This document shows positions 1 to 64,000 of a stretch of DNA of 64,000 nucleotides, in pieces; position 1 is the first letter of the stretch, and every line of letters begins with the position of its first letter. Origin of the DNA: Geodermatophilus poikilotrophus (GTDB taxonomy: Bacteria; Actinomycetota; Actinomycetes; Mycobacteriales; Geodermatophilaceae); assembly GCF_900111455.1 (NCBI RefSeq), contig NZ_FOIE01000006.1:1-64000 (forward strand). The letters are read 5' to 3'. Position numbers and translations under genes: made by a program. The notes beneath the pieces were generated by a model, which was given only the letters and a program-made list of their open reading frames with translations, did no database searches and was not told the origin of the DNA.

Positions 1-1
1 G

Positions 2-193
2 ACCCAGGCGACCGGCGCCCGGCTGGTGCCCATCGCGGTCCGCGACGCCTGGGCCGCCACCGGCTGGGAGAACGGCCGGCTGGGCTACCCGACCGGTGAC
101 CCGCAGGCCGTCGCCGGCGGCACCCGTCAGACCTTCCAGGGCGGGACCGTCACGGTCTCGGCCACCGGCCAGGCGACGGTGCAGCTGGACTGA
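2..193 (+). CDS. C-terminal fragment of an LGFP-repeat cell-wall protein (partial)
   Basis: The open frame enters from the left edge and ends at TGA, giving 63 visible residues. A tryptophan followed by GRLGYPTGD, a GG pair and FQGG match the LGFP repeat of actinobacterial secreted proteins, often found behind amidase or hydrolase domains and thought to hold proteins at the envelope. The catalytic part, if any, lies outside the window, so the full function cannot be named. The frame stops 147 bases before the ABC exporter, which seems to have its own promoter. Confidence 0.75.
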   Translation, partial: TQATGARLVPIAVRDAWAATGWENGRLGYPTGDPQAVAGGTRQTFQGGTVTVSATGQATVQLD

Positions 194-293
194 GCCGGCG
201 CCGTCCCCCGGGCCCCGCTGCACGCCGGCGGCCCGGGGGCGGCCCGTGCCCGCCGTTCCGGGTTCGTCCGGGCGTGCGACTGGTGGGACTCCG

Positions 294-322
294 TTGACCA
301 GTGGGGCTGGCCGGTCCAGCGT
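294..322 (+). promoter_or_regulatory. Candidate sigma-70-type promoter of the ABC exporter operon
   Basis: A TTGACC hexamer (294-299) and a CAGCGT hexamer (317-322) are separated by 17 bases and lie just before the exporter permease. The -35 box is close to consensus. The -10 box keeps only A at position 2 and the final T, so the call is tentative. Confidence 0.4.
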
Positions 323-340
323 GAGACGGACCCGTCCGGC

Positions 341-1225
341 GTGACCACGCCCTCCCCGCCGCGCCGTCCTCGCGCGGGTACCGTCCCCGGCGTGAGTTCG
401 GCCCGTACCGCCCCCACGTCCCTGGCAAAGACACTGTCCGATCTCCAGGTCGGGTGGGGTCAGCGCGAGCTCTGGGGGCACCTCGGCTGGCAGGACATCC
501 GGCAGCGCTACCGCCGTTCCCTGCTGGGCCCGATCTGGATCACGATCAGCATGGCGGTCACCGCCATCGCCCTGGGCATCCTCTACGCAGGGCTGTTCGG
601 CAACTCGCTCGCGGAGCAGCTCCCGTACATCCTCGTCGGGTTCATCGTGTGGGGGTTCATCGCCGGCTGCATCAACGAGGGCTCGGAGGTGTTCATCGCC
701 AACGAGGGCCTGATCAAGCACCTGCCCTCACCGATCAGCGTGCACGTCTACCGGCTGGTGTGGCGCCAGGTCCTGTTCTTCCTGCACAACCTCCTCGTCT
801 ACGCGGTGATGCTCCTCGTGTTCCCGCAGCCGCTGACGTGGAGGTCGCTGGCGGCCATCCCGGCCTTCGCGCTCCTAGTCGCGAACGGCGCCTGGGTCGC
901 CCTCCTGGCCGGTATCGTCAGCACCCGCTTCCGGGACCTCACACCGATCACCCAGAGCATCGTCCAGCTGATGTTCTTCATGACGCCGATCGTCTGGATC
1001 TACGAGGACTTCCTGAACAACCCCAACCCGACGATCGCCGAACGGGCCCGGCTGGCCGAGTTCAACCCGTTCCTGCACTTCATCGAGATCATCAGGTCGC
1101 CGATGCTGGGAGCCGACCAGAACCTGCGACACTGGGTCGTCGTCGGGGTGATCACCGTCGTCGGCTGGGTGATGACGCTCGTGGTCATGCGCAGGTACCG
1201 GGCCCGCGTGGCCTACTGGGTCTGA
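341..1225 (+). CDS. ABC-2 type polysaccharide/galactan export permease (RfbD/Wzm family)
   Basis: This 294-residue integral membrane protein has about six hydrophobic segments (near residues 65-85, 92-112, 140-162, 170-192, 203-224 and 266-285), the usual fold and length of an ABC-2 permease that exports a lipid-linked polysaccharide. An amphipathic, Arg-rich stretch (RQRYRRSLLGPIW) before the first segment is typical of Wzm/TagG proteins. The ATPase partner follows 34 bases later and a GlfT1-like transferase after that, matching the M. tuberculosis Rv3781-Rv3783 trio in content though not in order. GTG at 341 gives the longest frame; GTG at 392 is an alternative because homologues start close to SLAKTLSDL. 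Substrate specificity is inferred. Confidence 0.88.
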   Translation: MTTPSPPRRPRAGTVPGVSSARTAPTSLAKTLSDLQVGWGQRELWGHLGWQDIRQRYRRSLLGPIWITISMAVTAIALGILYAGLFGNSLAEQLPYILVGFIVWGFIAGCINEGSEVFIANEGLIKHLPSPISVHVYRLVWRQVLFFLHNLLVYAVMLLVFPQPLTWRSLAAIPAFALLVANGAWVALLAGIVSTRFRDLTPITQSIVQLMFFMTPIVWIYEDFLNNPNPTIAERARLAEFNPFLHFIEIIRSPMLGADQNLRHWVVVGVITVVGWVMTLVVMRRYRARVAYWV

Positions 1226-1259
1226 CGCGACCACCCCCAGCGCGACAGAAAGGCACCCC

Positions 1260-2030
1260 GTGGTCAGCATCACGACGCGCGACGCGTCGGTCGACTTCCC
1301 GATCTTCGACGCCAAGAGCCGGTCGCTGAAGAAGACCGTGCTGGGACTCGTCGGCGGGAACATCGCCAGTGACGCGAAGGTCCCGGTCATCCAGGCGCTG
1401 CACGACGTCACCGTCGACCTGCAGCACGGTGCCCGCGTCGGTCTCGTCGGCCACAACGGCGCCGGCAAGTCCACCCTGCTGCGGCTGCTCGCCGGTATCT
1501 ACGAGCCGACACGGGGGAGCGCCCTGGTGGAGGGCAAGGTGGCCCCGGTGTTCGACCTCGGGGTCGGCATGGACCCGGAGATCTCCGGCTACGAGAACAT
1601 CCTCATCCGCGGCCTGTTCCTCGGGATGACCCGGAAGCAGATGGAGGCCCGGGTCGACGACATCGCGGAGTTCACCGAGCTCGGCGACTTCCTGTCGATG
1701 CCGCTGCGGACCTACTCGACCGGTATGCGGGTGCGGCTGGCGCTGGGCGTGGTCACCAGCATCGACCCCGAGATCCTGCTGCTCGACGAGGGCATCGGTG
1801 CGGTGGACGCCGCCTTCCTCGAGAAGGCCCGCGGGCGGCTGAGCGACCTCGTCGAGCGGGCCGGCCTGCTGGTGTTCGCCTCCCACTCCGACGAGTTCCT
1901 CCGCCAGCTGTGCACCAGCGCCATCTGGATGGAGCACGGACAGATCAGGCAGCAGGGATCGCTCAAGGAGGTCCTGCGGGCCTACAAGGGCCCCGACGCG
2001 TGGCCCGACGAGGCGCACGGCGCCGCGTGA
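1260..2030 (+). CDS. ABC transporter ATP-binding protein for polysaccharide export (RfbE/Wzt family)
   Basis: A 256-residue nucleotide-binding subunit that would drive the upstream permease. Walker A (GHNGAGKS) is at residues 64-71, Walker B (EILLLDE) near 170, and the H-loop (ASHSD) near 210. The signature loop reads YSTGM instead of LSGGQ, as is usual in the Wzt/TagH branch. The protein ends after the ATPase domain and lacks the C-terminal O-antigen-binding domain of some Wzt proteins, resembling the short Rv3781 type. Its GTG start follows an AAAGG-like ribosome site. Its TGA overlaps the GTG of the next gene, so the three genes look like one operon. Confidence 0.9.
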   Translation: MVSITTRDASVDFPIFDAKSRSLKKTVLGLVGGNIASDAKVPVIQALHDVTVDLQHGARVGLVGHNGAGKSTLLRLLAGIYEPTRGSALVEGKVAPVFDLGVGMDPEISGYENILIRGLFLGMTRKQMEARVDDIAEFTELGDFLSMPLRTYSTGMRVRLALGVVTSIDPEILLLDEGIGAVDAAFLEKARGRLSDLVERAGLLVFASHSDEFLRQLCTSAIWMEHGQIRQQGSLKEVLRAYKGPDAWPDEAHGAA

Positions 2031-2941
2031 GCGCTCAGGACCGCACCGACGGCGACCTCGTCGTCGCCGTCATCGTCACGCACCGCCGCCCCCGGCTGCT
2101 GCGCGCCAGTCTCGCCGCAGTCGCCGGCCAGACACATCCGGTTAGTGCCGTGGTCGTCGTCGACAACGGCGCCGACCCCGAGACCGAGGCGGTCGTGCGC
2201 GAGTGCGCCGTGCCCACGGTCTACCTGCCCTCGCACACCAACCTGGGCGGGGCCGGCGGCTTCGCGCTGGGACTGCTCACCGCGCTCTCCCGGGGGGCCG
2301 ACTGGGTCTGGTGCGCCGACGACGACGGGCGTCCCGGCAGCTCGGACGCGCTGGCCGTCCTGCTCGAGGAGGCCCGGCGCCGGGACCTGGCGGAGGTCTC
2401 CCCGGCGGTGGTCGACGAGGCGGACCCCACCCAGCTCGCCTTCCCGCTGCGGCAGGGCCTGCGCTGGCGCAGGACGGTCGCCGACTTCGCGGCCGGCGAG
2501 TTCCTGCCCTCCTACGCGTCACTGTTCAACGGCGCGTTGTTCCGTGCCGGCACCTTCCGCGCGGTCGGCGTCCCGGACCTGCGGCTGTTCATCCGCGGTG
2601 ACGAGACCGAGATCCACCGCCGGCTCACGCGCTCCGGCCTGCGCTTCGGGACGACGATGCGCGTCACCTACCTGCACCCCCAGGGCGGCGACGAGTTCGT
2701 GCCGATCCTGGGTGGGCGCCTCTCTGCCCAGTACCCGGGCGACGCGGCCAAGCGCTACTTCACCTACCGCAACCGCGGCTACCTCATGGCCCAGCCGGGG
2801 ATGCGCTGGCTGTTCCCGCTCGAGCTGGTCCGGTTCGGCTGGTTCTTCCTCAGCCGCGGCGACCTGCGGGGCCTGCGCGAGTGGCTGTCGCTGACCCGGG
2901 CCGGGCGCCGGGAGCGCTTCAGCATGCCCGGGGGGCGCTGA
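2027..2941 (+). CDS. GT2 galactofuranosyltransferase-like protein (GlfT1 type)
   Basis: A 304-residue family 2 glycosyltransferase. The nucleotide-sugar-binding fold is visible from residue 12 (VVAVIVTHRR), with VVVVDNGAD near 42-50, the glycine-rich NLGGAGGF near 72-79 and a DDD metal-binding triplet at 98-100. The FIRGDETEIHRRL stretch near 190-205 is a typical acceptor/catalytic-base region. In mycobacteria a homologue between the exporter genes adds the first galactofuranose residues of the galactan; the context here (exporter, UDP-galactofuranose mutase) supports the same role, but this is inference. The GTG start overlaps the upstream stop as GTGA, giving translational coupling. Confidence 0.82.
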   Translation: MSAQDRTDGDLVVAVIVTHRRPRLLRASLAAVAGQTHPVSAVVVVDNGADPETEAVVRECAVPTVYLPSHTNLGGAGGFALGLLTALSRGADWVWCADDDGRPGSSDALAVLLEEARRRDLAEVSPAVVDEADPTQLAFPLRQGLRWRRTVADFAAGEFLPSYASLFNGALFRAGTFRAVGVPDLRLFIRGDETEIHRRLTRSGLRFGTTMRVTYLHPQGGDEFVPILGGRLSAQYPGDAAKRYFTYRNRGYLMAQPGMRWLFPLELVRFGWFFLSRGDLRGLREWLSLTRAGRRERFSMPGGR

Positions 2942-2957
2942 GCCCGCGGGCCACCCC

Positions 2958-3013
2958 TGCGACGACGAGAGCCGCCGGCGCCCGTGCGGGTGCCGGCGGC
3001 TCTCGTCGTCGCA
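2958..3013. terminator. Bidirectional hairpin terminator between convergent glycosyltransferases
   Basis: A perfect 22-bp inverted repeat (arms 2958-2979 and 2992-3013) with a 12-base GC-rich loop fills the gap between two convergent genes that stop at 2941 and 3023. There is no U-tract, as is common for actinobacterial hairpin terminators. The position favours termination from both sides. Confidence 0.85.
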
Positions 3014-3022
3014 GAGCGGCCG

Positions 3023-3928
3023 TCAGAGGACGGTGCGCGGGAACGCGGGCTTCGGGTCGAAGCGGATCCCCTCGAGCCACTTCCGGGCCAGCCGGCGGCG
3101 CAGCCGCCAGGGCACCCGCCCACCCGCGAGGCCGCGATGGAGCCGCTGGGCGAACCGCAGGGCGGCGAACGGGTCCTCGTGGTGCCAGCGGTAGGAGGCC
3201 TCGTTGCGGACGCCGTACTCGAACTTCCACATGTTGCCGTCGTTGACGTCGCCGAAGTTCACACCGCGGTTCACGCCGAGGTCGTGGGTGACCGTGCTGC
3301 GCAGGACCTGCACGCCGGGGCCGGCCGCCGTGAGGCGGCGGGTGTACTCCTGGTCGTCGAACCAGATGAAGTACTCCGCCAGCGGCAGCCCGAACTGGGT
3401 GAGGGCCCAGCGCGGGAAGAGGACCGACACGAACGAGCACGAGTTGACGAGGACGCTGTGTTCGCCGCGGACCAGGAGCTTGCCCCAGTCCCACGTGGGC
3501 TCGGGGTTGTTCATCTCGCAGATCTCGCCATCGGTCCAGCGGACCACCGAGCAGGCGTAGGGCAGCCGCATGCCCATGCTCGCCTCCGCCGAGGCGTGGC
3601 CGTCGAGCAGCTCGCGCAGCGCGTCCGGGTCGGCGTAGCAGTCGTCGTCCATGATCCACACGTGGTCGGCGCCGCGCTCGTAGGCGACCGCCATGCCGTG
3701 CGCGAAGCCGCCGGCTCCGCCGGAGTTGGTCGCCAGCCGCTCGATGTGCACGGTGGCGCGGCCCTCGAACGCGGTCAGCACGTCCGCGGTGCCGTCGGTC
3801 GACGCGTTGTCGACGATGATCACCTGGTCGGCCGGCCGGTCCTGGGCGAGGACCTGCTCGATGACCTTCCCCAGCTTGTCGGCGCGGTTGTACGTGACGA
3901 TCACCGCGGCCACGTTGGTCGTGGTCAC
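3023..3928 (-). CDS. GT2 family glycosyltransferase (galactofuranosyl/rhamnosyltransferase-like)
   Basis: A 301-residue GT-A fold enzyme. Visible motifs are AAVIVTYNRAD near residue 7, IIVDNASTDGT near 37-47, NSGGAGGF near 68-75, a DDD triplet at 94-96, and the FIWFDDQEYTRRL acceptor motif near 190. It resembles the downstream-strand GlfT1-like protein in layout but is clearly divergent, so it may add a different sugar or linkage of the same glycan. Its GTG start overlaps the stop of the GT4 gene as GTGA, placing it last in a glf-GT4-GT2 operon. The acceptor cannot be read from sequence. Confidence 0.82.
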   Translation of the reverse strand: MTTTNVAAVIVTYNRADKLGKVIEQVLAQDRPADQVIIVDNASTDGTADVLTAFEGRATVHIERLATNSGGAGGFAHGMAVAYERGADHVWIMDDDCYADPDALRELLDGHASAEASMGMRLPYACSVVRWTDGEICEMNNPEPTWDWGKLLVRGEHSVLVNSCSFVSVLFPRWALTQFGLPLAEYFIWFDDQEYTRRLTAAGPGVQVLRSTVTHDLGVNRGVNFGDVNDGNMWKFEYGVRNEASYRWHHEDPFAALRFAQRLHRGLAGGRVPWRLRRRLARKWLEGIRFDPKPAFPRTVL

Positions 3929-5547
3929 GAGGCCCACCTTTCGTAGAGGTACCGGGTCCAGTCCCGGGCACGGGGGAGGTCGGCGAAGGCGTCGACCTTG
4001 CCGCGCTGCTCGACGAGCAGGTGCGCGGCGCGCTCGGCGTCCTCGCAGAGCGAGACGAGCACGTCCTCGGCGGCGCGCAGGAACGGCAGGGGCGCGCGCG
4101 GGAGGAGCAGCTCGGGCAGGACCACGGAGGCCTGGGAGCCGACGTCGCTGCTGACGACCAGGACGCCGTGGGCGTCGGCCTCGAAGGAGGTCAGCGTGAC
4201 GCCCTCGTTGTCCGAGCTGATCACCAGGACGTCGGCCTCGTCGAGCGTCTGGGCGACCGGCTGGTCGGTCCCGCGGAGCTGGACGCTCCCGGCCAGGCCG
4301 AGCCGGGCGTGGTCGGCGCGCACCTCGGAGGCGAGCTCGCCGTCCCCGTGCACGATGAACCGGACCCGGTCCCCGAGCCGCGCCCGCAGGCGGGCGGCCA
4401 GCCGCAGGAAGAGGTATGGGCGCTTCTGCTGGGTGAAGCGGCCGACGAAGGCCACGGTCATCGGGTCGCCCGCCTTGCGGGTGCTCACCGGTTCGGCGCG
4501 CTGGCCCGAAGGGTCGACGGTGAGGTCGGCGAGGGTGGCCAGGCTGACCTTCTCGCGGGGCAGCCCCTGCTGGTCGACCAGGTAGTCCCGCAGCTGCGGG
4601 GAGATGACGTGGTGCTGGTCCATGACGTTGGACATCCGCAGCGCGATGTCGACGAAGCCGCCGGTCCGCCACTCGAGCACGTGGAGGGAGTCGACGAGCT
4701 CGGTGCCCGGGTACTGGGCCCGGATCCAGGGGAGCCGCTGGTAGAGCCAGGTGCAGTGGTGGACGTGCACGCCGCGGATGTCGAAGCGCTCGAAGAGCTG
4801 GCTGAGGACCCGGGACTCGTGCTCGGCGGGGACCGGGTGGGTCAGCGGGATCACCAGCGCGTCGTCGAAGACCGGCCGCGCGATGTCCGGGTGACCCGAG
4901 GGGCGGTCGCTGACCACGATCGGGAACAGGCCCGCGGCCCGGGCCATGCCGATGGTCTCGGCGGCCCACTTCTCCGCACCGCCGAGCTCGAGCCAGTGCA
5001 GCCCGAACAGGACGGCCTTGGTCGAACCTCGGGAGGAACCGGCGGACGTGACGTCCGCCCGGCCGACGCGCGGGATGGGGCGGGACAGCCGCCGGTTCTC
5101 CAGGCGGTCGGTGCGCAGCTGACGCAGGACGTCGAAGACCACGGGGGCCCGCCCGCGGACCACGCTGCGGACGGCGTGCACCCGGCCGGGGGGCAGCTCG
5201 AGCCGCATGAGGGACCCTGGCGGGCCGCCCAGGTCGAGGACCACGTCGACGACGCCGGTGGTCGGGACGGGCGTGCCGGTGGCGTGCGCCTCGATGGTGC
5301 CCACGACCCGCCGGTCGTCGGCCCACTCGATCCGCTGGGTCCGGTGGTCGGTCAGCGAGGGCAGGTGCGGGCCGTCGGTGCGGAGCACGGTGGCGCGGAT
5401 TCGCTCACCGGGCCGCGCCAGGCAGTGGAAGGCCAGCCCGCCGTCGAGGAGGCGGGCCTCCCGGGGCGACAACCCGGAGAACCAGTCGGGCTCCTGGAGG
5501 ATCTCGAAGACCCGGCGGGCGCCGGTCTGGTCGTGCGGGTCGGTCAC
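3925..5547 (-). CDS. GT4 family glycosyltransferase with an N-terminal extension
   Basis: A 540-residue protein. The first 170 residues (starting VTDPHDQTG) form a domain I do not recognise, with beta-rich, charged sequence. A GT-B fold follows: LHWLELGGAEKWAAETI near 180-195 is the N-lobe glycine motif, and VAFVGRFTQQKRP with the EGVTLTSFEADAHG acceptor-phosphate/EX7E-like region near 450-470 marks a GT4 C-lobe. It likely transfers a sugar from a nucleotide donor to the glycan built by this cluster. GTG at 5547 has a GGGGAG ribosome site about ten bases upstream; the frame is open further but without coding character. It starts about 57 bases after glf and overlaps the next gene by four bases. 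Confidence 0.8.
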   Translation of the reverse strand: MTDPHDQTGARRVFEILQEPDWFSGLSPREARLLDGGLAFHCLARPGERIRATVLRTDGPHLPSLTDHRTQRIEWADDRRVVGTIEAHATGTPVPTTGVVDVVLDLGGPPGSLMRLELPPGRVHAVRSVVRGRAPVVFDVLRQLRTDRLENRRLSRPIPRVGRADVTSAGSSRGSTKAVLFGLHWLELGGAEKWAAETIGMARAAGLFPIVVSDRPSGHPDIARPVFDDALVIPLTHPVPAEHESRVLSQLFERFDIRGVHVHHCTWLYQRLPWIRAQYPGTELVDSLHVLEWRTGGFVDIALRMSNVMDQHHVISPQLRDYLVDQQGLPREKVSLATLADLTVDPSGQRAEPVSTRKAGDPMTVAFVGRFTQQKRPYLFLRLAARLRARLGDRVRFIVHGDGELASEVRADHARLGLAGSVQLRGTDQPVAQTLDEADVLVISSDNEGVTLTSFEADAHGVLVVSSDVGSQASVVLPELLLPRAPLPFLRAAEDVLVSLCEDAERAAHLLVEQRGKVDAFADLPRARDWTRYLYERWAS

Positions 5548-5603
5548 CGGTCGTGCTCCCCGGGGAGTCGGCCGCCAGGGGCGGGGACGGTCGTGGCGGG
5601 CAT

Positions 5604-6887
<1,284 letters not shown>

Positions 6888-6907
6888 TCACGCGCACGGT
6901 CGGCCGG

Positions 6908-8452
6908 TCAGCTGACCGGCTCGAGGAAGAGCACCCCCGGCCCGGTCGCCGGTGAGTTCGTGGGCCAGCTCGGGACGCCGGGGGGCACCGGGCCCTGGGT
7001 CCAGACCAGCCGGAACTCGACCGGACGCGGCTTGATCCGGCGGTCCAGGCGCGCGAAGTTCCACTCCAGCAGCGTGCGGGCCAGCGGGCCGGCCCCGGCG
7101 AGCCGTTGCTCGACCAGCTGCACGGTGATCCCGCGGTCGGAGAACGGGTCCACGAGGGGGCACCTGCAGGCGTAAGCCAGCGTGCCGATCTCCCCGGGGG
7201 AGCTCACCGCCCGGTCGCCGACGATCTCGCCGACGGCGGCGCCCACCACGCGGTAGTCCGCCGGGAGCGCCCAGGCGCCGAAGTAGACCGGGCGGTCCCA
7301 GGGGACCGGGCGGTTCTCCCACGTGCCCACGAACAGGAACCCGACGGCCAGGGCGAGCGCGACGGGCAGCGCGGTGCCGGCCCGGCGGCCCAGGCGGGGG
7401 AGGAGGAGCGAGAGGCCGAGGACACCGGCGAGCCCGAGCGCGACGGTCGAAGGCGCGTAGTACCACTGGTAGGGCGGCACCTCCAGCACCGCATAGGCGC
7501 CGAAGTAGGCCAGCCCGCCGACGACGAGCCCGACCAGTGGCCCGGTGCCCGCGGGGCACCGTCGGCGCACCGCGGGGACGAGCAGCGCGACCGCGGTGGC
7601 CAGTCCGACGGCGGCGGGCACGAGCGCCAGCGCCAGCGGGAACAGCCCCCTGGCGGCCCACAGGGTCCACAGCCCGTTGGCGAAGGTCTGCTCCCCGAAG
7701 GAGCGCTGCAGGGTCTTGATGACGAACGTGTCCGGGATGGCCGACCCGAAGTGCCACCAACTGAAGGCGAACCAGGGCAGCGCCACCGCGACGGCGACGG
7801 CCGGTGCCACCCAGAACCGGCGCCGGACGGCGGAGGAGGCCAGGTAGACGGCGGCCACGATCACGCCGAGGTCGAGCCGGGTGAGCACCAGCAGCCCGGC
7901 CAGGACGCCGAAGGCCACCGGCCGACCGGCCACGGCTTGCGCGGTGAGCCCGGCGAGCAGCGCCGCGGTCAGCACCACCTCCAGGCCGATGGCCGAGTTG
8001 ACGAAGGGGTTGGCCATGACCACCGCCAGCGCGGGCAGGCTCCAGGCGCCGGAGCGGCCGAACCGGAGGGCCGTCTCCGCCGACCAGGCGGCCAGCAGGG
8101 CAGAGAGGACGACGGTGACGATGCCGAGCGCGACCACCGGCCGGACGTCGCCGGTGACCAGCGAGGTCAGCCAGGTCGCCAGCGCCAGGACGAGGACGTT
8201 GAGCGGGGAGGTCGCGCTGTTGGCCTCCTCGCCCGGGATGAGCCCCCAGTGCAGGTCGGTCGCCACGTTCCGGGCGTAGGCCAGCGTGATGTAGGCGTCG
8301 TCGATGAGCGCCTCGTGGGTGAGCCAGACGACGGCCGCTCCCACCACGGCGCCGGCCGCCGCCCAGGCCGGCGTCGAGCGACCGGTTCGCCGCGCGGGCG
8401 CCGCGGGGGCCGTTCCCACCTCGTGGTCGACGGTCTCCACGCTGCTCGCCAT
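6908..8452 (-). CDS. GT-C fold membrane glycosyltransferase (AftB-like)
   Basis: A 514-residue polytopic membrane protein with roughly ten hydrophobic segments in the first 400 residues and a soluble C-terminal domain. The first luminal loop carries LIDDAYITLAYARN, with the Asp-Asp pair that marks GT-C enzymes using lipid-linked donors, followed by GEEANSATSPL, as in AftB-type arabinofuranosyltransferases. The C-terminal domain has GEIGTLAYACRCPLVDPF, similar to AftB family ends. It therefore probably adds a terminal sugar to the envelope glycan outside the membrane, using a polyprenyl-phosphate donor. The ATG at 8452 has an AGGGAG ribosome site. Exact sugar unknown. Confidence 0.75.
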   Translation of the reverse strand: MASSVETVDHEVGTAPAAPARRTGRSTPAWAAAGAVVGAAVVWLTHEALIDDAYITLAYARNVATDLHWGLIPGEEANSATSPLNVLVLALATWLTSLVTGDVRPVVALGIVTVVLSALLAAWSAETALRFGRSGAWSLPALAVVMANPFVNSAIGLEVVLTAALLAGLTAQAVAGRPVAFGVLAGLLVLTRLDLGVIVAAVYLASSAVRRRFWVAPAVAVAVALPWFAFSWWHFGSAIPDTFVIKTLQRSFGEQTFANGLWTLWAARGLFPLALALVPAAVGLATAVALLVPAVRRRCPAGTGPLVGLVVGGLAYFGAYAVLEVPPYQWYYAPSTVALGLAGVLGLSLLLPRLGRRAGTALPVALALAVGFLFVGTWENRPVPWDRPVYFGAWALPADYRVVGAAVGEIVGDRAVSSPGEIGTLAYACRCPLVDPFSDRGITVQLVEQRLAGAGPLARTLLEWNFARLDRRIKPRPVEFRLVWTQGPVPPGVPSWPTNSPATGPGVLFLEPVS

Positions 8453-8592
8453 GCGGTGGACTCCCTGTTCGCGCCTGCCGGTCGTCGTCGCGGGCGACCA
8501 GGCCCGATCCCCCGCGATGCTACGGGCGCAACTCCGGCCCCGCCCGCCTCCTGCGTCCTCCCCGCCGCCCCCGGACGGCGATGCCGGGCCTC

Positions 8593-8598
8593 TAGGGT
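8593..8598 (+). promoter_or_regulatory. Leaderless -10 box (TAGGGT) of the wbbL-like gene
   Basis: TAGGGT ends 8 bases before the GTG at 8607. This spacing would put transcription initiation on or next to the start codon. No ribosome-binding sequence lies between. Confidence 0.6.
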
Positions 8599-8606
8599 CG
8601 ACAGCC

Positions 8607-9539
8607 GTGAACGCATCCCCGGGGAGCCCACCGCTCCGTGTGGTGGCGGTGACGTACTCGCCGGGCGAGGCCCTCGAGGGGTTCGTCGAGTCGCTGGCAC
8701 AGGCCACCACGCGGCCGGTCGAGGTGGTCCTCGCCGACAACGGCTCGACCGACGGCGCCCCCGAGCGCGCCGCGGCCCGCCACCCGCACGTCCGGCTGCT
8801 GCGCACCGGCGGCAACATCGGCTACGGCGCGGCGGTCAACGCCGGGATGGCCGGGCTGACCGAGGGGTACGCCGTCGTCGCCAACCCCGACGTCCGCTTC
8901 GACCCCGGCTCGGTTGACGAGCTGCTGGCCGTGGCCGCCCGCTGGCCCCGCGCGGCGACCGTCGGCCCGGCCATCCGGACCCCGGAGGGCGAGCTCTATC
9001 CCTCGGCCCGCGACCTGCCGCGGCTGTCCACCGGGGCCGGGCACGCGCTGCTCGGGTGGGCCTGGCCGGGCAACCCGTGGACGGCGCGCTACCGGCGGGA
9101 ACGCGAGGCGCCCCGCGAGCGGCCGGCCGGCTGGCTGTCGGGCTCCTGCCTGCTGGTCGACGTGGCGGCCTTCTGGTCGGTCGGCGGCTTCGACCCCGGC
9201 TACTTCATGTACTTCGAGGACGTCGACCTCGCCGAGCGGCTCACCCGCCGCGGCTGGCTGCACGTCTACGCGCCGACGGCGGTGGTGGAGCACGAGGGCG
9301 GGCACGCCACCCGGCGCCAGCCGCACCGCATGCAGCGGGTGCACCACACCAGCGCGCTGCGCTACCTCTCCGGGCAGTACCCGCTGCGCCGCCACGCCCC
9401 GCTCCGGCTGGCCCTGCGCGCCGGGCTGGGCGGCCGGATGCTCGTCTCCTACGTCAGCGGCCGGGTGGCCGCCGGCGCCCGCTTCCAGCGCCGCGCCGAG
9501 GGTGTCGGCCGGGCGGCGCGCCGCCGCGGGGGGAGCTGA
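8607..9539 (+). CDS. wbbL: dTDP-rhamnosyltransferase-like GT2 enzyme (WbbL type)
   Basis: A 310-residue GT2 protein. LRVVAVTYSPGEALEGF opens the fold, VVLADNGSTDG and NIGYGAAVNAG form the donor pocket, ANPDVRF replaces the DxD motif near 93, and GSCLLVDVAAFWSVGGFDPGYFMYFEDVDL is the long WbbL/rhamnosyltransferase signature (quoted in pieces: GFDPGYFMYFEDVDL). In mycobacteria WbbL attaches rhamnose to decaprenyl-PP-GlcNAc to make the linker between peptidoglycan and arabinogalactan. The manC-like gene follows after one base, as in the Rv3265c-Rv3264c pair. The GTG start at 8607 fits a leaderless promoter; the open frame upstream overlaps the divergent gene and lacks coding features. Confidence 0.85.
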   Translation: MNASPGSPPLRVVAVTYSPGEALEGFVESLAQATTRPVEVVLADNGSTDGAPERAAARHPHVRLLRTGGNIGYGAAVNAGMAGLTEGYAVVANPDVRFDPGSVDELLAVAARWPRAATVGPAIRTPEGELYPSARDLPRLSTGAGHALLGWAWPGNPWTARYRREREAPRERPAGWLSGSCLLVDVAAFWSVGGFDPGYFMYFEDVDLAERLTRRGWLHVYAPTAVVEHEGGHATRRQPHRMQRVHHTSALRYLSGQYPLRRHAPLRLALRAGLGGRMLVSYVSGRVAAGARFQRRAEGVGRAARRRGGS

Positions 9540-9540
9540 G

Positions 9541-10638
9541 GTGCGGCACGCGGTCGTCATGGCCGGCGGTTCCGGGACGCGGCTGTGGCCGCTGTCCCGG
9601 GGCGGCCGCCCCAAGCAACTGCTCGACGTCGTCGCCGGCGGGGACGGCGGGGCGCACAGCCTGCTGGCCGAGGCCTTCGCCCGGCTGGAGGCGGTGCTGC
9701 CCGCCGACCGCATCTGGGTCTGCACCGCCGCGCGCTACGGCGAGCAGGTGCGCGCCGCGCTGCCGCAGCTGCGCCCGGACCGGCTGGTCCTCGAGCCGGT
9801 CGCCCGCGACACCGCCAACGCCGTCGGCCTGGCCGCGGCCCTGGTCGCCGACGTCGACCCCGACGCCGAGCTGGCCGTCGTCAGCGCCGACCACGTCATC
9901 CGGCCGGTCGAGCGGTTCGCCGCGGCGCTGACCACCGCCTACGACGCCCTCGCCGCGCGGCCCCGCTCGCTGGTCACCCTGGGCATCCGGCCCACCGCCC
10001 CGGCCACCGGCTTCGGCTACGTGCAGCGCGGCGCGCCGACCGAGGTGCCCGGGGTCGCCGAGGCGGCGTCCTTCCGCGAGAAGCCCGACCGCGCCACCGC
10101 CGAGGCCTACCTCGCCTCGGGGGAGTACCTGTGGAACTCCGGCATGTTCGTCTGGCGGGCCGCGACCGTCCTGCAGGCGCTGGCCGACCACCTGCCCGCC
10201 ACCGCCGAGGGCCTGGCGCGGGTCGTCGCCGTCCCGGCCGGGCCGCAGCGGGACGCCGTCCTGGCCGAGGTCTTCCCGACACTGCCGAAGATCAGCGTCG
10301 ACTACGCCGTCCTGGAGCCCGCGGCGGCCGAGCCCGGCCGGGTGCTGGTCGCCGACCTCGACGTCGACTGGCTCGACGTCGGCTCGTGGCCGGCCCTGGC
10401 GCAGACGCTGGAGCGCGTGGGGGAGGACGCCGTCTCGGGGCTGGCGGTCACCGTCGACAGCGCCGGCAACATCGTCTTCAGCGACGACCCGGACCACCTG
10501 GTGGCCCTCGTCGGCGTCCGCGACAGCGTCGTCGTCCACACCGCCGACGTCACGATGGTCTGCCCGGTGTCCGACGCCGAGCGGGTCAAGCAGCTGCTGG
10601 CCGCCGTCGAGGCGAGGCACGGGTCACGCTTCAGCTGA
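9541..10638 (+). CDS. manC: Mannose-1-phosphate guanylyltransferase
   Basis: This 365-residue enzyme makes GDP-mannose from mannose-1-phosphate and GTP. The nucleotidyl-transfer motif MAGGSGTRLWPLSR is at residues 7-20, LEPVARDTANAVGLAA near 80-95 is the ManC/GMP signature, SADHVI holds the metal-binding Asp, and FREKPD plus ISVDYAVLEP complete the substrate pocket. There is no C-terminal isomerase domain; phosphomannose isomerase is a separate gene at 22.1 kb. It begins one base after the wbbL stop with a GGGGGAG ribosome site inside the end of that gene, so the two are co-transcribed. Confidence 0.93.
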   Translation: MRHAVVMAGGSGTRLWPLSRGGRPKQLLDVVAGGDGGAHSLLAEAFARLEAVLPADRIWVCTAARYGEQVRAALPQLRPDRLVLEPVARDTANAVGLAAALVADVDPDAELAVVSADHVIRPVERFAAALTTAYDALAARPRSLVTLGIRPTAPATGFGYVQRGAPTEVPGVAEAASFREKPDRATAEAYLASGEYLWNSGMFVWRAATVLQALADHLPATAEGLARVVAVPAGPQRDAVLAEVFPTLPKISVDYAVLEPAAAEPGRVLVADLDVDWLDVGSWPALAQTLERVGEDAVSGLAVTVDSAGNIVFSDDPDHLVALVGVRDSVVVHTADVTMVCPVSDAERVKQLLAAVEARHGSRFS

Positions 10639-10647
10639 GGGCGCCGA

Positions 10648-10653
10648 TAGCCT
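10648..10653 (+). promoter_or_regulatory. Leaderless -10 box (TAGCCT) of the SDR gene
   Basis: TAGCCT ends 7 bases before the GTG at 10661, in the 22-base gap after manC. The gap has no Shine-Dalgarno sequence, so the SDR is probably transcribed from its own leaderless promoter. Confidence 0.6.
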
Positions 10654-10660
10654 CCGGGCC

Positions 10661-11431
10661 GTGAAGAACTTCGACGTCGCTGCTGTCGTCTCCGGTGGGG
10701 CCTCCGGCCTCGGCGCGGCCACCGTCCGGGCGCTGACCGCCCGCGGGGCCGCCGTGACCGTCCTCGACCTGCAGGAGGAGAAGGGGCGGGAGCTCGCCGC
10801 CGAGCTCGGCGGGCACACCACCTTCGTGCGCACTGACGTCACCGACGCCGACTCGGTGCAGGCGGCGATCGAGGACGCGTCCGGCAAGGACCGGCCGCTG
10901 CGGATCGCGGTCAACTGCGCCGGCATCGGCTGGGCGCAGCGCACCGTCGGCAGGGGCAACGTCCCCCACGACCTCGACCCGTTCGTCCGCACCGTCATGG
11001 TCAACCTGGTCGGCACCTTCAACGTGCTGCGGCTGGCGGCCGCCGCGATGGCCGCCACCGAGCCGGAGGAGGGCGGCGAGCGCGGCGTCGTCGTGAACAC
11101 CGCCTCGATCGCCGCCTACGACGGGCAGATCGGGCAGGTGGCCTACGCGGCGTCCAAGGGCGGCATCGTCGGCATGACCCTGCCGGCGGCGCGCGACCTG
11201 TCCAGCGTCGGCGTCCGGGTCTGCACGATCGCCCCCGGGCTCGTGGACACCCCCCTGCTGGGCAGCCTGCCGGAGGAGGCGCGGCAGGCGCTGGCGGCGG
11301 GCATACCCTTCCCGAAGCGCCTCGGCCGCCCGGAGGACTTCGCGCAGCTGGCCGTGGACCTCGTCGAGCACGGCTACCTCAACGGCGAGGTGATCCGGAT
11401 GGACGGCGCGCTGCGGATGGCACCTCGCTGA
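10661..11431 (+). CDS. SDR oxidoreductase, 3-hydroxyacyl-CoA dehydrogenase-like
   Basis: A 256-residue short-chain dehydrogenase. The cofactor motif GGASGLG is at residues 12-18, NCAGIG near 86-91, the catalytic Ser in NTASIAAYDG and the YAASK dyad near 163-167; an Asp ending strand two (VLDLQ) suggests NAD(H). The GQIGQVAYAASKGG stretch and the DTPLL loop match type II 3-hydroxyacyl-CoA dehydrogenases (HSD17B10 group) more than FabG. It is probably a lipid or branched-chain acyl-CoA oxidation enzyme. I do not recall an SDR here in the mycobacterial order, so it looks like a lineage-specific insertion between manC and rmlA. Confidence 0.85.
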   Translation: MKNFDVAAVVSGGASGLGAATVRALTARGAAVTVLDLQEEKGRELAAELGGHTTFVRTDVTDADSVQAAIEDASGKDRPLRIAVNCAGIGWAQRTVGRGNVPHDLDPFVRTVMVNLVGTFNVLRLAAAAMAATEPEEGGERGVVVNTASIAAYDGQIGQVAYAASKGGIVGMTLPAARDLSSVGVRVCTIAPGLVDTPLLGSLPEEARQALAAGIPFPKRLGRPEDFAQLAVDLVEHGYLNGEVIRMDGALRMAPR

Positions 11432-11476
11432 CGAGGTGCTGCTGACGACCGATCCCTCTTCCCCGGGGAGCACCAC

Positions 11477-12406
11477 CTGAGCACCACCACGCTGGACGCC
11501 CCGGCGTTCACCGACGTCTGGCGGCCGGACTGGCCGCTGGACCTCCGGCGCACCCTCTTCCCGCACCAGCGCAGCACCGGTGACCCGGCCCTGCGCCACG
11601 TCGACGACGGCTGCTGGCGGGTCGTCAGCACGCCCGACGGCCCCGCGACCGTGCACCTCACCGTCTGCGGCGGCGAGGTGCGGGTGTCGGCGTGGGGGCC
11701 CGGTGCCGAGCGCGCCGGGGCGGCGGTGCCCGCGTGGCTGGGGGCGGAGGACCGCCCCGAGGAGTTCGACCCGGGCAGTCACCCGCTGCTCGCCCGCGTG
11801 CACCGCGCCTCGCCGTGGCTGCGGCTGGGCCGCACCGGGTGCACCTGGGACGCGCTGGTGCCCGCCGTCCTCGAGCAGAAGGTCACCGTCATCGAGGCGC
11901 ACCGCGTCTGGCGGGCGCTGCTGCGGCTGGCCGGCGAGCCGGCGCCGGGCCCGGCCCCCGAGGGGATGCGCGTACCCCCCACCCCGCAGCGGGTGCTGGC
12001 GGTGACCGACTGGGAGTGGCACCGCTGCGGCCTGGACGGCGCCCGCCGCCGGGCGCTGCGGGCCGTGGCGAGCGTCGCCGCCCGGCTGGAGCCGGGGGAG
12101 GCCGTGGACTGCCCGGACCTGCGGCGCCGGCTGCAGACGGTGCCCGGCATCGGCGTCTGGACGGCGGCCGAGGTGGTGCAGCGGGTGTTCGGCTGCCCGG
12201 ACACGGTCAGCTACGGCGACTACCACCTGAAGAACCTGGTCGGCTGGTCGCTGGCCGGCCGCAGGACCGACGACGATGGGATGATGGAGCTGCTCGAGCC
12301 CTGGCGGGGGCAGCGCCAGCGCGTCGTCCGGCTGCTGGGCATCGGCGGCAGCCGCCCGCCCAGGCGCGGCCCGCGCAACGCCCCGACGAACTACCGCCGG
12401 ATCTGA
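11477..12406 (+). CDS. AlkA-like DNA-3-methyladenine glycosylase with an apparent CTG start
   Basis: A base-excision repair protein of the helix-hairpin-helix superfamily. The hairpin (LQTVPGIGVWTAAEVVQ) and the following SYGDYHLKNLVGW, carrying the candidate catalytic Asp, lie near residues 215-260. The first ATG/GTG in this frame is GTG 11651, but coding sequence continues 58 codons upstream (DWPLDLRRTLFPHQRS, then GCWRVVSTPDGPATVHL), and the frame from the SDR stop contains no ATG, GTG or TTG. CTG at 11477 has a GGGGAG site six bases before it and would start L/M-STTTLDAP. The substrate (alkylated purine) is inferred from the family. It converges on rmlA with a 16-base gap. Confidence 0.78.
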   Translation: MSTTTLDAPAFTDVWRPDWPLDLRRTLFPHQRSTGDPALRHVDDGCWRVVSTPDGPATVHLTVCGGEVRVSAWGPGAERAGAAVPAWLGAEDRPEEFDPGSHPLLARVHRASPWLRLGRTGCTWDALVPAVLEQKVTVIEAHRVWRALLRLAGEPAPGPAPEGMRVPPTPQRVLAVTDWEWHRCGLDGARRRALRAVASVAARLEPGEAVDCPDLRRRLQTVPGIGVWTAAEVVQRVFGCPDTVSYGDYHLKNLVGWSLAGRRTDDDGMMELLEPWRGQRQRVVRLLGIGGSRPPRRGPRNAPTNYRRI

Positions 12407-12422
12407 GGCGCCGGGCGGGCGC

Positions 12423-13295
12423 TCAGAGGACGGGGTCGTCGAGCAGGCGCAGCAGGTAGTCGCCGTAGCCGCTCCTGCCCAGCGGCTCGGCGGCGCGGCG
12501 CAGGCCGTCGTCGTCCAGCCAGCCCTGCCGCCAGGCGACCTCCTCGATGCAGCCGATCTTGAGCCCCTGCCGCTCCTCGACCACCGACACGAACTCGGTG
12601 GCCTGGCGCAGCGAGGCGAAGGTGCCGGTGTCCAGCCAGGCCGTGCCGCGGTCGAGGACGGTCACGGTGAGCCGGCCCTGGTGCAGGTAGTGCTCGTTGA
12701 CCGCGGTGATCTCCAGCTCGCCGCGGGCGCTGGGCCGGATGCTGCGCGCCACGTCGACCACCGACGACTCGTAGAAGTACAGCCCCGGGACGGCGTAGGA
12801 GCTCTTCGGCGTGGCCGGCTTCTCCTCGATGGAGAGCACGCGGCGGTCGGCGTCGAAGTCCACGACGCCGTAGTCCTGCGGGTTGGCCACGTGGTAGGCG
12901 AACACGTGCCCGCCGTCGGGGTCGGGCAGCCGGCCCAGTGCCGTGCCCAGGCCCGCGCCGTAGAAGATGTTGTCGCCGAGCACCAGGGCCACCGACCGGT
13001 CGCCGACGAACTCCGCGCCGATGAGGAAGGCCTGGGCCAGTCCCTCGGGCCGTGGCTGGACGGCGTACTCGATGCGCATGCCCAGCCGGGTGCCGTCGCC
13101 CAGCAGCGCGCGGAACGCATCCTGGTCGCCGGGCGTGGTGATCACCAGGACCTCGCGGACGCCGGCCATCATCAGCGTCGAGAGCGGGTAGTAGACCATC
13201 GGCTTGTCGTAGACCGGCATCAGCTGCTTGCTGACCGCCTGCGTGATCGGGAACAGACGGCTCCCGGTGCCCCCGGCCAGGATGATGCCCCGCAT
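12423..13295 (-). CDS. rmlA: Glucose-1-phosphate thymidylyltransferase
   Basis: This 290-residue enzyme makes dTDP-glucose, the first step to dTDP-rhamnose, the donor for Wbb[19 protein letters not shown] at the N-terminus is the nucleotide-binding signature, with [11 protein letters not shown] near 31-41, LGDNIFYG near 107-114, IEEKP near 158 and WLDTGT near 220, all hallmark RmlA motifs. Length is exactly typical. The ATG at 13295 is chosen because it begins the family consensus and because a TAGCGT box lies 8 bases upstream; the open frame to 13349 is not conserved. rmlB, C and D are not in the window. Confidence 0.95.
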
Positions 13296-13303
13296 GCCCG
13301 GCG

Positions 13304-13309
13304 ACGCTA
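13304..13309 (-). promoter_or_regulatory. Leaderless -10 box (TAGCGT) of rmlA
   Basis: On the minus strand TAGCGT ends 8 bases before the rmlA ATG. It lies in the 29-base gap after the cofE stop, which shows rmlA can be expressed apart from the F420 genes. Confidence 0.6.
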
Positions 13310-13324
13310 CCGGCGCGGCGGAGC

Positions 13325-14449
13325 TCAGGACGCAGGCGACCCGAGCCACAACCTGCCGACCAGCGAGCTCCCGCCGGGGGTGCCCACCGGCTCCCAGCGG
13401 GTCGTCCAGCCCTCGGCGTGCAGCTGCACGACGACCGCACCGACCAGCGCCCCGAGGTTCAGCGCGGCGGTCGTGGTGGCCCGCTCCGGCAGGTGCACGT
13501 CGACCACGCCGTCGCCCTCGCCGCCGTAGCGGATGACCACCGGGAACTCCGGCAGGGCCGCGGTCGCCACCCGGAAGGCGGCGGCGACGGCGTCGAGCTC
13601 GCCGTCGCGGGGGACCAGGTCCCCGCCGGGCACCCGCGTGGCCACCAGGTCGCGGCTGCCGTAGGGGAACAGGTCGCCGGGCCCGAGGCGGACCAGCGGC
13701 CGGGTGCCGGCGTCCTCGGCCGGCGGGTCGAACGGCAGCCCGCGGACGACGGCCACCGGGATGCCGGCCAGCTTGCCCTTCACCAGGTCCGCGGCAGCGG
13801 CCAGCTCGTCGACGAGGGCCACCTGGGTGGTCTCCAGCCGGTTGCCGTGGGCGTCGACCGCGCCGCGGTGGTCGACCAGCGCGGGGATGCCGGCCGAACC
13901 GACGGCGACGTCGGTCAGTCCGTCCCGCCAGGTGCGGCCGAAGGTGTCACTGACGATGACCGCGACCTCGACGCCGAGCAGCCCGCGCAGCCGGTCGCGC
14001 AGGGCCCGGGCCGAGGCGTCGGCGTCCTCGGGGAGCAGCACCAGCGCGTCGCCGGACACGTTGGAGGCGTCGATCCCGGCCGCCGCGACCACCCAGCCCT
14101 GCGGCGTCTCGACGATCTTCAGCGGGCCGCGCCGGGCGACCACGCGCACCGTCTCCGCGTCGATCGCCCGCTGCCGCACGGCCTCCCGGTCCTCACCGGG
14201 CGCGACGGGCACCAGCCGGCCCTCGACCTTGGACACCACCTTGGAGGTGACGACGACGACGTCGCCGTCGGCCAGCCAGGGCGCCGCACCGGCCACCGCC
14301 GCGGCGAGGTCGTCGCCGGGGGCGAACTCCGGCAGCCCGGCGACCGGGTGGACCGAGATCCCATCCGGGACCCCGGGGGGTGGCGCCCCTGCAGGGCCCC
14401 GCCGCGAGCCTGCGAGCGGTGGGGGGCAGGGGGGTCCTTTCTCAGGCAC
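13325..14449 (-). CDS. fbiB: Coenzyme F420-0:L-glutamate ligase (CofE/FbiB type) with short C-terminal extension
   Basis: Adds gamma-linked glutamates to F420-0. The CofE domain starts near [18 protein letters not shown] and shows [32 protein letters not shown] and [17 protein letters not shown], all family landmarks. Mycobacterial FbiB carries a nitroreductase-like domain of about 200 residues; here only about 100 residues follow, so that domain is shortened. The only start codon that keeps the conserved N-terminus is GTG 14449, which overlaps the end of cofD by eight bases; its first 20 or so codons are a copy of the dispersed palindromic repeat and read as Pro/Gly/Arg-rich sequence. Start confidence is therefore low although the gene call is firm. 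Confidence 0.85.
14382..14441 (-). repeat. Dispersed palindromic repeat, copy 1 (inside the apparent fbiB N-terminus)
   Basis: Reads on the minus strand directly after the cofD TGA, from GAAAGGACCCC to GGGGCGCC, with the core CGCTCGCAGGCTCG. About 85% identical by eye to copy 2. It is the only copy that falls inside an apparent coding frame. Confidence 0.85.
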
Positions 14450-15401
14450 GGGCGGCGTCGAGCGCGGCCCGTGCCATCGCCGCGGTCGCCTCGGGGGAGG
14501 ACATGAGCAGCGGGACGGCGCGGACGTCGACACCGGGGACGTCGGCGCGGTCGCCGGTGTGCACCAGCCAGGCGTCGAGCAGCCCGCCGGCGGAGCGGGC
14601 GCCGTAGTGCCGCCCGACCCCCTCGGCGCTGACCTCGACGCCGAGGACCGGCAGGCAGCGGTCGGCCATCCCGCGCACCACCGCGCCCGAGACGATCGGG
14701 GAGACGCCCACGACCTGGCCCCGGGTCGCCAGCAGCGCCTGCCGCAGCCCGGGGACGCCCAGGATGGTGCCGACCGACACCACCGGGTTCGACGGCGCCA
14801 GCAGCACCGCGTCGGCGCCGGCGAACGCCTCCACCACCCCGGGGGCCGGCTTCGCGGCGTCCACCCCCACCTGCACGAAGGCGCGGGCCTCGGGCTCGGC
14901 GCGGTGCCGCACCCACCACTCCTGGAAGTGCACCGCCTGCTGCCGCCCGGTCCCCGGGTCAGCGACCACGACGTGGGTCTCCACCCGCTGGTCGCTCATC
15001 GGCAGCAGCTCCACGCCCGGCTGCCAGCGGTCGGCGAGCGCCGCGGTCACCTGGGACAGCGGGTAGCCGGCGTCGAGCATCCGGGTGCGCACCAGGTGGG
15101 TGGCCAGGTCGCGGTCGCCCAGGCCGAACCAGGTCGGCTCGGCCCCGTAGGCGGCCAGCTCCTCCTTGACCGTCCAGCTCTCGCCGGCCCGGCCCCACCC
15201 CCGCTCGGGGTCGATGCCGCCGCCGAGGGTGTACATCACGGTGTCGAGGTCCGGGCAGATGCGCAGCCCGTGCACCGTCACGTCGTCCCCGGTGTTGACC
15301 ACCGCGGTGAGCCGCGCACCGGGCGCGGCCGCGCGGAGTCCGGCCAGGAACCGGGCCCCGCCGACCCCTCCGGCGAGGACGACGATGTGCACGAAAGTCA
15401 T
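14442..15401 (-). CDS. fbiA: 2-phospho-L-lactate/phosphoenolpyruvate transferase of F420 synthesis
   Basis: CofD/FbiA joins the lactyl- or enolpyruvyl-guanosine diphosphate donor to the deazaflavin FO, giving (dehydro-)F420-0. The 319-residue protein begins [18 protein letters not shown], the glycine-rich GDP-binding signature, followed by [28 protein letters not shown] (pieces: [11 protein letters not shown] and [11 protein letters not shown]), [11 protein letters not shown] and [14 protein letters not shown], all conserved in FbiA. The start at 15401 matches the family; the upstream extension to 15470 runs into the whiB2 promoter region. It lies upstream of and overlaps fbiB, as in M. tuberculosis, and is divergent from whiB2. 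Confidence 0.94.
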
Positions 15402-15518
15402 CGTGCCCGATGGGCACTTGTCCACTGTTCGCCGGGCGTGTCGAGGTGTGCAGCGAGAAGTGACGAACACCGTGTGACTGCCGGGGCTGGTGTGACGTGG
15501 CGCTTACACCGGGCGGAG

Positions 15519-15548
15519 TTGACGCCCCCACAACGACACGCGTGTAAT
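15519..15548 (+). promoter_or_regulatory. Candidate sigma-70 promoter of whiB2
   Basis: TTGACG (15519-15524) and TGTAAT (15543-15548) are separated by 18 bases, about 85 bases before the whiB2 ATG. This is the best -35/-10 pair in the window. Two TGTGAC half-sites (near 15474 and 15491) and a TTACAC (15504-15509) lie just upstream. Confidence 0.55.
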
Positions 15549-15633
15549 TCCCGCGGTGTCAACGAGTGCCGAGCGGCCCGGGAACGTCCCGTGGAACGCA
15601 CATCGGGACGGCAGCGAGAGGGGACGCATCGTC

Positions 15634-15972
15634 ATGGCAGAGGTCTCGTGGTTGAGCGACTACGTCAGCGCGTCGGAGCGGACCGCCGACCGCGGCCCGG
15701 CGGGCCACGAGCAGGGCTTCGCGGGCCTGTGGAGCATGGGCCTGGCGGCCGAGGCCCAGTCCTGGCAGGAGCGCGCCCTGTGCGCCGAGACCGACCCCGA
15801 GGCGTTCTTCCCGGAGAAGGGTGGCTCCACCCGCGAGGCCAAGAAGATCTGCACCGGCTGCGAGGTCAAGGCCGAGTGCCTCGAGTACGCGCTGGCCAAC
15901 GACGAGCGCTTCGGCATCTGGGGCGGGCTCTCCGAGCGTGAGCGCCGCCGGCTGCGCCGCCGCGCGGGCTGA
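15634..15972 (+). CDS. whiB2: WhiB-family Fe-S transcriptional regulator (WhiB2/WhmD type)
   Basis: A 112-residue regulator. Four cluster-binding cysteines are visible at residues 50, 73, 76 and 82 (C-X22-C-X2-C-X5-C), followed by the GIWGG turn at 94-98 and an Arg-rich tail (RERRRLRRRAG) for DNA or sigma-factor contact. WhiB2/WhmD proteins control septation and sporulation-type cell division. Position next to the divergent fbiA-fbiB pair is the same as in M. tuberculosis, which supports the WhiB2 assignment. ATG 15634 has a GAGAGGGG ribosome site; the frame is open upstream to 15556 but that part holds promoter sequence. A dispersed repeat begins right after its TGA. Confidence 0.92.
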   Translation: MAEVSWLSDYVSASERTADRGPAGHEQGFAGLWSMGLAAEAQSWQERALCAETDPEAFFPEKGGSTREAKKICTGCEVKAECLEYALANDERFGIWGGLSERERRRLRRRAG

Positions 15973-16030
15973 GAAGGGACCCCCTGCCCCCCGCCGCTCG
16001 CAGGCTCGCGGCGGGACCCTGCTGGGGGCC
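15973..16030 (+). repeat. Dispersed palindromic repeat, copy 2 (after whiB2)
   Basis: Starts directly after the whiB2 stop, from GAAGGGACCCCC to CTGGGGGCC, with the core CGCTCGCAGGCTCGCGGCGGG. The outer GC arms can pair, so it may also act as a terminator. Confidence 0.85.
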
Positions 16031-16076
16031 GAGCCGCCCGCACACAGCGCCGTGTGACACCACCCCGAGCTGTTCC

Positions 16077-16109
16077 CACAGCCGCCGACGGACCCCGTCG
16101 GCGGCTGTG
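16077..16109 (+). terminator. Strong hairpin terminator downstream of whiB2
   Basis: A perfect 15-bp stem (16077-16091 with 16095-16109) with a 3-base loop, followed by a short T-rich stretch (GTGTTGTTC). It separates whiB2 from the hypothetical gene starting at 16124. Confidence 0.75.
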
Positions 16110-16123
16110 GTGTTGTTCGGGGC

Positions 16124-16942
16124 GTGGCGACCCCGGGTGTGCGCACCGTGAGCGGCCGGACCGGCGTGGTGCGCGAGCTCCGCGCGGCCGGCCCGCTGCT
16201 CGCGGCGCTGCACGCCCCGGTGACCGCCCGCCCTCCCTGGCTGACCGCCGCGCTGGCCCTCGTCGCCGGCCCCCGACCCGTCGCCGTCGTGGTCGACCCG
16301 CCCGGCGGCACGGGTGCCCCGCGGGCGCTCGCGACCCTGGTCCTGCGCGGCGGCCCGCGGCTCACCGTCACGCTGCTCGGCGACGGCCTGCCGGTGCCCG
16401 GCGGCGCGGCCCCGGCCCGACTGCCGGCCCGGGACGACGCCGCTGCCGAGCGGCTGGCGGCCGGCGTGCTGGACCTGCTCGACCGGGTGCGCCGGCCCTG
16501 GACGCTGCGGCTGGCCGGGTTGCCCCTGGGCGACCCCACGCTGCGCGCGATCGGCCGGCTGCGGCCCCAGGCGGCGTTCGCCAACGCCCGCAGCGCCCGC
16601 CTCGTCGACACCCTCGGCGAGGCCGGTCCGGTGCGCCGCACCCGGGACCCCGCCGAGGTCGAGCGCCGGCTGCCCGAGCTGCTGGCCGCAGAGCCCGACC
16701 GCCGGGTCCGCACCGCGCTGCGGGTGGCCACCCGGCTGCACGCCGCGATCGGCCAGGTCGAGCTCGCCACGGTGGCCGACGGCGACCGGCTGCGAGCCGG
16801 ACTGCTGACGCTGGTCGACGGCGCCGACCGGCGGCCGTGGTGGGCCACCCCGGATGCCGGCCTGCGCACCGAGATGGGCGCGCCGCTGGTCTCGCTCACC
16901 CTGCCCGGTGGCGGGCCCGCGGCGCTGCTGCGCCGGCGGTGA
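16124..16942 (+). CDS. Conserved-looking hypothetical protein
   Basis: A 272-residue protein that I do not recognise. It is soluble, Ala/Arg/Leu-rich, with no signal peptide, membrane segment or obvious catalytic motif. Alternating strands and helices, such as PRPVAVVVDPP, PRLTVTLLGDG and PWTLRLAGLPLG, suggest an alpha/beta fold, perhaps a degenerate acyltransferase, but this is a guess. GTG 16124 is 14 bases after the whiB2 terminator hairpin. Strong third-position GC bias across the whole frame supports it as coding. It converges with the membrane protein gene at 17009. Confidence 0.6.
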   Translation: MATPGVRTVSGRTGVVRELRAAGPLLAALHAPVTARPPWLTAALALVAGPRPVAVVVDPPGGTGAPRALATLVLRGGPRLTVTLLGDGLPVPGGAAPARLPARDDAAAERLAAGVLDLLDRVRRPWTLRLAGLPLGDPTLRAIGRLRPQAAFANARSARLVDTLGEAGPVRRTRDPAEVERRLPELLAAEPDRRVRTALRVATRLHAAIGQVELATVADGDRLRAGLLTLVDGADRRPWWATPDAGLRTEMGAPLVSLTLPGGGPAALLRRR

Positions 16943-16948
16943 CGATGA

Positions 16949-16976
16949 GGGGCGGCCCCGTCCACGGCGCCGCCCC
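16949..16976. terminator. Possible bidirectional terminator hairpin
   Basis: GGGGCGGC (16949-16956) and GCCGCCCC (16969-16976) form an 8-bp stem with a 12-base loop in the 66-base gap between convergent genes. Modest in length, so tentative. Confidence 0.4.
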
Positions 16977-17008
16977 GACCCTGCGCGGCGGCGGGCCGGC
17001 GACCCGGC

Positions 17009-18019
17009 TCAGCCGGCGTACCGGACGGCGTTGAGTCCCGGCTCGTCGACGCTGGCGGCGCGGTCGGTGCCGAGGAACAGCGTGCCCTCGGCGGCCGCCG
17101 CGCCGTTGCGGACCGGCCCGGCGGGGGAGACGGTGACCGTCAGGTCGTACCCCCGCCCGGTGTAGGCCGGCGCGCTGCCGATCGGCCGCGTGTAGGTGGG
17201 GAAGCGGCCGGTCAGCCGGAGGTCGCGGCCGTCCCTCGTCACGGTGAGGGCAGGAGCGGGCAGGTCGGCGTGCTCGGTCCGCGACCGCACGCAGCCCGCG
17301 GCGGCGGGGTCGGTGGGCGGCTCGAGGGCCAGGCAGTTCCAGGTCGGCAGCCGCAGGTGGGCCAGCGCCGTCCGCCCGTCCCCGGCCGCGGTCACGCTCA
17401 CCGACGGGTAGGCCACCGTCGTCCCCACGGCCTGCCGCTCGACGACGATGCCGCCGAACGCCAGCCGGGCCACCACGCCGTCCTCGCCCAGCGGCACCGA
17501 CCGGTCGGCCAGCACCCCCGCGCCGCCCTCGCCCGGCAGCGGGTCCACGGGCACGGCAGGCAGCGCCGGGGAGGTGGCCGGGGCCGGGGTGGTGCCCACC
17601 GGCGGGGGCGGCGCCACCGGGCCGGGAGCGGGGGTGCGCGGCGGGTCGCCCCCGTCGCGGGTCGCCACCGCCACGCCGGCCAGCGCGGCCACCAGGACCA
17701 GCCCGGCCGCCGCCATGCCGGCCAGCGCGCGGCGGCTGCCGCCCGGCGTGCCGGCAGGCTCGCCGCCGACGTCCGCCACGGGTGCGGCGACCGGCGCGGG
17801 GAGGGCGCCGGGCGTGCCGGGCGGGCTCTGGAGGAAGCGCGGGAGGTCGTCGTCCGGCCAGCGCGATGCGGGGCGGGCGGGCGCCGCCGGTTCCCGCCTC
17901 GGGCGGGGAGGGGACGGGTTCCGCGGCCGGGTCAGCGCCACCGCGGCCAGGCCGGCCAGCGCCAGCAGCGCCAGGGCCAGCACGACCCAGGGGACGGCGG
18001 CCGGCGCGGAGGAGTCCAT
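17009..18019 (-). CDS. Two-segment membrane protein with Pro-rich linker and extracytoplasmic domain
   Basis: A 336-residue protein. One hydrophobic segment lies at residues 9-29 and a second near 98-118 (LAGMAAAGLVLVAALAGVAVA); the stretch between is Pro/Arg-rich. After the second segment comes a Pro/Ala/Thr-rich linker and a beta-rich domain of about 160 residues with two cysteines (WNCLAL and GCVRSR) that could form a disulfide outside the membrane. The domain's FGGIVVERQAVGTTVAYPSVSV style resembles secreted ligand-binding folds but matches no family I know. No operon partner is evident; the metallopeptidase-like gene upstream is separated by a repeat copy. Confidence 0.6.
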   Translation of the reverse strand: MDSSAPAAVPWVVLALALLALAGLAAVALTRPRNPSPPRPRREPAAPARPASRWPDDDLPRFLQSPPGTPGALPAPVAAPVADVGGEPAGTPGGSRRALAGMAAAGLVLVAALAGVAVATRDGGDPPRTPAPGPVAPPPPVGTTPAPATSPALPAVPVDPLPGEGGAGVLADRSVPLGEDGVVARLAFGGIVVERQAVGTTVAYPSVSVTAAGDGRTALAHLRLPTWNCLALEPPTDPAAAGCVRSRTEHADLPAPALTVTRDGRDLRLTGRFPTYTRPIGSAPAYTGRGYDLTVTVSPAGPVRNGAAAAEGTLFLGTDRAASVDEPGLNAVRYAG

Positions 18020-18060
18020 CGCGACAGAGCATCGCAGCCGCCCGGGAGGGCGACCGTGGA

Positions 18061-18106
18061 GGCGGCCGCCTGCAGGGTCCCACCGCGAGCGCGCGAGCGG
18101 GGGGCC
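18061..18106 (-). repeat. Dispersed palindromic repeat, copy 3 (shortened)
   Basis: Begins immediately after the stop of the metallopeptidase-like gene and reads GGCCCCCCGCTCGCGCGCTCG then GGTGGGACCCTGCAG. The first outer arm (GAAGGACCCC) is missing, so this copy is decayed. Confidence 0.7.
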
Positions 18107-18562
18107 TCACCCGGTGGGGTCGATCTCCTCCGGATCGCGCCCCAGCAGGACGGCGACCTGGTCGACGACGACGTCGCGGACCAGGTCGGCGAGGTCGTCG
18201 CGGTCGTGCGCGCGCAGCTCCAGCGGCCGGCGGTAGACGACGATCCGCGGCGGCACCTCCCGGGTGCCGTCCCGGTGCGCGGGCAGCACCCGGGCCAGCG
18301 GCACGCTGCCGTCGTCGAGCACGTCGGCGTCGAGCACCACCTCGTCGGGGCTGGTGTGCTCCACCCAGGGCACGTCCTCGACGGCGAACTCGACGCCGGC
18401 GAGCTCCTTCTCCCACCGCCGCTCGAGGTCCTCGACCGCGTCGAGGACCAGGTCGTCGAACTGCGCGGCGCGACTGCGGGCCAGCGGGACGCCGTCGGGC
18501 ACCAGGCGGCCGCGCAGCCCCCGGCCGTGCCGGTCGCGGCGGGATCGGGCGGGTCGGCTCAT
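18107..18562 (-). CDS. Metallopeptidase-family protein lacking the HExxH motif (Rv3259-like)
   Basis: A 151-residue protein matching the minimal zincin family PF06262 in layout: Arg-rich N-terminus, FDDLVLDAVEDLERRW, VPWVEH, PPRIVVYRRPLE and the final helix. Active relatives have HEIGHHFG in that helix; here the aligned residues are DQVAVLLG, so all zinc ligands are absent and a catalytic role is unlikely. A gene of this type (Rv3259) sits between whiB2 and the DUF3499 gene in M. tuberculosis, as here. A TACGCT box lies 10 bases before its ATG. It is divergent from the DUF3499 gene. Confidence 0.75.
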   Translation of the reverse strand: MSRPARSRRDRHGRGLRGRLVPDGVPLARSRAAQFDDLVLDAVEDLERRWEKELAGVEFAVEDVPWVEHTSPDEVVLDADVLDDGSVPLARVLPAHRDGTREVPPRIVVYRRPLELRAHDRDDLADLVRDVVVDQVAVLLGRDPEEIDPTG

Positions 18563-18735
18563 GACGGGTGCGAGCGTACGGCCGGGGGGATCGGGGGCGC
18601 GCCCGGTGCGGGGCCGGGCACGGGCCGCAGCGGGCGCGCGACGGGGTGCACGGGGCCGTCGTGCAGGATGGGACTGCTGCTCCGCGGGGGCGCCGAAACC
18701 CGGTGCGCCTGATGCCAACCACCCGGGTACGCGGC

Positions 18736-18741
18736 TACTGT
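18736..18741 (+). promoter_or_regulatory. -10 box (TACTGT) for a leaderless mini-ORF ahead of the DUF3499 gene
   Basis: TACTGT ends 7 bases before GTG 18749. That GTG opens a five-codon frame whose TGA overlaps the GTG of the DUF3499 gene, so this promoter would make a leaderless message beginning with the mini-ORF. Confidence 0.5.
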
Positions 18742-18748
18742 GCGGTCC

Positions 18749-18766
18749 GTGAGGAACCGGTGGTGA
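18749..18766 (+). CDS. Possible leaderless mini-ORF (VRNRW) coupled to the DUF3499 gene
   Basis: GTG AGG AAC CGG TGG TGA. Five codons placed 7 bases after a -10 box, with the stop overlapping the next start as GTGA. It may serve only to load ribosomes for the DUF3499 gene. The peptide itself need not have a function. Confidence 0.35.
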   Translation: MRNRW

Positions 18767-19113
18767 GGCAGTCACGTCGCTGCTCGCGCAGCGGCTGCGC
18801 GCAACCGGCGGCAGCGACCTTGACCTACGTGTACGCGGAGTCGACCGCTGTCGTCGGCCCGTTGGCGACGTTCTCGGAGCCGCACAGCTACGACCTCTGC
18901 GAGTTCCACGCCGGGCGGCTCACCGTGCCGCGCGGCTGGGAGGTCGTCCGGCACGAGATCGACGTCGAGGACTCCGGCCCGACCGGCGACGACCTGCTCG
19001 CCCTGGCCGACGCCGTCCGCGAGGCCGCCCGGCCCGAGCCGCCGCGCAACCCCGCCGACGACGGCAGCGGCACCCGCCGCGGCCACCTGCGGGTCCTGCC
19101 CGACATCACCTGA
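18763..19113 (+). CDS. DUF3499 family protein (Rv3258c-like)
   Basis: A 116-residue protein found in actinobacteria. It starts VRQSRRCSRSGCAQPAAATLTYVYAES (pieces: RRCSRSGC and ATLTYVYAES) and continues TAVVGPLATFSEPHSYDLCEFHAGRLTVPRGWEVVRHE (pieces: PHSYDLCEFHAGRLTVPRGW). Cysteines in CSRSGC and DLC plus the His of EFH could form a zinc site. Function is not known. The start is fixed by family consensus; GTG 18763 overlaps the stop of a possible leaderless mini-ORF. The same neighbour order (Rv3258c before pmmA) is kept in M. tuberculosis. Confidence 0.88.
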   Translation: MRQSRRCSRSGCAQPAAATLTYVYAESTAVVGPLATFSEPHSYDLCEFHAGRLTVPRGWEVVRHEIDVEDSGPTGDDLLALADAVREAARPEPPRNPADDGSGTRRGHLRVLPDIT

Positions 19114-19161
19114 GCCAGGACCAGCCCTCCACGCCACGACCTCGCTGCGGGGTCCCGCCGT

Positions 19162-19219
19162 CGGCCCCGTCCCGAGGCGCGTCCCGAGCCTGCGAGGGGG
19201 GAGGAGGACGGGGTCCTCT
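19162..19219 (-). repeat. Dispersed palindromic repeat, copy 4 (abuts the pmmA -10 box)
   Basis: Reads on the minus strand from AGAGGACCCCGTCCTCC to GGACGGGGCC, with the core CTCGCAGGCTCG. Its end runs directly into TAGGGT, the -10 box of the phosphomannomutase gene. Confidence 0.8.
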
Positions 19220-19224
19220 AGGGT
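19219..19224 (+). promoter_or_regulatory. Leaderless -10 box (TAGGGT) of pmmA
   Basis: TAGGGT ends 6 bases before GTG 19231 and overlaps the last base of repeat copy 4. No ribosome-binding site is present. Confidence 0.6.
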
Positions 19225-19230
19225 CCGTCC

Positions 19231-20595
19231 GTGCGCGACCTGTCCACGATCATCAAGGCCTACGACGTCCGCGGCGTCGTCCCCGACCATTGGGACGAGG
19301 GGACCGCCCGCCGGATCGGCGCGGCGTTCGCCGAACTCGTCTGGCAGGAGAGCGGCGCGACCGCGGTGGTGACCGCGCACGACATGCGCGACTCCTCGGT
19401 GCCCCTGTCGCGGGCCTTCGCCGAGGGCGTGCTGTCCCGCGGCGTCGACGTCCTCGAGGCCGGCCTCGGGTCCACCGACCTGCTGTACTTCGCCTCCGGC
19501 TCGCTCGGCGTCCCCGGGGCGATGTTCACCGCCAGCCACAACCCCGCGCAGTACAACGGCATCAAGCTCTGCCGCGCCGGCGCGACCCCGGTCGGGCAGG
19601 AGTCGGGCCTGGCCACCCTCCGGGAGTGGGCCGAGCGGGACGCCTACGACCGGGTCCCCGGGCGCACCGCGTCGATCGACCAGCGGGACCTGCTCGCCGA
19701 GTACGCCGCGCACCTGCGCTCGCTGGTCGACCTCTCGGCCATCCGGCCGCTGCGGGTCGTCGTCGACGCCGGCAACGGCATGGGCGGGCACACCGTCCCG
19801 GTGGTGCTCGCCGGCCTCCCGCTGGAGGTGCTGCCGCTGTACTTCGAGCTGGACGGCTCCTTCCCCAACCACGAGGCCAACCCGCTGGACCCCGCCAACC
19901 TGGTCGACCTGCAGGCCGAGGTGCGCCGCACCGGCGCCGACATCGGGCTGGCCTTCGACGGCGACGCCGACCGGGTCTTCGTCGTCGACGAGCGCGGCGA
20001 GGCGGTCAGCCCCTCGGCGATCACCGCGCTGGTCGCCGTCCGCGAGCTGGCCAAGGGCCGGGGGACGACCATCATCCACAACCTGATCACCTCCCGCGCC
20101 GTGCCGGAGATCGTCCGCGAGCACGGCGGCGAGCCGGTGCGCACCCGCGTCGGGCACTCCTTCATCAAGGCCGAGATGGCCCGTACCGACGCCGTCTTCG
20201 GCGGGGAGCACTCCGCCCACTACTACTTCCGGGACTTCTGGCGGGCCGACACGGGCATGCTCGCCGCCATGCACGTGCTCGCTGCGCTGGGGGAGCAGAG
20301 CCGGCCGCTGTCGGAGCTGACCGCCGGCTACACCCGCTACGCCGCCTCGGGGGAGATCAACTCGACCGTCGCCGACGCCGCGGACCGCACGCGGGCCGTG
20401 CGGGAGGCGTTCGAGGAGCAGGACGGCGTCACCGTCGACGAGCTCGACGGGCTGACCGTGGACCTGCCCGACGGCTCGTGGTTCAACCTGCGGGCCAGCA
20501 ACACCGAGCCGCTGCTGCGGCTCAACGTCGAGGCGCCGGACCGGGCGCGGATGACCGAACTGCGGGATCGAGTGCTGGAGATGGTGCGCGCATGA
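19231..20595 (+). CDS. pmmA: Phosphomannomutase/phosphoglucomutase
   Basis: Interconverts mannose-6-phosphate and mannose-1-phosphate (often also the glucose pair), feeding GDP-mannose synthesis by manC. The 454-residue length is typical of the alpha-D-phosphohexomutase family. The phosphoserine loop TASHNP has its Ser at residue 102, the Mg-binding loop FDGDADR is at 242-248, GEHSAHYYF (sugar-binding GEXSXH) lies near 329, and the C-terminal phosphate loop RASNTEPLLRLNVEA is near 418-432. It begins a tight run with Trm112 and SIS genes through ATGA overlaps, the same set as Rv3257c-Rv3256c. Confidence 0.95.
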   Translation: MRDLSTIIKAYDVRGVVPDHWDEGTARRIGAAFAELVWQESGATAVVTAHDMRDSSVPLSRAFAEGVLSRGVDVLEAGLGSTDLLYFASGSLGVPGAMFTASHNPAQYNGIKLCRAGATPVGQESGLATLREWAERDAYDRVPGRTASIDQRDLLAEYAAHLRSLVDLSAIRPLRVVVDAGNGMGGHTVPVVLAGLPLEVLPLYFELDGSFPNHEANPLDPANLVDLQAEVRRTGADIGLAFDGDADRVFVVDERGEAVSPSAITALVAVRELAKGRGTTIIHNLITSRAVPEIVREHGGEPVRTRVGHSFIKAEMARTDAVFGGEHSAHYYFRDFWRADTGMLAAMHVLAALGEQSRPLSELTAGYTRYAASGEINSTVADAADRTRAVREAFEEQDGVTVDELDGLTVDLPDGSWFNLRASNTEPLLRLNVEAPDRARMTELRDRVLEMVRA

Positions 20596-20813
20596 CCACG
20601 AGTCCACCTCGCGACCCGGCCGGCCCGCTGGGGCTGGACCCCGCGCTGCTGGCGATCCTGGCCTGCCCCGACACCCACCACAGCCCGCTGGTGGTGGACG
20701 AGTCGGCGAGCGAGCTGGTCTGCAGCACCTGCGACCGGGCGTTCCCGGTCCGCGACGGCATCCCCGTGCTGCTGCTGGACGAGGCGCGGCAGCGGGGCAC
20801 GGGGGCGGCATGA
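20592..20813 (+). CDS. Trm112-family small zinc protein
   Basis: A 73-residue protein of the Trm112/YcaR type. The conserved start LDPALLAILACPDTHHSPL carries the first Cys, LVCSTCDRAFPVRDGIPVLL holds the CxxC pair and the IPVLL ending. These proteins usually partner or stabilise methyltransferases, or sit next to sugar-isomerase genes in actinobacteria, where the role is unclear. The first CxxC of many homologues is reduced to a single Cys here. Its ATG overlaps the pmmA TGA, and its own TGA overlaps the next ATG, so all three are translationally coupled. Confidence 0.85.
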   Translation: MTTSPPRDPAGPLGLDPALLAILACPDTHHSPLVVDESASELVCSTCDRAFPVRDGIPVLLLDEARQRGTGAA

Positions 20814-21955
20814 CGTCGCCGGAGCTGGCCGAGGAGGTCCTCGACGACCTCGACGTGCTGCGCGCCCGGGACCCGCGCGGTCTGCTGCCCGCGGTGGCCG
20901 GCGCCGGTGCACAGGTCCGGGAGACCTCGCGGCTGACCGAGGAGGCCGGCCTCGAGCGGGTCACCACCGGCGGCCGCCCGCGCGGGCTGGTCATCGTGGC
21001 CCGCCGGGAGGGGGCGGTGGCCGCGCAGGTGCTGCGGGCGCTGCTCGGCCCGGCCAGCCCGGTCACGGTGGACGTCGTCCCCGGGCCGGACCTGCCGGTG
21101 TGGACCGGCCCCAGCGACATCGCCGTCGTCGCCACCCGCACCGGCGCCGGCCGCTACGCCGTCACCCCGGCCTACGAGGCGGCCCGGCGCGGCGTGACGC
21201 TGCTGGGCATCGGCGCGGAGGACGCCCCGCTGCGCGCGGCCTGCTCGACCGCCCGCGCGCCCTACGTCCCGCTGCCGCGCTCGCGGGTGCGGCACACGAC
21301 GCTCTGGTCCTTGCTCACCCCGATGCTGCGGCTGGCCGTCGGCCTGGACCTGGTGTCGGAGGGCACGGCCGACCTGGAGGCGGTCGCCGCGGCGCTCGAC
21401 GAGGTCGCCGCGGAGTGCGGGCCGGCCCGGGAGTCCTTCGTCAACCCGGCCAAGACGCTGGCCCTGGAGCTGCTCGACGCGTTGCCGGTGATCGCCGCCG
21501 AGGGGCCGCTGGCCGGTACCGCCGCCACCCGGATCGCCGACCAGCTCGCCACGCTGGCCGGGCTGCCGGTCACCACCTTCCGGATGCCCGACCAGCGGGT
21601 CGCCGCCTGCGCGGTGCTGCGCGGCCCGCTGGCGCCCGAAGGCGGCGACGACGACTTCTTCCGCGACCGCGCCGAGGACACCGGCCGCCGGCTGCGGCTG
21701 CTCACGGTCCGGGACGCCGACGCCGGCGAGCACGACGGCGGAGGCGAGCGCGAGCCCCGGTCGGCCCGCGAGGCGCTGTCCGAGGCGCTGCGCAGCGCAG
21801 CAGTGGCCAACGTCCCGGTGAGCGGACTGGCCGAGCACGGGGACCCGGAGCGCTACGGGCGGCTGCCCCGCCTGGCCCGGCAGCTGGCGGTGGCGGACTT
21901 CACCGCCGTCTACCTGGCCCTGGCCCTGGACGCCGAGAGGTCCGCCTCCGCGTGA
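20810..21955 (+). CDS. SIS-domain protein, phosphomannose/phosphoglucose isomerase-like (Rv3256c-like)
   Basis: A 381-residue protein related to bifunctional PGI/PMI enzymes. It has the N-terminal helix LAEEVLDDLDVLRARDP, a GLVIVARREGA strand, DIAVVATRTGAG where sugar-phosphate isomerases bind phosphate, and the STARAPYVPLPRSRVRHTTLWSLLTPML region (pieces: YVPLPRSRVRHT). The catalytic Glu/His signature of active isomerases is not obvious, so it may be regulatory or work with manA. It is coupled to pmmA and Trm112 by ATGA overlap, which ties it to mannose metabolism. Mycobacteria keep the same gene between pmmA and manA. Confidence 0.8.
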   Translation: MTSPELAEEVLDDLDVLRARDPRGLLPAVAGAGAQVRETSRLTEEAGLERVTTGGRPRGLVIVARREGAVAAQVLRALLGPASPVTVDVVPGPDLPVWTGPSDIAVVATRTGAGRYAVTPAYEAARRGVTLLGIGAEDAPLRAACSTARAPYVPLPRSRVRHTTLWSLLTPMLRLAVGLDLVSEGTADLEAVAAALDEVAAECGPARESFVNPAKTLALELLDALPVIAAEGPLAGTAATRIADQLATLAGLPVTTFRMPDQRVAACAVLRGPLAPEGGDDDFFRDRAEDTGRRLRLLTVRDADAGEHDGGGEREPRSAREALSEALRSAAVANVPVSGLAEHGDPERYGRLPRLARQLAVADFTAVYLALALDAERSASA

Positions 21956-22062
21956 GCGGCGACACCTCCCCGGCCACCGTCGCGCTCGTGGCCGGCGGGT
22001 TCGGCCGGGACCCCGCGCGCACCGCTCGTGCGGTGGCCGACCCCGCGCGGACGGCGGCCTGA
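21952..22062 (+). CDS. Possible small protein (36 residues)
   Basis: A GTGA overlap with the SIS gene stop opens a 36-codon frame (VSGDTSPATVALVAGGFG, then RDPARTARAVADPARTAA). It has coding-like third-position GC but no recognisable domain. It may be a coupled small protein or chance reading of GC-rich DNA before the manA promoter. Low confidence. Confidence 0.25.
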   Translation: MSGDTSPATVALVAGGFGRDPARTARAVADPARTAA

Positions 22063-22126
22063 CCCGATCGAGGGAGCTCCCCCGGCGGGTGTGGTCCGCG
22101 TCATGCCCACGGGGCGGAACGGCCAG

Positions 22127-22132
22127 TAGCCT
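22127..22132 (+). promoter_or_regulatory. Leaderless -10 box (TAGCCT) of manA
   Basis: TAGCCT ends 8 bases before ATG 22141, with no Shine-Dalgarno between. This gives manA a promoter separate from pmmA. Confidence 0.6.
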
Positions 22133-22140
22133 CCCGGCTG

Positions 22141-23316
22141 ATGTGGTCCCTCACCAGCGCCGTCCGCTTCTACCCGTGGGGGAGCCGTACGGTCATCCCC
22201 GAGCTGCTCGGGCAGCCCAGTCCGGCGCAGCAGCCGCACGCCGAGCTCTGGATGGGGGCGCACCCGAACGAGCCCAGCCTGCTGGCCGACGGCCGTCCGC
22301 TGGACCGGGCCATCGCCCAGGAGCCCGACCGGCTGCTCGGCGCGCCGGTCGTGACGCGCTTCGGCCCGCGGCTGCCGTTCCTCATGAAGGTGCTGGCCGC
22401 CGACCGGCCGCTGTCGCTGCAGGCGCACCCGACGATGGAGCAGGCGGCGGCCGGCTACGCCGCCGAGGAGGCCGCCGGCATCCCGAGGGACGACCCGACG
22501 CGCACGTTCAAGGACCCGTGGCACAAGCCCGAGCTGCTGCTGGCGCTGACCACCTTCGAGGCCCTGTGCGGCTTCCGGCCGGTCGAGGAGTCGCTGCACT
22601 GCCTGGCCAAGCTGCAGCTGCCCGAGCTCAAGCCGACGATCGCCGCCCTCGCCCGCGGCGGGCTGCGAGCGGCCATCCCGCAGCTGATCGCGCTGTCCGG
22701 TCGTCGTCGGACCTCCCTGGTCGAGGCCGTCGCGGCCAAGGCGGCGTCCTTCGTCGCCGCCCACGACCCGGAGTTCATCAACACCTACCGCTGGGCGGCG
22801 ACGCTCGCCGGGGCCTACCCGGGTGACCCCGGCGTCGTCATCTCGCTCATGTGCAACCACCTCAAGCTGGCGCCCGGCGAGGCGGTGTTCCTGCCGGCCG
22901 GCAACCTGCACGCCTACCTGAGCGGCGCCGGGGTCGAGGTCATGGCCAGCTCGGACAACGTGCTGCGCGGCGGACTGACCCGCAAGCACGTGGACCTGGC
23001 GGCGCTGATCGAGGTGCTCGACTTCACCGACGGCCGGATCCCGGTCATCCACCCGGTGCTCGGGCCGGGCGGGCTGCGCTACCCCGTGCCGGTCGAGGAC
23101 TTCGACCTGACCCGGGTCCAGCTCGACGACGGGACCGGGACGCTCACCACCTCCGGGCCGCAGGTGCTGCTGTGCACCGAGGGCCGGGCGGTGCTGGCGG
23201 CGGCGGACGGCGAGCTGGTCCTGGAGCGGGGGCAGTCGGCGTTCGTCCCGGCCGGGGAGCCGGTCACCGCCCGCGGTCCCGCGCTGCTCTACCGGAGCAC
23301 GACGAACCTGCGCTGA
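22141..23316 (+). CDS. manA: Mannose-6-phosphate isomerase, class I
   Basis: Zinc enzyme that converts fructose-6-phosphate to mannose-6-phosphate, the entry to the mannose pathway completed by pmmA and manC. The 391-residue protein has the N-terminal FYPWGSRTVIPELLG, AELWMGAHPNEPS, the zinc-binding LSLQAHPTMEQA near residue 95, DPWHKPELLLALT near 122-134, LPAGNLHAYLSGAGVEVMASSDNVLRGGLT (pieces: PAGNLHAYLSG and SSDNVLRGGLT) near 250-280, and a second cupin-like end. All type I features are present. ATG 22141 begins the family consensus. Confidence 0.94.
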   Translation: MWSLTSAVRFYPWGSRTVIPELLGQPSPAQQPHAELWMGAHPNEPSLLADGRPLDRAIAQEPDRLLGAPVVTRFGPRLPFLMKVLAADRPLSLQAHPTMEQAAAGYAAEEAAGIPRDDPTRTFKDPWHKPELLLALTTFEALCGFRPVEESLHCLAKLQLPELKPTIAALARGGLRAAIPQLIALSGRRRTSLVEAVAAKAASFVAAHDPEFINTYRWAATLAGAYPGDPGVVISLMCNHLKLAPGEAVFLPAGNLHAYLSGAGVEVMASSDNVLRGGLTRKHVDLAALIEVLDFTDGRIPVIHPVLGPGGLRYPVPVEDFDLTRVQLDDGTGTLTTSGPQVLLCTEGRAVLAAADGELVLERGQSAFVPAGEPVTARGPALLYRSTTNLR

Positions 23317-23473
23317 GCCCGGGCCCGGCAGGGGCAGCTCCGGCGCACCGGGACCGGGTGGCCGCGGGGTACCCCTCAGACGACGAGCAGGTCGTCGTCC
23401 GCGTGCCGCGGTCCGGGATCCCCGTCGGGGACCGACCCGGGCGTGGCGTCCCGCCGGCGCCCGGTCGGCGGCC

Positions 23474-23479
23474 TAGCGT
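23474..23479 (+). promoter_or_regulatory. -10 box (TAGCGT) of the lipoprotein nuclease gene
   Basis: TAGCGT lies 33 bases before GTG 23513. The leader includes a GGAGGA ribosome site, so this gene differs from the leaderless ones nearby. Confidence 0.5.
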
Positions 23480-23512
23480 CGGGACCGCCCGTCCGCGCGT
23501 CGGAGGAGTCCC

Positions 23513-24406
23513 GTGACCCCCCGCACCCCCGCACCGCCGTCCACGGTCCGCCGCGGCGCCCTCCTCGGCGGGACCGTCCTGGTCCTGCTGACCGGCTGCG
23601 TGCTGCCGCCCGGCAGTGCACCGACCGGCGTCCTGGACGACGCCGCCGCCGACCGGGCGATCGCCGCCGCGCCGCCCGGCTCCGCGCTGGCCGCCCTCGC
23701 CGACGTCGAGGTGCGGGGCCGGGCGCCGCGCACCGGGTACGAGCGCGACCGCTTCGGCGACGGCTGGGCCGACACCGACCGCAACGGCTGCGACACCCGC
23801 AACGACGTGCTGGCCCGCGACCTGACCGGCGAGCGGTTCCGGTCCGGCAGCGACTGCGTCGTCGTCTCCGGCACCCTCGAGGACCCCTACTCCGGGCGCA
23901 CCATCGAGTTCCGCCGCGGTGAGGAGACCAGCGACGACGTGCAGATCGACCACGTCGTCGCGCTGTCGGACGCCTGGCAGAAGGGTGCCCAGGGCTGGGA
24001 CGCCGACCGGCGCACGACCTTCGCCAACGACCCGCTCAACCTGCTCGCCGTCGACGGGCCGCTCAACATGCAGAAGGGGGACGGCGACGCCGCGACCTGG
24101 CTGCCGCCGAACACCGCCTACCGGTGCGCCTACGTCGCCCGGCAGGTGGCGGTGAAGACCGGTTACGGGCTGTGGGCCACCCGCGCCGAGCGCAACGCCG
24201 CCGCCACCGTGCTCGCCGGCTGCCCCGCCGAACCGCTGCCCGGCGACTCGGCGACGGAGGCGTCGGCGAGCCGGCCGGCGCCGGCGGGCACCGCCTACGC
24301 CGACTGCGAGGCCGTGCGGGCGGCCGGTGCGGCGCCCATCCGGCGCGGCGAGCCGGGGTGGAGCGACGCCTTCGACGGCGACGGTGACGGGGTCGGCTGC
24401 GAGTAG
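23513..24406 (+). CDS. Secreted lipoprotein with HNH/DUF1524 nuclease and Excalibur domains
   Basis: A 297-residue exported protein. Residues 10-30 form a signal peptide ending in LLTGC, a lipobox with Cys at about residue 28. The central HNH-type (DUF1524/GmrSD C-terminal) domain shows DVQIDHVVALSDAWQKGAQGW near 142-162, with the catalytic Asp-His, then NDPLNLLAVDGPLNMQKGD, the conserved Asn-rich strand. The C-terminal 36 residues (YADCEAVRAAG, then DGDGDGVGCE) are an Excalibur calcium-binding repeat. It probably degrades extracellular DNA for nutrients or defence. GTG 23513 has a GGAGGAG site. Confidence 0.88.
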   Translation: MTPRTPAPPSTVRRGALLGGTVLVLLTGCVLPPGSAPTGVLDDAAADRAIAAAPPGSALAALADVEVRGRAPRTGYERDRFGDGWADTDRNGCDTRNDVLARDLTGERFRSGSDCVVVSGTLEDPYSGRTIEFRRGEETSDDVQIDHVVALSDAWQKGAQGWDADRRTTFANDPLNLLAVDGPLNMQKGDGDAATWLPPNTAYRCAYVARQVAVKTGYGLWATRAERNAAATVLAGCPAEPLPGDSATEASASRPAPAGTAYADCEAVRAAGAAPIRRGEPGWSDAFDGDGDGVGCE

Positions 24407-24518
24407 GACGAGGCCGGCTCGCGTATCGTGGGTGGCGGCACGAGCCCCGCCGAAGCCTCGGCATGCTCGCTCTCCCCGCCCGTGCGGGGATCGCAGCGAC
24501 ACTGCATCCGACACGCAT

Positions 24519-24540
24519 CGCCCGGCTCGTGGGCCGGGCG
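24519..24540 (+). promoter_or_regulatory. Hairpin just upstream of the ahcY ribosome site
   Basis: CGCCCGGC (24519-24526) and GCCGGGCG (24533-24540) form an 8-bp stem ending five bases before the GGAG ribosome site. It could affect translation of ahcY. I could not match the 147-base leader to the SAH riboswitch consensus. Confidence 0.3.
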
Positions 24541-24553
24541 GATCTGGAGCGAC

Positions 24554-26041
<1,488 letters not shown>

Positions 26042-26390
26042 GGAACGGTCGCCCACCCGGGCGGTGGCCGTCACCGGGACCGACGGCCACGGACAGCACG
26101 AGTGCCCCGGTTCGTCGATGACGAACCGGGGCACTCGTGCGTGTGAGCCGACCCGGCCCGCGAGGAGGAGCGCTACCGGTCGTTCCAGGTCCCTTCCCTG
26201 CGTGGTGCCCCGAAGGCGTGGCGGACCGCCTGGTCGCCGCGGTCACGGCAGCGCGCGCACCGCTGCAGCCGGTGAGCGCCGCGCGGGTGCTCGTGTTCTG
26301 AGGTCCCACCCGCCCCAGTGGGTCACCGCTCCACCGGTAGGGGGAGGGCACGCCTGTGCATTCCACCACCGTGCCGCCGAGCGGCGCAGA
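26042..26390. other. Intergenic region between ahcY and mtrA (349 bp)
   Basis: The first 100 bases hold two terminator hairpins. The rest up to the mtrA start has no gene that I can support; a short plus-strand open stretch ending at 26301 has coding-like composition but no recognisable start or domain and may be a gene remnant. In M. tuberculosis the thymidylate kinase gene (tmk) lies here; it is absent from this window. Confidence 0.6.
26064..26139 (+). terminator. Tandem hairpin terminators of ahcY
   Basis: The first hairpin pairs GTGGCCGTC (26064-26072) with GACGGCCAC (26082-26090). The second is a perfect 20-bp stem (26097-26116 with 26120-26139) with a 3-base loop. No U-tract follows. 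Confidence 0.8.
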
Positions 26391-27107
<717 letters not shown>

Positions 27108-27195
27108 ACGGACGGGCTCGCGGGCGCCGCGGCGAGGAACGAGCGGACCGCGGCGGCGGGCCGGTGGGCACCGTGATCCGGCGGATCCGTCGGTC

Positions 27196-28941
27196 GTGAG
27201 CTCCACGCGGCCCGCGCCTCCCGCGGCCGGTGCGCCGCCCGAGGCCTCGCCGTCCTCCGGCACCCCCGGGCAGGCGCCTGCTCCCGTGCCGCGCCGGACG
27301 CCGTCGGCCGACCTCGGTGCGCTGCGCCGCGAGCTGCGGCGGCGCGCCGTCCGGGCCCGCCGGCTGACCACGCGGCTGGTCGCACGGGCGGTGGCGGCCT
27401 GGCGCTCGTCGCTGCACGTCCGGATCGGCGCGATCACCATGCTGGTGGCCGGCACGGTGGTGGTCATCGTGAGCCTGGTGCTGTTCAGCCAGATCCGCGA
27501 GCAGCTGCTGTCGGTCAAGGAGCAGGCGGCCATCGACCAGGTGCAGACCGGCGTCGTCTACGCGCAGACCGAGGTGGCGGGGATCGCCGCCGGCGACAGC
27601 GCGAGCGTGCGGGCGACGCTGGACCGCACCGTCCGGCAGCTGCGCGAGAGCAGCGGTCCGGCCGGTGACTTCGAGGTCGTCATGGTGTACCGGACCGGCG
27701 ACTCCGAGCGGCCGCCCGCGGTCAGCCAGCGCGGCATCTACCCGGCCATCCCCGCCGAGCTGCGGGCCCAGGTCGCCTCCGGGGGCCAGTACGCGCAGTA
27801 CGCGATGGTCCCCGACGGCAGCGGGCAGTCCCGGGCCACCTACCTCGTCGGCGCTCCGGTCCCGACCGGCGCGGCCGGCGCGGAGCAGATCGAGCTGTAC
27901 TACGCCTTCCCGCTCGACCAGGAGGCGGAGAGCCTGTCGCTGTTCCGCACCACGGTGGTCATCAGCGGCATCGCGCTCACCGTCCTGGTGGTCGGGATCG
28001 CCGTCCTGGTGACCCGCCTGGTGGTCGACCCGGTGCGCCAGGCCGCGGGCACCGCGCAGCGGCTGGCCGAGGGCCAGCTCGAGGAGCGGATGGCCGTCCG
28101 TGGCGAGGACGACCTGGCCCGGCTGGCGACCAGCTTCAACGCGATGGCCGACAGCCTGCAGCGGCAGATCACCCAGCTGGAGTCGCTGTCGCAGCTGCAG
28201 CAGCGCTTCACCTCCGACGTGTCCCACGAGCTGCGCACGCCGCTCACCACGGTGCAGATGGCCGCCGAGGTGCTCTACGAGTCCCGTGCGGACTTCCCGC
28301 CGCACGTGGCGCGCTCGGCGGAGCTGATGCACGCCGAGCTCGACCGCTTCGAGGTGCTGCTCACCGACCTGCTGGAGATCAGCCGCTACGACGCCGGGGC
28401 CGCCGTCCTCGACTGGGAGCCGACCGACCTCGGTGCGCTCGTGCGCCGGGTGGCGGCCGGGATGTCGGCGCTCGCGGAGCGGCACGGCTGCGAGCTCACG
28501 GTGTCCGGTCCCGCGCAGGACGTCATCGCCGAGGTCGACGCCCGCCGGGTCGAGCGGATCCTGCGCAACCTGGTCGGCAACGCGATCGAGCACGGCACCG
28601 GGAAGCCGGTGGAGGTCACCTGGGCGGCCAACCGGGCGGCGGCGGCGGTCACCGTGCGCGACCACGGCGTGGGGCTGTCCCCGGCCGAGGCGCAGCACGT
28701 GTTCGACCGCTTCTGGCGCGCCGACCCCTCGCGGGTCCGCACCGTCGGCGGCAGCGGGCTGGGGCTGTCGATCAGCCTGGAGGACGCGCGGCTGCACGGC
28801 GGCTGGCTGCAGGTGTGGGGGCAGCCCGGCGCCGGTGCGCAGTTCCGGCTGACCCTGCCGCTGACCGCGGGCACCGACCTCACCAGCTCGCCGCTGCCGC
28901 TGCGGCCGGCGGTCCTGCGCCCTCCCGGGGGTGCCCGGTGA
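27196..28941 (+). CDS. mtrB: Sensor histidine kinase MtrB
   Basis: Membrane kinase partner of MtrA. In the 581-residue protein an N-terminal Pro/Arg-rich cytoplasmic tail precedes a membrane segment near 77-98 (IGAITMLVAGTVVVIVSLVL), an extracellular sensor domain to about 250, a second segment near 253-275, and a HAMP domain. The HisKA box FTSDVSHELRTPLTTVQ has the phosphorylated His at residue 344, and the ATP-binding domain shows NLVGNAIEHG (N-box), DHGVGLSP (G1) and GGSGLGLSIS (G2). The 88-base gap from mtrA shows no terminator. Its stop overlaps lpqB by GTGA, so mtrA-mtrB-lpqB form one operon. Confidence 0.95.
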   Translation: MSSTRPAPPAAGAPPEASPSSGTPGQAPAPVPRRTPSADLGALRRELRRRAVRARRLTTRLVARAVAAWRSSLHVRIGAITMLVAGTVVVIVSLVLFSQIREQLLSVKEQAAIDQVQTGVVYAQTEVAGIAAGDSASVRATLDRTVRQLRESSGPAGDFEVVMVYRTGDSERPPAVSQRGIYPAIPAELRAQVASGGQYAQYAMVPDGSGQSRATYLVGAPVPTGAAGAEQIELYYAFPLDQEAESLSLFRTTVVISGIALTVLVVGIAVLVTRLVVDPVRQAAGTAQRLAEGQLEERMAVRGEDDLARLATSFNAMADSLQRQITQLESLSQLQQRFTSDVSHELRTPLTTVQMAAEVLYESRADFPPHVARSAELMHAELDRFEVLLTDLLEISRYDAGAAVLDWEPTDLGALVRRVAAGMSALAERHGCELTVSGPAQDVIAEVDARRVERILRNLVGNAIEHGTGKPVEVTWAANRAAAAVTVRDHGVGLSPAEAQHVFDRFWRADPSRVRTVGGSGLGLSISLEDARLHGGWLQVWGQPGAGAQFRLTLPLTAGTDLTSSPLPLRPAVLRPPGGAR

Positions 28942-30665
28942 CCCGCCGGGGTGCCGTCCTCGGGGCGGTGCTGCTGGCGTTGGTGAGCGGCTGCTCCACC
29001 GTCCCGACGAGCACGCCGGTCGTGCAGATCACGCAGACGCCCCCGCGGGCGGACAGCCCGGTCGGCATCGAGCCGCTGTCGCCGGAGACCGGCGCCACCC
29101 CCGAGGAGGTCGTCCGCGGCTTCCTCGACGCCGCCGCCAGCACCGTGCGCGGGCACCCGGTGGCCCGCGAGCACCTGGCTCCCGAGCCGCGGGGGTCGTG
29201 GTCGGACGACGCGGGGATCACCCTGCTCGGCGCCGACTACGCCACCGTCACCACCGACGCCGGCACCGTCCGCGTCACCGGCGAGCTGGTCGGCACGATC
29301 GACCAGCGGGGCGGGTTCACCGTGGACGGGCAGGAGGTCTACTCGCGGGAGTTCCGCCTCGAGCAGGTCGACGGCGAGTGGCGGATCAGCGACCCGCCGG
29401 ACGGGCTGCTCATGCTCGAGCCGGACTTCGAGCGCCTCTACGAGCGGCGCGACCTCTACTTCCTCGACCCGACCGGTCAGCGGTTCGTGCCCGACCCGCG
29501 GTACCTGATCACCGGGGAGGCCCAGCCGACGGTGCTGGTCGAGCGGCTGCTCGCGGGGCCGTCGGCGGTGCTGGCCGCGGGCGTCCGCAACGAGCTCGAG
29601 GGCGCCGCGCTGGGCAGCACGGTGACGGTCTCCGCGCAGGCGGTCACCGTCGACCTGACCGGGGTGGCCGACGCGACGCCCACCCGCCTGGCCGGACTGG
29701 CGGCCCAGCTGGTGTGGACGCTGGGCCAGCTGCCGTCGGTGCGCTCGGTGGAGGTCCTCGTCGACGGCGACCCGCTGACCCTCGACGGCGTGCCGGCGGT
29801 GCAGACCGTCGACACCTGGACCGCCCTGGACCCCGACGCCGCCCCGGTGGACGCGGTCGGGCACTACCTGGTCGAGGGCGCGCTGTGGACCGCGACCGAC
29901 GCCCCGGCGCCGGCCCCCGGCCCGGCCGGCACGGGGGTCTACGGGCTGTCCAGCGCCGCGGTCGCGACGGACCCGAGCACCGGCGAGCTGACCCAGATGG
30001 TCGGGGTGACCCAGCGGGACGGCCAGGCGACGCTGCTCACCGGCCCCTACGACGGCGACCTCACCCCGGTGCTGCCGAGCGGCTCGCTGACGGTCCCGAC
30101 GGTGGCCCCCGCCCGCCAGGAGTTCTGGGTGGTCCGCGACGGCTCGACGGTGGTGCGGGTCGCCGGTGGCGGGCCCCCGCAGGCGGTCAACGCCGTCACC
30201 CTGCCGGGCCTGGGCCGGGCCACCGCGCTGCAGCTCTCGCCCGACGGGGTCCGGGCCGCGGTCGTCGTGGAGGACGGCCAGCGGCGCAGCCTGCACGTGG
30301 GCACCGTGGTGCGCTCGGACGACGGCCCGGTGGCGCTGCGCGACTGGCGCGAGGTCGCCCCGGCGCTGGGCCAGGTGGTCGACGTCGCGTGGCGGACCTC
30401 CGGCAGCCTGCTGGTGCTGGCCGGGGACGCCGGCGAGGAGCGGACCGTGCCCTACCTGGTCGGCGTCGACGGCTGGGACCTCTCGCCGGTGCCCACCGCC
30501 GGGCTGCCCAGCCAGGCGACCCAGGTCGCCGCGGCGCCCGAGCGCCCGCCGCTGGTCAGCGCCGGCGGCACGATCTGGGAGTGGCAGGTCGCCGGGGGGA
30601 CCTGGGTGACCCTGGTCCGCGGCCAGCAGCCGCAACCGGGCACCGAGCCGTTCTACCCGGGCTGA
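28938..30665 (+). CDS. lpqB: Lipoprotein LpqB
   Basis: Extracytoplasmic lipoprotein that modulates the MtrB kinase. In the 575-residue protein, LLALVSGC ends with the lipidated Cys at residue 19. The LpqB N-terminal domain and a GerMN domain (YLITGEAQPTVLVERLLAGPS near 190-210 and the ATPTRLAGLAAQLVWTLGQLP region; piece: LAAQLVWTLGQLP) are followed by a C-terminal beta-propeller-like half. Sequence features match Rv3244c throughout. GTG 28938 overlaps the mtrB stop. A cluster of three dispersed repeats begins right after its TGA. Confidence 0.93.
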   Translation: MTRRGAVLGAVLLALVSGCSTVPTSTPVVQITQTPPRADSPVGIEPLSPETGATPEEVVRGFLDAAASTVRGHPVAREHLAPEPRGSWSDDAGITLLGADYATVTTDAGTVRVTGELVGTIDQRGGFTVDGQEVYSREFRLEQVDGEWRISDPPDGLLMLEPDFERLYERRDLYFLDPTGQRFVPDPRYLITGEAQPTVLVERLLAGPSAVLAAGVRNELEGAALGSTVTVSAQAVTVDLTGVADATPTRLAGLAAQLVWTLGQLPSVRSVEVLVDGDPLTLDGVPAVQTVDTWTALDPDAAPVDAVGHYLVEGALWTATDAPAPAPGPAGTGVYGLSSAAVATDPSTGELTQMVGVTQRDGQATLLTGPYDGDLTPVLPSGSLTVPTVAPARQEFWVVRDGSTVVRVAGGGPPQAVNAVTLPGLGRATALQLSPDGVRAAVVVEDGQRRSLHVGTVVRSDDGPVALRDWREVAPALGQVVDVAWRTSGSLLVLAGDAGEERTVPYLVGVDGWDLSPVPTAGLPSQATQVAAAPERPPLVSAGGTIWEWQVAGGTWVTLVRGQQPQPGTEPFYPG

Positions 30666-30725
30666 AGAAGGGACCCCGCGTCCCCCCATCCCTCGCACGC
30701 TCGGGTGGGGCCCTGACGCGGGGCC
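30666..30725 (+). repeat. Dispersed palindromic repeat, copy 5 (after lpqB)
   Basis: Starts directly after the lpqB TGA with AGAAGGGACCCCGCGTCC and ends GACGCGGGGCC, so the outer arms pair. The core is CCTCGCACGCTCGGG. It may terminate the mtrA-mtrB-lpqB operon. Confidence 0.85.
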
Positions 30726-30737
30726 GTTCCAGCACGT

Positions 30738-30785
30738 CACCGTCCCCCCGCCGCTCGCAGGCTCGGTGGCCCCGTCCAGGGCACC
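30738..30785 (+). repeat. Dispersed palindromic repeat, copy 6
   Basis: Truncated copy on the plus strand: CACCGTCCCCCCGCCGCTCG, then CAGGCTCGGTGGCCCCGTCCAGG. The core CGCTCGCAGGCTCG is intact but the GAAGGACC arm is missing. Confidence 0.7.
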
Positions 30786-30836
30786 GCCCCGAGCGTGCGA
30801 GGGGTGGGTGCGGAGGACGGGGTCCTCCCGCTGGTG
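30782..30836 (-). repeat. Dispersed palindromic repeat, copy 7
   Basis: On the minus strand it reads GGAGGACCCCGTCCTCCGCA, then CCCACCCCTCGCACGCTCGGGGCGG. It faces copy 6, so the two could form a larger inverted structure. Confidence 0.75.
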
Positions 30837-30916
30837 CGGGGCCGTTCCAGCAGGTCACCGTCCACAGGTGCGCGGCGACGCCGCGCGCGGCGCGCGCGGG
30901 GCACGAAGCTGGGGGA

Positions 30917-31663
30917 GTGGACGGCGGAGTGCTCGCGGCCCTGGCCGACCTGCTGCTGCCGCGCGAGTGCGCCGGGTGCGGGGTGCCGGGCGCGGTCCTG
31001 TGCCGGCGGTGTGCCGCGCTGCTCGCCGTCCCGCACCTCGCCCAGCCGCGGCGTTTCCCGGCGGGCTTCCCGCCCACGGTGGCCGCCGGCGCCTACGCCG
31101 GGCCGGTGCGTCCGGCGGTCAACGCCTTCAAGGAGCGCGGCCGGGCCGAGCTGGCCCGTCCGCTGGGCGCCGCTCTGGCGCTGGCCGTCGCCGGCGTGCT
31201 CGCCGGGCTGCCCACCCGGTCGGGGCCGGTGCGGCTGGTCCCGGTGCCCAGCGGCGCCGCCGCGCTGCGCGCCCGCGGCCGGGACCACGTCCGCGAGCTC
31301 GCCGCGCGCGCGGTCGCCGAGCTCCGGGCGGCGGGGGTGCCCGCGGACGAGGTGCGGCTGCTGCGCCGCAGCGGACGCGCCGCGGACTCCGCGGGGCTCT
31401 CGGCGGCACAGCGGCGGGCCAACCTGGCCGGCACCTTCGTGCTCCGGGACGGCGCGCCCGAGCTGCCCGACGGGGCGGTGCTGGTGGTCGTCGACGACGT
31501 CGTCACCAGTGGCGCGACGCTCACCGAGGCGGCCGCGGTGCTCGCGCCGGCCGCCGGCCCGGCCGGCCCCCCGGTGCTCGCCGCGGTCGTCGCGGCGACC
31601 CCGCGGCGGCCTGCGGCGCGAGCCCCGCAGCACGTCCCCCCAGGTCCCCGTGGGGTCTGCTGA
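30917..31663 (+). CDS. ComF-family phosphoribosyltransferase-like protein
   Basis: A 248-residue protein. The N-terminal zinc-finger-like motif (LLPRECAGCGVPGAVLCRRC, quoted as CAGC and CRRC) is followed by YAGPVRPAVNAFKERGR, LVPVPSGAAALRARGRDH (the PRPP-loop-adjacent ComF motif) and the PRPP-binding VLVVVDDVVTSGATL near 190-204. ComF proteins help DNA uptake in competent species; in actinobacteria without a competence apparatus the role is uncertain. Position between lpqB and hpf matches Rv3242c. GTG 30917 gives the longest plausible frame; GTG 30929 has a better-spaced GGGGGAG site. Confidence 0.85.
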   Translation: MDGGVLAALADLLLPRECAGCGVPGAVLCRRCAALLAVPHLAQPRRFPAGFPPTVAAGAYAGPVRPAVNAFKERGRAELARPLGAALALAVAGVLAGLPTRSGPVRLVPVPSGAAALRARGRDHVRELAARAVAELRAAGVPADEVRLLRRSGRAADSAGLSAAQRRANLAGTFVLRDGAPELPDGAVLVVVDDVVTSGATLTEAAAVLAPAAGPAGPPVLAAVVAATPRRPAARAPQHVPPGPRGVC

Positions 31664-31732
31664 TCGACTGTCGGGACCCGGCGACGCGGACTAGCGTGGG
31701 TTCGATCACAACCCGAACGACCGGGAGGTCTC

Positions 31733-32419
31733 ATGGAGATCGTGGTCCGTGGCCGGAACGTCGAAGTCCCCGAACACTACCGACAGCACGTCGAGGACAA
31801 GGTCGGCCAATCCGATCGGTTCGACGGGAAGCTGAAGATCCTGCGCATCGACGTGGAGCTCTTCCACGAGAAGAACCCGCGCCAGTCCGGCAAGTGCCAG
31901 CGCGTGGAGATCACCCTGCGCGGCAAGGGCCCGGTGGTCCGCGCCGAGGCGGCCGCGCCCGACTTCTACGCGGCGCTGGACCTGGCCGCCGGCAAGCTCG
32001 ACCACCGGCTGCGCAAGGCCGCCGACCGCCGCCGCGTCCACCACGGACGACGGACCCCGGCCAGCGTGCGGGTGGGCGGCAGCGCCCCCGGCACCGACGT
32101 CACCCACACCTTCGACCGCGACCGGGAGCTCGCGGAGGGGCCGCACGTCACCGACCTCGATGAGCACCTCCCCGGCCAGATCGTGCGAGAGAAGCACCAC
32201 CCGGCCACCCCGATGCACGTCGACCAGGCCCTCCACGAGATGGAGCTGGTCGGCCACGACTTCTTCCTCTTCCTGTGCGCTGACACCGGGCAGCCGACGG
32301 TCGTCTACCGCCGGCACGCCTACGACTACGGCCTCATCCGGCTCGTCGACGCACCGCTGGACGGCACCGCCGCGCGGCAGTCCGCCGCCCCCGCGGAGCC
32401 CGCGGCGACCCGGGCCTGA
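31733..32419 (+). CDS. hpf: Long-form ribosome hibernation promoting factor
   Basis: Binds the 30S subunit and drives formation of 100S ribosome dimers during stress or stasis. In the 228-residue protein, the N-terminal S30AE domain starts MEIVVRGRNVEVPEHYRQHV and includes DVELFHEKNPRQSGK and ADFYAALDLAAGKLDHRLRK (quoted as YAALDLAAGKLDHRL). The C-terminal dimerisation domain has VREKHHPATPMHVDQALHEMELVGHDFFLF (pieces: MHVDQALHEMELVGHDFF) and VVYRRHAYDYGLIRL. ATG 31733 follows GGGAGG. A TAGCGT box about 35 bases upstream is the likely -10. Confidence 0.94.
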   Translation: MEIVVRGRNVEVPEHYRQHVEDKVGQSDRFDGKLKILRIDVELFHEKNPRQSGKCQRVEITLRGKGPVVRAEAAAPDFYAALDLAAGKLDHRLRKAADRRRVHHGRRTPASVRVGGSAPGTDVTHTFDRDRELAEGPHVTDLDEHLPGQIVREKHHPATPMHVDQALHEMELVGHDFFLFLCADTGQPTVVYRRHAYDYGLIRLVDAPLDGTAARQSAAPAEPAATRA

Positions 32420-32423
32420 CGCC

Positions 32424-32458
32424 GGGGCGGGGGTGCGGCGACCCCGCACCCCCGCCCC
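32424..32458. terminator. Bidirectional hairpin terminator between hpf and the GNAT gene
   Basis: A perfect 15-bp stem (32424-32438 with 32444-32458) and a 5-base loop fill the 41-base gap between convergent stops. It is very GC-rich and has no U-tract. Confidence 0.8.
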
Positions 32459-32460
32459 GC

Positions 32461-33027
32461 TCACCCTTCCCGCAGCCGCCCGTAGAGCACTGCGTCCGCG
32501 CGGCGGCCGTCGCGGTAGGCCAGGCACCGGCGGACGACGCCCTCACGGCTGAAGCCGGCGTGCTCGGCCACCGTCTGCGACGCGAAGTTGGCCACGTCGG
32601 CGAACAGGTGCACCCGCTCCGCGCCGTACCGGAAGGCCCAGTCGGCCAGCCCCCGGGCGGCCTCGGTGGCGTAGCCCCGGCCGCAGGCCCAGGGCGCGGT
32701 CCAGTAGCCGACGTCCGGCCCCAGCAGGCCTCCGCCTCCGTCCAGGTGCCGCACCCCGCAGGCGCCGACCAGGCTGCCCCCGGCCTCCACGGCGGTGTCC
32801 AGCGCGGTGCCCGCAGCGCGACCGCGCGCGGCGGCCACGATGACGAACTCCTCGGCGTCGGCCCGCGTGTAGGGCTCGGGGAGGTTCGGCAGCCACCGCC
32901 GGTGCCCGGGGTCCTGGCAGGCCCGGAAGACGGCGTCCGCGTCGTCCGGGCGGAACGGGCGCAGCACGAGCCGCTCGGTGCGGACCACCTCGGTGGTCAG
33001 GTCGACGCCGGTGAGGTCGAGGGCCAC
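32461..33027 (-). CDS. GNAT-family N-acetyltransferase (RimJ/RimL type)
   Basis: A 188-residue acetyltransferase. RTERLVLRPFRPDDADAVF at residues 18-36 is the usual RimJ/RimL-like opening, with VGYWTAPWACGRGYATEAARGLADWAF near 112-138 as the acetyl-CoA binding motif A (pieces: GYWTAPWACGRGYATEA) and NFASQTVAEHAGF (motif B). Such enzymes acetylate ribosomal proteins, small amines or antibiotics; the substrate is unknown. The GTG at 33027 gives a short N-terminus; the longer open frame upstream has no coding features. It begins an accessory patch between hpf and secA that I do not recall from mycobacteria. Confidence 0.8.
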   Translation of the reverse strand: MALDLTGVDLTTEVVRTERLVLRPFRPDDADAVFRACQDPGHRRWLPNLPEPYTRADAEEFVIVAAARGRAAGTALDTAVEAGGSLVGACGVRHLDGGGGLLGPDVGYWTAPWACGRGYATEAARGLADWAFRYGAERVHLFADVANFASQTVAEHAGFSREGVVRRCLAYRDGRRADAVLYGRLREG

Positions 33028-33049
33028 CAGCCCATGGTCCGGGTTGCCC

Positions 33050-33072
33050 CGGCACCCGGTCGACCGGGATCT
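33050..33072 (-). pseudogene. Possible remnant of a PPOX-family gene end
   Basis: This 23-base stretch is nearly identical to 33711-33733, the coding end of the PPOX gene on the same strand. In the matching frame it reads EIPVDRVPG against EISVDRVLG of that gene. Sequence on both sides does not continue the similarity. It may be a leftover of a lost paralogue or of a recombination event. Confidence 0.35.
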
Positions 33073-33243
33073 CCGGACGCGGACGGCGCCGATCGCGGGC
33101 CACCCGGGTCCGGCCGGCCGTCGCGTCGTCTTCGGCTGCCCGCCCGCCCACGGACGCAGGGACGGTGCCCGGGCGCCGGCGCCGGGATCGCGACAGACTC
33201 GGGGCCGTCGACGACCCGATCCCGGCTCGCGAGGTGACTGGGC

Positions 33244-33600
33244 ATGGCGGCCTCCCGGGGAGCCCGACGGCTGATCGTCGTCGCGCTCCTGTGCGTCCTC
33301 GGCCTCGCGGCCTGGTACGGACGAACGGGTTGGGCGGACAGCGGTCCGTTCGTCCTCGTCCTGTTCGGCATCCCGGTGGTGTGCACGGCCGTCGCCCTGT
33401 GGGTCGAGGGCACGAGCAGGACGATGCTGGCTCCGGCGGTCGTCGCCGCCCTCGCGGTGGTCTCCCTCTCGTGGGCGCTGCTCACGGCCCTGGGCATCGG
33501 TCTCGTCCTCGTCGCGCCGTCGGTCCTGCTGCTGCTGGCCGCGCTGGCGTCCTGGCTCCACCGGACCGGGCGCGACACCGCTGCCCCGCCGCGGGCGTGA
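33244..33600 (+). CDS. Small membrane protein, four predicted segments
   Basis: A 118-residue hydrophobic protein, with predicted membrane segments near residues 9-26, 35-53, 61-79 and 83-103 and short charged ends. I do not recognise a family and no conserved polar residues suggest a catalytic or transport role. ATG 33244 is the first start in frame and follows a GAGGTGA-like ribosome site. The gene stands alone between GNAT and PPOX genes. Confidence 0.6.
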   Translation: MAASRGARRLIVVALLCVLGLAAWYGRTGWADSGPFVLVLFGIPVVCTAVALWVEGTSRTMLAPAVVAALAVVSLSWALLTALGIGLVLVAPSVLLLLAALASWLHRTGRDTAAPPRA

Positions 33601-33697
33601 TCGGACGGGGGCTGGCAGCCGCTGCTCGGACGCCGGTGCTCGCATCCCCTCCGGTGAGGGCTCCGGATCGCCCGGCCCCGTGCTCACCGACCCCGTC

Positions 33698-34090
33698 TCA
33701 GGGGTTGCCGAGCACCCGGTCGACCGAGATCTCCAGGACCACCCGGGCCGGGTTCTCCCGGGGGGTGCGGTAGCGGCGGGCGTAGCGGGCCTCGGCGTCG
33801 GCGACCGCGGCCGGGTCGTCACGCACCACCGCCGTCCCCTCGAGGGTCACCCAGCGGCGGCCGTCGACCTGGCACACCGCCACCCGCGCCTGGCCGGCGC
33901 GGACGTGCCGGGCCTTGGCCGACGTCCCCGAGGTGATCACCCGGGCGGTGCGGGAGGCAGCGTCGTAGGTGACCCCGACCGGGACGACGTGCGGGCTGCC
34001 GTCGGCGCGCAGCGTGGTCAGCGTGGCCAGGTGCCGCTCGGTGAGGAAGGTGAGCAGGCCGGCCGGCAGGTCGTCGAGGTCGTGGGCCAC
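33698..34090 (-). CDS. PPOX-class (F420/FMN-dependent) split-barrel protein
   Basis: A 130-residue flavin- or F420-binding protein. [31 protein letters not shown] (pieces: [19 protein letters not shown]) near residues 16-40 is the characteristic start of pyridoxamine-phosphate-oxidase-like proteins, with [14 protein letters not shown] near 58-71 and [22 protein letters not shown] at the end. Actinobacterial members often reduce quinones or other substrates with F420H2, and this genome encodes F420 synthesis (fbiA, fbiB), so F420 use is plausible but unproven. GTG 34090 is 6 bases after a TAACCT box. It is divergent from the SDR gene. Confidence 0.85.
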
Positions 34091-34096
34091 GGGGCG

Positions 34097-34102
34097 AGGT
34101 TA
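34097..34102 (-). promoter_or_regulatory. Leaderless -10 box (TAACCT) of the PPOX gene
   Basis: On the minus strand TAACCT ends 6 bases before GTG 34090. It lies in the 42-base gap to the divergent SDR gene. Confidence 0.6.
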
Positions 34103-34132
34103 GGTCGTGCACCACCGGGGCATGCGCCGTCC

Positions 34133-34834
34133 ATGGAACTCGCGGGTGCGAGGGTCCTCGTCGCCGGGGCGACCGGGGTGCTCGGCGGGGAGCTGGCGCG
34201 GGCGCTGCACCGCGCCGGGGCCGGGGTGGCGCTGACCGGCCGGGACGGCGGCGCGCTGCAGGCGCTGGCCGGGGAGCTCGGGGGCGTCCCCGCGGTCGTG
34301 GTCGACGCCGTCGACGTCGAGGCGGTCCGCGCCGCGGTCGACGCCGCGGTGGCGGGCCTCGGTGGCCTGGACGCCGTGGTCGTCGCCTGGGGTGTGGTGG
34401 CCTTCGGCCCGGCGGCGGAGGCCGACGACGCGGTGACCGAGGAGCTGTTCGCGGTCAACACGCTGGCGCCGATGAGCCTGGTCCGCGCCGCGCTGCCGCA
34501 CCTGCCCGACGGTGGTGCGGTCGTGCTGCTGTCGGCCATCGTGGCCGACGCCCCGACGCTGCAGATGGCCGAGTACTCGGCGAGCAAGGCGGCGCTGTCT
34601 GCCTGGGCCGGTGTGCTGCGCCGCGAGCTGCGGACCCGTTCGATCACCGTGCTCGACGTCCGGCCGCCGCACATCGACACCGGGCTGGTCGACCGCGCCC
34701 TCGCCGGCGACCCGCCGCGGCTCCCCCCGGGACACGACCGCGCCGAGCTGGTCGCGGCGGTGCTCGACGGGCTCCGGCAGGGCGGCCGGGAGATCGTGCT
34801 CGACCCGGGCGGGAAGCGGCTCGTCCGCCGCTGA
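34133..34834 (+). CDS. Short-chain dehydrogenase/reductase
   Basis: A 233-residue SDR. The cofactor motif GATGVLG is at residues 11-17 with TGRDG ending strand two, which favours NADP(H). The NAG motif is altered to VVAWGVV near 80, the Ser is in VLLSAIVADAP near 130, and YSASK follows near 143-147. The segment RRELRTRSITVLDVRPPHIDT is typical of SDRs acting on hydrophobic substrates. Substrate unknown. ATG 34133 starts the consensus; upstream open sequence overlaps the divergent PPOX gene. Confidence 0.85.
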   Translation: MELAGARVLVAGATGVLGGELARALHRAGAGVALTGRDGGALQALAGELGGVPAVVVDAVDVEAVRAAVDAAVAGLGGLDAVVVAWGVVAFGPAAEADDAVTEELFAVNTLAPMSLVRAALPHLPDGGAVVLLSAIVADAPTLQMAEYSASKAALSAWAGVLRRELRTRSITVLDVRPPHIDTGLVDRALAGDPPRLPPGHDRAELVAAVLDGLRQGGREIVLDPGGKRLVRR

Positions 34835-34894
34835 GCGTCGCGGTCGCCCACGGCGGGTCGTCGCCGGCAGCCCCGGGCGGCCGGTGGCGCCGCC

Positions 34895-34900
34895 TACCCT
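34895..34900 (+). promoter_or_regulatory. Leaderless -10 box (TACCCT) of secA
   Basis: TACCCT ends 6 bases before GTG 34907. No ribosome site is present. A leaderless secA message is therefore likely. Confidence 0.6.
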
Positions 34901-34906
34901 GGGCAC

Positions 34907-38134
<3,228 letters not shown>

Positions 38135-38190
38135 AACAGGACCCCTGCTCCCCGCCACTGTCGAGCTCGCGGCGGGATCCTGCAGGGGCC
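38135..38190 (+). repeat. Dispersed palindromic repeat, copy 8 (after secA)
   Basis: Begins directly after the secA stop with AACAGGACCCCTGCTCCCC and ends CTGCAGGGGCC. Its core is diverged (ACTGTCGAGCTCGCGG) but both GC arms pair. Confidence 0.8.
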
Positions 38191-38243
38191 GCCGTCCCGG
38201 GTCCCATCCTCCGCAGGCCAGGGCGGGGCCGGGAGGGGGCCGT

Positions 38244-38828
38244 TCAGCCGATCTGCAGCGCCGTGCACCGCCACCGGCCGTCGATGCCCTCCAGCCGCGC
38301 GGCGACCGCGTGCGCCCGGCCGGCGCGGCGGGCCACCGCGGTGATCTCGGCGACCCCGTCGACCGGTTCGCAGACGTGCACCGGGCCCAGCAGCACCGGG
38401 GCGGTCCCACCGGCGCACCACCGGGGGCGGCGACCGCTGGAGAGGGCCGCGTAGACGCCGAGGGCGGTGAGCGGCTGCACTTGGGTCAGCGGCCTGCGCC
38501 CGGCCAGCGCCTCGAGGGCCAGGGTCAGCAGCCGCCGGCCGGCGATCCGCGGGTCGGGCAGGTCGGCCCGGCCCGACCAGGCCGGCTCGAAGCCCGGCGC
38601 AAAGCCCGCGGGCGGGTCCTCCGGGCGGGGCCGCGGACCCGGCCGGTGCGGCACCCGCGGCATCGCCGCGCCCGGCAGCACCAGCCGCAGCACCGGCTCC
38701 GGGTCCAGCGGTGGCTGCGGTGTGGGGACGACGGTGAGCCGCGGCGTGGCCGCGCGCAGCGGCTGCGGACCGGTCGTGGGCGCGGTCTCGTCGGCGGCGG
38801 GCTGGACGGGTGTGGCAGGCGCGGACAT
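38244..38828 (-). CDS. Rv3235-like / DUF6459 protein
   Basis: A 194-residue protein with a Pro-rich, probably disordered N-terminal half and a folded C-terminal half. From about residue 90 the sequence RIAGRRLLTLALEALAGRRPLTQVQPLTALGVYAAL (pieces: LLTLALEALAGRRPLTQVQ) and VHVCEPVDGVAEITAVARRAGRAHAVAARLEG (pieces: HVCEPVDGVAEITAVA) ending RWRCTALQIG match the conserved actinobacterial Rv3235/DUF6459 family. The fold resembles small SnoaL-like or cystatin-like ligand sheets, but the function is unknown. The LysM protein gene ends 40 bases upstream of this start on the same strand, so they may be co-transcribed. Confidence 0.8.
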   Translation of the reverse strand: MSAPATPVQPAADETAPTTGPQPLRAATPRLTVVPTPQPPLDPEPVLRLVLPGAAMPRVPHRPGPRPRPEDPPAGFAPGFEPAWSGRADLPDPRIAGRRLLTLALEALAGRRPLTQVQPLTALGVYAALSSGRRPRWCAGGTAPVLLGPVHVCEPVDGVAEITAVARRAGRAHAVAARLEGIDGRWRCTALQIG

Positions 38829-38868
38829 CGGGGTGCTCCGGGGCTCGGGAACGGGCAGGTGGGCGACG

Positions 38869-39606
38869 TCAGGACGCCGGGGGTGGGCGCAACACCTGGC
38901 CCGGCAGCAGGACGTCGGGGTCGGGGCCGATCACGGCGGCGTTGGCGTGCCACCAGGCGTCGACGGAGGCGGCCACCTCACCGTCGGTCGGGGTGCTGCC
39001 GGTCCGCCGGGCGAGGTCGCCCGCCGCGATGTCCCACAGGCACTCGCCCCGCAGGACGACGTGCTCGCCCGGCAGCGGGGCCGGCGTGGCCGGCCAGTCC
39101 GGCACGGCCGTTACGGACGGCGGCTGGTCGGACCGCGGCTCCGGGGCCGGCGTGGCCGGCCAGTCCGCGACGGACCCCTGCGCAGGGGGAACGGCGACGT
39201 CCGCGGAGGCCACGGCGACGGCCCGGGGGAGCGCGCCCGAGGCCGGAGTGCAACCGGCCAGCAGCGGGCCCCCGGTCACCAGACCGACGCCGAGGGCCAG
39301 GGCAGCTGCGCGCCGGGCGCCGCCGGGCAGCACCCACCGGGTCAGGGCCCGCGCCAGCGTGCCCGCGGCCCCGGGCAGCGCGGACAGCGCCGTGAGCGTC
39401 AGGCCGAGAGCGCCCCAGAGCCAGACGACCCAGGCCAGCACCGCGACACCGGCGAGCAGCACGCCTTCTGCGCCGGCGGTGTCGACGGCGCGCTGCAGGT
39501 CCGGACCGGTGTCGGTCACACCCGTCAGGTCCGGGGTGACCGCGCGCAGGCCGGCGGCAGCGACAGCCATCGCGGCCGTCGTCCCCAGCAGGCGCCGGAT
39601 CGACAT
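38869..39606 (-). CDS. Membrane-anchored LysM-like protein
   Basis: A 245-residue protein. An N-terminal hydrophobic region (residues 5-25) and a membrane segment near 48-78 (GVLLAGVAVLAWVVWLWGAL) are followed by a third hydrophobic segment near 100-120 that ends in LLAGC, then a Pro/Ala linker with two DWPATPAP repeats. The C-terminal 65 residues (GEHVVLRGECLWDIAAGDL, then NAAVIGPDPDVLLPGQVLRPP) are a LysM-like peptidoglycan-binding module with the GECLWDIA start. It probably sits in the membrane with LysM outside. The ATG has a GGAGGAG site, and an AT-rich promoter region lies upstream. Confidence 0.8.
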   Translation of the reverse strand: MSIRRLLGTTAAMAVAAAGLRAVTPDLTGVTDTGPDLQRAVDTAGAEGVLLAGVAVLAWVVWLWGALGLTLTALSALPGAAGTLARALTRWVLPGGARRAAALALGVGLVTGGPLLAGCTPASGALPRAVAVASADVAVPPAQGSVADWPATPAPEPRSDQPPSVTAVPDWPATPAPLPGEHVVLRGECLWDIAAGDLARRTGSTPTDGEVAASVDAWWHANAAVIGPDPDVLLPGQVLRPPPAS

Positions 39607-39643
39607 GTCTCCTCCTCGACCGATCGACTGAGGTCCGACTAAA

Positions 39644-39687
39644 GCAAGCAAATACAGGCAAACGCAAGGATCGGTGTCCACTAGTGT
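39644..39687. promoter_or_regulatory. AT-rich divergent promoter region with 10-bp-phased GCAAA repeats
   Basis: GCAAA occurs at 39648 and again at 39658, flanked by GCAAG at 39644 and 39664, in the most AT-rich patch of the window. A TAGTGT -10 box (39682-39687) serves the plus-strand gene. The 10-bp spacing puts the repeats on one face of the helix, as for a regulator binding head to tail. Confidence 0.5.
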
Positions 39688-39708
39688 GGAAACCGAGGAG
39701 GTGGCGGG

Positions 39709-40284
39709 ATGCGGTGGCAACGGCTCTTCGCCGACCTGCAGGCGGAGTTCGACGAGGCGGAGGCCGCGGCCGAGCGGGCGGAGGACGCCTCGCGCCGGCG
39801 CGCGGAGACAGGGGCGGTCCGGCTGGTCGACCGGCTGGCCGGCGCGCTCGGCCGCCCGCTGGTCCTGCGGTGCCGCGGCGCCGGTGACGTCGCCGGCGTC
39901 CTCGTCGAGGTGGGAGCCGACTGGCTGCTGCTGACCGACGACGGCCGCCGCGAGGTCCTGGTGGCGACCTCGACGGTACGGACGGTCGGTGGACTGGGGC
40001 GGGTCACGGCCCCGGCCGAGGACCCCGGTCCGGTCCGGGCGCGGCTGGACCTGCGGCGGGCGCTGCGAGGCCTGGCCCGCGACCGGAGTGTCGTGCAGGT
40101 CGTGCTGGACGACGGCGCGGTGCACGTCGGCACCGTGGACGGCGTCGGCGCCGACCACGTGGAGCTCGCCGAGCACCCGGCCGACCAGCCGCGCCGGGCC
40201 ACGGCCGTGCGCGGTGTGCGGGCGATCGCCCTAGCGGCGGTCGCGGTGGTGCGGACGTTGACGCCCGGCCTCGACCAGCTCTGA
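39709..40284 (+). CDS. Conserved actinobacterial hypothetical protein
   Basis: A 191-residue soluble protein. The first 45 residues form a charged helix (LQAEFDEAEAAAERAEDASRRRAE), likely coiled. From there a beta-rich domain with repeats of similar strands, LVLRCRGAGDVAGVLVEVGADWLLL near 50-75 and VVQVVLDDGAVHVGTVDGVGADHVEL near 130-155 (quoted: GVLVEVGADWLLL and GTVDGVGADHVEL), suggests two Sm-like or small-barrel units. Neither carries a catalytic signature. A GAGGAGG ribosome site precedes ATG 39709. Its end converges on the HTH gene with a 20-base gap. Confidence 0.65.
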   Translation: MRWQRLFADLQAEFDEAEAAAERAEDASRRRAETGAVRLVDRLAGALGRPLVLRCRGAGDVAGVLVEVGADWLLLTDDGRREVLVATSTVRTVGGLGRVTAPAEDPGPVRARLDLRRALRGLARDRSVVQVVLDDGAVHVGTVDGVGADHVELAEHPADQPRRATAVRGVRAIALAAVAVVRTLTPGLDQL

Positions 40285-40304
40285 CCGGCCCGGGCCGTGG
40301 GGGG

Positions 40305-40580
40305 TCAGCCCCGGCCGCGCCCTCCGGGGCTGCTCGCCGCGTCGTCCTGCTCTGTCTGCTCGCCGGCCGCGGGCTCCGAGGCCACCGAACCGGCGCGCGC
40401 CTCGGCGTACTTGCGCGCGATGAAGCGCTCGAGCTCCTCGTTCTCGACCCGCCACTGGCCGCGACCGCCGATCTGGATGGCGATCAGCTCCTTGCGGCGC
40501 ACCAGCGCGTAGGCCTGGGACCAGGAGACGTTGAGGATCTCGGCCACGTCGTCGAGGGTCAGGAACCGCGGTGTGGGCAT
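40305..40580 (-). CDS. Small helix-turn-helix DNA-binding protein (MerR/BldC/excisionase-like)
   Basis: A 91-residue protein. Residues 5-64 form a winged-helix domain of the MerR superfamily: FLTLDDVAEILNVSWSQAYALVRRKEL is the helix-turn-helix (pieces: LTLDDVAEILNVSWSQAYAL), AIQIGGRGQWRV the wing, and ELERFIARKYAEARAG the trailing helix. There is no effector or dimerisation domain, so it likely acts like BldC, binding direct repeats cooperatively. The last 25 residues are Ser/Glu/Gly-rich and disordered. It lies convergent to a conserved hypothetical gene and divergent from the SAF gene; a perfect dyad is in the gap. Confidence 0.82.
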   Translation of the reverse strand: MPTPRFLTLDDVAEILNVSWSQAYALVRRKELIAIQIGGRGQWRVENEELERFIARKYAEARAGSVASEPAAGEQTEQDDAASSPGGRGRG

Positions 40581-40632
40581 CAGGTCTCCGTCCGGTCCCG
40601 GACATTCTGGCAGCCCCGTCCGGGTGGCAGGC

Positions 40633-40666
40633 GCGCTGTCCACAACCCCGAACGTGTGGACAGCGC
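40633..40666. promoter_or_regulatory. Perfect dyad with two DnaA-box-like halves between divergent genes
   Basis: A 12-bp left arm GCGCTGTCCACA (40633-40644) and right arm TGTGGACAGCGC (40655-40666) are separated by 10 bases. Each arm contains TGTCCACA, one base short of the high-GC DnaA box TTGTCCACA. It lies between the HTH gene (minus) and the SAF gene (plus), so an operator is more likely than a terminator. Confidence 0.6.
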
Positions 40667-40761
40667 CTGCACGCACCGGCTCCGCTGCCGCATCATCTGC
40701 GTCCGACCGTGGCCCACCCGGGCCGTCCACGGCGTCCGTGCAGATGGAGGAACCGCTGGCT

Positions 40762-41694
40762 GTGAGCGCCACGCGAACCGTGCCCACCGCCCCGGCAGCC
40801 GTCACCCCGGGCACCGCCGCCCCCGTGCCGGGGTCGGCGCCGCGACGGGTCCGGCCCCCTCGCTGGCTGGACCTGCGCCTGGTCCTGGGCGTCCTGCTGG
40901 TGCTCGGCTCGGTGCTGCTGGGAGCCCGCGTGGTCGCCGCCGCCGACGCGACGGTCCCGGTCTGGTCGGCCGCGGGCGACCTCGCCGCGGGCGCCGTGCT
41001 CACCTCCGGGGACCTCGTGGCCGTGGACGTCCGGCTCGACGACGTCGCCGGCGCCTACCTCGCGACGAGCACCCACCCCGAGGGCCGCACCCTCGCCCGG
41101 GCCGTGCGGAACGGCGAGCTGCTGCCGCGCACGGCGCTGGAGGAGCCGGCCGAGCTGGTGCAGCTCGCGCTGCCCGTGCAGGCCGGGTACGTGCCGCCGG
41201 GGCTGGACCGCGGGCAGGTCGTCGACGTCTACGCCGTCGCGGACCCCGCTGCCGGGGCCACCGCGACGGGGGACGGCAGCGTGGCCCTGGTCGTGGCGGC
41301 GGCGCCGGTGCAGGCCGTCTCCGGGCGCACCGAGGGCGTGCTGTCGACGGCCACGACCACGGTGCAGGTGGTCGTCTCGGTGCCGGTCGACCAGGCGCCG
41401 GTCGTGCTGGAGGCGATCGGCGGCCGGCCGCTGGTGGTCGTGGTGCACGGGTCGGTGGACGTCGCCGCCGGTGTGGCGGCGAGGCCGTCCGCCCGCCCGA
41501 CCGCGACGTCGTCACCGGCTTCACCGCCGGCGCCCACGGTCCCGTCGGGCGCCCCGGTCGCGCCGACTCCGCCGGCCGCTCCGGCCACTCCGACGGCCAC
41601 GGACCCGGCCGTCCCGCCGGCTGCGTCCCCCGGCTCGCCGGCCGGCGAGCCGGGTGCTGCGACGCCTACCGTCCCGGCGACCGGGACGCCCTGA
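40762..41694 (+). CDS. SAF-domain membrane-anchored protein (CpaB/RcpC-like)
   Basis: A 310-residue protein. After a Pro/Ala-rich N-terminus a membrane segment near 37-60 (LVLGVLLVLGSVLLGARVVAAADA) leads to a SAF domain (PVWSAAGDLAAGAVLTSGDLVAVDVRL, pieces: GDLAAGAVLTSGDLVAVDV) near 65-130. A beta-rich RcpC-like portion follows, and a low-complexity Pro/Ala/Thr tail of about 65 residues ends the protein. CpaB/RcpC proteins help assemble Flp/Tad pili. GTG 40762 has a GGAGGA site ten bases before; ATG 40744 is also in frame. Its stop overlaps the next start as TGATG, so it is coupled to the CpaE-like gene. Confidence 0.75.
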   Translation: MSATRTVPTAPAAVTPGTAAPVPGSAPRRVRPPRWLDLRLVLGVLLVLGSVLLGARVVAAADATVPVWSAAGDLAAGAVLTSGDLVAVDVRLDDVAGAYLATSTHPEGRTLARAVRNGELLPRTALEEPAELVQLALPVQAGYVPPGLDRGQVVDVYAVADPAAGATATGDGSVALVVAAAPVQAVSGRTEGVLSTATTTVQVVVSVPVDQAPVVLEAIGGRPLVVVVHGSVDVAAGVAARPSARPTATSSPASPPAPTVPSGAPVAPTPPAAPATPTATDPAVPPAASPGSPAGEPGAATPTVPATGTP

Positions 41695-43004
41695 TGGCCC
41701 TGCAGGTCGTCACCGCGGTCACCGGCGCCGGCTGGGAGTCCGCGCTGGTCGGTGCCCTCGACCGCGCCGACCACGGCGTCACCGTCGTCCGCCGGTGCGT
41801 GGACGTCTCCGAGCTGCTGGCCGCAGCGGCCACCGGGACGGCGCAGGCCGCCCTCCTGTCGGCGGACCTGCGCCGCCTCGACGGGGACGCCGTCGCCCGG
41901 CTGTCGGCGGCCGGGGTGGCCGTCGTCGGGCTGGTGGACCCCGGGGACGAGCGGGCCGCGGACCGGCTGCGCGGCCTCGGGGTCGGCCGGGTGCTCCCGG
42001 CCGACGCCGCGCCGGAGGAGATCGCCCGGGCGCTCCGCGAGGCGGTAGCCGGAGGCCCGACCCCCGGGCGGGACATCGCCGACCCCCGGGCGGCGCTGCC
42101 CGCGCACGGGTTGCCCGAGCCTGCGCCGGAACGGCCGGCCGGCCGGGGTCGGGTGGTCGCGGTCTGGGGCCCGACAGGCGCGCCGGGCCGCACCACGGTG
42201 GCCGTCGGGCTGGCCGACGAGGCCGCGCGGCTGGGCGTGCCGACCCTGCTGGTGGACGCCGACGTCTACGGCGGTGTGGTGGCCCAGGTGCTCGGCCTGC
42301 TCGACGAGTCACCCGGCCTGGCCGGCGCGGCCCGGCAGGCGGCCGCGGGCACCCTCGACGAGGCGGCGCTCGGCCGCCTGGCGTGGGCGGTGCGCCCGCG
42401 GCTGGGTGTGCTCACCGGCCTGGCACGCGCGGACCGCTGGCCCGAGCTGCGCCCGCACGCCGTGGCCGCCGTCCTCGACGAGCTGCGCCGCAGTGCCGAG
42501 CTCACCGTGGTGGACTGCGCGTTCAGCCTCGAGGAGGACGAGGAGCTCTCCTTCGACACGGCCGCGCCCCGGCGCAACGGCGTGACGCTCACCGTTCTCG
42601 AGGCCGCCGACGTCGTGCTCTGCGTCAGCGGAGCGGACCCCGTGGCACTGCAGCGGAGCATCCGCGCCCTCGGGGAGCTGCGCGACGTGCTCGCCGACGT
42701 CGAGCCGGTCGTCGTGGTCAACCAGGTGCGGCGTGGCCCGGTGCCCGGTGACCCCCGCCGCGAGATCGCGAACGCACTGGAGCGCTTCGCCGGCCGCGAG
42801 GTGGGCTTCTTTCTGCCCGCCGACCGACGCGCCACCGATGTGGCGCTGGCCGAGGGGCGCACGCTGGCCGAGGTGGCGCCGTCCTCCCCGCTGCGGGAGG
42901 GGCTGCGGTCCGTGGCGGCGGCGCTCACCGGCGTGCCGGTGCCGACCGCCGGTCGCGGGCGCCCGCGGCGGCGCCGCCGCGTCGGCCGAGGCGGCGACCA
43001 CTGA
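41694..43004 (+). CDS. CpaE/MinD-like ATPase-family protein with altered Walker A
   Basis: A 436-residue protein. The first 130 residues resemble a receiver-like domain, as in CpaE (ALLSADLRRLDGDAVARL, then GLGVGRVLPADAAPEEIARAL). From about 155 a MinD/ParA-type ATPase follows: VVAVWGPTGAPGRTTVAVGLA is the P-loop (pieces: GPTGAPGRTTVA), TLLVDADVYGG the Walker A-prime strand, LTVVDCA the Walker B, and VVVVNQVRRG the base-recognition strand. The expected Lys residues (KGGxGKT) are missing, with Arg in place of the last Lys. Coupled to the SAF gene; together they look like parts of a Flp/Tad-type system, with no other tad gene in the window. Confidence 0.75.
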   Translation: MALQVVTAVTGAGWESALVGALDRADHGVTVVRRCVDVSELLAAAATGTAQAALLSADLRRLDGDAVARLSAAGVAVVGLVDPGDERAADRLRGLGVGRVLPADAAPEEIARALREAVAGGPTPGRDIADPRAALPAHGLPEPAPERPAGRGRVVAVWGPTGAPGRTTVAVGLADEAARLGVPTLLVDADVYGGVVAQVLGLLDESPGLAGAARQAAAGTLDEAALGRLAWAVRPRLGVLTGLARADRWPELRPHAVAAVLDELRRSAELTVVDCAFSLEEDEELSFDTAAPRRNGVTLTVLEAADVVLCVSGADPVALQRSIRALGELRDVLADVEPVVVVNQVRRGPVPGDPRREIANALERFAGREVGFFLPADRRATDVALAEGRTLAEVAPSSPLREGLRSVAAALTGVPVPTAGRGRPRRRRRVGRGGDH

Positions 43005-43070
43005 CGTCCGGGATGCCTCCCGACGGTGCCGCGTCGTAGCGTGGGGACCCCGACCGGGAGGAGACCTGAG

Positions 43071-44450
43071 GTGGAGCGCCTGACCACCCTGGACGCGTCG
43101 TTCCTCTACCTGGAGAAGCCGGACAACCCGATGCACGTGGCCGGCGTGCTCGTGCTGGAGCCGCCGGCGGGCGGTCTGGACGCGCTCGCCTCGCTGGTGG
43201 CGGCCCGTCTCCCTCTGGTCCCGCGCTACCGGCAGCGTGTCCTCGAGGTGCCCGGTCACCTGGCCAACTCGGTGTGGGCCGACGACCCGGACTTCGACGT
43301 CGAGTACCACGTCCGCCGGTCCGCGGTGCCCCGGCCGGGGACGCAGGCCCAGCTGCTGGACCTGGTCTCCCGGGTGGTCGCGCGGCCGCTGGACCGGAAC
43401 CGGCCGCTGTGGGAGCTCTACCTCGTGGAGGGCCTGCCCGAGGGCCGGGTCGCGGTGATCACCAAGACGCACCCGGCGCTGGTCGACGGGTTGGGGACCG
43501 TCGACATCGGCCAGGTCCTGCTCGACGACTCGCCCGACGCGTTCCTCCCCGAGCCGGAGCGCTGGCGTCCCCGCCCGTTGCCCGGTGCGCTGCGGCTGGT
43601 CGGCCAGGCGGTGGAGGAGTACGTGCAGCGCCCGTCGGCGGTCGTGGAGACCGCCCGGCACGCCGTCACCGACGCCCGGGCCACCGGCGCGCGGCTGACC
43701 AGCGCGGCCGGTGGAGCGGTGCGGGCGGCGCGGTCGGCCCTGTTCCCGGCGCCGCACAGCCCTCTGAACGCGGTCAGCGGCAGCCAGCGCCGGGTGGCGG
43801 TGGCCCGGGCCGAGCTCGACGACGTCAAGCGGGTCCGCAAGGCGCACGGCGGAACGGTCAACGACGTGCTGCTGACCGTGGTGACCGGGGCGCTGCGTGA
43901 CTGGCTGCTGTCGCGGGGTCAGGCGGTCCTCGGCTCGACCTCGGTGCGGGCGCTGGTGCCGGTGTCGGTGCAGGGCGAGGAGGAGGAGGTCCCGGGCAGC
44001 CGGGTGTCGAGCTACCTGGTGGACCTGCCGGTCGGGGAGCCCAACCCGCGCGTCCGGCTGGCGCGGCTGAGCTTCGCGATGCGCGGCGTGAGCCAGCACG
44101 GCCGGTCGGTCGGCGCGGACACGCTCATCGCGCTCACCGGCTTCGCCCCGCCGACGCTGCACGCCCTCGGCGCCCGGGCGGCGCGCGGCCTGTCCCGCCG
44201 GATGGCCAACCTGGTGGTCACCAACGTGCCGGGCCCGCAGGTGCCGCTCTACGCCGCCGGCGCCCGGATGCTGGAGGTCTTCCCCGTCGTCCCGCTGGCT
44301 CCGGGGCAGGGCCTGTCGGTGGGCATCACGAGTTACGACGGCCGTGTCTTCTTCGGCCTGAACGCCGACCGCGACGGCGTCGGGGACGTCGACGTGCTCG
44401 CCGACCTCATCGAGCAGGAGCTCGCCGGCCTGGTGGAGACCGCGGGCTGA
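43071..44450 (+). CDS. WS/DGAT-family acyltransferase with non-canonical active site
   Basis: A 459-residue protein of the wax ester synthase/diacylglycerol acyltransferase family. Starts VERLTTLDASFLYLEKPDNPMHVAGVLVLEP (pieces: LTTLDASFLYLE and NPMHVAGVLVLEP), with PLDRNRPLWELYLVEGLPEGRVAVITKTHPALVDGLG near 105-140 (pieces: PLDRNRPLWELYLVEGL). The active-site motif HHxxxDG reads HPALVDG, so the second His is Pro. ANLVVTNVPGPQVPLYAAGA near 383-402 is the conserved C-terminal motif. Members make wax esters or triacylglycerol from acyl-CoA; activity here is in doubt because of the substitution. GTG 43071 follows GGGAGGAG, with TAGCGT at 43037-43042. Confidence 0.85.
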   Translation: MERLTTLDASFLYLEKPDNPMHVAGVLVLEPPAGGLDALASLVAARLPLVPRYRQRVLEVPGHLANSVWADDPDFDVEYHVRRSAVPRPGTQAQLLDLVSRVVARPLDRNRPLWELYLVEGLPEGRVAVITKTHPALVDGLGTVDIGQVLLDDSPDAFLPEPERWRPRPLPGALRLVGQAVEEYVQRPSAVVETARHAVTDARATGARLTSAAGGAVRAARSALFPAPHSPLNAVSGSQRRVAVARAELDDVKRVRKAHGGTVNDVLLTVVTGALRDWLLSRGQAVLGSTSVRALVPVSVQGEEEEVPGSRVSSYLVDLPVGEPNPRVRLARLSFAMRGVSQHGRSVGADTLIALTGFAPPTLHALGARAARGLSRRMANLVVTNVPGPQVPLYAAGARMLEVFPVVPLAPGQGLSVGITSYDGRVFFGLNADRDGVGDVDVLADLIEQELAGLVETAG

Positions 44451-44522
44451 CCCAGGGCGGGCGGAGCCACCCGGGCGCCGGGATACCGTCGGGCGTCCGC
44501 CCAGCACGAAGGAGCCAGCCCG

Positions 44523-45035
44523 GTGCGCGTCTACCTGCCCGCCACGACGAGCGTCCTGGGGACCCTCGTGGACGACGGGCGGCTCCGCGGCCCGCTCACC
44601 GCCTTCGCGGTCACCCCGGGCCTGCGGGAGTTCTACGCCCTCAGCGACGCCGGAGCCGACGAGGAGGAACTCGAGTACGCCGCCCTGCTGGCGGCTGCGC
44701 GGGCCAGCCTCCGGCTCGTCGACGTCGACCCCTCGGCGGCCCGCCGCCGGGTCGTGCTGGCCGCCGACGTCCCCGACGCCGCGGTCAGCGACATCGGGGA
44801 CCCCGACGCCGACCGCGGTGCCGTCCGCGTCACCGGGGACGTCGCCCTGGCCGACGTGGCCAGCGCGCACGTCGACGACGCCGAGGCCGAGGACGACGTC
44901 CGGGCGGCGGTCAACGTGGTGCTCGAGGCCGACCTCGGCAGCGAGGACGCGCAGTTCGTCGTCGACCAGGCGGAGGGGCACGAGCTCGCCTGGTACGCCA
45001 CCCAGGAGATCGGGGCGCTGCTCGAGCTGCTCTGA
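44523..45035 (+). CDS. DUF6912-like conserved actinobacterial protein
   Basis: A 170-residue acidic soluble protein. It begins MRVYLPATTSVLGTLVDDG and continues AFAVTPGLREFYALSDAGADEEELEYAALLAAARASLRLV (pieces: EFYALSDADEEELEYAA-like region near 40-56), ending with VVDQAEGHELAWYATQEIGALLELL. This layout is common in actinobacteria (DUF6912); function unknown. The family consensus begins at the GTG chosen here, preceded by a GAAGGAG ribosome site, with a TACCGT -10 candidate 38 bases upstream. It converges on the large FHA-FtsK gene with a 20-base gap. Confidence 0.75.
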   Translation: MRVYLPATTSVLGTLVDDGRLRGPLTAFAVTPGLREFYALSDAGADEEELEYAALLAAARASLRLVDVDPSAARRRVVLAADVPDAAVSDIGDPDADRGAVRVTGDVALADVASAHVDDAEAEDDVRAAVNVVLEADLGSEDAQFVVDQAEGHELAWYATQEIGALLELL

Positions 45036-45055
45036 GCGCGGCCCGGAGCGGGCGG

Positions 45056-48000
45056 TCACCACCCCGCTCCGCGCGTCCCGCTGCCCGTGAGCGCCTCGAC
45101 CGGGCCGCTCCCCGGCAGATCGCGGCGGGCCACCTGGACCCGCTGCGCGGTGCCCGCGACGACCAGCCATCCCGACCCGGGGCGCGCGGGGACCGGCGTG
45201 CGGGGGAGCCGGATGCCCAGCAGGTCGGCGTCCCCGGGACCGGGGGACAACAGCAGGCCGCTGCGCCGCCGCCGCAGCGCGGGCACCGGACCCCGGTAGG
45301 CGGCCGACAGCTCGGCGGCCGTCCCAGCCACGACGAGGACGACGTCCGGGACGGACTCCGCCGCGGGCAGTGCACCGAGCACCGCGGAGTCGGCGAGCAG
45401 GGCGGAGTCGTCCACGACCACGGCGGCCGGGGCGCCGTGCAGCTCGGCGAGCCACGTCTGCCACCCGGCGACGTCCGTGGCCTCCAGCCACAGCCGACCC
45501 GGCGCACCGTCGGCGTCCCGCGTGCTCCGGACCACGTGCAGGACCGCGACACCCGCGGTGGCGAGGTGGCGGGCGCAGGACTCCAGCGCCGTGGTCCGGC
45601 CGCTGCCGGGCGGCCCGGCGACGAGCAGGCCCCCGGTGCGGGCCAGGTCGACGGTCAGCACGCCGCCGTCGTCGCCGCCCGGACCGATCGGCAGCAGCAG
45701 CGGGTGCCCCGAGCCGCTCGACCACGGCAGCGGGAGCACGGGCGCGGCCGGCAGTTCGGGGACCGACAGCGGCCGCTGCCGTCCCGGGGTGGCAGCCGGC
45801 CAGGTGCCGGGCAGCCGGCGGGGCAGCGCGAGCTGGCACTCCCGGGCGTCCTCGCCGACCAGCGCGCGCCCCGGCGGCCGGTGCCCGGGCACGGCGCCGG
45901 CCGGGACACCGGCGACGGCGTAGTCGGCCCGGTCGGCCAGCGGCAGCACCAGCCGGGTGTCGACGGCGTTGGCCAGCCGGCCGCCCGGCACCGCCCGGTC
46001 GGCGGTGAGCAGGCACGTCAGCCCGGCCGCTCCGCCGTCCCGGACCAGGCGCAGCAACGCCGCCGACCCCCGTCCCGGATCGGACTCGTCGAGCTGCGCC
46101 ATGACCGACTCCGCGCCGTCGACGAGCAGCAGCAGGTGCGGCGGCGGGTCCTCCGGCGGGACGGCGCGCCGCGCGGCCACCTCCTGCGCCAGCCGGTCCA
46201 GCAGCCGCACGGTGCGCAGGGCGTCGTCCCGGCCGACCGCGGTGCCGGCGTGCGGCAGACCGGCCACCGCCGCGGCCAGTCCGCCTCCGCCGTGGTCGAG
46301 CACGTGCACATGCAGCCGGTCAGGGCCCAGTGCGGTGACCGCTTCGGCCAGTGCGCTGCGCAGGAACGTCGTCCGCCCGCTGCGGGGCCCGCCGACCGCG
46401 AGCCACCCGCCGGCGCGGGCCAGGTCCAGCTCGACCGGCTCCTGCGCCTGCACGTCCGGGCGGTCCAGCAGCCCCAGTCGCAACCGGTCCACCGCGGCGG
46501 GCCGACTCTCTAAGTGCTCGAGCTCCTCGGCGGTCAGGCGGTCGGGGAGGGCGGGGCGCCAGGGCCGGTGCGGCAGCGGCAGGCCCGTCTCGCCGGCCCG
46601 GCGCACCAGCGCCTCGGTCAGCACGGCGAGGTCGCTGCGCCCGGCCGGTTCCCCCTCCGCCGGGGGCGCCGGGGGTGCCGGCCAGCGCCAGCGAGCCACC
46701 TGCGGTCCACCGTCCCGGACGTCGAGAGGGGCGCCGCCGACCCTCGCGGCCTGGAACAGCACGGCGGCGCCCCCGCCGGCCCTCAGGTAGCCGCGGCCGG
46801 GGGTGTCGACCGGGAGGACGGCGGCCTGTGCGGAACCGAGGACGTCCCGGGACTCCGCCTCGTCGGTCGTCCGCAGGCAGACGCGCAGCGTGCAGTTGGC
46901 CCGGATCTCGGGGGAGACGACACCGCCGGGCCGCTGGGTGGCCAGGACCAGGTGCACGCCCAGCGAGCGACCCCGCTGCGCGATCCCGACGAGACCGGAC
47001 AGGAAGGCGGGCAGCTCCTCGGCCAGCCCGGCGAACTCGTCGACGACGATCACCAGCCGGGCCAGCTCCACCGCGTCGGGCAGGGCGCCCAGGTCCGGTA
47101 CGCCGTGCGCGGCGAGGAGGGACTCGCGCCGGGTGAGCTCGGCGGTGAGCGACCGGAGCGCGCGGGCGGTGGCCGCACCGGCGAGGTCGGTCAGCAGGCC
47201 GACGGTGTGCGGGAGCGCGGCCGCCTCGGCGAACGCCGCGCCGCCCTTGTAGTCGACGAGCAGGAACGAGCAGCGGTCCGGTGGGTGGGCCAGGGCCAGG
47301 CCGGCGATGAGGGTCTGCAGCAGCTCGGACTTGCCGGAGCCCGTCGTCCCGGCCACCAGGGCGTGCGGTCCGTGCCGGCACAGGTCGACCGACAGGTCGC
47401 CGGTCGCGGTGCGGCCCAGCGTCGCGACGAGCGTGTCCCGGGCTCGGGACCAGCCGCCGGACGGCGCGCCCGCGGCTGCGGGGACCGCCCGGGCGGCCGG
47501 CAGGTCGAGCAGCCGGACGTGCCGGGGGAGGGCGGCGTCGACGGTGGCCGGTGCTAGCGCGGCCAGGTCGCGCGCCAGCTGCGCGGCCACGCGGCGGGGC
47601 AGGCGGTCGACCGCCGTGGCCGACCGCCTGCCCGCACCGGACCGGAGGAGGGCAGCCTCGCCGCCGGTCTCGCCACCGAGCTGCAGCACCGCCTCACCCA
47701 GCCCGGGGAGGTCGGCTGTCGACGACCCGCAGGCCAGCGGGACGACGCCGGCGGAACGGGCCGTGCGCAGGGCGGCGAGCAGCCGGGCGCCGACCGGCCG
47801 GTCGACCAGCACGACGACCCAGCCGGGTGCACCGTCCTGGGCGACGGCCCGGCGGGACAGCAGCGCGGCGAACCACCGGAGCGAGTCCCCGTCGGCCGCG
47901 TCGGCCGGGGGAGCGGGGTGCACGTGCACCGCCTCGGCGGCGAGGTGCGGGAGCCACCGCAGCCACGCCCAGTCGGCCAGCCGGTCCGGTGTGGTGAGCA

Positions 48001-49255
48001 GCGCCAGCTCCACCTCACCGGGGGCGTGCAGGGCTGCCAGCTGACCGAGGACGGCGCTGAGGACGCCCACCGCCGGGGCACGCGGACCGGCGACCCCCAG
48101 CCCACCGGTGCCGGCGAGCTCGACGACGACGGGCAGCAGGTCCGACGGCTCCCGCCGCCGGGGACCGTCGGACTCCACCCGCGCCACGCGGGACTCCCCG
48201 GGGCCGGTCCCTATCCGCACGGCCAGCGCGTCGGCGTCCCCCCGGCGGCGCTGCCAGAGGTCGGTGGACCGCCGCCGCGCCGCGGTGGTGAGGGCGGCGA
48301 GGTCCGGGTGCGCGGCCGCCGCGGCGCGCTCGTCGGCGCGGAGCGCTGCTGCCAGCCGGTCCCGCGCCGCGGTGAGCTCGGCTGCGTGGGTGGCCCGGGC
48401 GCGTCGCGAGCTGCGCCGGCCCGACCACCGGTCCGACAACCAGGTACCGACCGCCACCACCGGGCTCAGCAGGGCGAAGAAGAGGAAGTGCGGCGCGTCC
48501 AGCACCCAGGCCAGGACCACACCGCCCACCGCCGGCAGCGCCACGGCGACCCACGCCAGCCGGCGGGACGGCGCGGCGGCAGGCGCGGCCGGGAAGGTGA
48601 CCTCGACGTCCTCGCGCGGTGGGTGCAGCCGCGGACCCGGATCCAGGCGCAGCCGTCCGCCGTCCCCGGGCCGGAGGGTGGCCCGGGCGCCACCGGGCCC
48701 GGCGGTCCGCAGCGTGCTGGACCCCAGCCGGATCGGCGCGCCCGCGGGCCAGGGCCGCGGCTCCCCGTCGAGCGGCACGCCGTCCAGCTCGCTGCCGTTG
48801 CTGGACCCGAGGTCGCGCACGGTGAGGTCCCCGGTGCCGACCTCCACCAGCAGGTGCCGGCGCGACACGTCCGGATCGGTCAGCCGGGCGGTGGCCTCAC
48901 CGCCGCGGCCGACGACGTGCCTGCCCCGCTCCAGGGGCACGGCCGTGCCGGCGTCCGGGCCCCCGACGACGTGCAGTTGCAGCGCGCTCGACCGCGCGGC
49001 GGCAGCCGGGCGCGGGCCGGGCCGGCCCAGTCCCAGCAGCGCCCCGTGCGCCAGCGCCGGGTCGCTCAGCGGCAGCTCGTCGTCCAGCCGGGTGCTGCCG
49101 GACCAGAGCTCCGCGGACGGCAGGCGCAGCGCAGCGGCCAGTGGCGGCAGGACCGCGCCCAGCCGGTCGTCGTCCCGGGCCGAGACCGCCACGTCGAGTG
49201 CGCCGGTGGGCGCGACGAGGGTCCAGCAGCGGGTGGTGGGGGAGCGGGCGGGCAC
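45056..49255 (-). CDS. FHA-FtsK/SpoIIIE ATPase of type VII secretion (EccC/EssC-like)
   Basis: A 1399-residue protein. After an N-terminal ubiquitin-like stretch (TLVAPTGALDVAVSA onward) comes an FHA domain near 90-175 (HVVGRGGEATARLTDPDVSRRHLL and DLGSSNGSELDGVPL), then two membrane segments near 225-275. Three FtsK-like ATPase domains follow. The first has GTTGSGKSE with Lys near residue 641 and Walker B LVIVVDEFAGL near 735. The second (GGPRSGRTT, near 960) and third (GPPGSGRTT, near 1220) carry Arg where Lys is expected. The layout is that of EssC rather than the two-gene mycobacterial EccC. A WXG100 gene lies divergently upstream; no eccB, eccD, eccE or mycP is in the window. Confidence 0.85.
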   Translation of the reverse strand: MPARSPTTRCWTLVAPTGALDVAVSARDDDRLGAVLPPLAAALRLPSAELWSGSTRLDDELPLSDPALAHGALLGLGRPGPRPAAAARSSALQLHVVGGPDAGTAVPLERGRHVVGRGGEATARLTDPDVSRRHLLVEVGTGDLTVRDLGSSNGSELDGVPLDGEPRPWPAGAPIRLGSSTLRTAGPGGARATLRPGDGGRLRLDPGPRLHPPREDVEVTFPAAPAAAPSRRLAWVAVALPAVGGVVLAWVLDAPHFLFFALLSPVVAVGTWLSDRWSGRRSSRRARATHAAELTAARDRLAAALRADERAAAAAHPDLAALTTAARRRSTDLWQRRRGDADALAVRIGTGPGESRVARVESDGPRRREPSDLLPVVVELAGTGGLGVAGPRAPAVGVLSAVLGQLAALHAPGEVELALLTTPDRLADWAWLRWLPHLAAEAVHVHPAPPADAADGDSLRWFAALLSRRAVAQDGAPGWVVVLVDRPVGARLLAALRTARSAGVVPLACGSSTADLPGLGEAVLQLGGETGGEAALLRSGAGRRSATAVDRLPRRVAAQLARDLAALAPATVDAALPRHVRLLDLPAARAVPAAAGAPSGGWSRARDTLVATLGRTATGDLSVDLCRHGPHALVAGTTGSGKSELLQTLIAGLALAHPPDRCSFLLVDYKGGAAFAEAAALPHTVGLLTDLAGAATARALRSLTAELTRRESLLAAHGVPDLGALPDAVELARLVIVVDEFAGLAEELPAFLSGLVGIAQRGRSLGVHLVLATQRPGGVVSPEIRANCTLRVCLRTTDEAESRDVLGSAQAAVLPVDTPGRGYLRAGGGAAVLFQAARVGGAPLDVRDGGPQVARWRWPAPPAPPAEGEPAGRSDLAVLTEALVRRAGETGLPLPHRPWRPALPDRLTAEELEHLESRPAAVDRLRLGLLDRPDVQAQEPVELDLARAGGWLAVGGPRSGRTTFLRSALAEAVTALGPDRLHVHVLDHGGGGLAAAVAGLPHAGTAVGRDDALRTVRLLDRLAQEVAARRAVPPEDPPPHLLLLVDGAESVMAQLDESDPGRGSAALLRLVRDGGAAGLTCLLTADRAVPGGRLANAVDTRLVLPLADRADYAVAGVPAGAVPGHRPPGRALVGEDARECQLALPRRLPGTWPAATPGRQRPLSVPELPAAPVLPLPWSSGSGHPLLLPIGPGGDDGGVLTVDLARTGGLLVAGPPGSGRTTALESCARHLATAGVAVLHVVRSTRDADGAPGRLWLEATDVAGWQTWLAELHGAPAAVVVDDSALLADSAVLGALPAAESVPDVVLVVAGTAAELSAAYRGPVPALRRRRSGLLLSPGPGDADLLGIRLPRTPVPARPGSGWLVVAGTAQRVQVARRDLPGSGPVEALTGSGTRGAGW

Positions 49256-49406
49256 GCCGCGACCCCTGCTCGCCGCAGACCGCTCACCGGGTCCGCGCGC
49301 GGATCTGTGGACGCCGGGCGGGCTGTGGACGGCCGGGGCCGGGTGCCGGGCGAGGACCCCTACCGTCCGCCCCGACCGGGAAGGACCCGGACGACGAGGA
49401 GGACAC

Positions 49407-49700
49407 GTGAAGGTCGAGATCGCCACCCTGCAGACGCTCGCCGGCCAGTGCCGCGCCGAGGCCGCCGACACCGCTGCCCGGCACACGGCCCTGTCGAGCA
49501 CCGTCGACGCCTCGGTGCTCGAGGGCTGGACCGACAGCCAGGCCGCGGCCCGCTTCACCGAGCTCTACGAGCAGTGGCGGCTCAGCGCCCAGGGGGTCAG
49601 CGACGCGCTCACCGGGATGGGCGGCCTCCTCGACGGCGTGGCGGCGTCCTACCAGCAGCACGAGGCGGACGTGGCGGCCCGCATCGGGGCGCTGCTCTGA
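49407..49700 (+). CDS. WXG100-family (EsxA/EsxB-like) protein
   Basis: A 97-residue helical hairpin protein, the usual length for a type VII substrate. The first helix is VEIATLQTLAGQCRAEAADTAA, the turn EGWTDSQAAARFTELYEQW near 38-56, and the second helix ends in YQQHEADVAARIGALL. The turn motif is W-T-D rather than W-x-G, though the flanking pattern (W, then AAARF) is kept. The C-terminal export motif YxxxD/E is possible as YQQHE. Start GTG 49407 follows GAGGAGG; TACCGT at about 49360 may be the -10. It is divergent from the EssC-like gene, so the two likely work together. Confidence 0.82.
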   Translation: MKVEIATLQTLAGQCRAEAADTAARHTALSSTVDASVLEGWTDSQAAARFTELYEQWRLSAQGVSDALTGMGGLLDGVAASYQQHEADVAARIGALL

Positions 49701-49721
49701 CGCCGTCCCCCGGGTGCGGGC

Positions 49722-50666
49722 TCAGCCCGGTGGTGCGGCCCCGGCCGGGGAGACCTCGGCCGGGCGCTCGCCGCCGGTGGGGGACCGCAGCCGGCGGGGA
49801 ACCTCGGGCAGGCGCTCCCACGGCAGGATCGACAGGATCGCGACGCAGTGCGGCAGGAAGATGATCGCCACGCTGGCGTAGACGGCCAGGTGGAAGCCGA
49901 CCAGGAAGACCACCAGCGCCACGCGCGCGCGGGCCGACCAGACAAGCAGCGCGAGCGGTGCGGCGAACTCCAGCGCCAGCATCGCCCACTGGGCGCCCAC
50001 CAACAGGCCGGGCGTCTCGAGGAGCCAGTCCGACAGCACGGTTCCGCGCCGCACGATCGCCCGGGCCAGCGTGGCGCCGGTGGCCCAGTCCCAGCCGCCG
50101 AAGCGCATCTTGGCCCAGGCGGCCAGGAAGTAGGTGAGCACGACGGTGACGAAGACCGCCGCCATGGCCCAGCCGGCCGCCTCCGAGGAGCGCTTGTCGC
50201 GCCACCGCACGCACCCGATGGTGGGCAGCACCGCCAGCGCGACGAGGTAGGCGATCCGGTCGTGGTCCACCTTCCCGTAGCTCATCGCGATGACCATCCA
50301 CTCGAAGTAGAGGAGGAACACCGCGGTGCCGAGCAGGCGGGGGGCGCGGCCGGTCGCCGCCGCCAGGGCGGCCAGGACGAGGGCCCACTGCACGACGACC
50401 ACCACCGCCGGGGTGGGCGTCGGCAGCGGCAGCAGCCGGCCGATGGTCAGCGGCGCGTACCACTCGGTCGGGACGTCGGCGTGCGCCCGCACCCACGCCG
50501 TGGTGAGAAAGACGTCGACCGGCACGAACAGGTAGGCGATGGTGCGGAACACCGCGATCCGCGCCAGCGGGACGGGCCGGAACCACCAGTCCCACTCCGT
50601 CCGGCGCGTCGCGGACGACGGCACGGCGGCGGTCGCGCCGGGCCCGGGGGAGGCGGTCGTGCTCAC
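49722..50666 (-). CDS. HTTM-domain membrane protein (vitamin K gamma-carboxylase-like)
   Basis: A 314-residue polytopic membrane protein, with about seven or eight hydrophobic segments between residues 30 and 290. EWDWWFRPVPLARIAVFRTIAYLF at 24-47 is the HTTM start (pieces: WWFRPVPLARIAVFR), YFEWMVIAMSYGKVDHDRIAYLVALAVL near 120-147 (pieces: MSYGKVDHDRIAYLV) and LTYFLAAWAKMRFGGWDW near 180-197 are conserved in the bacterial HTTM family. Bacterial members' reactions are mostly unknown. GTG 50666 overlaps the stop of the upstream gene as GTGA, so the two form an operon. Confidence 0.85.
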   Translation of the reverse strand: MSTTASPGPGATAAVPSSATRRTEWDWWFRPVPLARIAVFRTIAYLFVPVDVFLTTAWVRAHADVPTEWYAPLTIGRLLPLPTPTPAVVVVVQWALVLAALAAATGRAPRLLGTAVFLLYFEWMVIAMSYGKVDHDRIAYLVALAVLPTIGCVRWRDKRSSEAAGWAMAAVFVTVVLTYFLAAWAKMRFGGWDWATGATLARAIVRRGTVLSDWLLETPGLLVGAQWAMLALEFAAPLALLVWSARARVALVVFLVGFHLAVYASVAIIFLPHCVAILSILPWERLPEVPRRLRSPTGGERPAEVSPAGAAPPG

Positions 50667-51163
50667 GGGGTGCCCTCCTGGCCGGGCGTCACGGAGTGGT
50701 CGACGAGCACGCTCTCGGTGATCTCACCGGTGCGCCGTCCGTCGTCGAGCGCGTGGCGGCGCTGCACCACCCGCACCGCCACCAGCGGCTCGGCGTCGGG
50801 GTGGCCGGCGGCGTAGGACTCGGCCAGCAACCCGAGCAGCTGCGGCTCCTCGACGAGGCGAGGCAGCTGCCCCTCGAACTCCGCCCGGCGCAGGCCCACC
50901 TCGCCACCGGAAAGGCGCACCTCGTCGCCGTCGGCGGTCACGCCCACCACGCTGGTGGAGACCACCGGCCGGTCGGGGTCGGCACGCGTTGAGTACATCC
51001 GGAACGGGCCGAACGGGAACTCAGAGTCGTTGCCCCACAGGGTGCCGCCGAGCAGCAGCGCGAGCACCACGGCGGTGGCGGCGAGCCGCACCCGCCGGCC
51101 CGAGGGGGAGAGCGTCAGGACACCGGTCTCCCCGGTGTCCGGAACGGGGGGAGCCGGTACCAC
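50663..51163 (-). CDS. Single-pass membrane protein, partner of the HTTM protein
   Basis: A 166-residue protein. A membrane segment near residues 25-45 (RLAATAVVLALLLGGTLWGN) is followed by an outer domain that starts SEFPFGPFRMYSTRADPDRP; the FPFGPFRMYS motif is typical of small proteins encoded next to HTTM genes. The rest is charged and soluble. Two GTGs (51202 and 51163) are in frame; 51163 is chosen because a TACGAT -10 box ends 6 bases before it, matching the leaderless pattern here. The gene is coupled to the HTTM gene by GTGA overlap. Confidence 0.75.
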   Translation of the reverse strand: MVPAPPVPDTGETGVLTLSPSGRRVRLAATAVVLALLLGGTLWGNDSEFPFGPFRMYSTRADPDRPVVSTSVVGVTADGDEVRLSGGEVGLRRAEFEGQLPRLVEEPQLLGLLAESYAAGHPDAEPLVAVRVVQRRHALDDGRRTGEITESVLVDHSVTPGQEGTP

Positions 51164-51169
51164 GGGCGC

Positions 51170-51175
51170 ATCGTA
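51170..51175 (-). promoter_or_regulatory. Leaderless -10 box (TACGAT) of the HTTM operon
   Basis: On the minus strand TACGAT ends 6 bases before GTG 51163. It decides the start of the partner gene. Confidence 0.55.
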
Positions 51176-51299
51176 GGATCGGCGGCCGTCCAGGTGGGTC
51201 ACCGACGCGTGGTGGGCAACTGGCCCGCCGGGCGTGGTGGGCCCGCGCCTGCGACTCCTCCGGTGCCCCGCTGTCAGCGTCGACGTCGGGAGGCGGCAG

Positions 51300-51809
51300 G
51301 TGCAGTTCGGTCGGTACTACGAGGAGTTCGAGGTCGGTGCGGTTTACAAGCACTGGCCGGGCAAGACCGTCACCGAGTACGACGACCACCTGTTCTGCCT
51401 GATCACGATGAACCACCACCCGCTGCACCTGGACAGCCACTACGCGGCGGAGACCACCGACTTCGGCCGGAACGTCGTCGTCGGCAACTACGTCTACTCG
51501 CTGCTGCTCGGCATGAGCGTCCCGGACGTGTCGGGCAAGGCCATCGCCAACCTCGAGATCGAGTCGCTGCGGCACGTGGCGCCGACCTTCCACGGCGACA
51601 CCGTCTACGGCGAGACCACGGTGCTGGACAAGACCGAGTCCAGGTCGAAGGACGACCGCGGCGTCGTCCACGTCGAGACGATCGGCTACAAGCAGGACGG
51701 CACCGTCGTGTGCGTCTTCCGGCGCAAGGTCATGGTGCCCAAGCGCTCCTACGGCGAGGCCCGCGGCGGCGAGCAGCCCGGCCGCCCGGAGCCCAGGCCC
51801 CGCAGCTGA
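51300..51809 (+). CDS. MaoC-family hydratase/dehydratase
   Basis: A 169-residue hot-dog-fold protein. VQFGRYYEEFEVGAVYKHWPGKTVTEYDDHLFCLITMNHHPLHLD (pieces: YYEEFEVGAVYKHW and DDHLFCLITMNHHPLHLD) carries the catalytic Asp and His, and FGRNVVVGNYVYSLLLGMSV near 55-74 is the hydratase core. The FRRKVMVPKR end is common in this branch, related to mesaconyl-CoA and C4-acid hydratases. Substrate unknown. GTG 51300 is preferred over the frame's earlier starts because GGGAGG lies six bases before and the family consensus begins FGRYYEEF. Confidence 0.87.
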   Translation: MQFGRYYEEFEVGAVYKHWPGKTVTEYDDHLFCLITMNHHPLHLDSHYAAETTDFGRNVVVGNYVYSLLLGMSVPDVSGKAIANLEIESLRHVAPTFHGDTVYGETTVLDKTESRSKDDRGVVHVETIGYKQDGTVVCVFRRKVMVPKRSYGEARGGEQPGRPEPRPRS

Positions 51810-51814
51810 CCGGC

Positions 51815-51851
51815 GGCGTGCTGCCGCACCCGGTCAGGACGGCAGCACGCC
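51815..51851. terminator. Bidirectional hairpin between MaoC and NUDIX genes
   Basis: GGCGTGCTGCCG (51815-51826) and CGGCAGCACGCC (51840-51851) form a 12-bp stem; the right arm covers the stop of the NUDIX gene. It lies between convergent genes. Confidence 0.7.
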
Positions 51852-52259
51852 CCAGCCGCGGAGCGTCTCCAGCAGCCGCGGCGTGCAGGTCAGCCGCTCC
51901 AGGTCGGCCGCGTCGGCGAAGGTGACGGCGTCCGCGTCATCCCCGGCGACCGGCGTGGCCGAGGAGTCCAGCAGCGTGCAGGCCAGGTCGACGACGTCGT
52001 AGACGACGCCGGGGCCGGGCACCCGCACCCGGCCCACCTCGGCGCCGGCCTGCACCGCGAGGCCGGTCTCCTCGCGCACCTCGCGCTCGACCGCCGCGGC
52101 CACCGACTCGCCGGCCTCGACCCGTCCACCGGGCACCGACCACAGCCCGCGCGAGGGCTCGTGGCCCCGCTGCACCAGCAGCAGCCGGCCGTGCGGGTCG
52201 AACACCACCGCACCGACGCAGGCGACCACCGGCACGGGGGCGTCGGCGGCGGGCGGCAC
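51834..52259 (-). CDS. NUDIX hydrolase
   Basis: A 141-residue pyrophosphohydrolase. The Nudix box reads GGRVEAGESVAAAVEREVREETGL (pieces: GGRVEAGES and REVREETGL) near residues 45-68, with all catalytic Glu residues in place. ACVGAVVFDPHGRLLLVQRGHEPSRGLWSVPGG precedes it (pieces: LLLVQRGHEPSRGLWSVP), as in ADP-ribose or mutator-type members. Likely cleans up damaged or excess nucleotides. GTG 52259 is chosen over 52277 because a TACCGT box ends 7 bases before it. Confidence 0.88.
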   Translation of the reverse strand: MPPAADAPVPVVACVGAVVFDPHGRLLLVQRGHEPSRGLWSVPGGRVEAGESVAAAVEREVREETGLAVQAGAEVGRVRVPGPGVVYDVVDLACTLLDSSATPVAGDDADAVTFADAADLERLTCTPRLLETLRGWGVLPS

Positions 52260-52266
52260 GCCCCGA

Positions 52267-52272
52267 ACGGTA
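52267..52272 (-). promoter_or_regulatory. Leaderless -10 box (TACCGT) of the NUDIX gene
   Basis: On the minus strand TACCGT ends 7 bases before GTG 52259. It overlaps the start of the longer alternative frame, which argues against that longer form. Confidence 0.55.
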
Positions 52273-52332
52273 CGCACGGCCCGCCGGGTCAGCGCTTGAC
52301 GAACCCGTCAGGTCCCAGGACGGTGATGCCCG

Positions 52333-52956
52333 ATGACTGCCACCACGGTCTGTCCCCGCTGCGGCCAGCGCGTGGTCGTCCGTCCCGGGAACTCGGCCCA
52401 GGCCTGGTGCCACGTGCACGGGGCGGTGACACCGCTGCACCACACCCTCCTGGTGGCGCACGACGCCATCGCCGCGGTGACCGCCGACGCCCGGGTCCCG
52501 GCGTGGGTCCCGGACCCGATGCCGTCGGGCTGGACGGTCACCGGCCTGGCGTGGGGCGGGGAGCCCGGCGCGCGGGCGATCGTCGTCGACTGCGCCGGGC
52601 CCGCTCCGCTCGGCGGCTCGGCCGAGCTGGTGCTCGTGGCCGAGGAGCCGGGCACGGGCGTGGGCTGCGGGTACGCCGGGCTGCCCGGCCTCGACCCCGG
52701 CGACGTCATCTCCGGCCCCTCGTCGGCCGACGTCGAGGCCGCCGGGCAGCGCGCGCCGCTGTGGGCGGTGCCGACCTCCGACGACCGGGCCGCCTTCGTG
52801 GGAGAGGCCTACGGCGTCTGGTTGTGGCTGGTCATGTGGCCGATGTCGGCCGCGTGGCTGCTCGCCGAGCGGCTGACGCTGCTCGACCTGCGCGAGCGTC
52901 TCTACCCCGACCTGCCGCTCGGCCCGCCCAGCGAGCACCTGCTGCCCGGACCGTGA
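52333..52956 (+). CDS. DUF6758-like protein with zinc-ribbon N-terminus
   Basis: A 207-residue protein. The N-terminus VCPRCGQRVVVRPGNSAQAWCHVHG has CPRC and CHVHG, a likely zinc ribbon. WVPDPMPSGWTVTGLAWGGEPG near 58-79, a beta-sandwich-like middle and the C-terminal AFVGEAYGVWLWLVMWPMSAAWLLAER helix (pieces: YGVWLWLVMWPMSAAWLL) match DUF6758 proteins of actinobacteria. The last hydrophobic stretch may touch the membrane. Function unknown. Conserved neighbours include the PHP phosphoesterase and small membrane proteins found here. Confidence 0.78.
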   Translation: MTATTVCPRCGQRVVVRPGNSAQAWCHVHGAVTPLHHTLLVAHDAIAAVTADARVPAWVPDPMPSGWTVTGLAWGGEPGARAIVVDCAGPAPLGGSAELVLVAEEPGTGVGCGYAGLPGLDPGDVISGPSSADVEAAGQRAPLWAVPTSDDRAAFVGEAYGVWLWLVMWPMSAAWLLAERLTLLDLRERLYPDLPLGPPSEHLLPGP

Positions 52957-53086
52957 CGGACCGGACCGGACCGCATCCCCGGCGGCGTGTCCCGGGAGGG
53001 ACCCCTGGGGCGTGTGTTACCCATGGGGCTCGCCGTGCGGGCGGCCCCGTCCGCGCGCCCACCTGACACCACCCGCGGAGGTGACG

Positions 53087-53239
53087 GTGAAGAAGGTCCT
53101 CACCTGGCTGGCACTCGCCTTCGTCGTCTTCTACGTCATCTCGGCGCCCGAGAGCTCGGCCGACTTCGTCCGCACCGCCGGCCAGGCCCTGGGTGACGCG
53201 GCGTCCTCGCTGGCCTCGTTCTTCGAGTCGCTCGCCTAG
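53087..53239 (+). CDS. Small membrane protein (50 residues)
   Basis: A 50-residue protein with one membrane segment near residues 3-20 (VLTWLALAFVVFYVIS) followed by APESSADFVRTAGQALGDAA and SSLASFFESL, an amphipathic helix. The small protein recurs in actinobacteria ahead of PH-domain genes. GTG 53087 has a GGAGG site five bases before; GTG 53081 is also in frame. The PH-domain gene begins five bases after its stop, so they are co-transcribed. Confidence 0.7.
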   Translation: MKKVLTWLALAFVVFYVISAPESSADFVRTAGQALGDAASSLASFFESLA

Positions 53240-53244
53240 GCCGC

Positions 53245-53781
53245 GTGGCCGGCCCCGACGGCCACCGACCGCGGTGGAGCAAGGACGCCGACAAGTACCT
53301 GCGGCCGAACGAGAGGCCGCCCGTCGTCGCCACCCGCCGGCACTGGGCGGTGCTCATCGTCCCGGTGGCCAAGGCGTTACCGGTTCTGGCCGTCGGCCTC
53401 TGGCTGATGGTGCGCGACCCGGAGAACCGGGTCAGCGCCAGCATCGGTCTCATCGTGCTGCTCGGGGCGCTGGGGTACCTGGCGCTGAGGGGAGGCGAGT
53501 GGTGGATGCGGCACTTCTTCGTCACCAACCGCCGGGTGCTCCTGACCCGCGGGATCGTCGTCCGGACCGTAGCCGTGCTGCCCCTGCGCCGGATCACCGA
53601 CTTCACGTACGCGGAGACGGCGCTCGGCAAGATGCTGCGCTACGGCACCTTCCGCTTCGAGTCCGCGGGCCAGCAGCAGGGCCTGTCGGAGATCACCTTC
53701 CTGCCGAGGGACAAGCGGGTCTACGACGACGTGAGCGAGCTGCTGTTCGGCAACGGAGGTGGCGGCGGTGGGGACGACTAA
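53245..53781 (+). CDS. Bacterial PH-domain (bPH2) membrane protein
   Basis: A 178-residue protein. Two membrane segments near 36-56 and 65-81 precede a bPH2/YdbT-like domain: FFVTNRRVLLTRGIVVRTVAVLPLRRITDFTYAET (pieces: FFVTNRRVLLTRGIV and LPLRRITDFTYAE) near 91-125, then GTFRFESAGQQQGLSEITFLPR. The C-terminus is a poly-Gly tail ending in DD. Members sit at the membrane and may organise stress or envelope complexes; precise role unknown. GTG 53245 is the first start after the small membrane protein. Confidence 0.83.
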   Translation: MAGPDGHRPRWSKDADKYLRPNERPPVVATRRHWAVLIVPVAKALPVLAVGLWLMVRDPENRVSASIGLIVLLGALGYLALRGGEWWMRHFFVTNRRVLLTRGIVVRTVAVLPLRRITDFTYAETALGKMLRYGTFRFESAGQQQGLSEITFLPRDKRVYDDVSELLFGNGGGGGGDD

Positions 53782-53950
53782 GGCGGGACCGCACCGTCGC
53801 CGCGGCAGGCCGGCCCGCCACTGCCTCCGCACCCGAGCCGCCCGGAACGGGGACCGGCGGGCGCCGGGACGCCGCACCGCGCTCCGCCCTGCCGCCGGTC
53901 CGTCGCGCCGGGCCTGTGGCCGGCCGTTGGATGCGGCAGTCTGGGCGCTG

Positions 53951-54826
53951 ATGCGGATCGACCTGCACACCCACTCGTCGGTGTCCGACGGCACCGACAG
54001 CCCCACCGAGCTGCTCGCCGCGGCCCGGGCCGCCGGCCTGGACGTCGTCGCGCTCACCGACCACGACACCACCGCGGGCTGGGCCGAGGCGGAGCGGGCC
54101 CGCCCCGACGGGCTGACCGTCGTCCCGGGCGCAGAGCTGTCCTGCCGCTGGTTCCCCGCGGGGTCCCCGCCGATCAGCGTGCACCTGCTGGCCTACCTCT
54201 TCGACCCGGGGCACCGGGCGCTGGCGGCGGAGCGGGCCCGGCTGCGCGACGAGCGGCTCAGCCGCGGCGAGCGCATCGTGACCGCCCTCGCCGACGCCGG
54301 CCACCCGGTCGCCTGGAGCGACGTCGTCGAGCGCGCCGGCGGCGGGGTGGTGGGCCGGCCGCACGTGGCGCGGGCCCTGGTCGAGGCCGGCGTCGTCGAG
54401 TCGGTCGACCACGCCTTCGCCACGCTGCTGCACCACCGCAGCCCCTTCTACGTCGCCAAGGCCGACACCGACGTGCTCGTCGGCATCGCGCTGGTGCGCG
54501 CGGCCGGCGGGGTGCCGGTGTTCGCCCACGGGCTGGCGACGCGGCGCGGCCGGGTGGTCGGGGACGAGGCGATCGCGACGATGGCCGAGGCGGGGTTGCT
54601 CGGCCTGGAGGTCGACCACCCCGACCACGACCCGGACGAGCGCGCCCACCTGCGCGGCCTGGCCGGCGAGCTGGGGCTGCTGGTCACCGGCTCGAGCGAC
54701 TACCACGGCAGCAACAAGACGACGCCGATCGGCGCCTGCGCCACCGCGCCGGACCAGTTCGACGCTCTGCTGGCGGCGAGCACCGGCGCCGCGCCGTTCG
54801 GCGGGAGCGCCGGCGCCTCCGGTTAG
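53951..54826 (+). CDS. PHP-domain metal-dependent phosphoesterase
   Basis: A 291-residue enzyme. The four PHP motifs are visible: DLHTHSSVSDG at residues 4-14, LTDHDT near 36-41, PGAELSC near 60-66, and SSDYHG near 248-253, giving a trinuclear metal site. HxH to DYH spacing matches stand-alone PHP proteins such as RNase AM/5'-3' exonuclease YciV and nucleoside-phosphatase types. Actual substrate unknown. ATG 53951 begins the motif set; the open frame upstream has no conserved sequence. Its TAG stop forms the first three bases of the next gene's -10 box. Confidence 0.88.
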   Translation: MRIDLHTHSSVSDGTDSPTELLAAARAAGLDVVALTDHDTTAGWAEAERARPDGLTVVPGAELSCRWFPAGSPPISVHLLAYLFDPGHRALAAERARLRDERLSRGERIVTALADAGHPVAWSDVVERAGGGVVGRPHVARALVEAGVVESVDHAFATLLHHRSPFYVAKADTDVLVGIALVRAAGGVPVFAHGLATRRGRVVGDEAIATMAEAGLLGLEVDHPDHDPDERAHLRGLAGELGLLVTGSSDYHGSNKTTPIGACATAPDQFDALLAASTGAAPFGGSAGASG

Positions 54827-54829
54827 CGT
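54824..54829 (+). promoter_or_regulatory. Leaderless -10 box (TAGCGT) overlapping the PHP stop codon
   Basis: TAGCGT ends 7 bases before ATG 54837. Its first three bases are the TAG stop of the PHP gene, an unusually compact arrangement. Confidence 0.6.
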
Positions 54830-54836
54830 GACCGGC

Positions 54837-55691
54837 ATGGGAGGCGCACAGCTCGAGATGCCGGGCATGCCGCGGCGGCTGTTCCCGGCCACGCCGAGCA
54901 AGCTGGCCGCCTTCAGCGACTGCCCGCGCCGCTACCGGCACGCCTACGTCGACCGGCCCAGCCCGGCGAAGGGCCCGGCCTGGGCGCACAACAGCGTGGG
55001 CTCGGCGGTGCACGCCGCGCTGCGCTCGTTCTGGGAGCTGCCGCTGGCCAGGCGCACCCCGGGCTCGGCGCGCCAGCTGCTCTACGGCGTCTGGTCGGCG
55101 GCCGGCTTCCGCGACGCCGAGCAGTCCGAGCGGTGGCGCGCCCGGGCGGCGGGCTGGCTCACCGACTACGTGACCGGCCTCGACCCCGCCGACGAGCCGG
55201 TCGGCACCGAGCGCCAGGTCGCCGCCACCACCGAGCGGCTGGCGCTGTCCGGCCGGGTCGACCGGATCGACCAGCGCGGCGAGGAGCTGGTGGTCGTCGA
55301 CTACAAGACCGGCCGCTCGGTCTGCACAGACGACGAGGCCCGCGGCTCACCCGCGCTGGCCGCCTACGTGCTGGGGGTGCGCCGCACCCTGCGCCGGCCG
55401 TGCAGCCGGGTCGAGCTGCACCACCTGCCCACCGGCACGGTGGCCGCCTTCGAGCACACCGACCGGTCGCTGGCCAACCACGTCCGGCGGGCCGAGGACG
55501 TCGCCGCCGACATCACCGCGGCCACCGCGGCCGTCGACGGCGGGGAGGACCCGGACGCCGCCTTCCCCGCGGCTCCCGGCCGCCAGTGCGGCTGGTGCGA
55601 CTTCCGGCCCAGCTGCGCGGTCGGTCGGGCGGCCACCCCGCCGCGGGACACGTGGAGCTTCCTCGCCGAGGAGACCTCGGCCGACGCCTGA
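54837..55691 (+). CDS. RecB-family PD-(D/E)XK nuclease with Fe-S cysteines
   Basis: A 284-residue nuclease-domain protein. The core shows LSGRVDRIDQRGEELVVVDYKTGR near 138-161 (pieces: GRVDRID and ELVVVDYKTG), with the catalytic D...DYK set. One Cys near residue 29 (FSDCPRRY) and three near the end (CGWCDFRPSC) match the four-Cys iron-sulfur pattern of AddB and Cas4 nucleases. It probably trims or resects DNA ends. The ATG at 54837 fits the leaderless box; GTG 54828 is also in frame but overlaps that box. It converges on the MpaB gene, with a repeat copy filling the gap. Confidence 0.87.
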   Translation: MGGAQLEMPGMPRRLFPATPSKLAAFSDCPRRYRHAYVDRPSPAKGPAWAHNSVGSAVHAALRSFWELPLARRTPGSARQLLYGVWSAAGFRDAEQSERWRARAAGWLTDYVTGLDPADEPVGTERQVAATTERLALSGRVDRIDQRGEELVVVDYKTGRSVCTDDEARGSPALAAYVLGVRRTLRRPCSRVELHHLPTGTVAAFEHTDRSLANHVRRAEDVAADITAATAAVDGGEDPDAAFPAAPGRQCGWCDFRPSCAVGRAATPPRDTWSFLAEETSADA

Positions 55692-55692
55692 T

Positions 55693-55750
55693 GGCCTCGT
55701 CCCGGGCCCCGCCCTGAGCTTGCGAAGGGTGGGGAGGACGGGGTCCTTCT
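55693..55750 (-). repeat. Dispersed palindromic repeat, copy 9 (between RecB-like and MpaB genes)
   Basis: Minus-strand copy starting directly after the MpaB stop with AGAAGGACCCCGTCCTCCCC and ending GACGAGGCC, core CTTCGCAAGCTCAGG. It fills the whole gap between the two convergent stop codons, so it may be the shared terminator. Confidence 0.85.
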
Positions 55751-56623
55751 TCAGGCCGTGAGCGGCTCGACCGACGCGACGCGCTCCCGGGCCGACCGCA
55801 CGATCGGCGACTCGCGCACCTGCGACGGCACCGTCAGCGCCGCCCGGCGGAACGCGCGCACGGCGGCGGTCGCCGCGGTGTCGGTCAGGCCGTAGCCCGG
55901 CAGTCCGTAGAGCCGGCGCGCCCACCGGGGCAGCGTGGCTGCCCCCAGGGCCGCCAGGGTGCTCCACGCGGGCCGTGCCGGCGTCAGCAGCTGCACCCAG
56001 GCCGGCATCGGCGGCAGCAGGACGAAGCGGGAGGCATCCCGCGCCGCCGGGGTCACCGCCAGCTGCAGTCGGGTGCGCTGCAGGTAGGCGTCCAGCTCCG
56101 CCACGCTCGCCGGCACGTCGCCGGCCTCGCAGCCGATGAGCACCGCGGCGGTCACCTGCTCGGCGACGTAGCGGTCGGCCTCGGCGTCGGTCAGCGGCAC
56201 CCCGGCCCGCCGGGCGACCGACAGCAGGGAGTCGACCTCGCAGCAGTGGACCCACAGCAGCAGGTCGGCGTCGTCGACGGCGTAGCTGCGACCGGTGGTC
56301 TCCTCGACCGCCGACTTGCGCCGGTGCATGCCGCGCACCCGGCGCACCGACCGCAGCACGTCGCGGCGGGTGCCGAAGGTCAGGGTGGCGACGTACTCCG
56401 CGGTGCGGGTCAGCCGCGCCCACGGGTCCTCGGCGAAGGCGGTGGAGAAGCGGGCGACGCCGTCCATGGCGACCGGGTGCAGCGCCTGCAGCAGCAGCGC
56501 CCGGATGCCGCCGACGGAGAACGCCGGGTCGGCGTGGATCCGCCAGCTGACGCTATCGGGGCCGAAGAAGCCGAGCAGGTCCTCCTCGGCCGTGAAGTCG
56601 TCGACCGACGGCAGCCGGTTCAC
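55751..56623 (-). CDS. MpaB-family oxygenase (DUF2236)
   Basis: A 290-residue protein. FFGPDSVSWRIHADPAFSVGGIRALLLQALHPVAMDGVARFS (pieces: DSVSWRIHADPAFSVGG and ALLLQALHPVAMDGVA) near 17-60 is the MpaB/Lcp-type start, with RVRGMHRRKSAVEETTGRSYAVDDADLLLWVHCCEVDS (pieces: RVRGMH and DADLLLWVHCCEVDS) near 95-130 supplying the conserved His and Asp. Relatives are heme oxygenases such as the mycophenolic acid MpaB' and latex-clearing protein. Substrate here unknown. Its GTG start overlaps the stop of the alpha/beta hydrolase gene as GTGA. Confidence 0.86.
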   Translation of the reverse strand: MNRLPSVDDFTAEEDLLGFFGPDSVSWRIHADPAFSVGGIRALLLQALHPVAMDGVARFSTAFAEDPWARLTRTAEYVATLTFGTRRDVLRSVRRVRGMHRRKSAVEETTGRSYAVDDADLLLWVHCCEVDSLLSVARRAGVPLTDAEADRYVAEQVTAAVLIGCEAGDVPASVAELDAYLQRTRLQLAVTPAARDASRFVLLPPMPAWVQLLTPARPAWSTLAALGAATLPRWARRLYGLPGYGLTDTAATAAVRAFRRAALTVPSQVRESPIVRSARERVASVEPLTA

Positions 56624-57549
56624 CGGAGCGCTCCGGCCGGAGCCGGCACGGAGGCCCAGAAGTCGAGCAGGACCGCACACGTGCGGGGCGGGTTCTCGAT
56701 GGCGGGGGAGTGGACGGCGCCGGCGATGACCTCGTGCCGGGCGCCGAGCCGGCGTGCCATGTCCGCCTGCACGGCCGGCGTCCACGCGTCGTCCGCGGCG
56801 CCGTGCGCCACCAGCACCGGGACGCCGGTCGCCGCGAGCTCCGCGACCCGGTCGGGTTCGCTGGTCATCGCGTCGGCCATCCCGCGCAGGCCCGCGGCGC
56901 TGTTGGCGAGGAACCGCCGGGCCAGGAACTCGCGGGTCGGCTCCGGCACCAGCTGGGCCCTGGGGTCGGTCATCGCCAGCTGCTCGAGCGTCTCGTGCAC
57001 CAGCGGCACGCCGCCCTCGTCCAGCAGGGGGGTGAGGTGCTGGAGCAACTGCGCCCGGCTGCCCCCCAGCCGCGACGGGCCGGAGCCGAGCAGGGTGAGC
57101 GTGGCGAACGCCGCCGGCTCGGCCAGGACGGCGGCCCGGCTGACCAGACCGCCGAAGGAGTGACCGACCAGGTGCAGCGTGGCCCGGCCCTCGGCACGCA
57201 GCTGCCGCGCGACGGCGACGAGGTCGCCGGCCAGCTCGGCGACCGAGTAGCGCGCCGGGTCGTCGGGCCCCGGTGACTCGAACTGCCCCCGCTGGTCGAG
57301 GGCGACGACGCGGTACCCGGCGGCGCACAGCGGGCGCAGCAGCGGCGCGAAGTCCTCCTTGCTGCCGGTGAAGCCCGGGACCAGCAGGACGGTGCCGCGC
57401 TCCGCGTCGCCGCCGGTGTCCAGCGCCGCCAGTGGACCCGCGCCGCCTTCGAACGCGTGGTGCCGCGCGTCGTGCTCGGCCAGCTGGCGGAGGTCGTCGG
57501 GCGCGATGGAGACGGGAGCGCTGTCGTCCGGACCGCCGGGCATCACCAT
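56620..57549 (-). CDS. Alpha/beta-fold hydrolase
   Basis: A 309-residue hydrolase. GTVLLVPGFTGSKEDFAPLL near 52-71 supplies the oxyanion loop, the nucleophile elbow GHSFGG near 122-127 the Ser, VPVLVAHGAADDAW near 242-255 the Asp, and GAVHSPAIENP near 277-287 the His. The layout is that of esterase/lipase-like or haloperoxidase-type enzymes. Substrate unknown. ATG 57549 (or ATG 57543 two codons later) begins the frame, with GGTGGG upstream. It overlaps the MpaB gene start by four bases, so the two probably act on one pathway. Confidence 0.86.
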   Translation of the reverse strand: MVMPGGPDDSAPVSIAPDDLRQLAEHDARHHAFEGGAGPLAALDTGGDAERGTVLLVPGFTGSKEDFAPLLRPLCAAGYRVVALDQRGQFESPGPDDPARYSVAELAGDLVAVARQLRAEGRATLHLVGHSFGGLVSRAAVLAEPAAFATLTLLGSGPSRLGGSRAQLLQHLTPLLDEGGVPLVHETLEQLAMTDPRAQLVPEPTREFLARRFLANSAAGLRGMADAMTSEPDRVAELAATGVPVLVAHGAADDAWTPAVQADMARRLGARHEVIAGAVHSPAIENPPRTCAVLLDFWASVPAPAGALR

Positions 57550-57597
57550 GCCCACCAGTGAACATCGGCGACGGCACTCATGCAGTCGACCCGCCAC

Positions 57598-57656
57598 GGC
57601 CCCGTCCAGAGGCTCGCCGCGAGCTTGCGAGCGGGTGAGGAGGACGGGGTCCTCCT
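57598..57656 (-). repeat. Dispersed palindromic repeat, copy 10 (after the beta-propeller gene)
   Basis: Minus-strand copy right after the TGA of the beta-propeller gene: AGGAGGACCCCGTCCTCC through GGACGGGGCC, with core CGCTCGCAAGCTCG. Both outer arms pair perfectly over at least nine bases. Confidence 0.87.
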
Positions 57657-58796
57657 TCAGCGATGAGCGGTGACGCGGTCGGGCAGCTGGTGGACGACGA
57701 CCGGGCCGGCCACGGTGACCAGCCCACCGGCGTCCAGCTCGGGGGTGGCGACGCGCTGCAGCTCGTCGCCGGTGGCGAGGTCGCGGAGGACGACGGCGTC
57801 GCCCTCGGGCACCGGGATCGACGTCCCCGCGGGGAGCAGCGCCCGGTCGGCCTCGCCGGCGGGCACGCCGGTGGCCGGGGTGCGCCAGGAGACCACGCCG
57901 GTGCCCTGGTCGACGACGGTCAGCGTGCCGTAGGCCCACACGAGCGCGCTGGTGCCGACGCCGGTCGCGAGCACCTCGTCCGCGGCCTCCGCGACGGGCG
58001 GACCGAGCGGGGCGCCGTCGACGCCGGCGAGCAGCTGCACGCCGTCGTCGCCGGCGACCACGACCGCCTGCTCGACGCCGGCCAGCGTCGTCCCCCCGGT
58101 CACGTCCCGGCTCCACAGCGGGGTGCCGTCGTAGCCGTCGAGGAGGCGCACCTGCACCGACCCGCCGCAGGTCTGCAGGACGGCGACGCCCGCGCCGCCG
58201 ACGTCGCCGTCCGCGAACGTGCAGCCCTCGTCCGGAGCGGCCCGCCAGCGGATGCTGTCGCCGACCGGGTCGAGGGTGAGCACGCCGGTCGGGCTGGTCG
58301 CCAGCACGATGCCCTCGGTGCTGGACAGCACTGCGTCGGGACGCAGGTCGAGGTTGCGGGTCCAGGCTCGCACGCCGGTGTCGACGGCGAGCGCGACCGC
58401 CTCGTCGCAGCGGTCCTCGGTGCCGAACACGGCGACGACGCGGCCGCCGACGACGGTCCAGTCGCAGAGCCGGGCGTTGGCGCGGGTGTAGCGCCAGGCC
58501 TCCTCGCCGCTGTCGACCCCGAGCGCGCGCACCCCGTGCCCGTCGCCGACGACGACGCGGCCGCCGTCCGCGGTCGCGCGGACCGCGCCGCCGGTCGGCG
58601 TCGTCGGGGCGGACCAGGCGGCGGAGACGGCACCGGGCGGTGTCCCGCTGGGGACGCCGGCCGGTGCCGCGGTGGTGCTGACGGTGGCGGCCGCGTCCGA
58701 GCCCCGCCACAGCAGGATCGAGACGACGACCAGCGCGAGGACGGCCGCCGTCCACGCCCACACCCGCAGCGGCGGACGCACCACCGGCCGGCCCAC
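57657..58796 (-). CDS. Membrane-anchored PQQ-like beta-propeller protein (Rv3212-like)
   Basis: A 379-residue protein. One membrane segment near residues 12-31 (VWAWTAAVLALVVVSILLW) is followed by a Ser/Thr/Pro linker and a propeller of repeated strands: VVVGDGHGVRALGVDSGEEAWRY, IVLATSPTGVLTLDP, VQVRLLDGYDGTPLWSRD and LTVVDQGTGVVSWRTP are successive PQQ/BamB-type blades. Paired cysteines (LCDW, RCDEA, GCTFA, QTCGG) may form disulfides outside the cell. In M. tuberculosis a similar gene (Rv3212) sits beside rhlE, as here. The start is a GTG at 58796. Confidence 0.82.
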   Translation of the reverse strand: MGRPVVRPPLRVWAWTAAVLALVVVSILLWRGSDAAATVSTTAAPAGVPSGTPPGAVSAAWSAPTTPTGGAVRATADGGRVVVGDGHGVRALGVDSGEEAWRYTRANARLCDWTVVGGRVVAVFGTEDRCDEAVALAVDTGVRAWTRNLDLRPDAVLSSTEGIVLATSPTGVLTLDPVGDSIRWRAAPDEGCTFADGDVGGAGVAVLQTCGGSVQVRLLDGYDGTPLWSRDVTGGTTLAGVEQAVVVAGDDGVQLLAGVDGAPLGPPVAEAADEVLATGVGTSALVWAYGTLTVVDQGTGVVSWRTPATGVPAGEADRALLPAGTSIPVPEGDAVVLRDLATGDELQRVATPELDAGGLVTVAGPVVVHQLPDRVTAHR

Positions 58797-58816
58797 CCTG
58801 TGCAGGGGCCCTCCCT

Positions 58817-60445
58817 CTAGGCGGCGGGCTCGGCCGAACCCCGGCCGGACCCGCCGCGACGACGCCGGCGGCGCTTGCGGGCCGGGGACTCGCCGGTCGC
58901 GGCGGCCTCGCCGGCCGGCACCTCCGCGGGGGCGTCCGCGGCCGCGGCGCCGGCCGCGGCGGCACCGCTGCTCCGGGTGCGCCGGCGCGGACGGCTCTTG
59001 CGGGCGCCCTCCGGCTTCTCCTCGTCCTCACGGCCCGGGCCGCGGCCGCCGCCGGAGCGGGTGCGCTTGCCGGTCTCGCCGAGGTCCTCGACGGTCTCGG
59101 CGTCCAGGCCCTCGCGGGTGCGCTGCGCGCGGGGCAGCCGGCCGGTCGCGCCCTCGGGCACGTCCAGGTCGGTGTAGACCCACGGCGAGGTGGAGTAGGT
59201 CTCCGGCGGGTCGGTGAAGTCCAGGTCCAGCGCCTTGTTGATCAGCTGCCACCGGGGGATGTCGTCCCAGTCGACCAGCGTGACCGCGACGCCGGTGCTG
59301 CCGGCGCGGCCGGTGCGGCCGATCCGGTGCACGTAGGTCTTCTCGTCCTCGGGGCACTGGTAGTTCACGACGTGGCTGACGCCGGTGACGTCGATGCCGC
59401 GGGCGGCGACGTCGGTGGCAACCAGGACGTCGACCTTGCCGCTGCGGAAGGCGCGCAGCGCCTGCTCGCGGGCTCCCTGGCCGAGGTCGCCGTGCACGGC
59501 CGCCGCGGCGAACCCGCGCTCGACCAGCTCGTCGGCGACCTTCTGCGCGGTGCGCTTCGTGCGGCAGAACACCATCGCCAGGCCGCGGTCGCGGGACTGC
59601 AGCACCCGGGAGAGCAGCTCGGGCTTGTCCAGGTTGTGCGCCCGGTAGATGAACTGGGTGGTCTGCGGGACCGTCGACCCCTCGTCGTTGCCGTGCGCCC
59701 GGATGTGCGTGGGCTGGGTCATGAAGGACCGCGACAGCGTCACGATCGGGCCGGGCATCGTCGCGGAGAACAGCATCGTCTGCCGCTTCTCCGGGACCAT
59801 CGCGAGGATCCGCTCGATGTCGGGCAGGAAGCCCAGGTCGAGCATCTCGTCGGCCTCGTCGAGGACCAGGACGCCGACCTTCCCCAGGATCAGGTGGCCC
59901 TGCTGAGCCAGGTCGAGCAGCCGCCCCGGGGTGCCGACGACGACCTCGACGCCGGCCTGCAGCGCGGCGACCTGCGGCTCGAAGGCCCGGCCGCCGTAGA
60001 TGGCCTGCACGCGGACGCCGCGCTTGGCGCCGGCGGTGCCGAGGTCGCGGGCGACCTGCACGCACAGCTCACGGGTGGGGACCACGACCAGCGCCTGCGG
60101 GACGCCGTCGCCGCCCTCGGAGGCGGGGACCACGCGCTGCAGCAGCGGGACGCCGAAGCCGAGGGTCTTGCCGGTGCCGGTGCGGGCCTGGCCGATGAGG
60201 TCGTTGCCGGCCAGCGCCAGCGGGAGGGTGAGCTCCTGGATGGCGAAGGTCCGGGTGATGCCGGCCTCGGCCAGCGCCGCGACCACGTCGGGGTGGACGT
60301 CGAAGTCGCTGAACAGCGGCGCGTCCTCGGCGACGGGGGCGCCGCCGAGCTCCTCGACGGTCTGCTCGAGCTGCTCGGGCGCGGGAGCGCCGGTCTCGGC
60401 GTGCTCGAGCTCGGGGGTGGTGGGGGTGTTCTCGGTGGAGGTCAG
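58817..60445 (-). CDS. rhlE: DEAD-box RNA helicase RhlE, apparent CTG start
   Basis: An ATP-dependent RNA helicase for RNA decay or ribosome assembly. The Q motif (LFSDFDVHPDVVAALAEAGITRTFAIQ, pieces: FSDFDVHPDVV and RTFAIQE) is near residues 33-62, then ARTGTGKT (I), VVPTRELCVQVA (Ia), VLDEADEML (II), LFSATMP (III), VATDVAARGIDV (V) and YVHRIGRTGRAG (VI). The C-terminal 120 residues are Arg/Ala/Gly-rich and end in a KRRRRRRGG tract for RNA binding. The only ATG/GTG that keeps the Q motif is GTG 60640, but the sequence between is not coding-like. CTG 60445 begins LTSTENTPTTPE after a purine-rich GGCGAGAG, and is the likely start. Confidence 0.85.
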   Translation of the reverse strand: MTSTENTPTTPELEHAETGAPAPEQLEQTVEELGGAPVAEDAPLFSDFDVHPDVVAALAEAGITRTFAIQELTLPLALAGNDLIGQARTGTGKTLGFGVPLLQRVVPASEGGDGVPQALVVVPTRELCVQVARDLGTAGAKRGVRVQAIYGGRAFEPQVAALQAGVEVVVGTPGRLLDLAQQGHLILGKVGVLVLDEADEMLDLGFLPDIERILAMVPEKRQTMLFSATMPGPIVTLSRSFMTQPTHIRAHGNDEGSTVPQTTQFIYRAHNLDKPELLSRVLQSRDRGLAMVFCRTKRTAQKVADELVERGFAAAAVHGDLGQGAREQALRAFRSGKVDVLVATDVAARGIDVTGVSHVVNYQCPEDEKTYVHRIGRTGRAGSTGVAVTLVDWDDIPRWQLINKALDLDFTDPPETYSTSPWVYTDLDVPEGATGRLPRAQRTREGLDAETVEDLGETGKRTRSGGGRGPGREDEEKPEGARKSRPRRRTRSSGAAAAGAAAADAPAEVPAGEAAATGESPARKRRRRRRGGSGRGSAEPAA

Positions 60446-60773
60446 TGCTCTCGCCTCTGGTCTGCTGGGGGACCGGCTCGGGGGCGCGATCGCGCCGCTG
60501 TCGCACCAGTCCCGGTCGGGTGTCGCGGGATCGGTTCCAGCGCCGACGCGGCCAGCAGGAACCGGGCCACACCTCGGTGTCGACCCGGGAGGGGACCCCT
60601 CGGGGCATCGTCTCCAGCGGTCGTCAGCGCACAGATACACAGCGAACCCGAGGGCTCGCCGATTCCCAGTCTAGCGTGCGCACCGGTTAGCCTCCCTCCG
60701 CCGCGCGGTCCGGGGCGCCGAGCCACCCCGTCCGGGGCAGGCGCCAACGTCCCACCGATCCCGGGAGCTGCCA
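60446..60773. other. Divergent intergenic region rhlE / ferritin-like gene (328 bp)
   Basis: No gene is supported here. On the minus strand TAGACT (near 60670) is a candidate rhlE -10, which would give a leader of about 200 bases, as is common for cold-regulated helicase genes. On the plus strand TAGCGT (near 60673) and TAGCCT (near 60688) are candidate -10 boxes for the ferritin-like gene. The two strands' boxes overlap, so the promoters face away from each other. Confidence 0.5.
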
Positions 60774-61424
60774 GTGGACGCGGTCGACCAGCAAGCCGTC
60801 GTCGACCTGCTGGGGGTGCTGTCCTACGCGGAGCTGACCGCCTTCGACCGGCTGGCCGAGGACGCGCGGCTGGCGCCCACCCTGGACGGCCGGGCCGCGC
60901 TGGCGCAGATGGCGGCCGCGGAGATCGACCACCACCGCCGGCTGACCGCGCGCCTCACCGAGCTCGGCGCCGAGCCGACCGCGGCGATGCGCCCGTTCGT
61001 CCCCGCGCTGGACGCCTTCCACGAGACCACCCGGCCGCGCACCTGGTTGGAGGGGTTGGTCAAGGCCTACGTGGGGGACGGCCTGGCGTCGGAGTTCTAC
61101 CGGGAGATCGCCGGCTTCCTGCCCGACCCCGACCGGGGGTTGATCCTCGACGTGCTCGCCGACACCGGCCACGCCGACTTCGCCGTCCGCGAGGTGCGGG
61201 CGGCGATCGCGACCGACCGCACGCTCTCCGGCCGGCTGGCCCTGTGGGGACGGCGGCTGGTGGGCGAGGCCATGCGGCAGGCGCAGGCGGTGATCGCCGA
61301 GCGCGACCAGCTCGCCGCGCTGATCCTCGAGGGCACCGGCGACCTCAACGGCATCGGGCGGCTGGTCGAGCGGATCACCAGCGCGTACACCGATCGGATG
61401 AAGACCCTCGGCCTGAACCCGTGA
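60774..61424 (+). CDS. Ferritin-like-fold protein (Rv3210c-like)
   Basis: A 216-residue all-helical protein. LLGVLSYAELTAFDRLAEDARLAP near 9-32, AAAEIDHHRRLTARLTELG near 45-63 and AVIAERDQLAALI near 170 provide Glu and His residues (the EIDHH pair, the Glu of YAELTAF) placed like a di-iron carboxylate site. The family (tRNA-modifying hydroxylase MiaE-like, or simple ferritin-like) is conserved in actinobacteria next to rhlE. Whether it binds iron and what it oxidises is not known. GTG 60774 follows a GGGAG site. Confidence 0.8.
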   Translation: MDAVDQQAVVDLLGVLSYAELTAFDRLAEDARLAPTLDGRAALAQMAAAEIDHHRRLTARLTELGAEPTAAMRPFVPALDAFHETTRPRTWLEGLVKAYVGDGLASEFYREIAGFLPDPDRGLILDVLADTGHADFAVREVRAAIATDRTLSGRLALWGRRLVGEAMRQAQAVIAERDQLAALILEGTGDLNGIGRLVERITSAYTDRMKTLGLNP

Positions 61425-61511
61425 CGGACCCGGTGCCCCGCGCGCTCGGCGCGGGCCCCTGCACCGGGGCCGGGTGACCGGTGTCCGGTGGGAGCGCATC
61501 CCCGGACACGA

Positions 61512-61549
61512 CGACGGGGCGCCCCCGCCGCTGCGGAGACGCCCCGTCG
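61512..61549. terminator. Hairpin terminator between ferritin-like and DUF3107 genes
   Basis: CGACGGGGCG (61512-61521) and CGCCCCGTCG (61540-61549) form a perfect 10-bp stem with an 18-base loop. Just upstream a GTGTCCGG/CCGGACAC pair (near 61480-61508) gives a second hairpin. Confidence 0.7.
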
Positions 61550-61566
61550 GGACGTGCGGATGGCCC

Positions 61567-61803
61567 TCAGGCGCCCGCGATGAAGCCCACGCGCCGCTGG
61601 TCGGCCTGCGCGATCTCCACGTAGGCGATGCGGTCGACGGGGACGAGCACCCGGCGACCACGGTCGTCGACCAGCGTCAGCAGGCCGTCCTTGGTCGCGC
61701 CGGACATGGCCTTCGCCACCTCGGCAGCGATCTCGTCGGGGGTCTTGGGGCTGTCGATGACCAGCTCCCGGGGGGAGTGTTGGACACCGATCTTGACTTC
61801 CAC
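61567..61803 (-). CDS. DUF3107 family protein (Rv3208A/TB9.4-like)
   Basis: A 78-residue protein. It starts VEVKIGVQHSPRELVIDSPKTPDEIAAEVAKAM (pieces: VKIGVQHSPRELVID and TPDEIAAEVAKA) and ends VDRIAYVEIAQADQRRVGFI, the DUF3107 pattern found throughout actinobacteria. Function unknown; the M. tuberculosis homologue is the TB9.4 antigen next to the same TetR gene. The GTG at 61803 has a GAGGAGG ribosome site, and TAGCGT (minus strand, near 61840-61845) is its likely -10. The longer open frame upstream is non-coding. Confidence 0.92.
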   Translation of the reverse strand: MEVKIGVQHSPRELVIDSPKTPDEIAAEVAKAMSGATKDGLLTLVDDRGRRVLVPVDRIAYVEIAQADQRRVGFIAGA

Positions 61804-61911
61804 GGGGGATGCCTCCTCGAGTTGCGCGGCTGATCCCCACGCTAGTGCAGCGGGCGATCCGCCGACCTGCGGTGCAGGTGTGCCGTCAGCGAACGTGGCC
61901 CCGCTGCAGTG

Positions 61912-61970
61912 GGAGGACCCCGTCCTCCTCACCCCTCGCAAGCTCGGGGCGAGCCTCGGGACGGGGCCGG
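61912..61970 (+). repeat. Dispersed palindromic repeat, copy 11 (between DUF3107 and TetR genes)
   Basis: Reads GGAGGACCCCGTCCTCCTCA, then CCCCTCGCAAGCTCGGGGCG and GGGACGGGGCC on the plus strand. It is the best-preserved copy and shows both the outer arm pair and the inner CCCC/GGGG pair. The 18 bases from it to the TetR stop resemble a second truncated end. Confidence 0.87.
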
Positions 61971-61988
61971 GGGGCAGCGGGCCCCTCT

Positions 61989-62639
61989 TCAGCGCGCGCC
62001 GCCCTCGCCGCCCTCGACCCGGGGGAAGCCGGAGATGCCGCGCCAGGCCAGCGCGGTCAGCAGCGACACCGCCTCGTCGCGGGACACGGTGCCCTTGCGG
62101 GGCAGCCACCAGCGGGCGCTCGTCTCGGACAGCCCGGTCAGGCCCGAGGCGAGCAGCAGCGCCCGCTCCCGGTCCAGGCCGGTGTCGGCGGCGATGACCT
62201 CGCCGATCGCCTCCACGCAGGCCCGGTGGCCGCGGTCGGCCAGCTCGCGGACGTCCTCGTCGTTGTTCAGGTCGGACTCGAAGACCAGCCGGAACGCGGC
62301 GCCGTCGGCGTTGATGAAGTCGAAGTACGCCCCGACGGCGCCGTTGACGCGGGTGCGGTTGTCGTCGGTGCCCTCCATCGCCTCGCGCACCCGGTCGGTG
62401 AGCGCGGTGACCTGCTCCTCGAGCAGCGCCAGGTAGAGCTCCCGCTTGCCCGGGAAGTGCTGGTACAGCACGGGCTTGCTGACCCCGGCCCGGTCGGCGA
62501 TCTCGTCCATCGCCGCGGCGTGGTAGCCCTGGGCGACGAAGACCTCCTGCGCGGCCTGCAGCAGCTGCGCGCGGCGGGCGCCCCGCGGCAGACGGGACGA
62601 GCGGCGGACGGGCGCGGGCGCTGACCGGGATACGTGCAT
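61989..62639 (-). CDS. TetR-family transcriptional regulator (Rv3208-like)
   Basis: A 216-residue repressor. The helix-turn-helix lies near 24-70: RRAQLLQAAQEVFVAQGYHAAAMDEIADRAGVSKPVLYQHFPGKRELYLALL (pieces: VFVAQGYHAAAMDEIADRAG and SKPVLYQHFPGKRELYL). The ligand domain has FRLVFESDLNNDEDVREL and ALLLASGLTGLSETSARWWL, typical of the conserved actinobacterial Rv3208 group. ATG 62639 is 9 bases after a TAACAT -10 box that overlaps an imperfect palindrome (62651-62666), consistent with self-repression. It is divergent from the hydrolase gene, which it may also control. Confidence 0.9.
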   Translation of the reverse strand: MHVSRSAPAPVRRSSRLPRGARRAQLLQAAQEVFVAQGYHAAAMDEIADRAGVSKPVLYQHFPGKRELYLALLEEQVTALTDRVREAMEGTDDNRTRVNGAVGAYFDFINADGAAFRLVFESDLNNDEDVRELADRGHRACVEAIGEVIAADTGLDRERALLLASGLTGLSETSARWWLPRKGTVSRDEAVSLLTALAWRGISGFPRVEGGEGGAR

Positions 62640-62650
62640 GGCGGGGGGAT

Positions 62651-62666
62651 GTTACCGACCGGTCAC
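62651..62666. promoter_or_regulatory. Likely TetR operator between tetR and the hydrolase gene
   Basis: GTTACCGACCGGTCAC is palindromic at 12 of 16 positions. Its left half overlaps the TAACAT -10 box of the TetR gene (minus strand, 62649-62654). This is the usual position for an autoregulatory TetR site. Confidence 0.55.
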
Positions 62667-62695
62667 CCGCTCGCGCGCCGCCGTCCGCGCTGACC

Positions 62696-62701
62696 TAGCG
62701 T
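62696..62701 (+). promoter_or_regulatory. Leaderless -10 box (TAGCGT) of the alpha/beta hydrolase gene
   Basis: TAGCGT ends 7 bases before GTG 62709. It lies 30 bases beyond the TetR operator. Confidence 0.6.
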
Positions 62702-62708
62702 CTGCCGG

Positions 62709-63839
62709 GTGCCCGACGGTCCCGACGCCCGCGCCGCCGCGGACGGGCACCCCGCCCGGCCGGCCCGCCTGTCGGCGGTCCCGCTACCGGGCACCGACCG
62801 CCTCCCGCCGCCGTGGCCGGGGGAGCAGGTCGCCGTCCGCGGGGGAGAGGTGTTCGTCCGGCGGACGCCGTGGACCGGCCCGGTGGACGGCGCTGCCGCG
62901 GGTGCGCCGCGGGAGCGGGCGCTCTACGTGCACGGGCTCGGCGGCGCCTCGACCAACTGGACCGACCTCGCCGCGCTGCTCGCCGTCCGCTTCGACGGCT
63001 GGGCGCTGGACCTCCCCGGTTTCGGCCGCTCGCGGCCGCCGGCGCGCACCTCCTACTCGGTCCGCGGGCACGTGGCGGCGGTCGTCGACGTCCTGGAGCG
63101 GATCGTCGCCGAGCCCGGGGAGGCCGCCGGCCGGCCGGTGCACCTGCTGGGCAACTCCCTCGGCGGCCTGGTCTCGCTGTTCGTCGCGGCCAGTCGTCCC
63201 GACCTGGTCGCCACCCTCACCCTCGTGTCCCCGGCGATGCCGGTCTACCGCGTGCCGGGCGCCTTCAGCCGCACGCTGCTGCTGCTCCTGCTGCCCGGGA
63301 TCCCGGCACTGGCCGAGCGCCGGTTGTCCGGCGTGACACCCGAGCAGCAGGTCCGCGGGATGGTGCAGGTGTGCTTCGGCGACCCGCGGCGGGTGCCGAG
63401 GGCGCGGCTGGACCAGGCGCTGGCCGAGATGCGCGAGCGCGCCGGGCAGCCGTGGGCGACGCGGGCGCTGACCCGCAGCATGCGCGGGCTGATCACCTCC
63501 TACCTGCGCGTGGGCCCGCGCAACGCCTGGCGGCTGGCCCGGTCGCTGCGGCCGCCGACGCTGGTGGTCTGGGGCGACCGCGACCGGTTGGTCGACCCCG
63601 CCCTCGCACCGCGGCTGGCAGCCGCCGTCCCGGACGCGCGCCTGCAGGTCCTTGAGGGCGTCGGGCACGTCGCGATGCTGGAGGCCCCCGAGCCGACGGC
63701 GCGGGCGGTGCTGGCACTGGCCGAGGACGCCGCCGCGGCGGCCGTGCCCGACCAGGCGCGCGCCTCCTGGCCTGCGGCGCGTCGGCGCCCGGCCACACGC
63801 CGTCACCGCGCGGTCTCCACCGGAGCCGGGAGGCCGTGA
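62709..63839 (+). CDS. Alpha/beta-fold hydrolase (esterase/epoxide-hydrolase-like)
   Basis: A 376-residue hydrolase. LYVHGLGGASTNWTDLAALL near 73-92 forms the oxyanion loop, LDLPGFGRS near 100-108 is conserved, the nucleophile elbow GNSLGG lies near 146-151, LVVWGDRDRLVDP near 283-295 carries the Asp, and EGVGHVAMLEAPE near 311-323 the His. A hydrophobic cap with FSRTLLLLLLPGIPAL lies between. The C-terminal 30 residues are Arg-rich. Substrate unknown. The divergent TetR gene and shared operator region suggest shared regulation. Confidence 0.87.
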   Translation: MPDGPDARAAADGHPARPARLSAVPLPGTDRLPPPWPGEQVAVRGGEVFVRRTPWTGPVDGAAAGAPRERALYVHGLGGASTNWTDLAALLAVRFDGWALDLPGFGRSRPPARTSYSVRGHVAAVVDVLERIVAEPGEAAGRPVHLLGNSLGGLVSLFVAASRPDLVATLTLVSPAMPVYRVPGAFSRTLLLLLLPGIPALAERRLSGVTPEQQVRGMVQVCFGDPRRVPRARLDQALAEMRERAGQPWATRALTRSMRGLITSYLRVGPRNAWRLARSLRPPTLVVWGDRDRLVDPALAPRLAAAVPDARLQVLEGVGHVAMLEAPEPTARAVLALAEDAAAAAVPDQARASWPAARRRPATRRHRAVSTGAGRP

Positions 63840-63851
63840 GAGTCTGACCAG

Positions 63852-64000
63852 GTGAGTCCCGCGGACGCCTTCCCAGGCCGCGGGCCGAACGGGCGCACGC
63901 GACCTGCGCCGGACGCCGGCCCGCCCGGTCGTCCCGCTCGCGCCGAGGAGCCGGTCCGCGGCCTGCCGCGCGTGCCCCCGCCCGTCGCCCGCCGCGCCGA
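63852..64000 (+). CDS. N-terminal fragment of a Pro/Arg-rich protein (partial)
   Basis: GTG 63852 opens a frame that runs off the right edge (49 codons, no stop). The visible sequence is VSPADAFPGRGPNGRTRP and then Pro/Ala/Arg-rich, typical of a disordered cytoplasmic tail ahead of a membrane segment. In M. tuberculosis a DUF3152 gene (Rv3207c) lies near here, so this could be its start, but no diagnostic motif is visible. A GAGTCT -10-like box 6 bases before the GTG fits the leaderless pattern. Confidence 0.45.
   Translation, partial: MSPADAFPGRGPNGRTRPAPDAGPPGRPARAEEPVRGLPRVPPPVARRA

Follow-up and report, generated by a model that had tools for sequence, protein, structure and literature searches.

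A dispersed REP-like palindrome, most likely mobile, at gene ends and within older copies of itself in Geodermatophilaceae

Among the short palindromes dispersed through bacterial genomes, GTAG REPs are believed to owe their movement to TnpAREP. Actinobacterial intrinsic terminators without a U tract also present a GC-rich hairpin after the stop codon. REPs have been defined by a GTAG or GTGG lying 0-2 nt before the hairpin (PMC6006769), and TnpAREP is described as cutting at CT, either 5' or 3' of the REP (PMC8266576). GTAG REPs often provide the TAG stop of the flanking ORF and sit close to ORF 3' ends, as PMC3733652 describes them, and of 4,072 REPs predicted in Escherichia coli, 446 are reported no more than 15 nt away from a stop codon (PMC12306157). 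The CGTC-tagged REPs are palindromic repeats that lack a dedicated transposase (PMC3733652), and the Rickettsia palindromic elements (RPE), 105-146 bp in length, are found in frame within protein genes (PMC2229807).

The repeat described here was first noticed in a window of 64,000 nt and is a 54-nt imperfect palindrome, GGACCCCGTCC…TCGCARGCTC…GGACGGGGCC. It opens with GG and a bulged A, followed by an outer stem of 8 bp, an internal loop and an inner stem of 7 bp with one mismatch, with a conserved loop of 10 nt (TCGCARGCTC) at the tip; on the 5' side is a purine leader, which in some copies carries a G(T/A)RG tag and 2 further nt. Like the GTAG REPs and REPINs of Proteobacteria as presented in PMC3733652, PMC6006769 and PMC3116915, it is a short, mismatched and bulged hairpin with an unpaired GT[AG]G 0-2 nt upstream in part of its copies, it occurs in hundreds of copies and at ORF 3' ends, where it may supply the stop, and some copies are intragenic; the C-T before the tag at stops is also REP-like. 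However, it is about 54 nt long with a 10-nt loop where REPs are given as 20-40 nt, its tag at stops is more often GARG than GTRG, it keeps an exact 4-nt register after TGA, its new copies nest in old loops, no Y1 transposase was found in the family, and its host belongs to the high-GC Actinobacteria. It shares with the CGTC-tagged REPs the apparent lack of a dedicated transposase, but CGTC is absent from its common 5' tags; and while it resembles RPE in lying in frame within some protein genes, it is much shorter and mainly intergenic. As for the actinobacterial terminators lacking a U tract, the likeness is a GC-rich hairpin after the stop, and the difference is that this is one dispersed sequence family with presence and absence among congeners. 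Rfam gave 0 matches at the gathering score within the window, and the best reading is of a REP-like family new for the Geodermatophilaceae lineage.

Within the window, a covariance model finds nine intact copies of 52-58 nt (61.6-79.6 bits), which match by construction because the model was trained on these same nine, as well as damaged ones; the next-best scores are 27.1 bits, for a degenerate copy at 18074-18104, and 26.7 bits, for a weak match at 61426-61471. Six intact copies lie 4-5 nt after a stop in the sense of the gene: 14382..14437 (minus strand, 62.1 bits), 4 nt after the TGA of cofD/fbiA (14442-; CofD Pfam domain); 15977..16030 (plus, 71 bits), 4 nt past the stop codon at 15972 that ends a WhiB-family gene (Whib Pfam domain), called whiB2 in the preliminary description; 30671..30725 (plus, 65.7 bits), 5 nt after the lpqB stop (30665; LpqB Pfam domain); 38139..38190 (plus, 61.6 bits), 4 nt after the secA stop (38134); 55693..55746 (minus, 75 bits), between convergent stops and 4 nt after that of the gene ending at 55751-, whose frame (55751-57577) holds an MPAB_Lcp_cat domain; and 57598..57652 (minus, 72.1 bits), 4 nt beyond the stop codon (57657-) that closes a PQQ beta-propeller gene. 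The degenerate copy 18074..18104 (minus) sits next to a zincin-like gene's stop codon (18107-; Zincin_1 Pfam domain), and since these seven adjoin stops, the earlier count of seven stop-anchored copies holds. The three remaining intact copies lie, by eye, in or beside older copies, each of which in turn comes after a stop or after another copy: 19163..19216 (minus, 69.6 bits) is inverted and adjoins a degraded older copy at 19118..19159 (plus), 4 nt after the stop at 19113; 30768..30825 (minus, 67.6 bits) is inverted and splits an older copy whose left part, together with the 3' extension GTTCCAGCACGTCACC, occupies 30726..30767 (plus) and whose right part is 30830..30851 (plus); and 61915..61968 (plus, 79.6 bits) is inverted and nested in an older copy, 61897..61984 (minus), interrupting it so that the outer arms are left at 61969-61984 and 61897-61909, downstream of a TetR gene's stop codon (61989-; TetR Pfam domain). 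Each of the 11 places in the preliminary description thus has a repeat or a remnant, although 18061 marks the degenerate copy, 30738 the remains of an older copy, and 30782 no start of its own, as it falls inside the intact inverted copy 30768-30825. The gaps noted before 14 kb and from 39 to 55 kb are real as well, with nothing above 20 bits there.

A profile search of the whole genome found many further copies rather than few or none: at least 150 (150 of 6620 candidates were scored), and about 300 per genome when the 21 matches in C7:1-340 kb are scaled to 4.83 Mb; a strict pattern search had given 2 matches only, the pattern being too strict. The repeat is present in 34 of 37 Geodermatophilaceae genomes, in 0 of 24 other genomes of the same order and in 0 of 196 others of a class-wide draw, searches with stricter filters and 94 and 29 candidates scored per genome, so that weak relatives outside the family could escape. 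Among the 94 candidates scored per genome, at least 2 copies were found in G028, at least 21 in G036 and at least 18 in G020, and plasmids, phages and viral contigs gave no match. Only 8 of 105 sampled copies from the window's own genome overlap called genes by more than 30 nt; the repeat is a high-copy extragenic palindrome, as a REP is.

At orthologous sites, some congeners carry a copy while in others the site is empty. The WhiB-family site is occupied or empty depending on the congener, the zincin-like site was also compared across congeners, the PQQ beta-propeller site is empty in G009 and G013, and at the secA site there is no model match in G008, G013 or G005; presence and absence at sites cannot alone separate gain from loss. 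Nested copies sit inside older ones in place of the old loop, and by the test of complementary outer arms (278 of 284 copies, after dropping repeats, short flanks and odd 5' ends) nesting applies to 44 of 125 unanchored copies vs 12 for a reversed-arm control, and to 6 of 153 copies anchored at stops vs 6 in that control. In the own genome, 28 of 104 copies are neither anchored nor arm-nested (12 adjacent to another copy, 16 other); as a background for adjacency, a second core lies no more than 70 nt away from 19 of the 153 anchored copies. Copies also lie within genes: in the linker of a heavy-metal ATPase, read by eye at 22 readable congener loci, there are seven copies, 14 loci with none and one remnant, and the seven are in both orientations and all in frame. 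Because of the occupied and empty orthologous sites, the nesting in older copies and the in-frame intragenic copies, the repeat is most likely a mobile family, and the preliminary suggestion of a REP-like mobile palindrome also gains from the hundreds of copies and the REP-type tag in part of them.

The preference for gene ends, proposed from the window, was mapped over 864 kb of the genome. With genes called by a codon log-odds script rather than a published gene finder, 57 of 105 own-genome copies have their start between -2 and +7 nt relative to a stop and share the gene's orientation, 34 of them at exactly 4 nt, against an expectation of 3.3% for random intergenic placement. Part of the 864 kb consists of stretches picked for known matches, and three of a further 20 stretches (C7:700-760 kb) were picked near such matches, so the 105 are not a density; they were accepted at E<=0.01, and 14 score below 40 bits, of which a few weak ones may be chance, yet leaving those out still gives 48 of 91. 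Anchoring recurs in 26 of 49 copies in congeners (a list without 5 of 54 matches, E 0.0017-0.0036) and in 74 of 130 in family loci (L051-L130 having been picked for holding a strong match), two sets with 3 copies in common. The favoured junction is CTGA^RGRA-GGACC, and at 4-nt copies a C precedes TGA in 29 of 33 vs 66.6% of 626 in the own genome, a modest excess taken alone (p 0.012), in 12 of 13 vs 57.1% of 238 in congeners, and in 36 of 41 vs 64.1% of 465 in the family. Such anchoring was first considered unexpected for a REP; however, REPs near ORF ends are already described (PMC3733652, PMC12306157).

The sense orientation and exact placement after stops, together with some copies between convergent stops, are what a lineage-specific terminator or RNA-processing hairpin, held by selection on the mRNA past the stop, would offer, a reading which is compatible with mobility and to which compensatory changes in the nine window copies also lend weight (7 pairs changed on both sides, equalled in 0 of 500 shuffles, with 0-2 in a slide control). 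We nevertheless consider it unlikely. The compensatory pairs may equally reflect a few master subfamilies; over 17 pairs in 107 distinct 54-nt copies the sense strand has 17 G·U vs 34 A·C, and in 101 of the 107 it is the complementary strand that gives the more stable fold, counts opposite to selection on a sense RNA, although, with copies that are related, this is no strict test. In addition, there is no U tract, the first 12 nt past the 4-nt copies having a T fraction of 0.14 (266 of 284 copies after the same exclusions, the sample also used for the motifs before the tag), any preference for convergent over tandem ends falls short of significance (26 of 278 vs 30 of 491, p 0.11), and there are congener sites without a copy and copies inside genes. 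The strand counts and the missing U tract lend no support to the idea that the repeat is selected as a terminator on the sense strand, so this alternative of the preliminary description is weakened.

The tag raises the possibility that these are GTAG REPs of the ordinary kind, mobilised by a standard RAYT, for which the bulged hairpin and the genome-wide copies would also speak. GT[AG]G occurs in 25 of 126 unanchored copies vs 1 of 126 at a control position (281 of 284 copies after those exclusions); among anchored copies GTRG is found in only 11 of 155 and GARG in 38 of 155, and before the tag of unanchored copies C-T is not usual, ACCG, CTCG, GCAG and CAGG being commonest. However, the REP-associated tyrosine transposase suggested for follow-up did not appear: the Y1 transposase domain (Y1_Tnp, PF01797) turned up in 0 of 112 family genomes in a search that was positive for 5 of 14 controls, REP_Tyr_transpos (NF047646) is in 0 of 23 congeners at E<=1, and the Actinobacteridae sampled in PMC6006769 are given there with subclass 1.1 of tnpAY1 only, all of which makes a standard RAYT an improbable mover. 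Other enzymes fared no better as mobilisers: a group II intron maturase is in only one congener of 23 (G012) and, in other families, in 1 of 14 genomes, reverse transcriptases in general are in 28 of 57 family genomes and absent from the own genome, and a Y2 transposase is in 1 of 57 family genomes, by a search whose sensitivity is unproven as 0 of 14 controls were positive. Inspection by eye of translations from the large intergenic insertions of relatives brought out nothing but the G012 maturase, and showed no transposase gene between neighbouring copies in the L211 region, the one translated. The Y1, REP_Tyr_transpos, Y2 and reverse transcriptase searches yield no candidate mobilising enzyme.

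A MITE of an insertion sequence with a DDE transposase would account for terminal inverted repeats and for presence and absence among congeners, but no target site duplication is visible by eye at the compared junctions, where the flanks are too diverged for certainty, and the copies take the place of loops and linkers instead of duplicating them. We hold this to be very improbable. Insertion during double-strand break repair, with the hairpin tip of an old copy as the break site and no dedicated enzyme, fits nested copies that replace the loop and the linker sequence lost around the heavy-metal ATPase copies, but leaves the fixed 4-nt register at stops and the C before TGA unexplained and is the least credible of these readings.

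We return to mobility and regard it as probable that these are non-autonomous REP-type mobile palindromes resident in Geodermatophilaceae. The repeats would be copied as single-stranded DNA hairpins, and each new copy would be joined after a short CT- or CTG-type target by a nuclease reading tag and hairpin, acting as TnpAREP and IS200-type enzymes do, yet not recognisable here as a Y1 transposase. More tentatively, a hairpin-reading enzyme outside the Y1/RAYT class might keep a family-wide REP-like population moving by joining it to CTG/CTGA gene ends and old loops. Gene ends would be the main surviving insertion sites because a leader that starts with A or carries TAG or TGA preserves the stop codon. 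As the family is polymorphic among congeners and Y1 is found in 0 of the 112 genomes, the question of other REP movers is directly testable. Placed 4 nt past the stop, a hairpin may also influence how translation terminates or how the mRNA ends on its 3' side, which under REP-type mobility would be a side effect, and its presence after housekeeping genes such as secA in some species only provides a natural experiment on stop-proximal hairpins. Single hairpins are the usual form of the repeat, and nested copies build larger hairpins secondarily.

All 11 places named in the preliminary description contain the hairpin repeat or a remnant of it. Oriented with GGACCCC first, the repeat unit is GGACCCCGTCCTCCTCACCCCTCGCAAGCTCGGGGCGAGCCTCGGGACGGGGCC (as in the copy at 61915-61968). 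It consists of GG/CC, a bulged A, an outer stem of 8 bp, an internal loop, an inner stem of 7 bp containing one mismatch, and TCGCARGCTC as the loop; among the nine intact window copies, both-side changes occur in 7 of 18 pairs (14 cells), and in 0-2 pairs when the partners are slid. The covariance model R1, built from these nine copies, scores them at 61.6-79.6 bits, and the next best match in the window at 27.1. A longer form, in which GTTCCAGCACGTCACC and tandem repeats of the right half come after the hairpin, is present at 30726-30890, near 5403 of the stretch L046 and at the 26041 site of relatives, and 28 of 266 pooled copies carry a GTTCC-like 3' extension.

The preliminary description had also anticipated a preference for stop codons and further copies across the genome, and both expectations hold. 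Across the 864 kb sampled from the own genome, my script called 809 genes, and with positions -6 to +12 considered, 57 of the 105 copies begin between -2 and +7 nt of the stop of a gene in the same sense (anchored copies), compared to 3.3% when placed randomly in the same intergenic regions and on a random strand; 34 of these starts lie at 4 nt, 7 at 2 nt and 7 at 5 nt. Dropping hits below 40 bits leaves 48 of 91 anchored, and the same is true of 26 of 49 copies in congeners and 74 of 130 in the named family loci, the mode again being 4 nt. Overall, the stops of anchored copies are ordinary (49 TGA, 7 TAG and 1 TAA, versus 675, 95 and 7 for all called genes); at copies starting 4 nt after the stop, it is TGA in 98% (n=88 distinct), and C precedes this TGA in 29/33 own copies versus 66.6% of 626 other TGA stops (p 0.012), 12/13 congener copies versus 57.1% of 238 (p 0.017) and 36/41 family copies versus 64.1% of 465 (p 0.0017), the latter two sets overlapping by 3 copies and the counts being the same after removal of repeats. 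Since the first four nucleotides past the stop, RGRA, differ from the C/G-rich background there, I assign the leader to the element and read the junction as CTGA^RGRA-GGACC; in copies at 2 nt, the stop lies inside the leader itself (TGAAA 8, TAGAA 6, TAGGA 3, TGAGA 3; n=23).

At least 150 R1 matches were found among 6620 candidates in the own genome, which spans 4.83 Mb in 18 contigs (the window is C14:1-64000), and at least 148 of these matches score 57 bits or above; the 21 copies in a contiguous 340 kb of its contig C7 extrapolate to a total of roughly 300. R1 matched 34 of 37 Geodermatophilaceae genomes, own genome included, with counts of 2, 21 and 18 in G028, G036 and G020 (values near 94 in this search are "at least" values) and no match in G029, G032 and G034; it matched 0 of 24 genomes from other families of the order and, in a class-wide draw of 197 genomes at E<=1e-4, the own genome alone, the family/order search and the draw both being run with stricter filters. 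An exact pattern found at least 110 stretches in named genomes, and the 80 of them that were listed all come from Geodermatophilus, Blastococcus, Modestobacter, Goekera or a further member of the Geodermatophilaceae. The plasmid, phage and viral collections gave no match, and among the papers listed by literature searches none, going by titles and abstract openings, dealt with such repeats in this family.

Orthologous intergenic sites carry a copy in some congeners and none in others: 57555-57657 is occupied in the own genome and empty in G009 and G013; 10638-10661 is empty in the own genome, G016, G008 and G005 and occupied in G012; 3' of secA the own genome has 109 nt with a copy and G008 has 15 nt without; and at 26041-26391 the own genome lacks the copy that all 7 comparable relatives possess. 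Downstream of the WhiB gene, inspection by eye of 23 congeners gave a copy no more than 11 nt from the stop in 7 (one degenerate), a variant in 2, an inverted copy further on in 2 and none in 12, several of which have a different, unrelated-looking hairpin. In G012 this place, where other congeners have the repeat, contains a reverse transcriptase gene with a group II maturase domain (RVT_1 + GIIM; L194:16867-18117). An insertion can remake the stop, since at site 18019 it is TAA in G009, which has an abutting copy, the other relatives shown having TGA.

Gain and loss are not told apart by presence and absence alone; nesting and in-frame copies, however, point to gain. Among distinct unanchored copies, 44/125 lie between the complementary arms of another copy (reversed-arm control, 12), as opposed to 6/153 anchored copies (control, 6), and 24 of the 44 have a sense stop in the 60 nt upstream. 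Commonly the junctions run from ..CACCG or ..CTCG of the outer copy through T-R-G-R-A and the new copy to (T)GCGGCGAG.. of the outer copy, with the outer loop replaced. By eye, each of the three intact window copies that are not anchored is likewise nested or adjoins a degraded copy. Of the 104 usable copies of the own sample, 56 are anchored, 20 are nested, 12 lie next to another copy and 16 belong to none of these groups; another core lies within 70 nt of 27/81 unanchored un-nested copies, although adjacency has a background, as 19/153 anchored copies show the same.

Some copies lie within genes. In a heavy-metal P-type ATPase (HMA + E1-E2_ATPase), the linker that joins the HMA domain to the membrane part holds a copy in 7, a remnant in 1 and neither in 14 of 22 congener loci read by eye, one more locus being unreadable. 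The seven copies, 4 antisense and 3 sense with differing arm types, are all in frame; some may descend from one inherited insertion, and the two orientations imply two insertions or more. The junction CTG^A(A/G)AGAGG occurs outside any stop codon in two of the three sense copies and is missing from the third; its occurrence away from a stop favours a DNA target over selection alone. At L011:1501-1554 the repeat encodes the peptide RPRPEARPEPARGEEDGV in this linker, and another in-frame copy lies 3' of the domain of a GNAT protein.

Transposases of the RAYT and IS200 types carry the domain Y1_Tnp. The REP-associated tyrosine transposase sought under the earlier REP-like proposal did not turn up, with Y1_Tnp in 0/112 family genomes (5/14 control genomes positive) and no match to the NCBIfam RAYT model at E<=1 in 23 congeners. 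Among other candidate mobilisers, reverse transcriptase is present in 28/57 family genomes and absent from the own genome, group II maturase is in 1/23 congeners and Y2_Tnp in 1/57 family genomes, its control genomes being silent. Part of the anatomy agrees with REPs as defined in passages of PMC6006769, which place GTAG or GTGG 0-2 nt 5' of the hairpin, and PMC8266576, where TnpAREP cuts at CT and the E. coli enzyme needs a bulge. The tag GT[AG]G occupies -6 to -3 in 25/126 unanchored copies (control position, 1/126) and in only 11/155 anchored ones, where GARG is commoner (38); the C-T before the tag is present at 4-nt copies, the T being part of the stop, and absent at most unanchored ones. 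REPs that supply stop codons or lie near ORF ends or inside ORFs are already known (PMC3733652, sections 15 and 16). Because the repeat works like a REP but differs in the transposase and size criteria, it is filed as REP-like. Its loop TCGCAAGCTC (reverse complement GAGCTTGCGA) matches 10 nt of a Coxiella REP in table 1 of PMC2817692, with the tag on the opposite side, which may be chance.

As for function, no U tract follows the hairpin in the sequence 3' of copies, and convergent gene ends have a copy slightly, not significantly, more often (26/278 versus 30/491). Selection on the sense RNA would be expected to tolerate G·U more than A·C; yet 107 distinct 54-nt copies show 17 G·U versus 34 A·C over 17 pairs in the sense strand, leaving out three positions (two of them being 17/36, where 88 copies have A·C, and 12/44, where 54 have T·G), and in 101/107 the complementary strand gives the more stable fold (mean -35.2 versus -29.7 kcal/mol), neither strand comparison being strict because the copies are related. 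E. coli REPs near stops are reported to stall ribosomes, 4 nt being within that range (a passage of PMC12306157, citing earlier work), and a hairpin 4 nt past the stop could plausibly affect the upstream gene.

Finally, a copy-free gap of ~196 kb encloses a lower-GC stretch (0.68-0.72), partly of low coding cover (L033-L037; G000:C7:40-140 kb), which is perhaps an acquired island and, if so, would suggest that the repeat spreads slowly.
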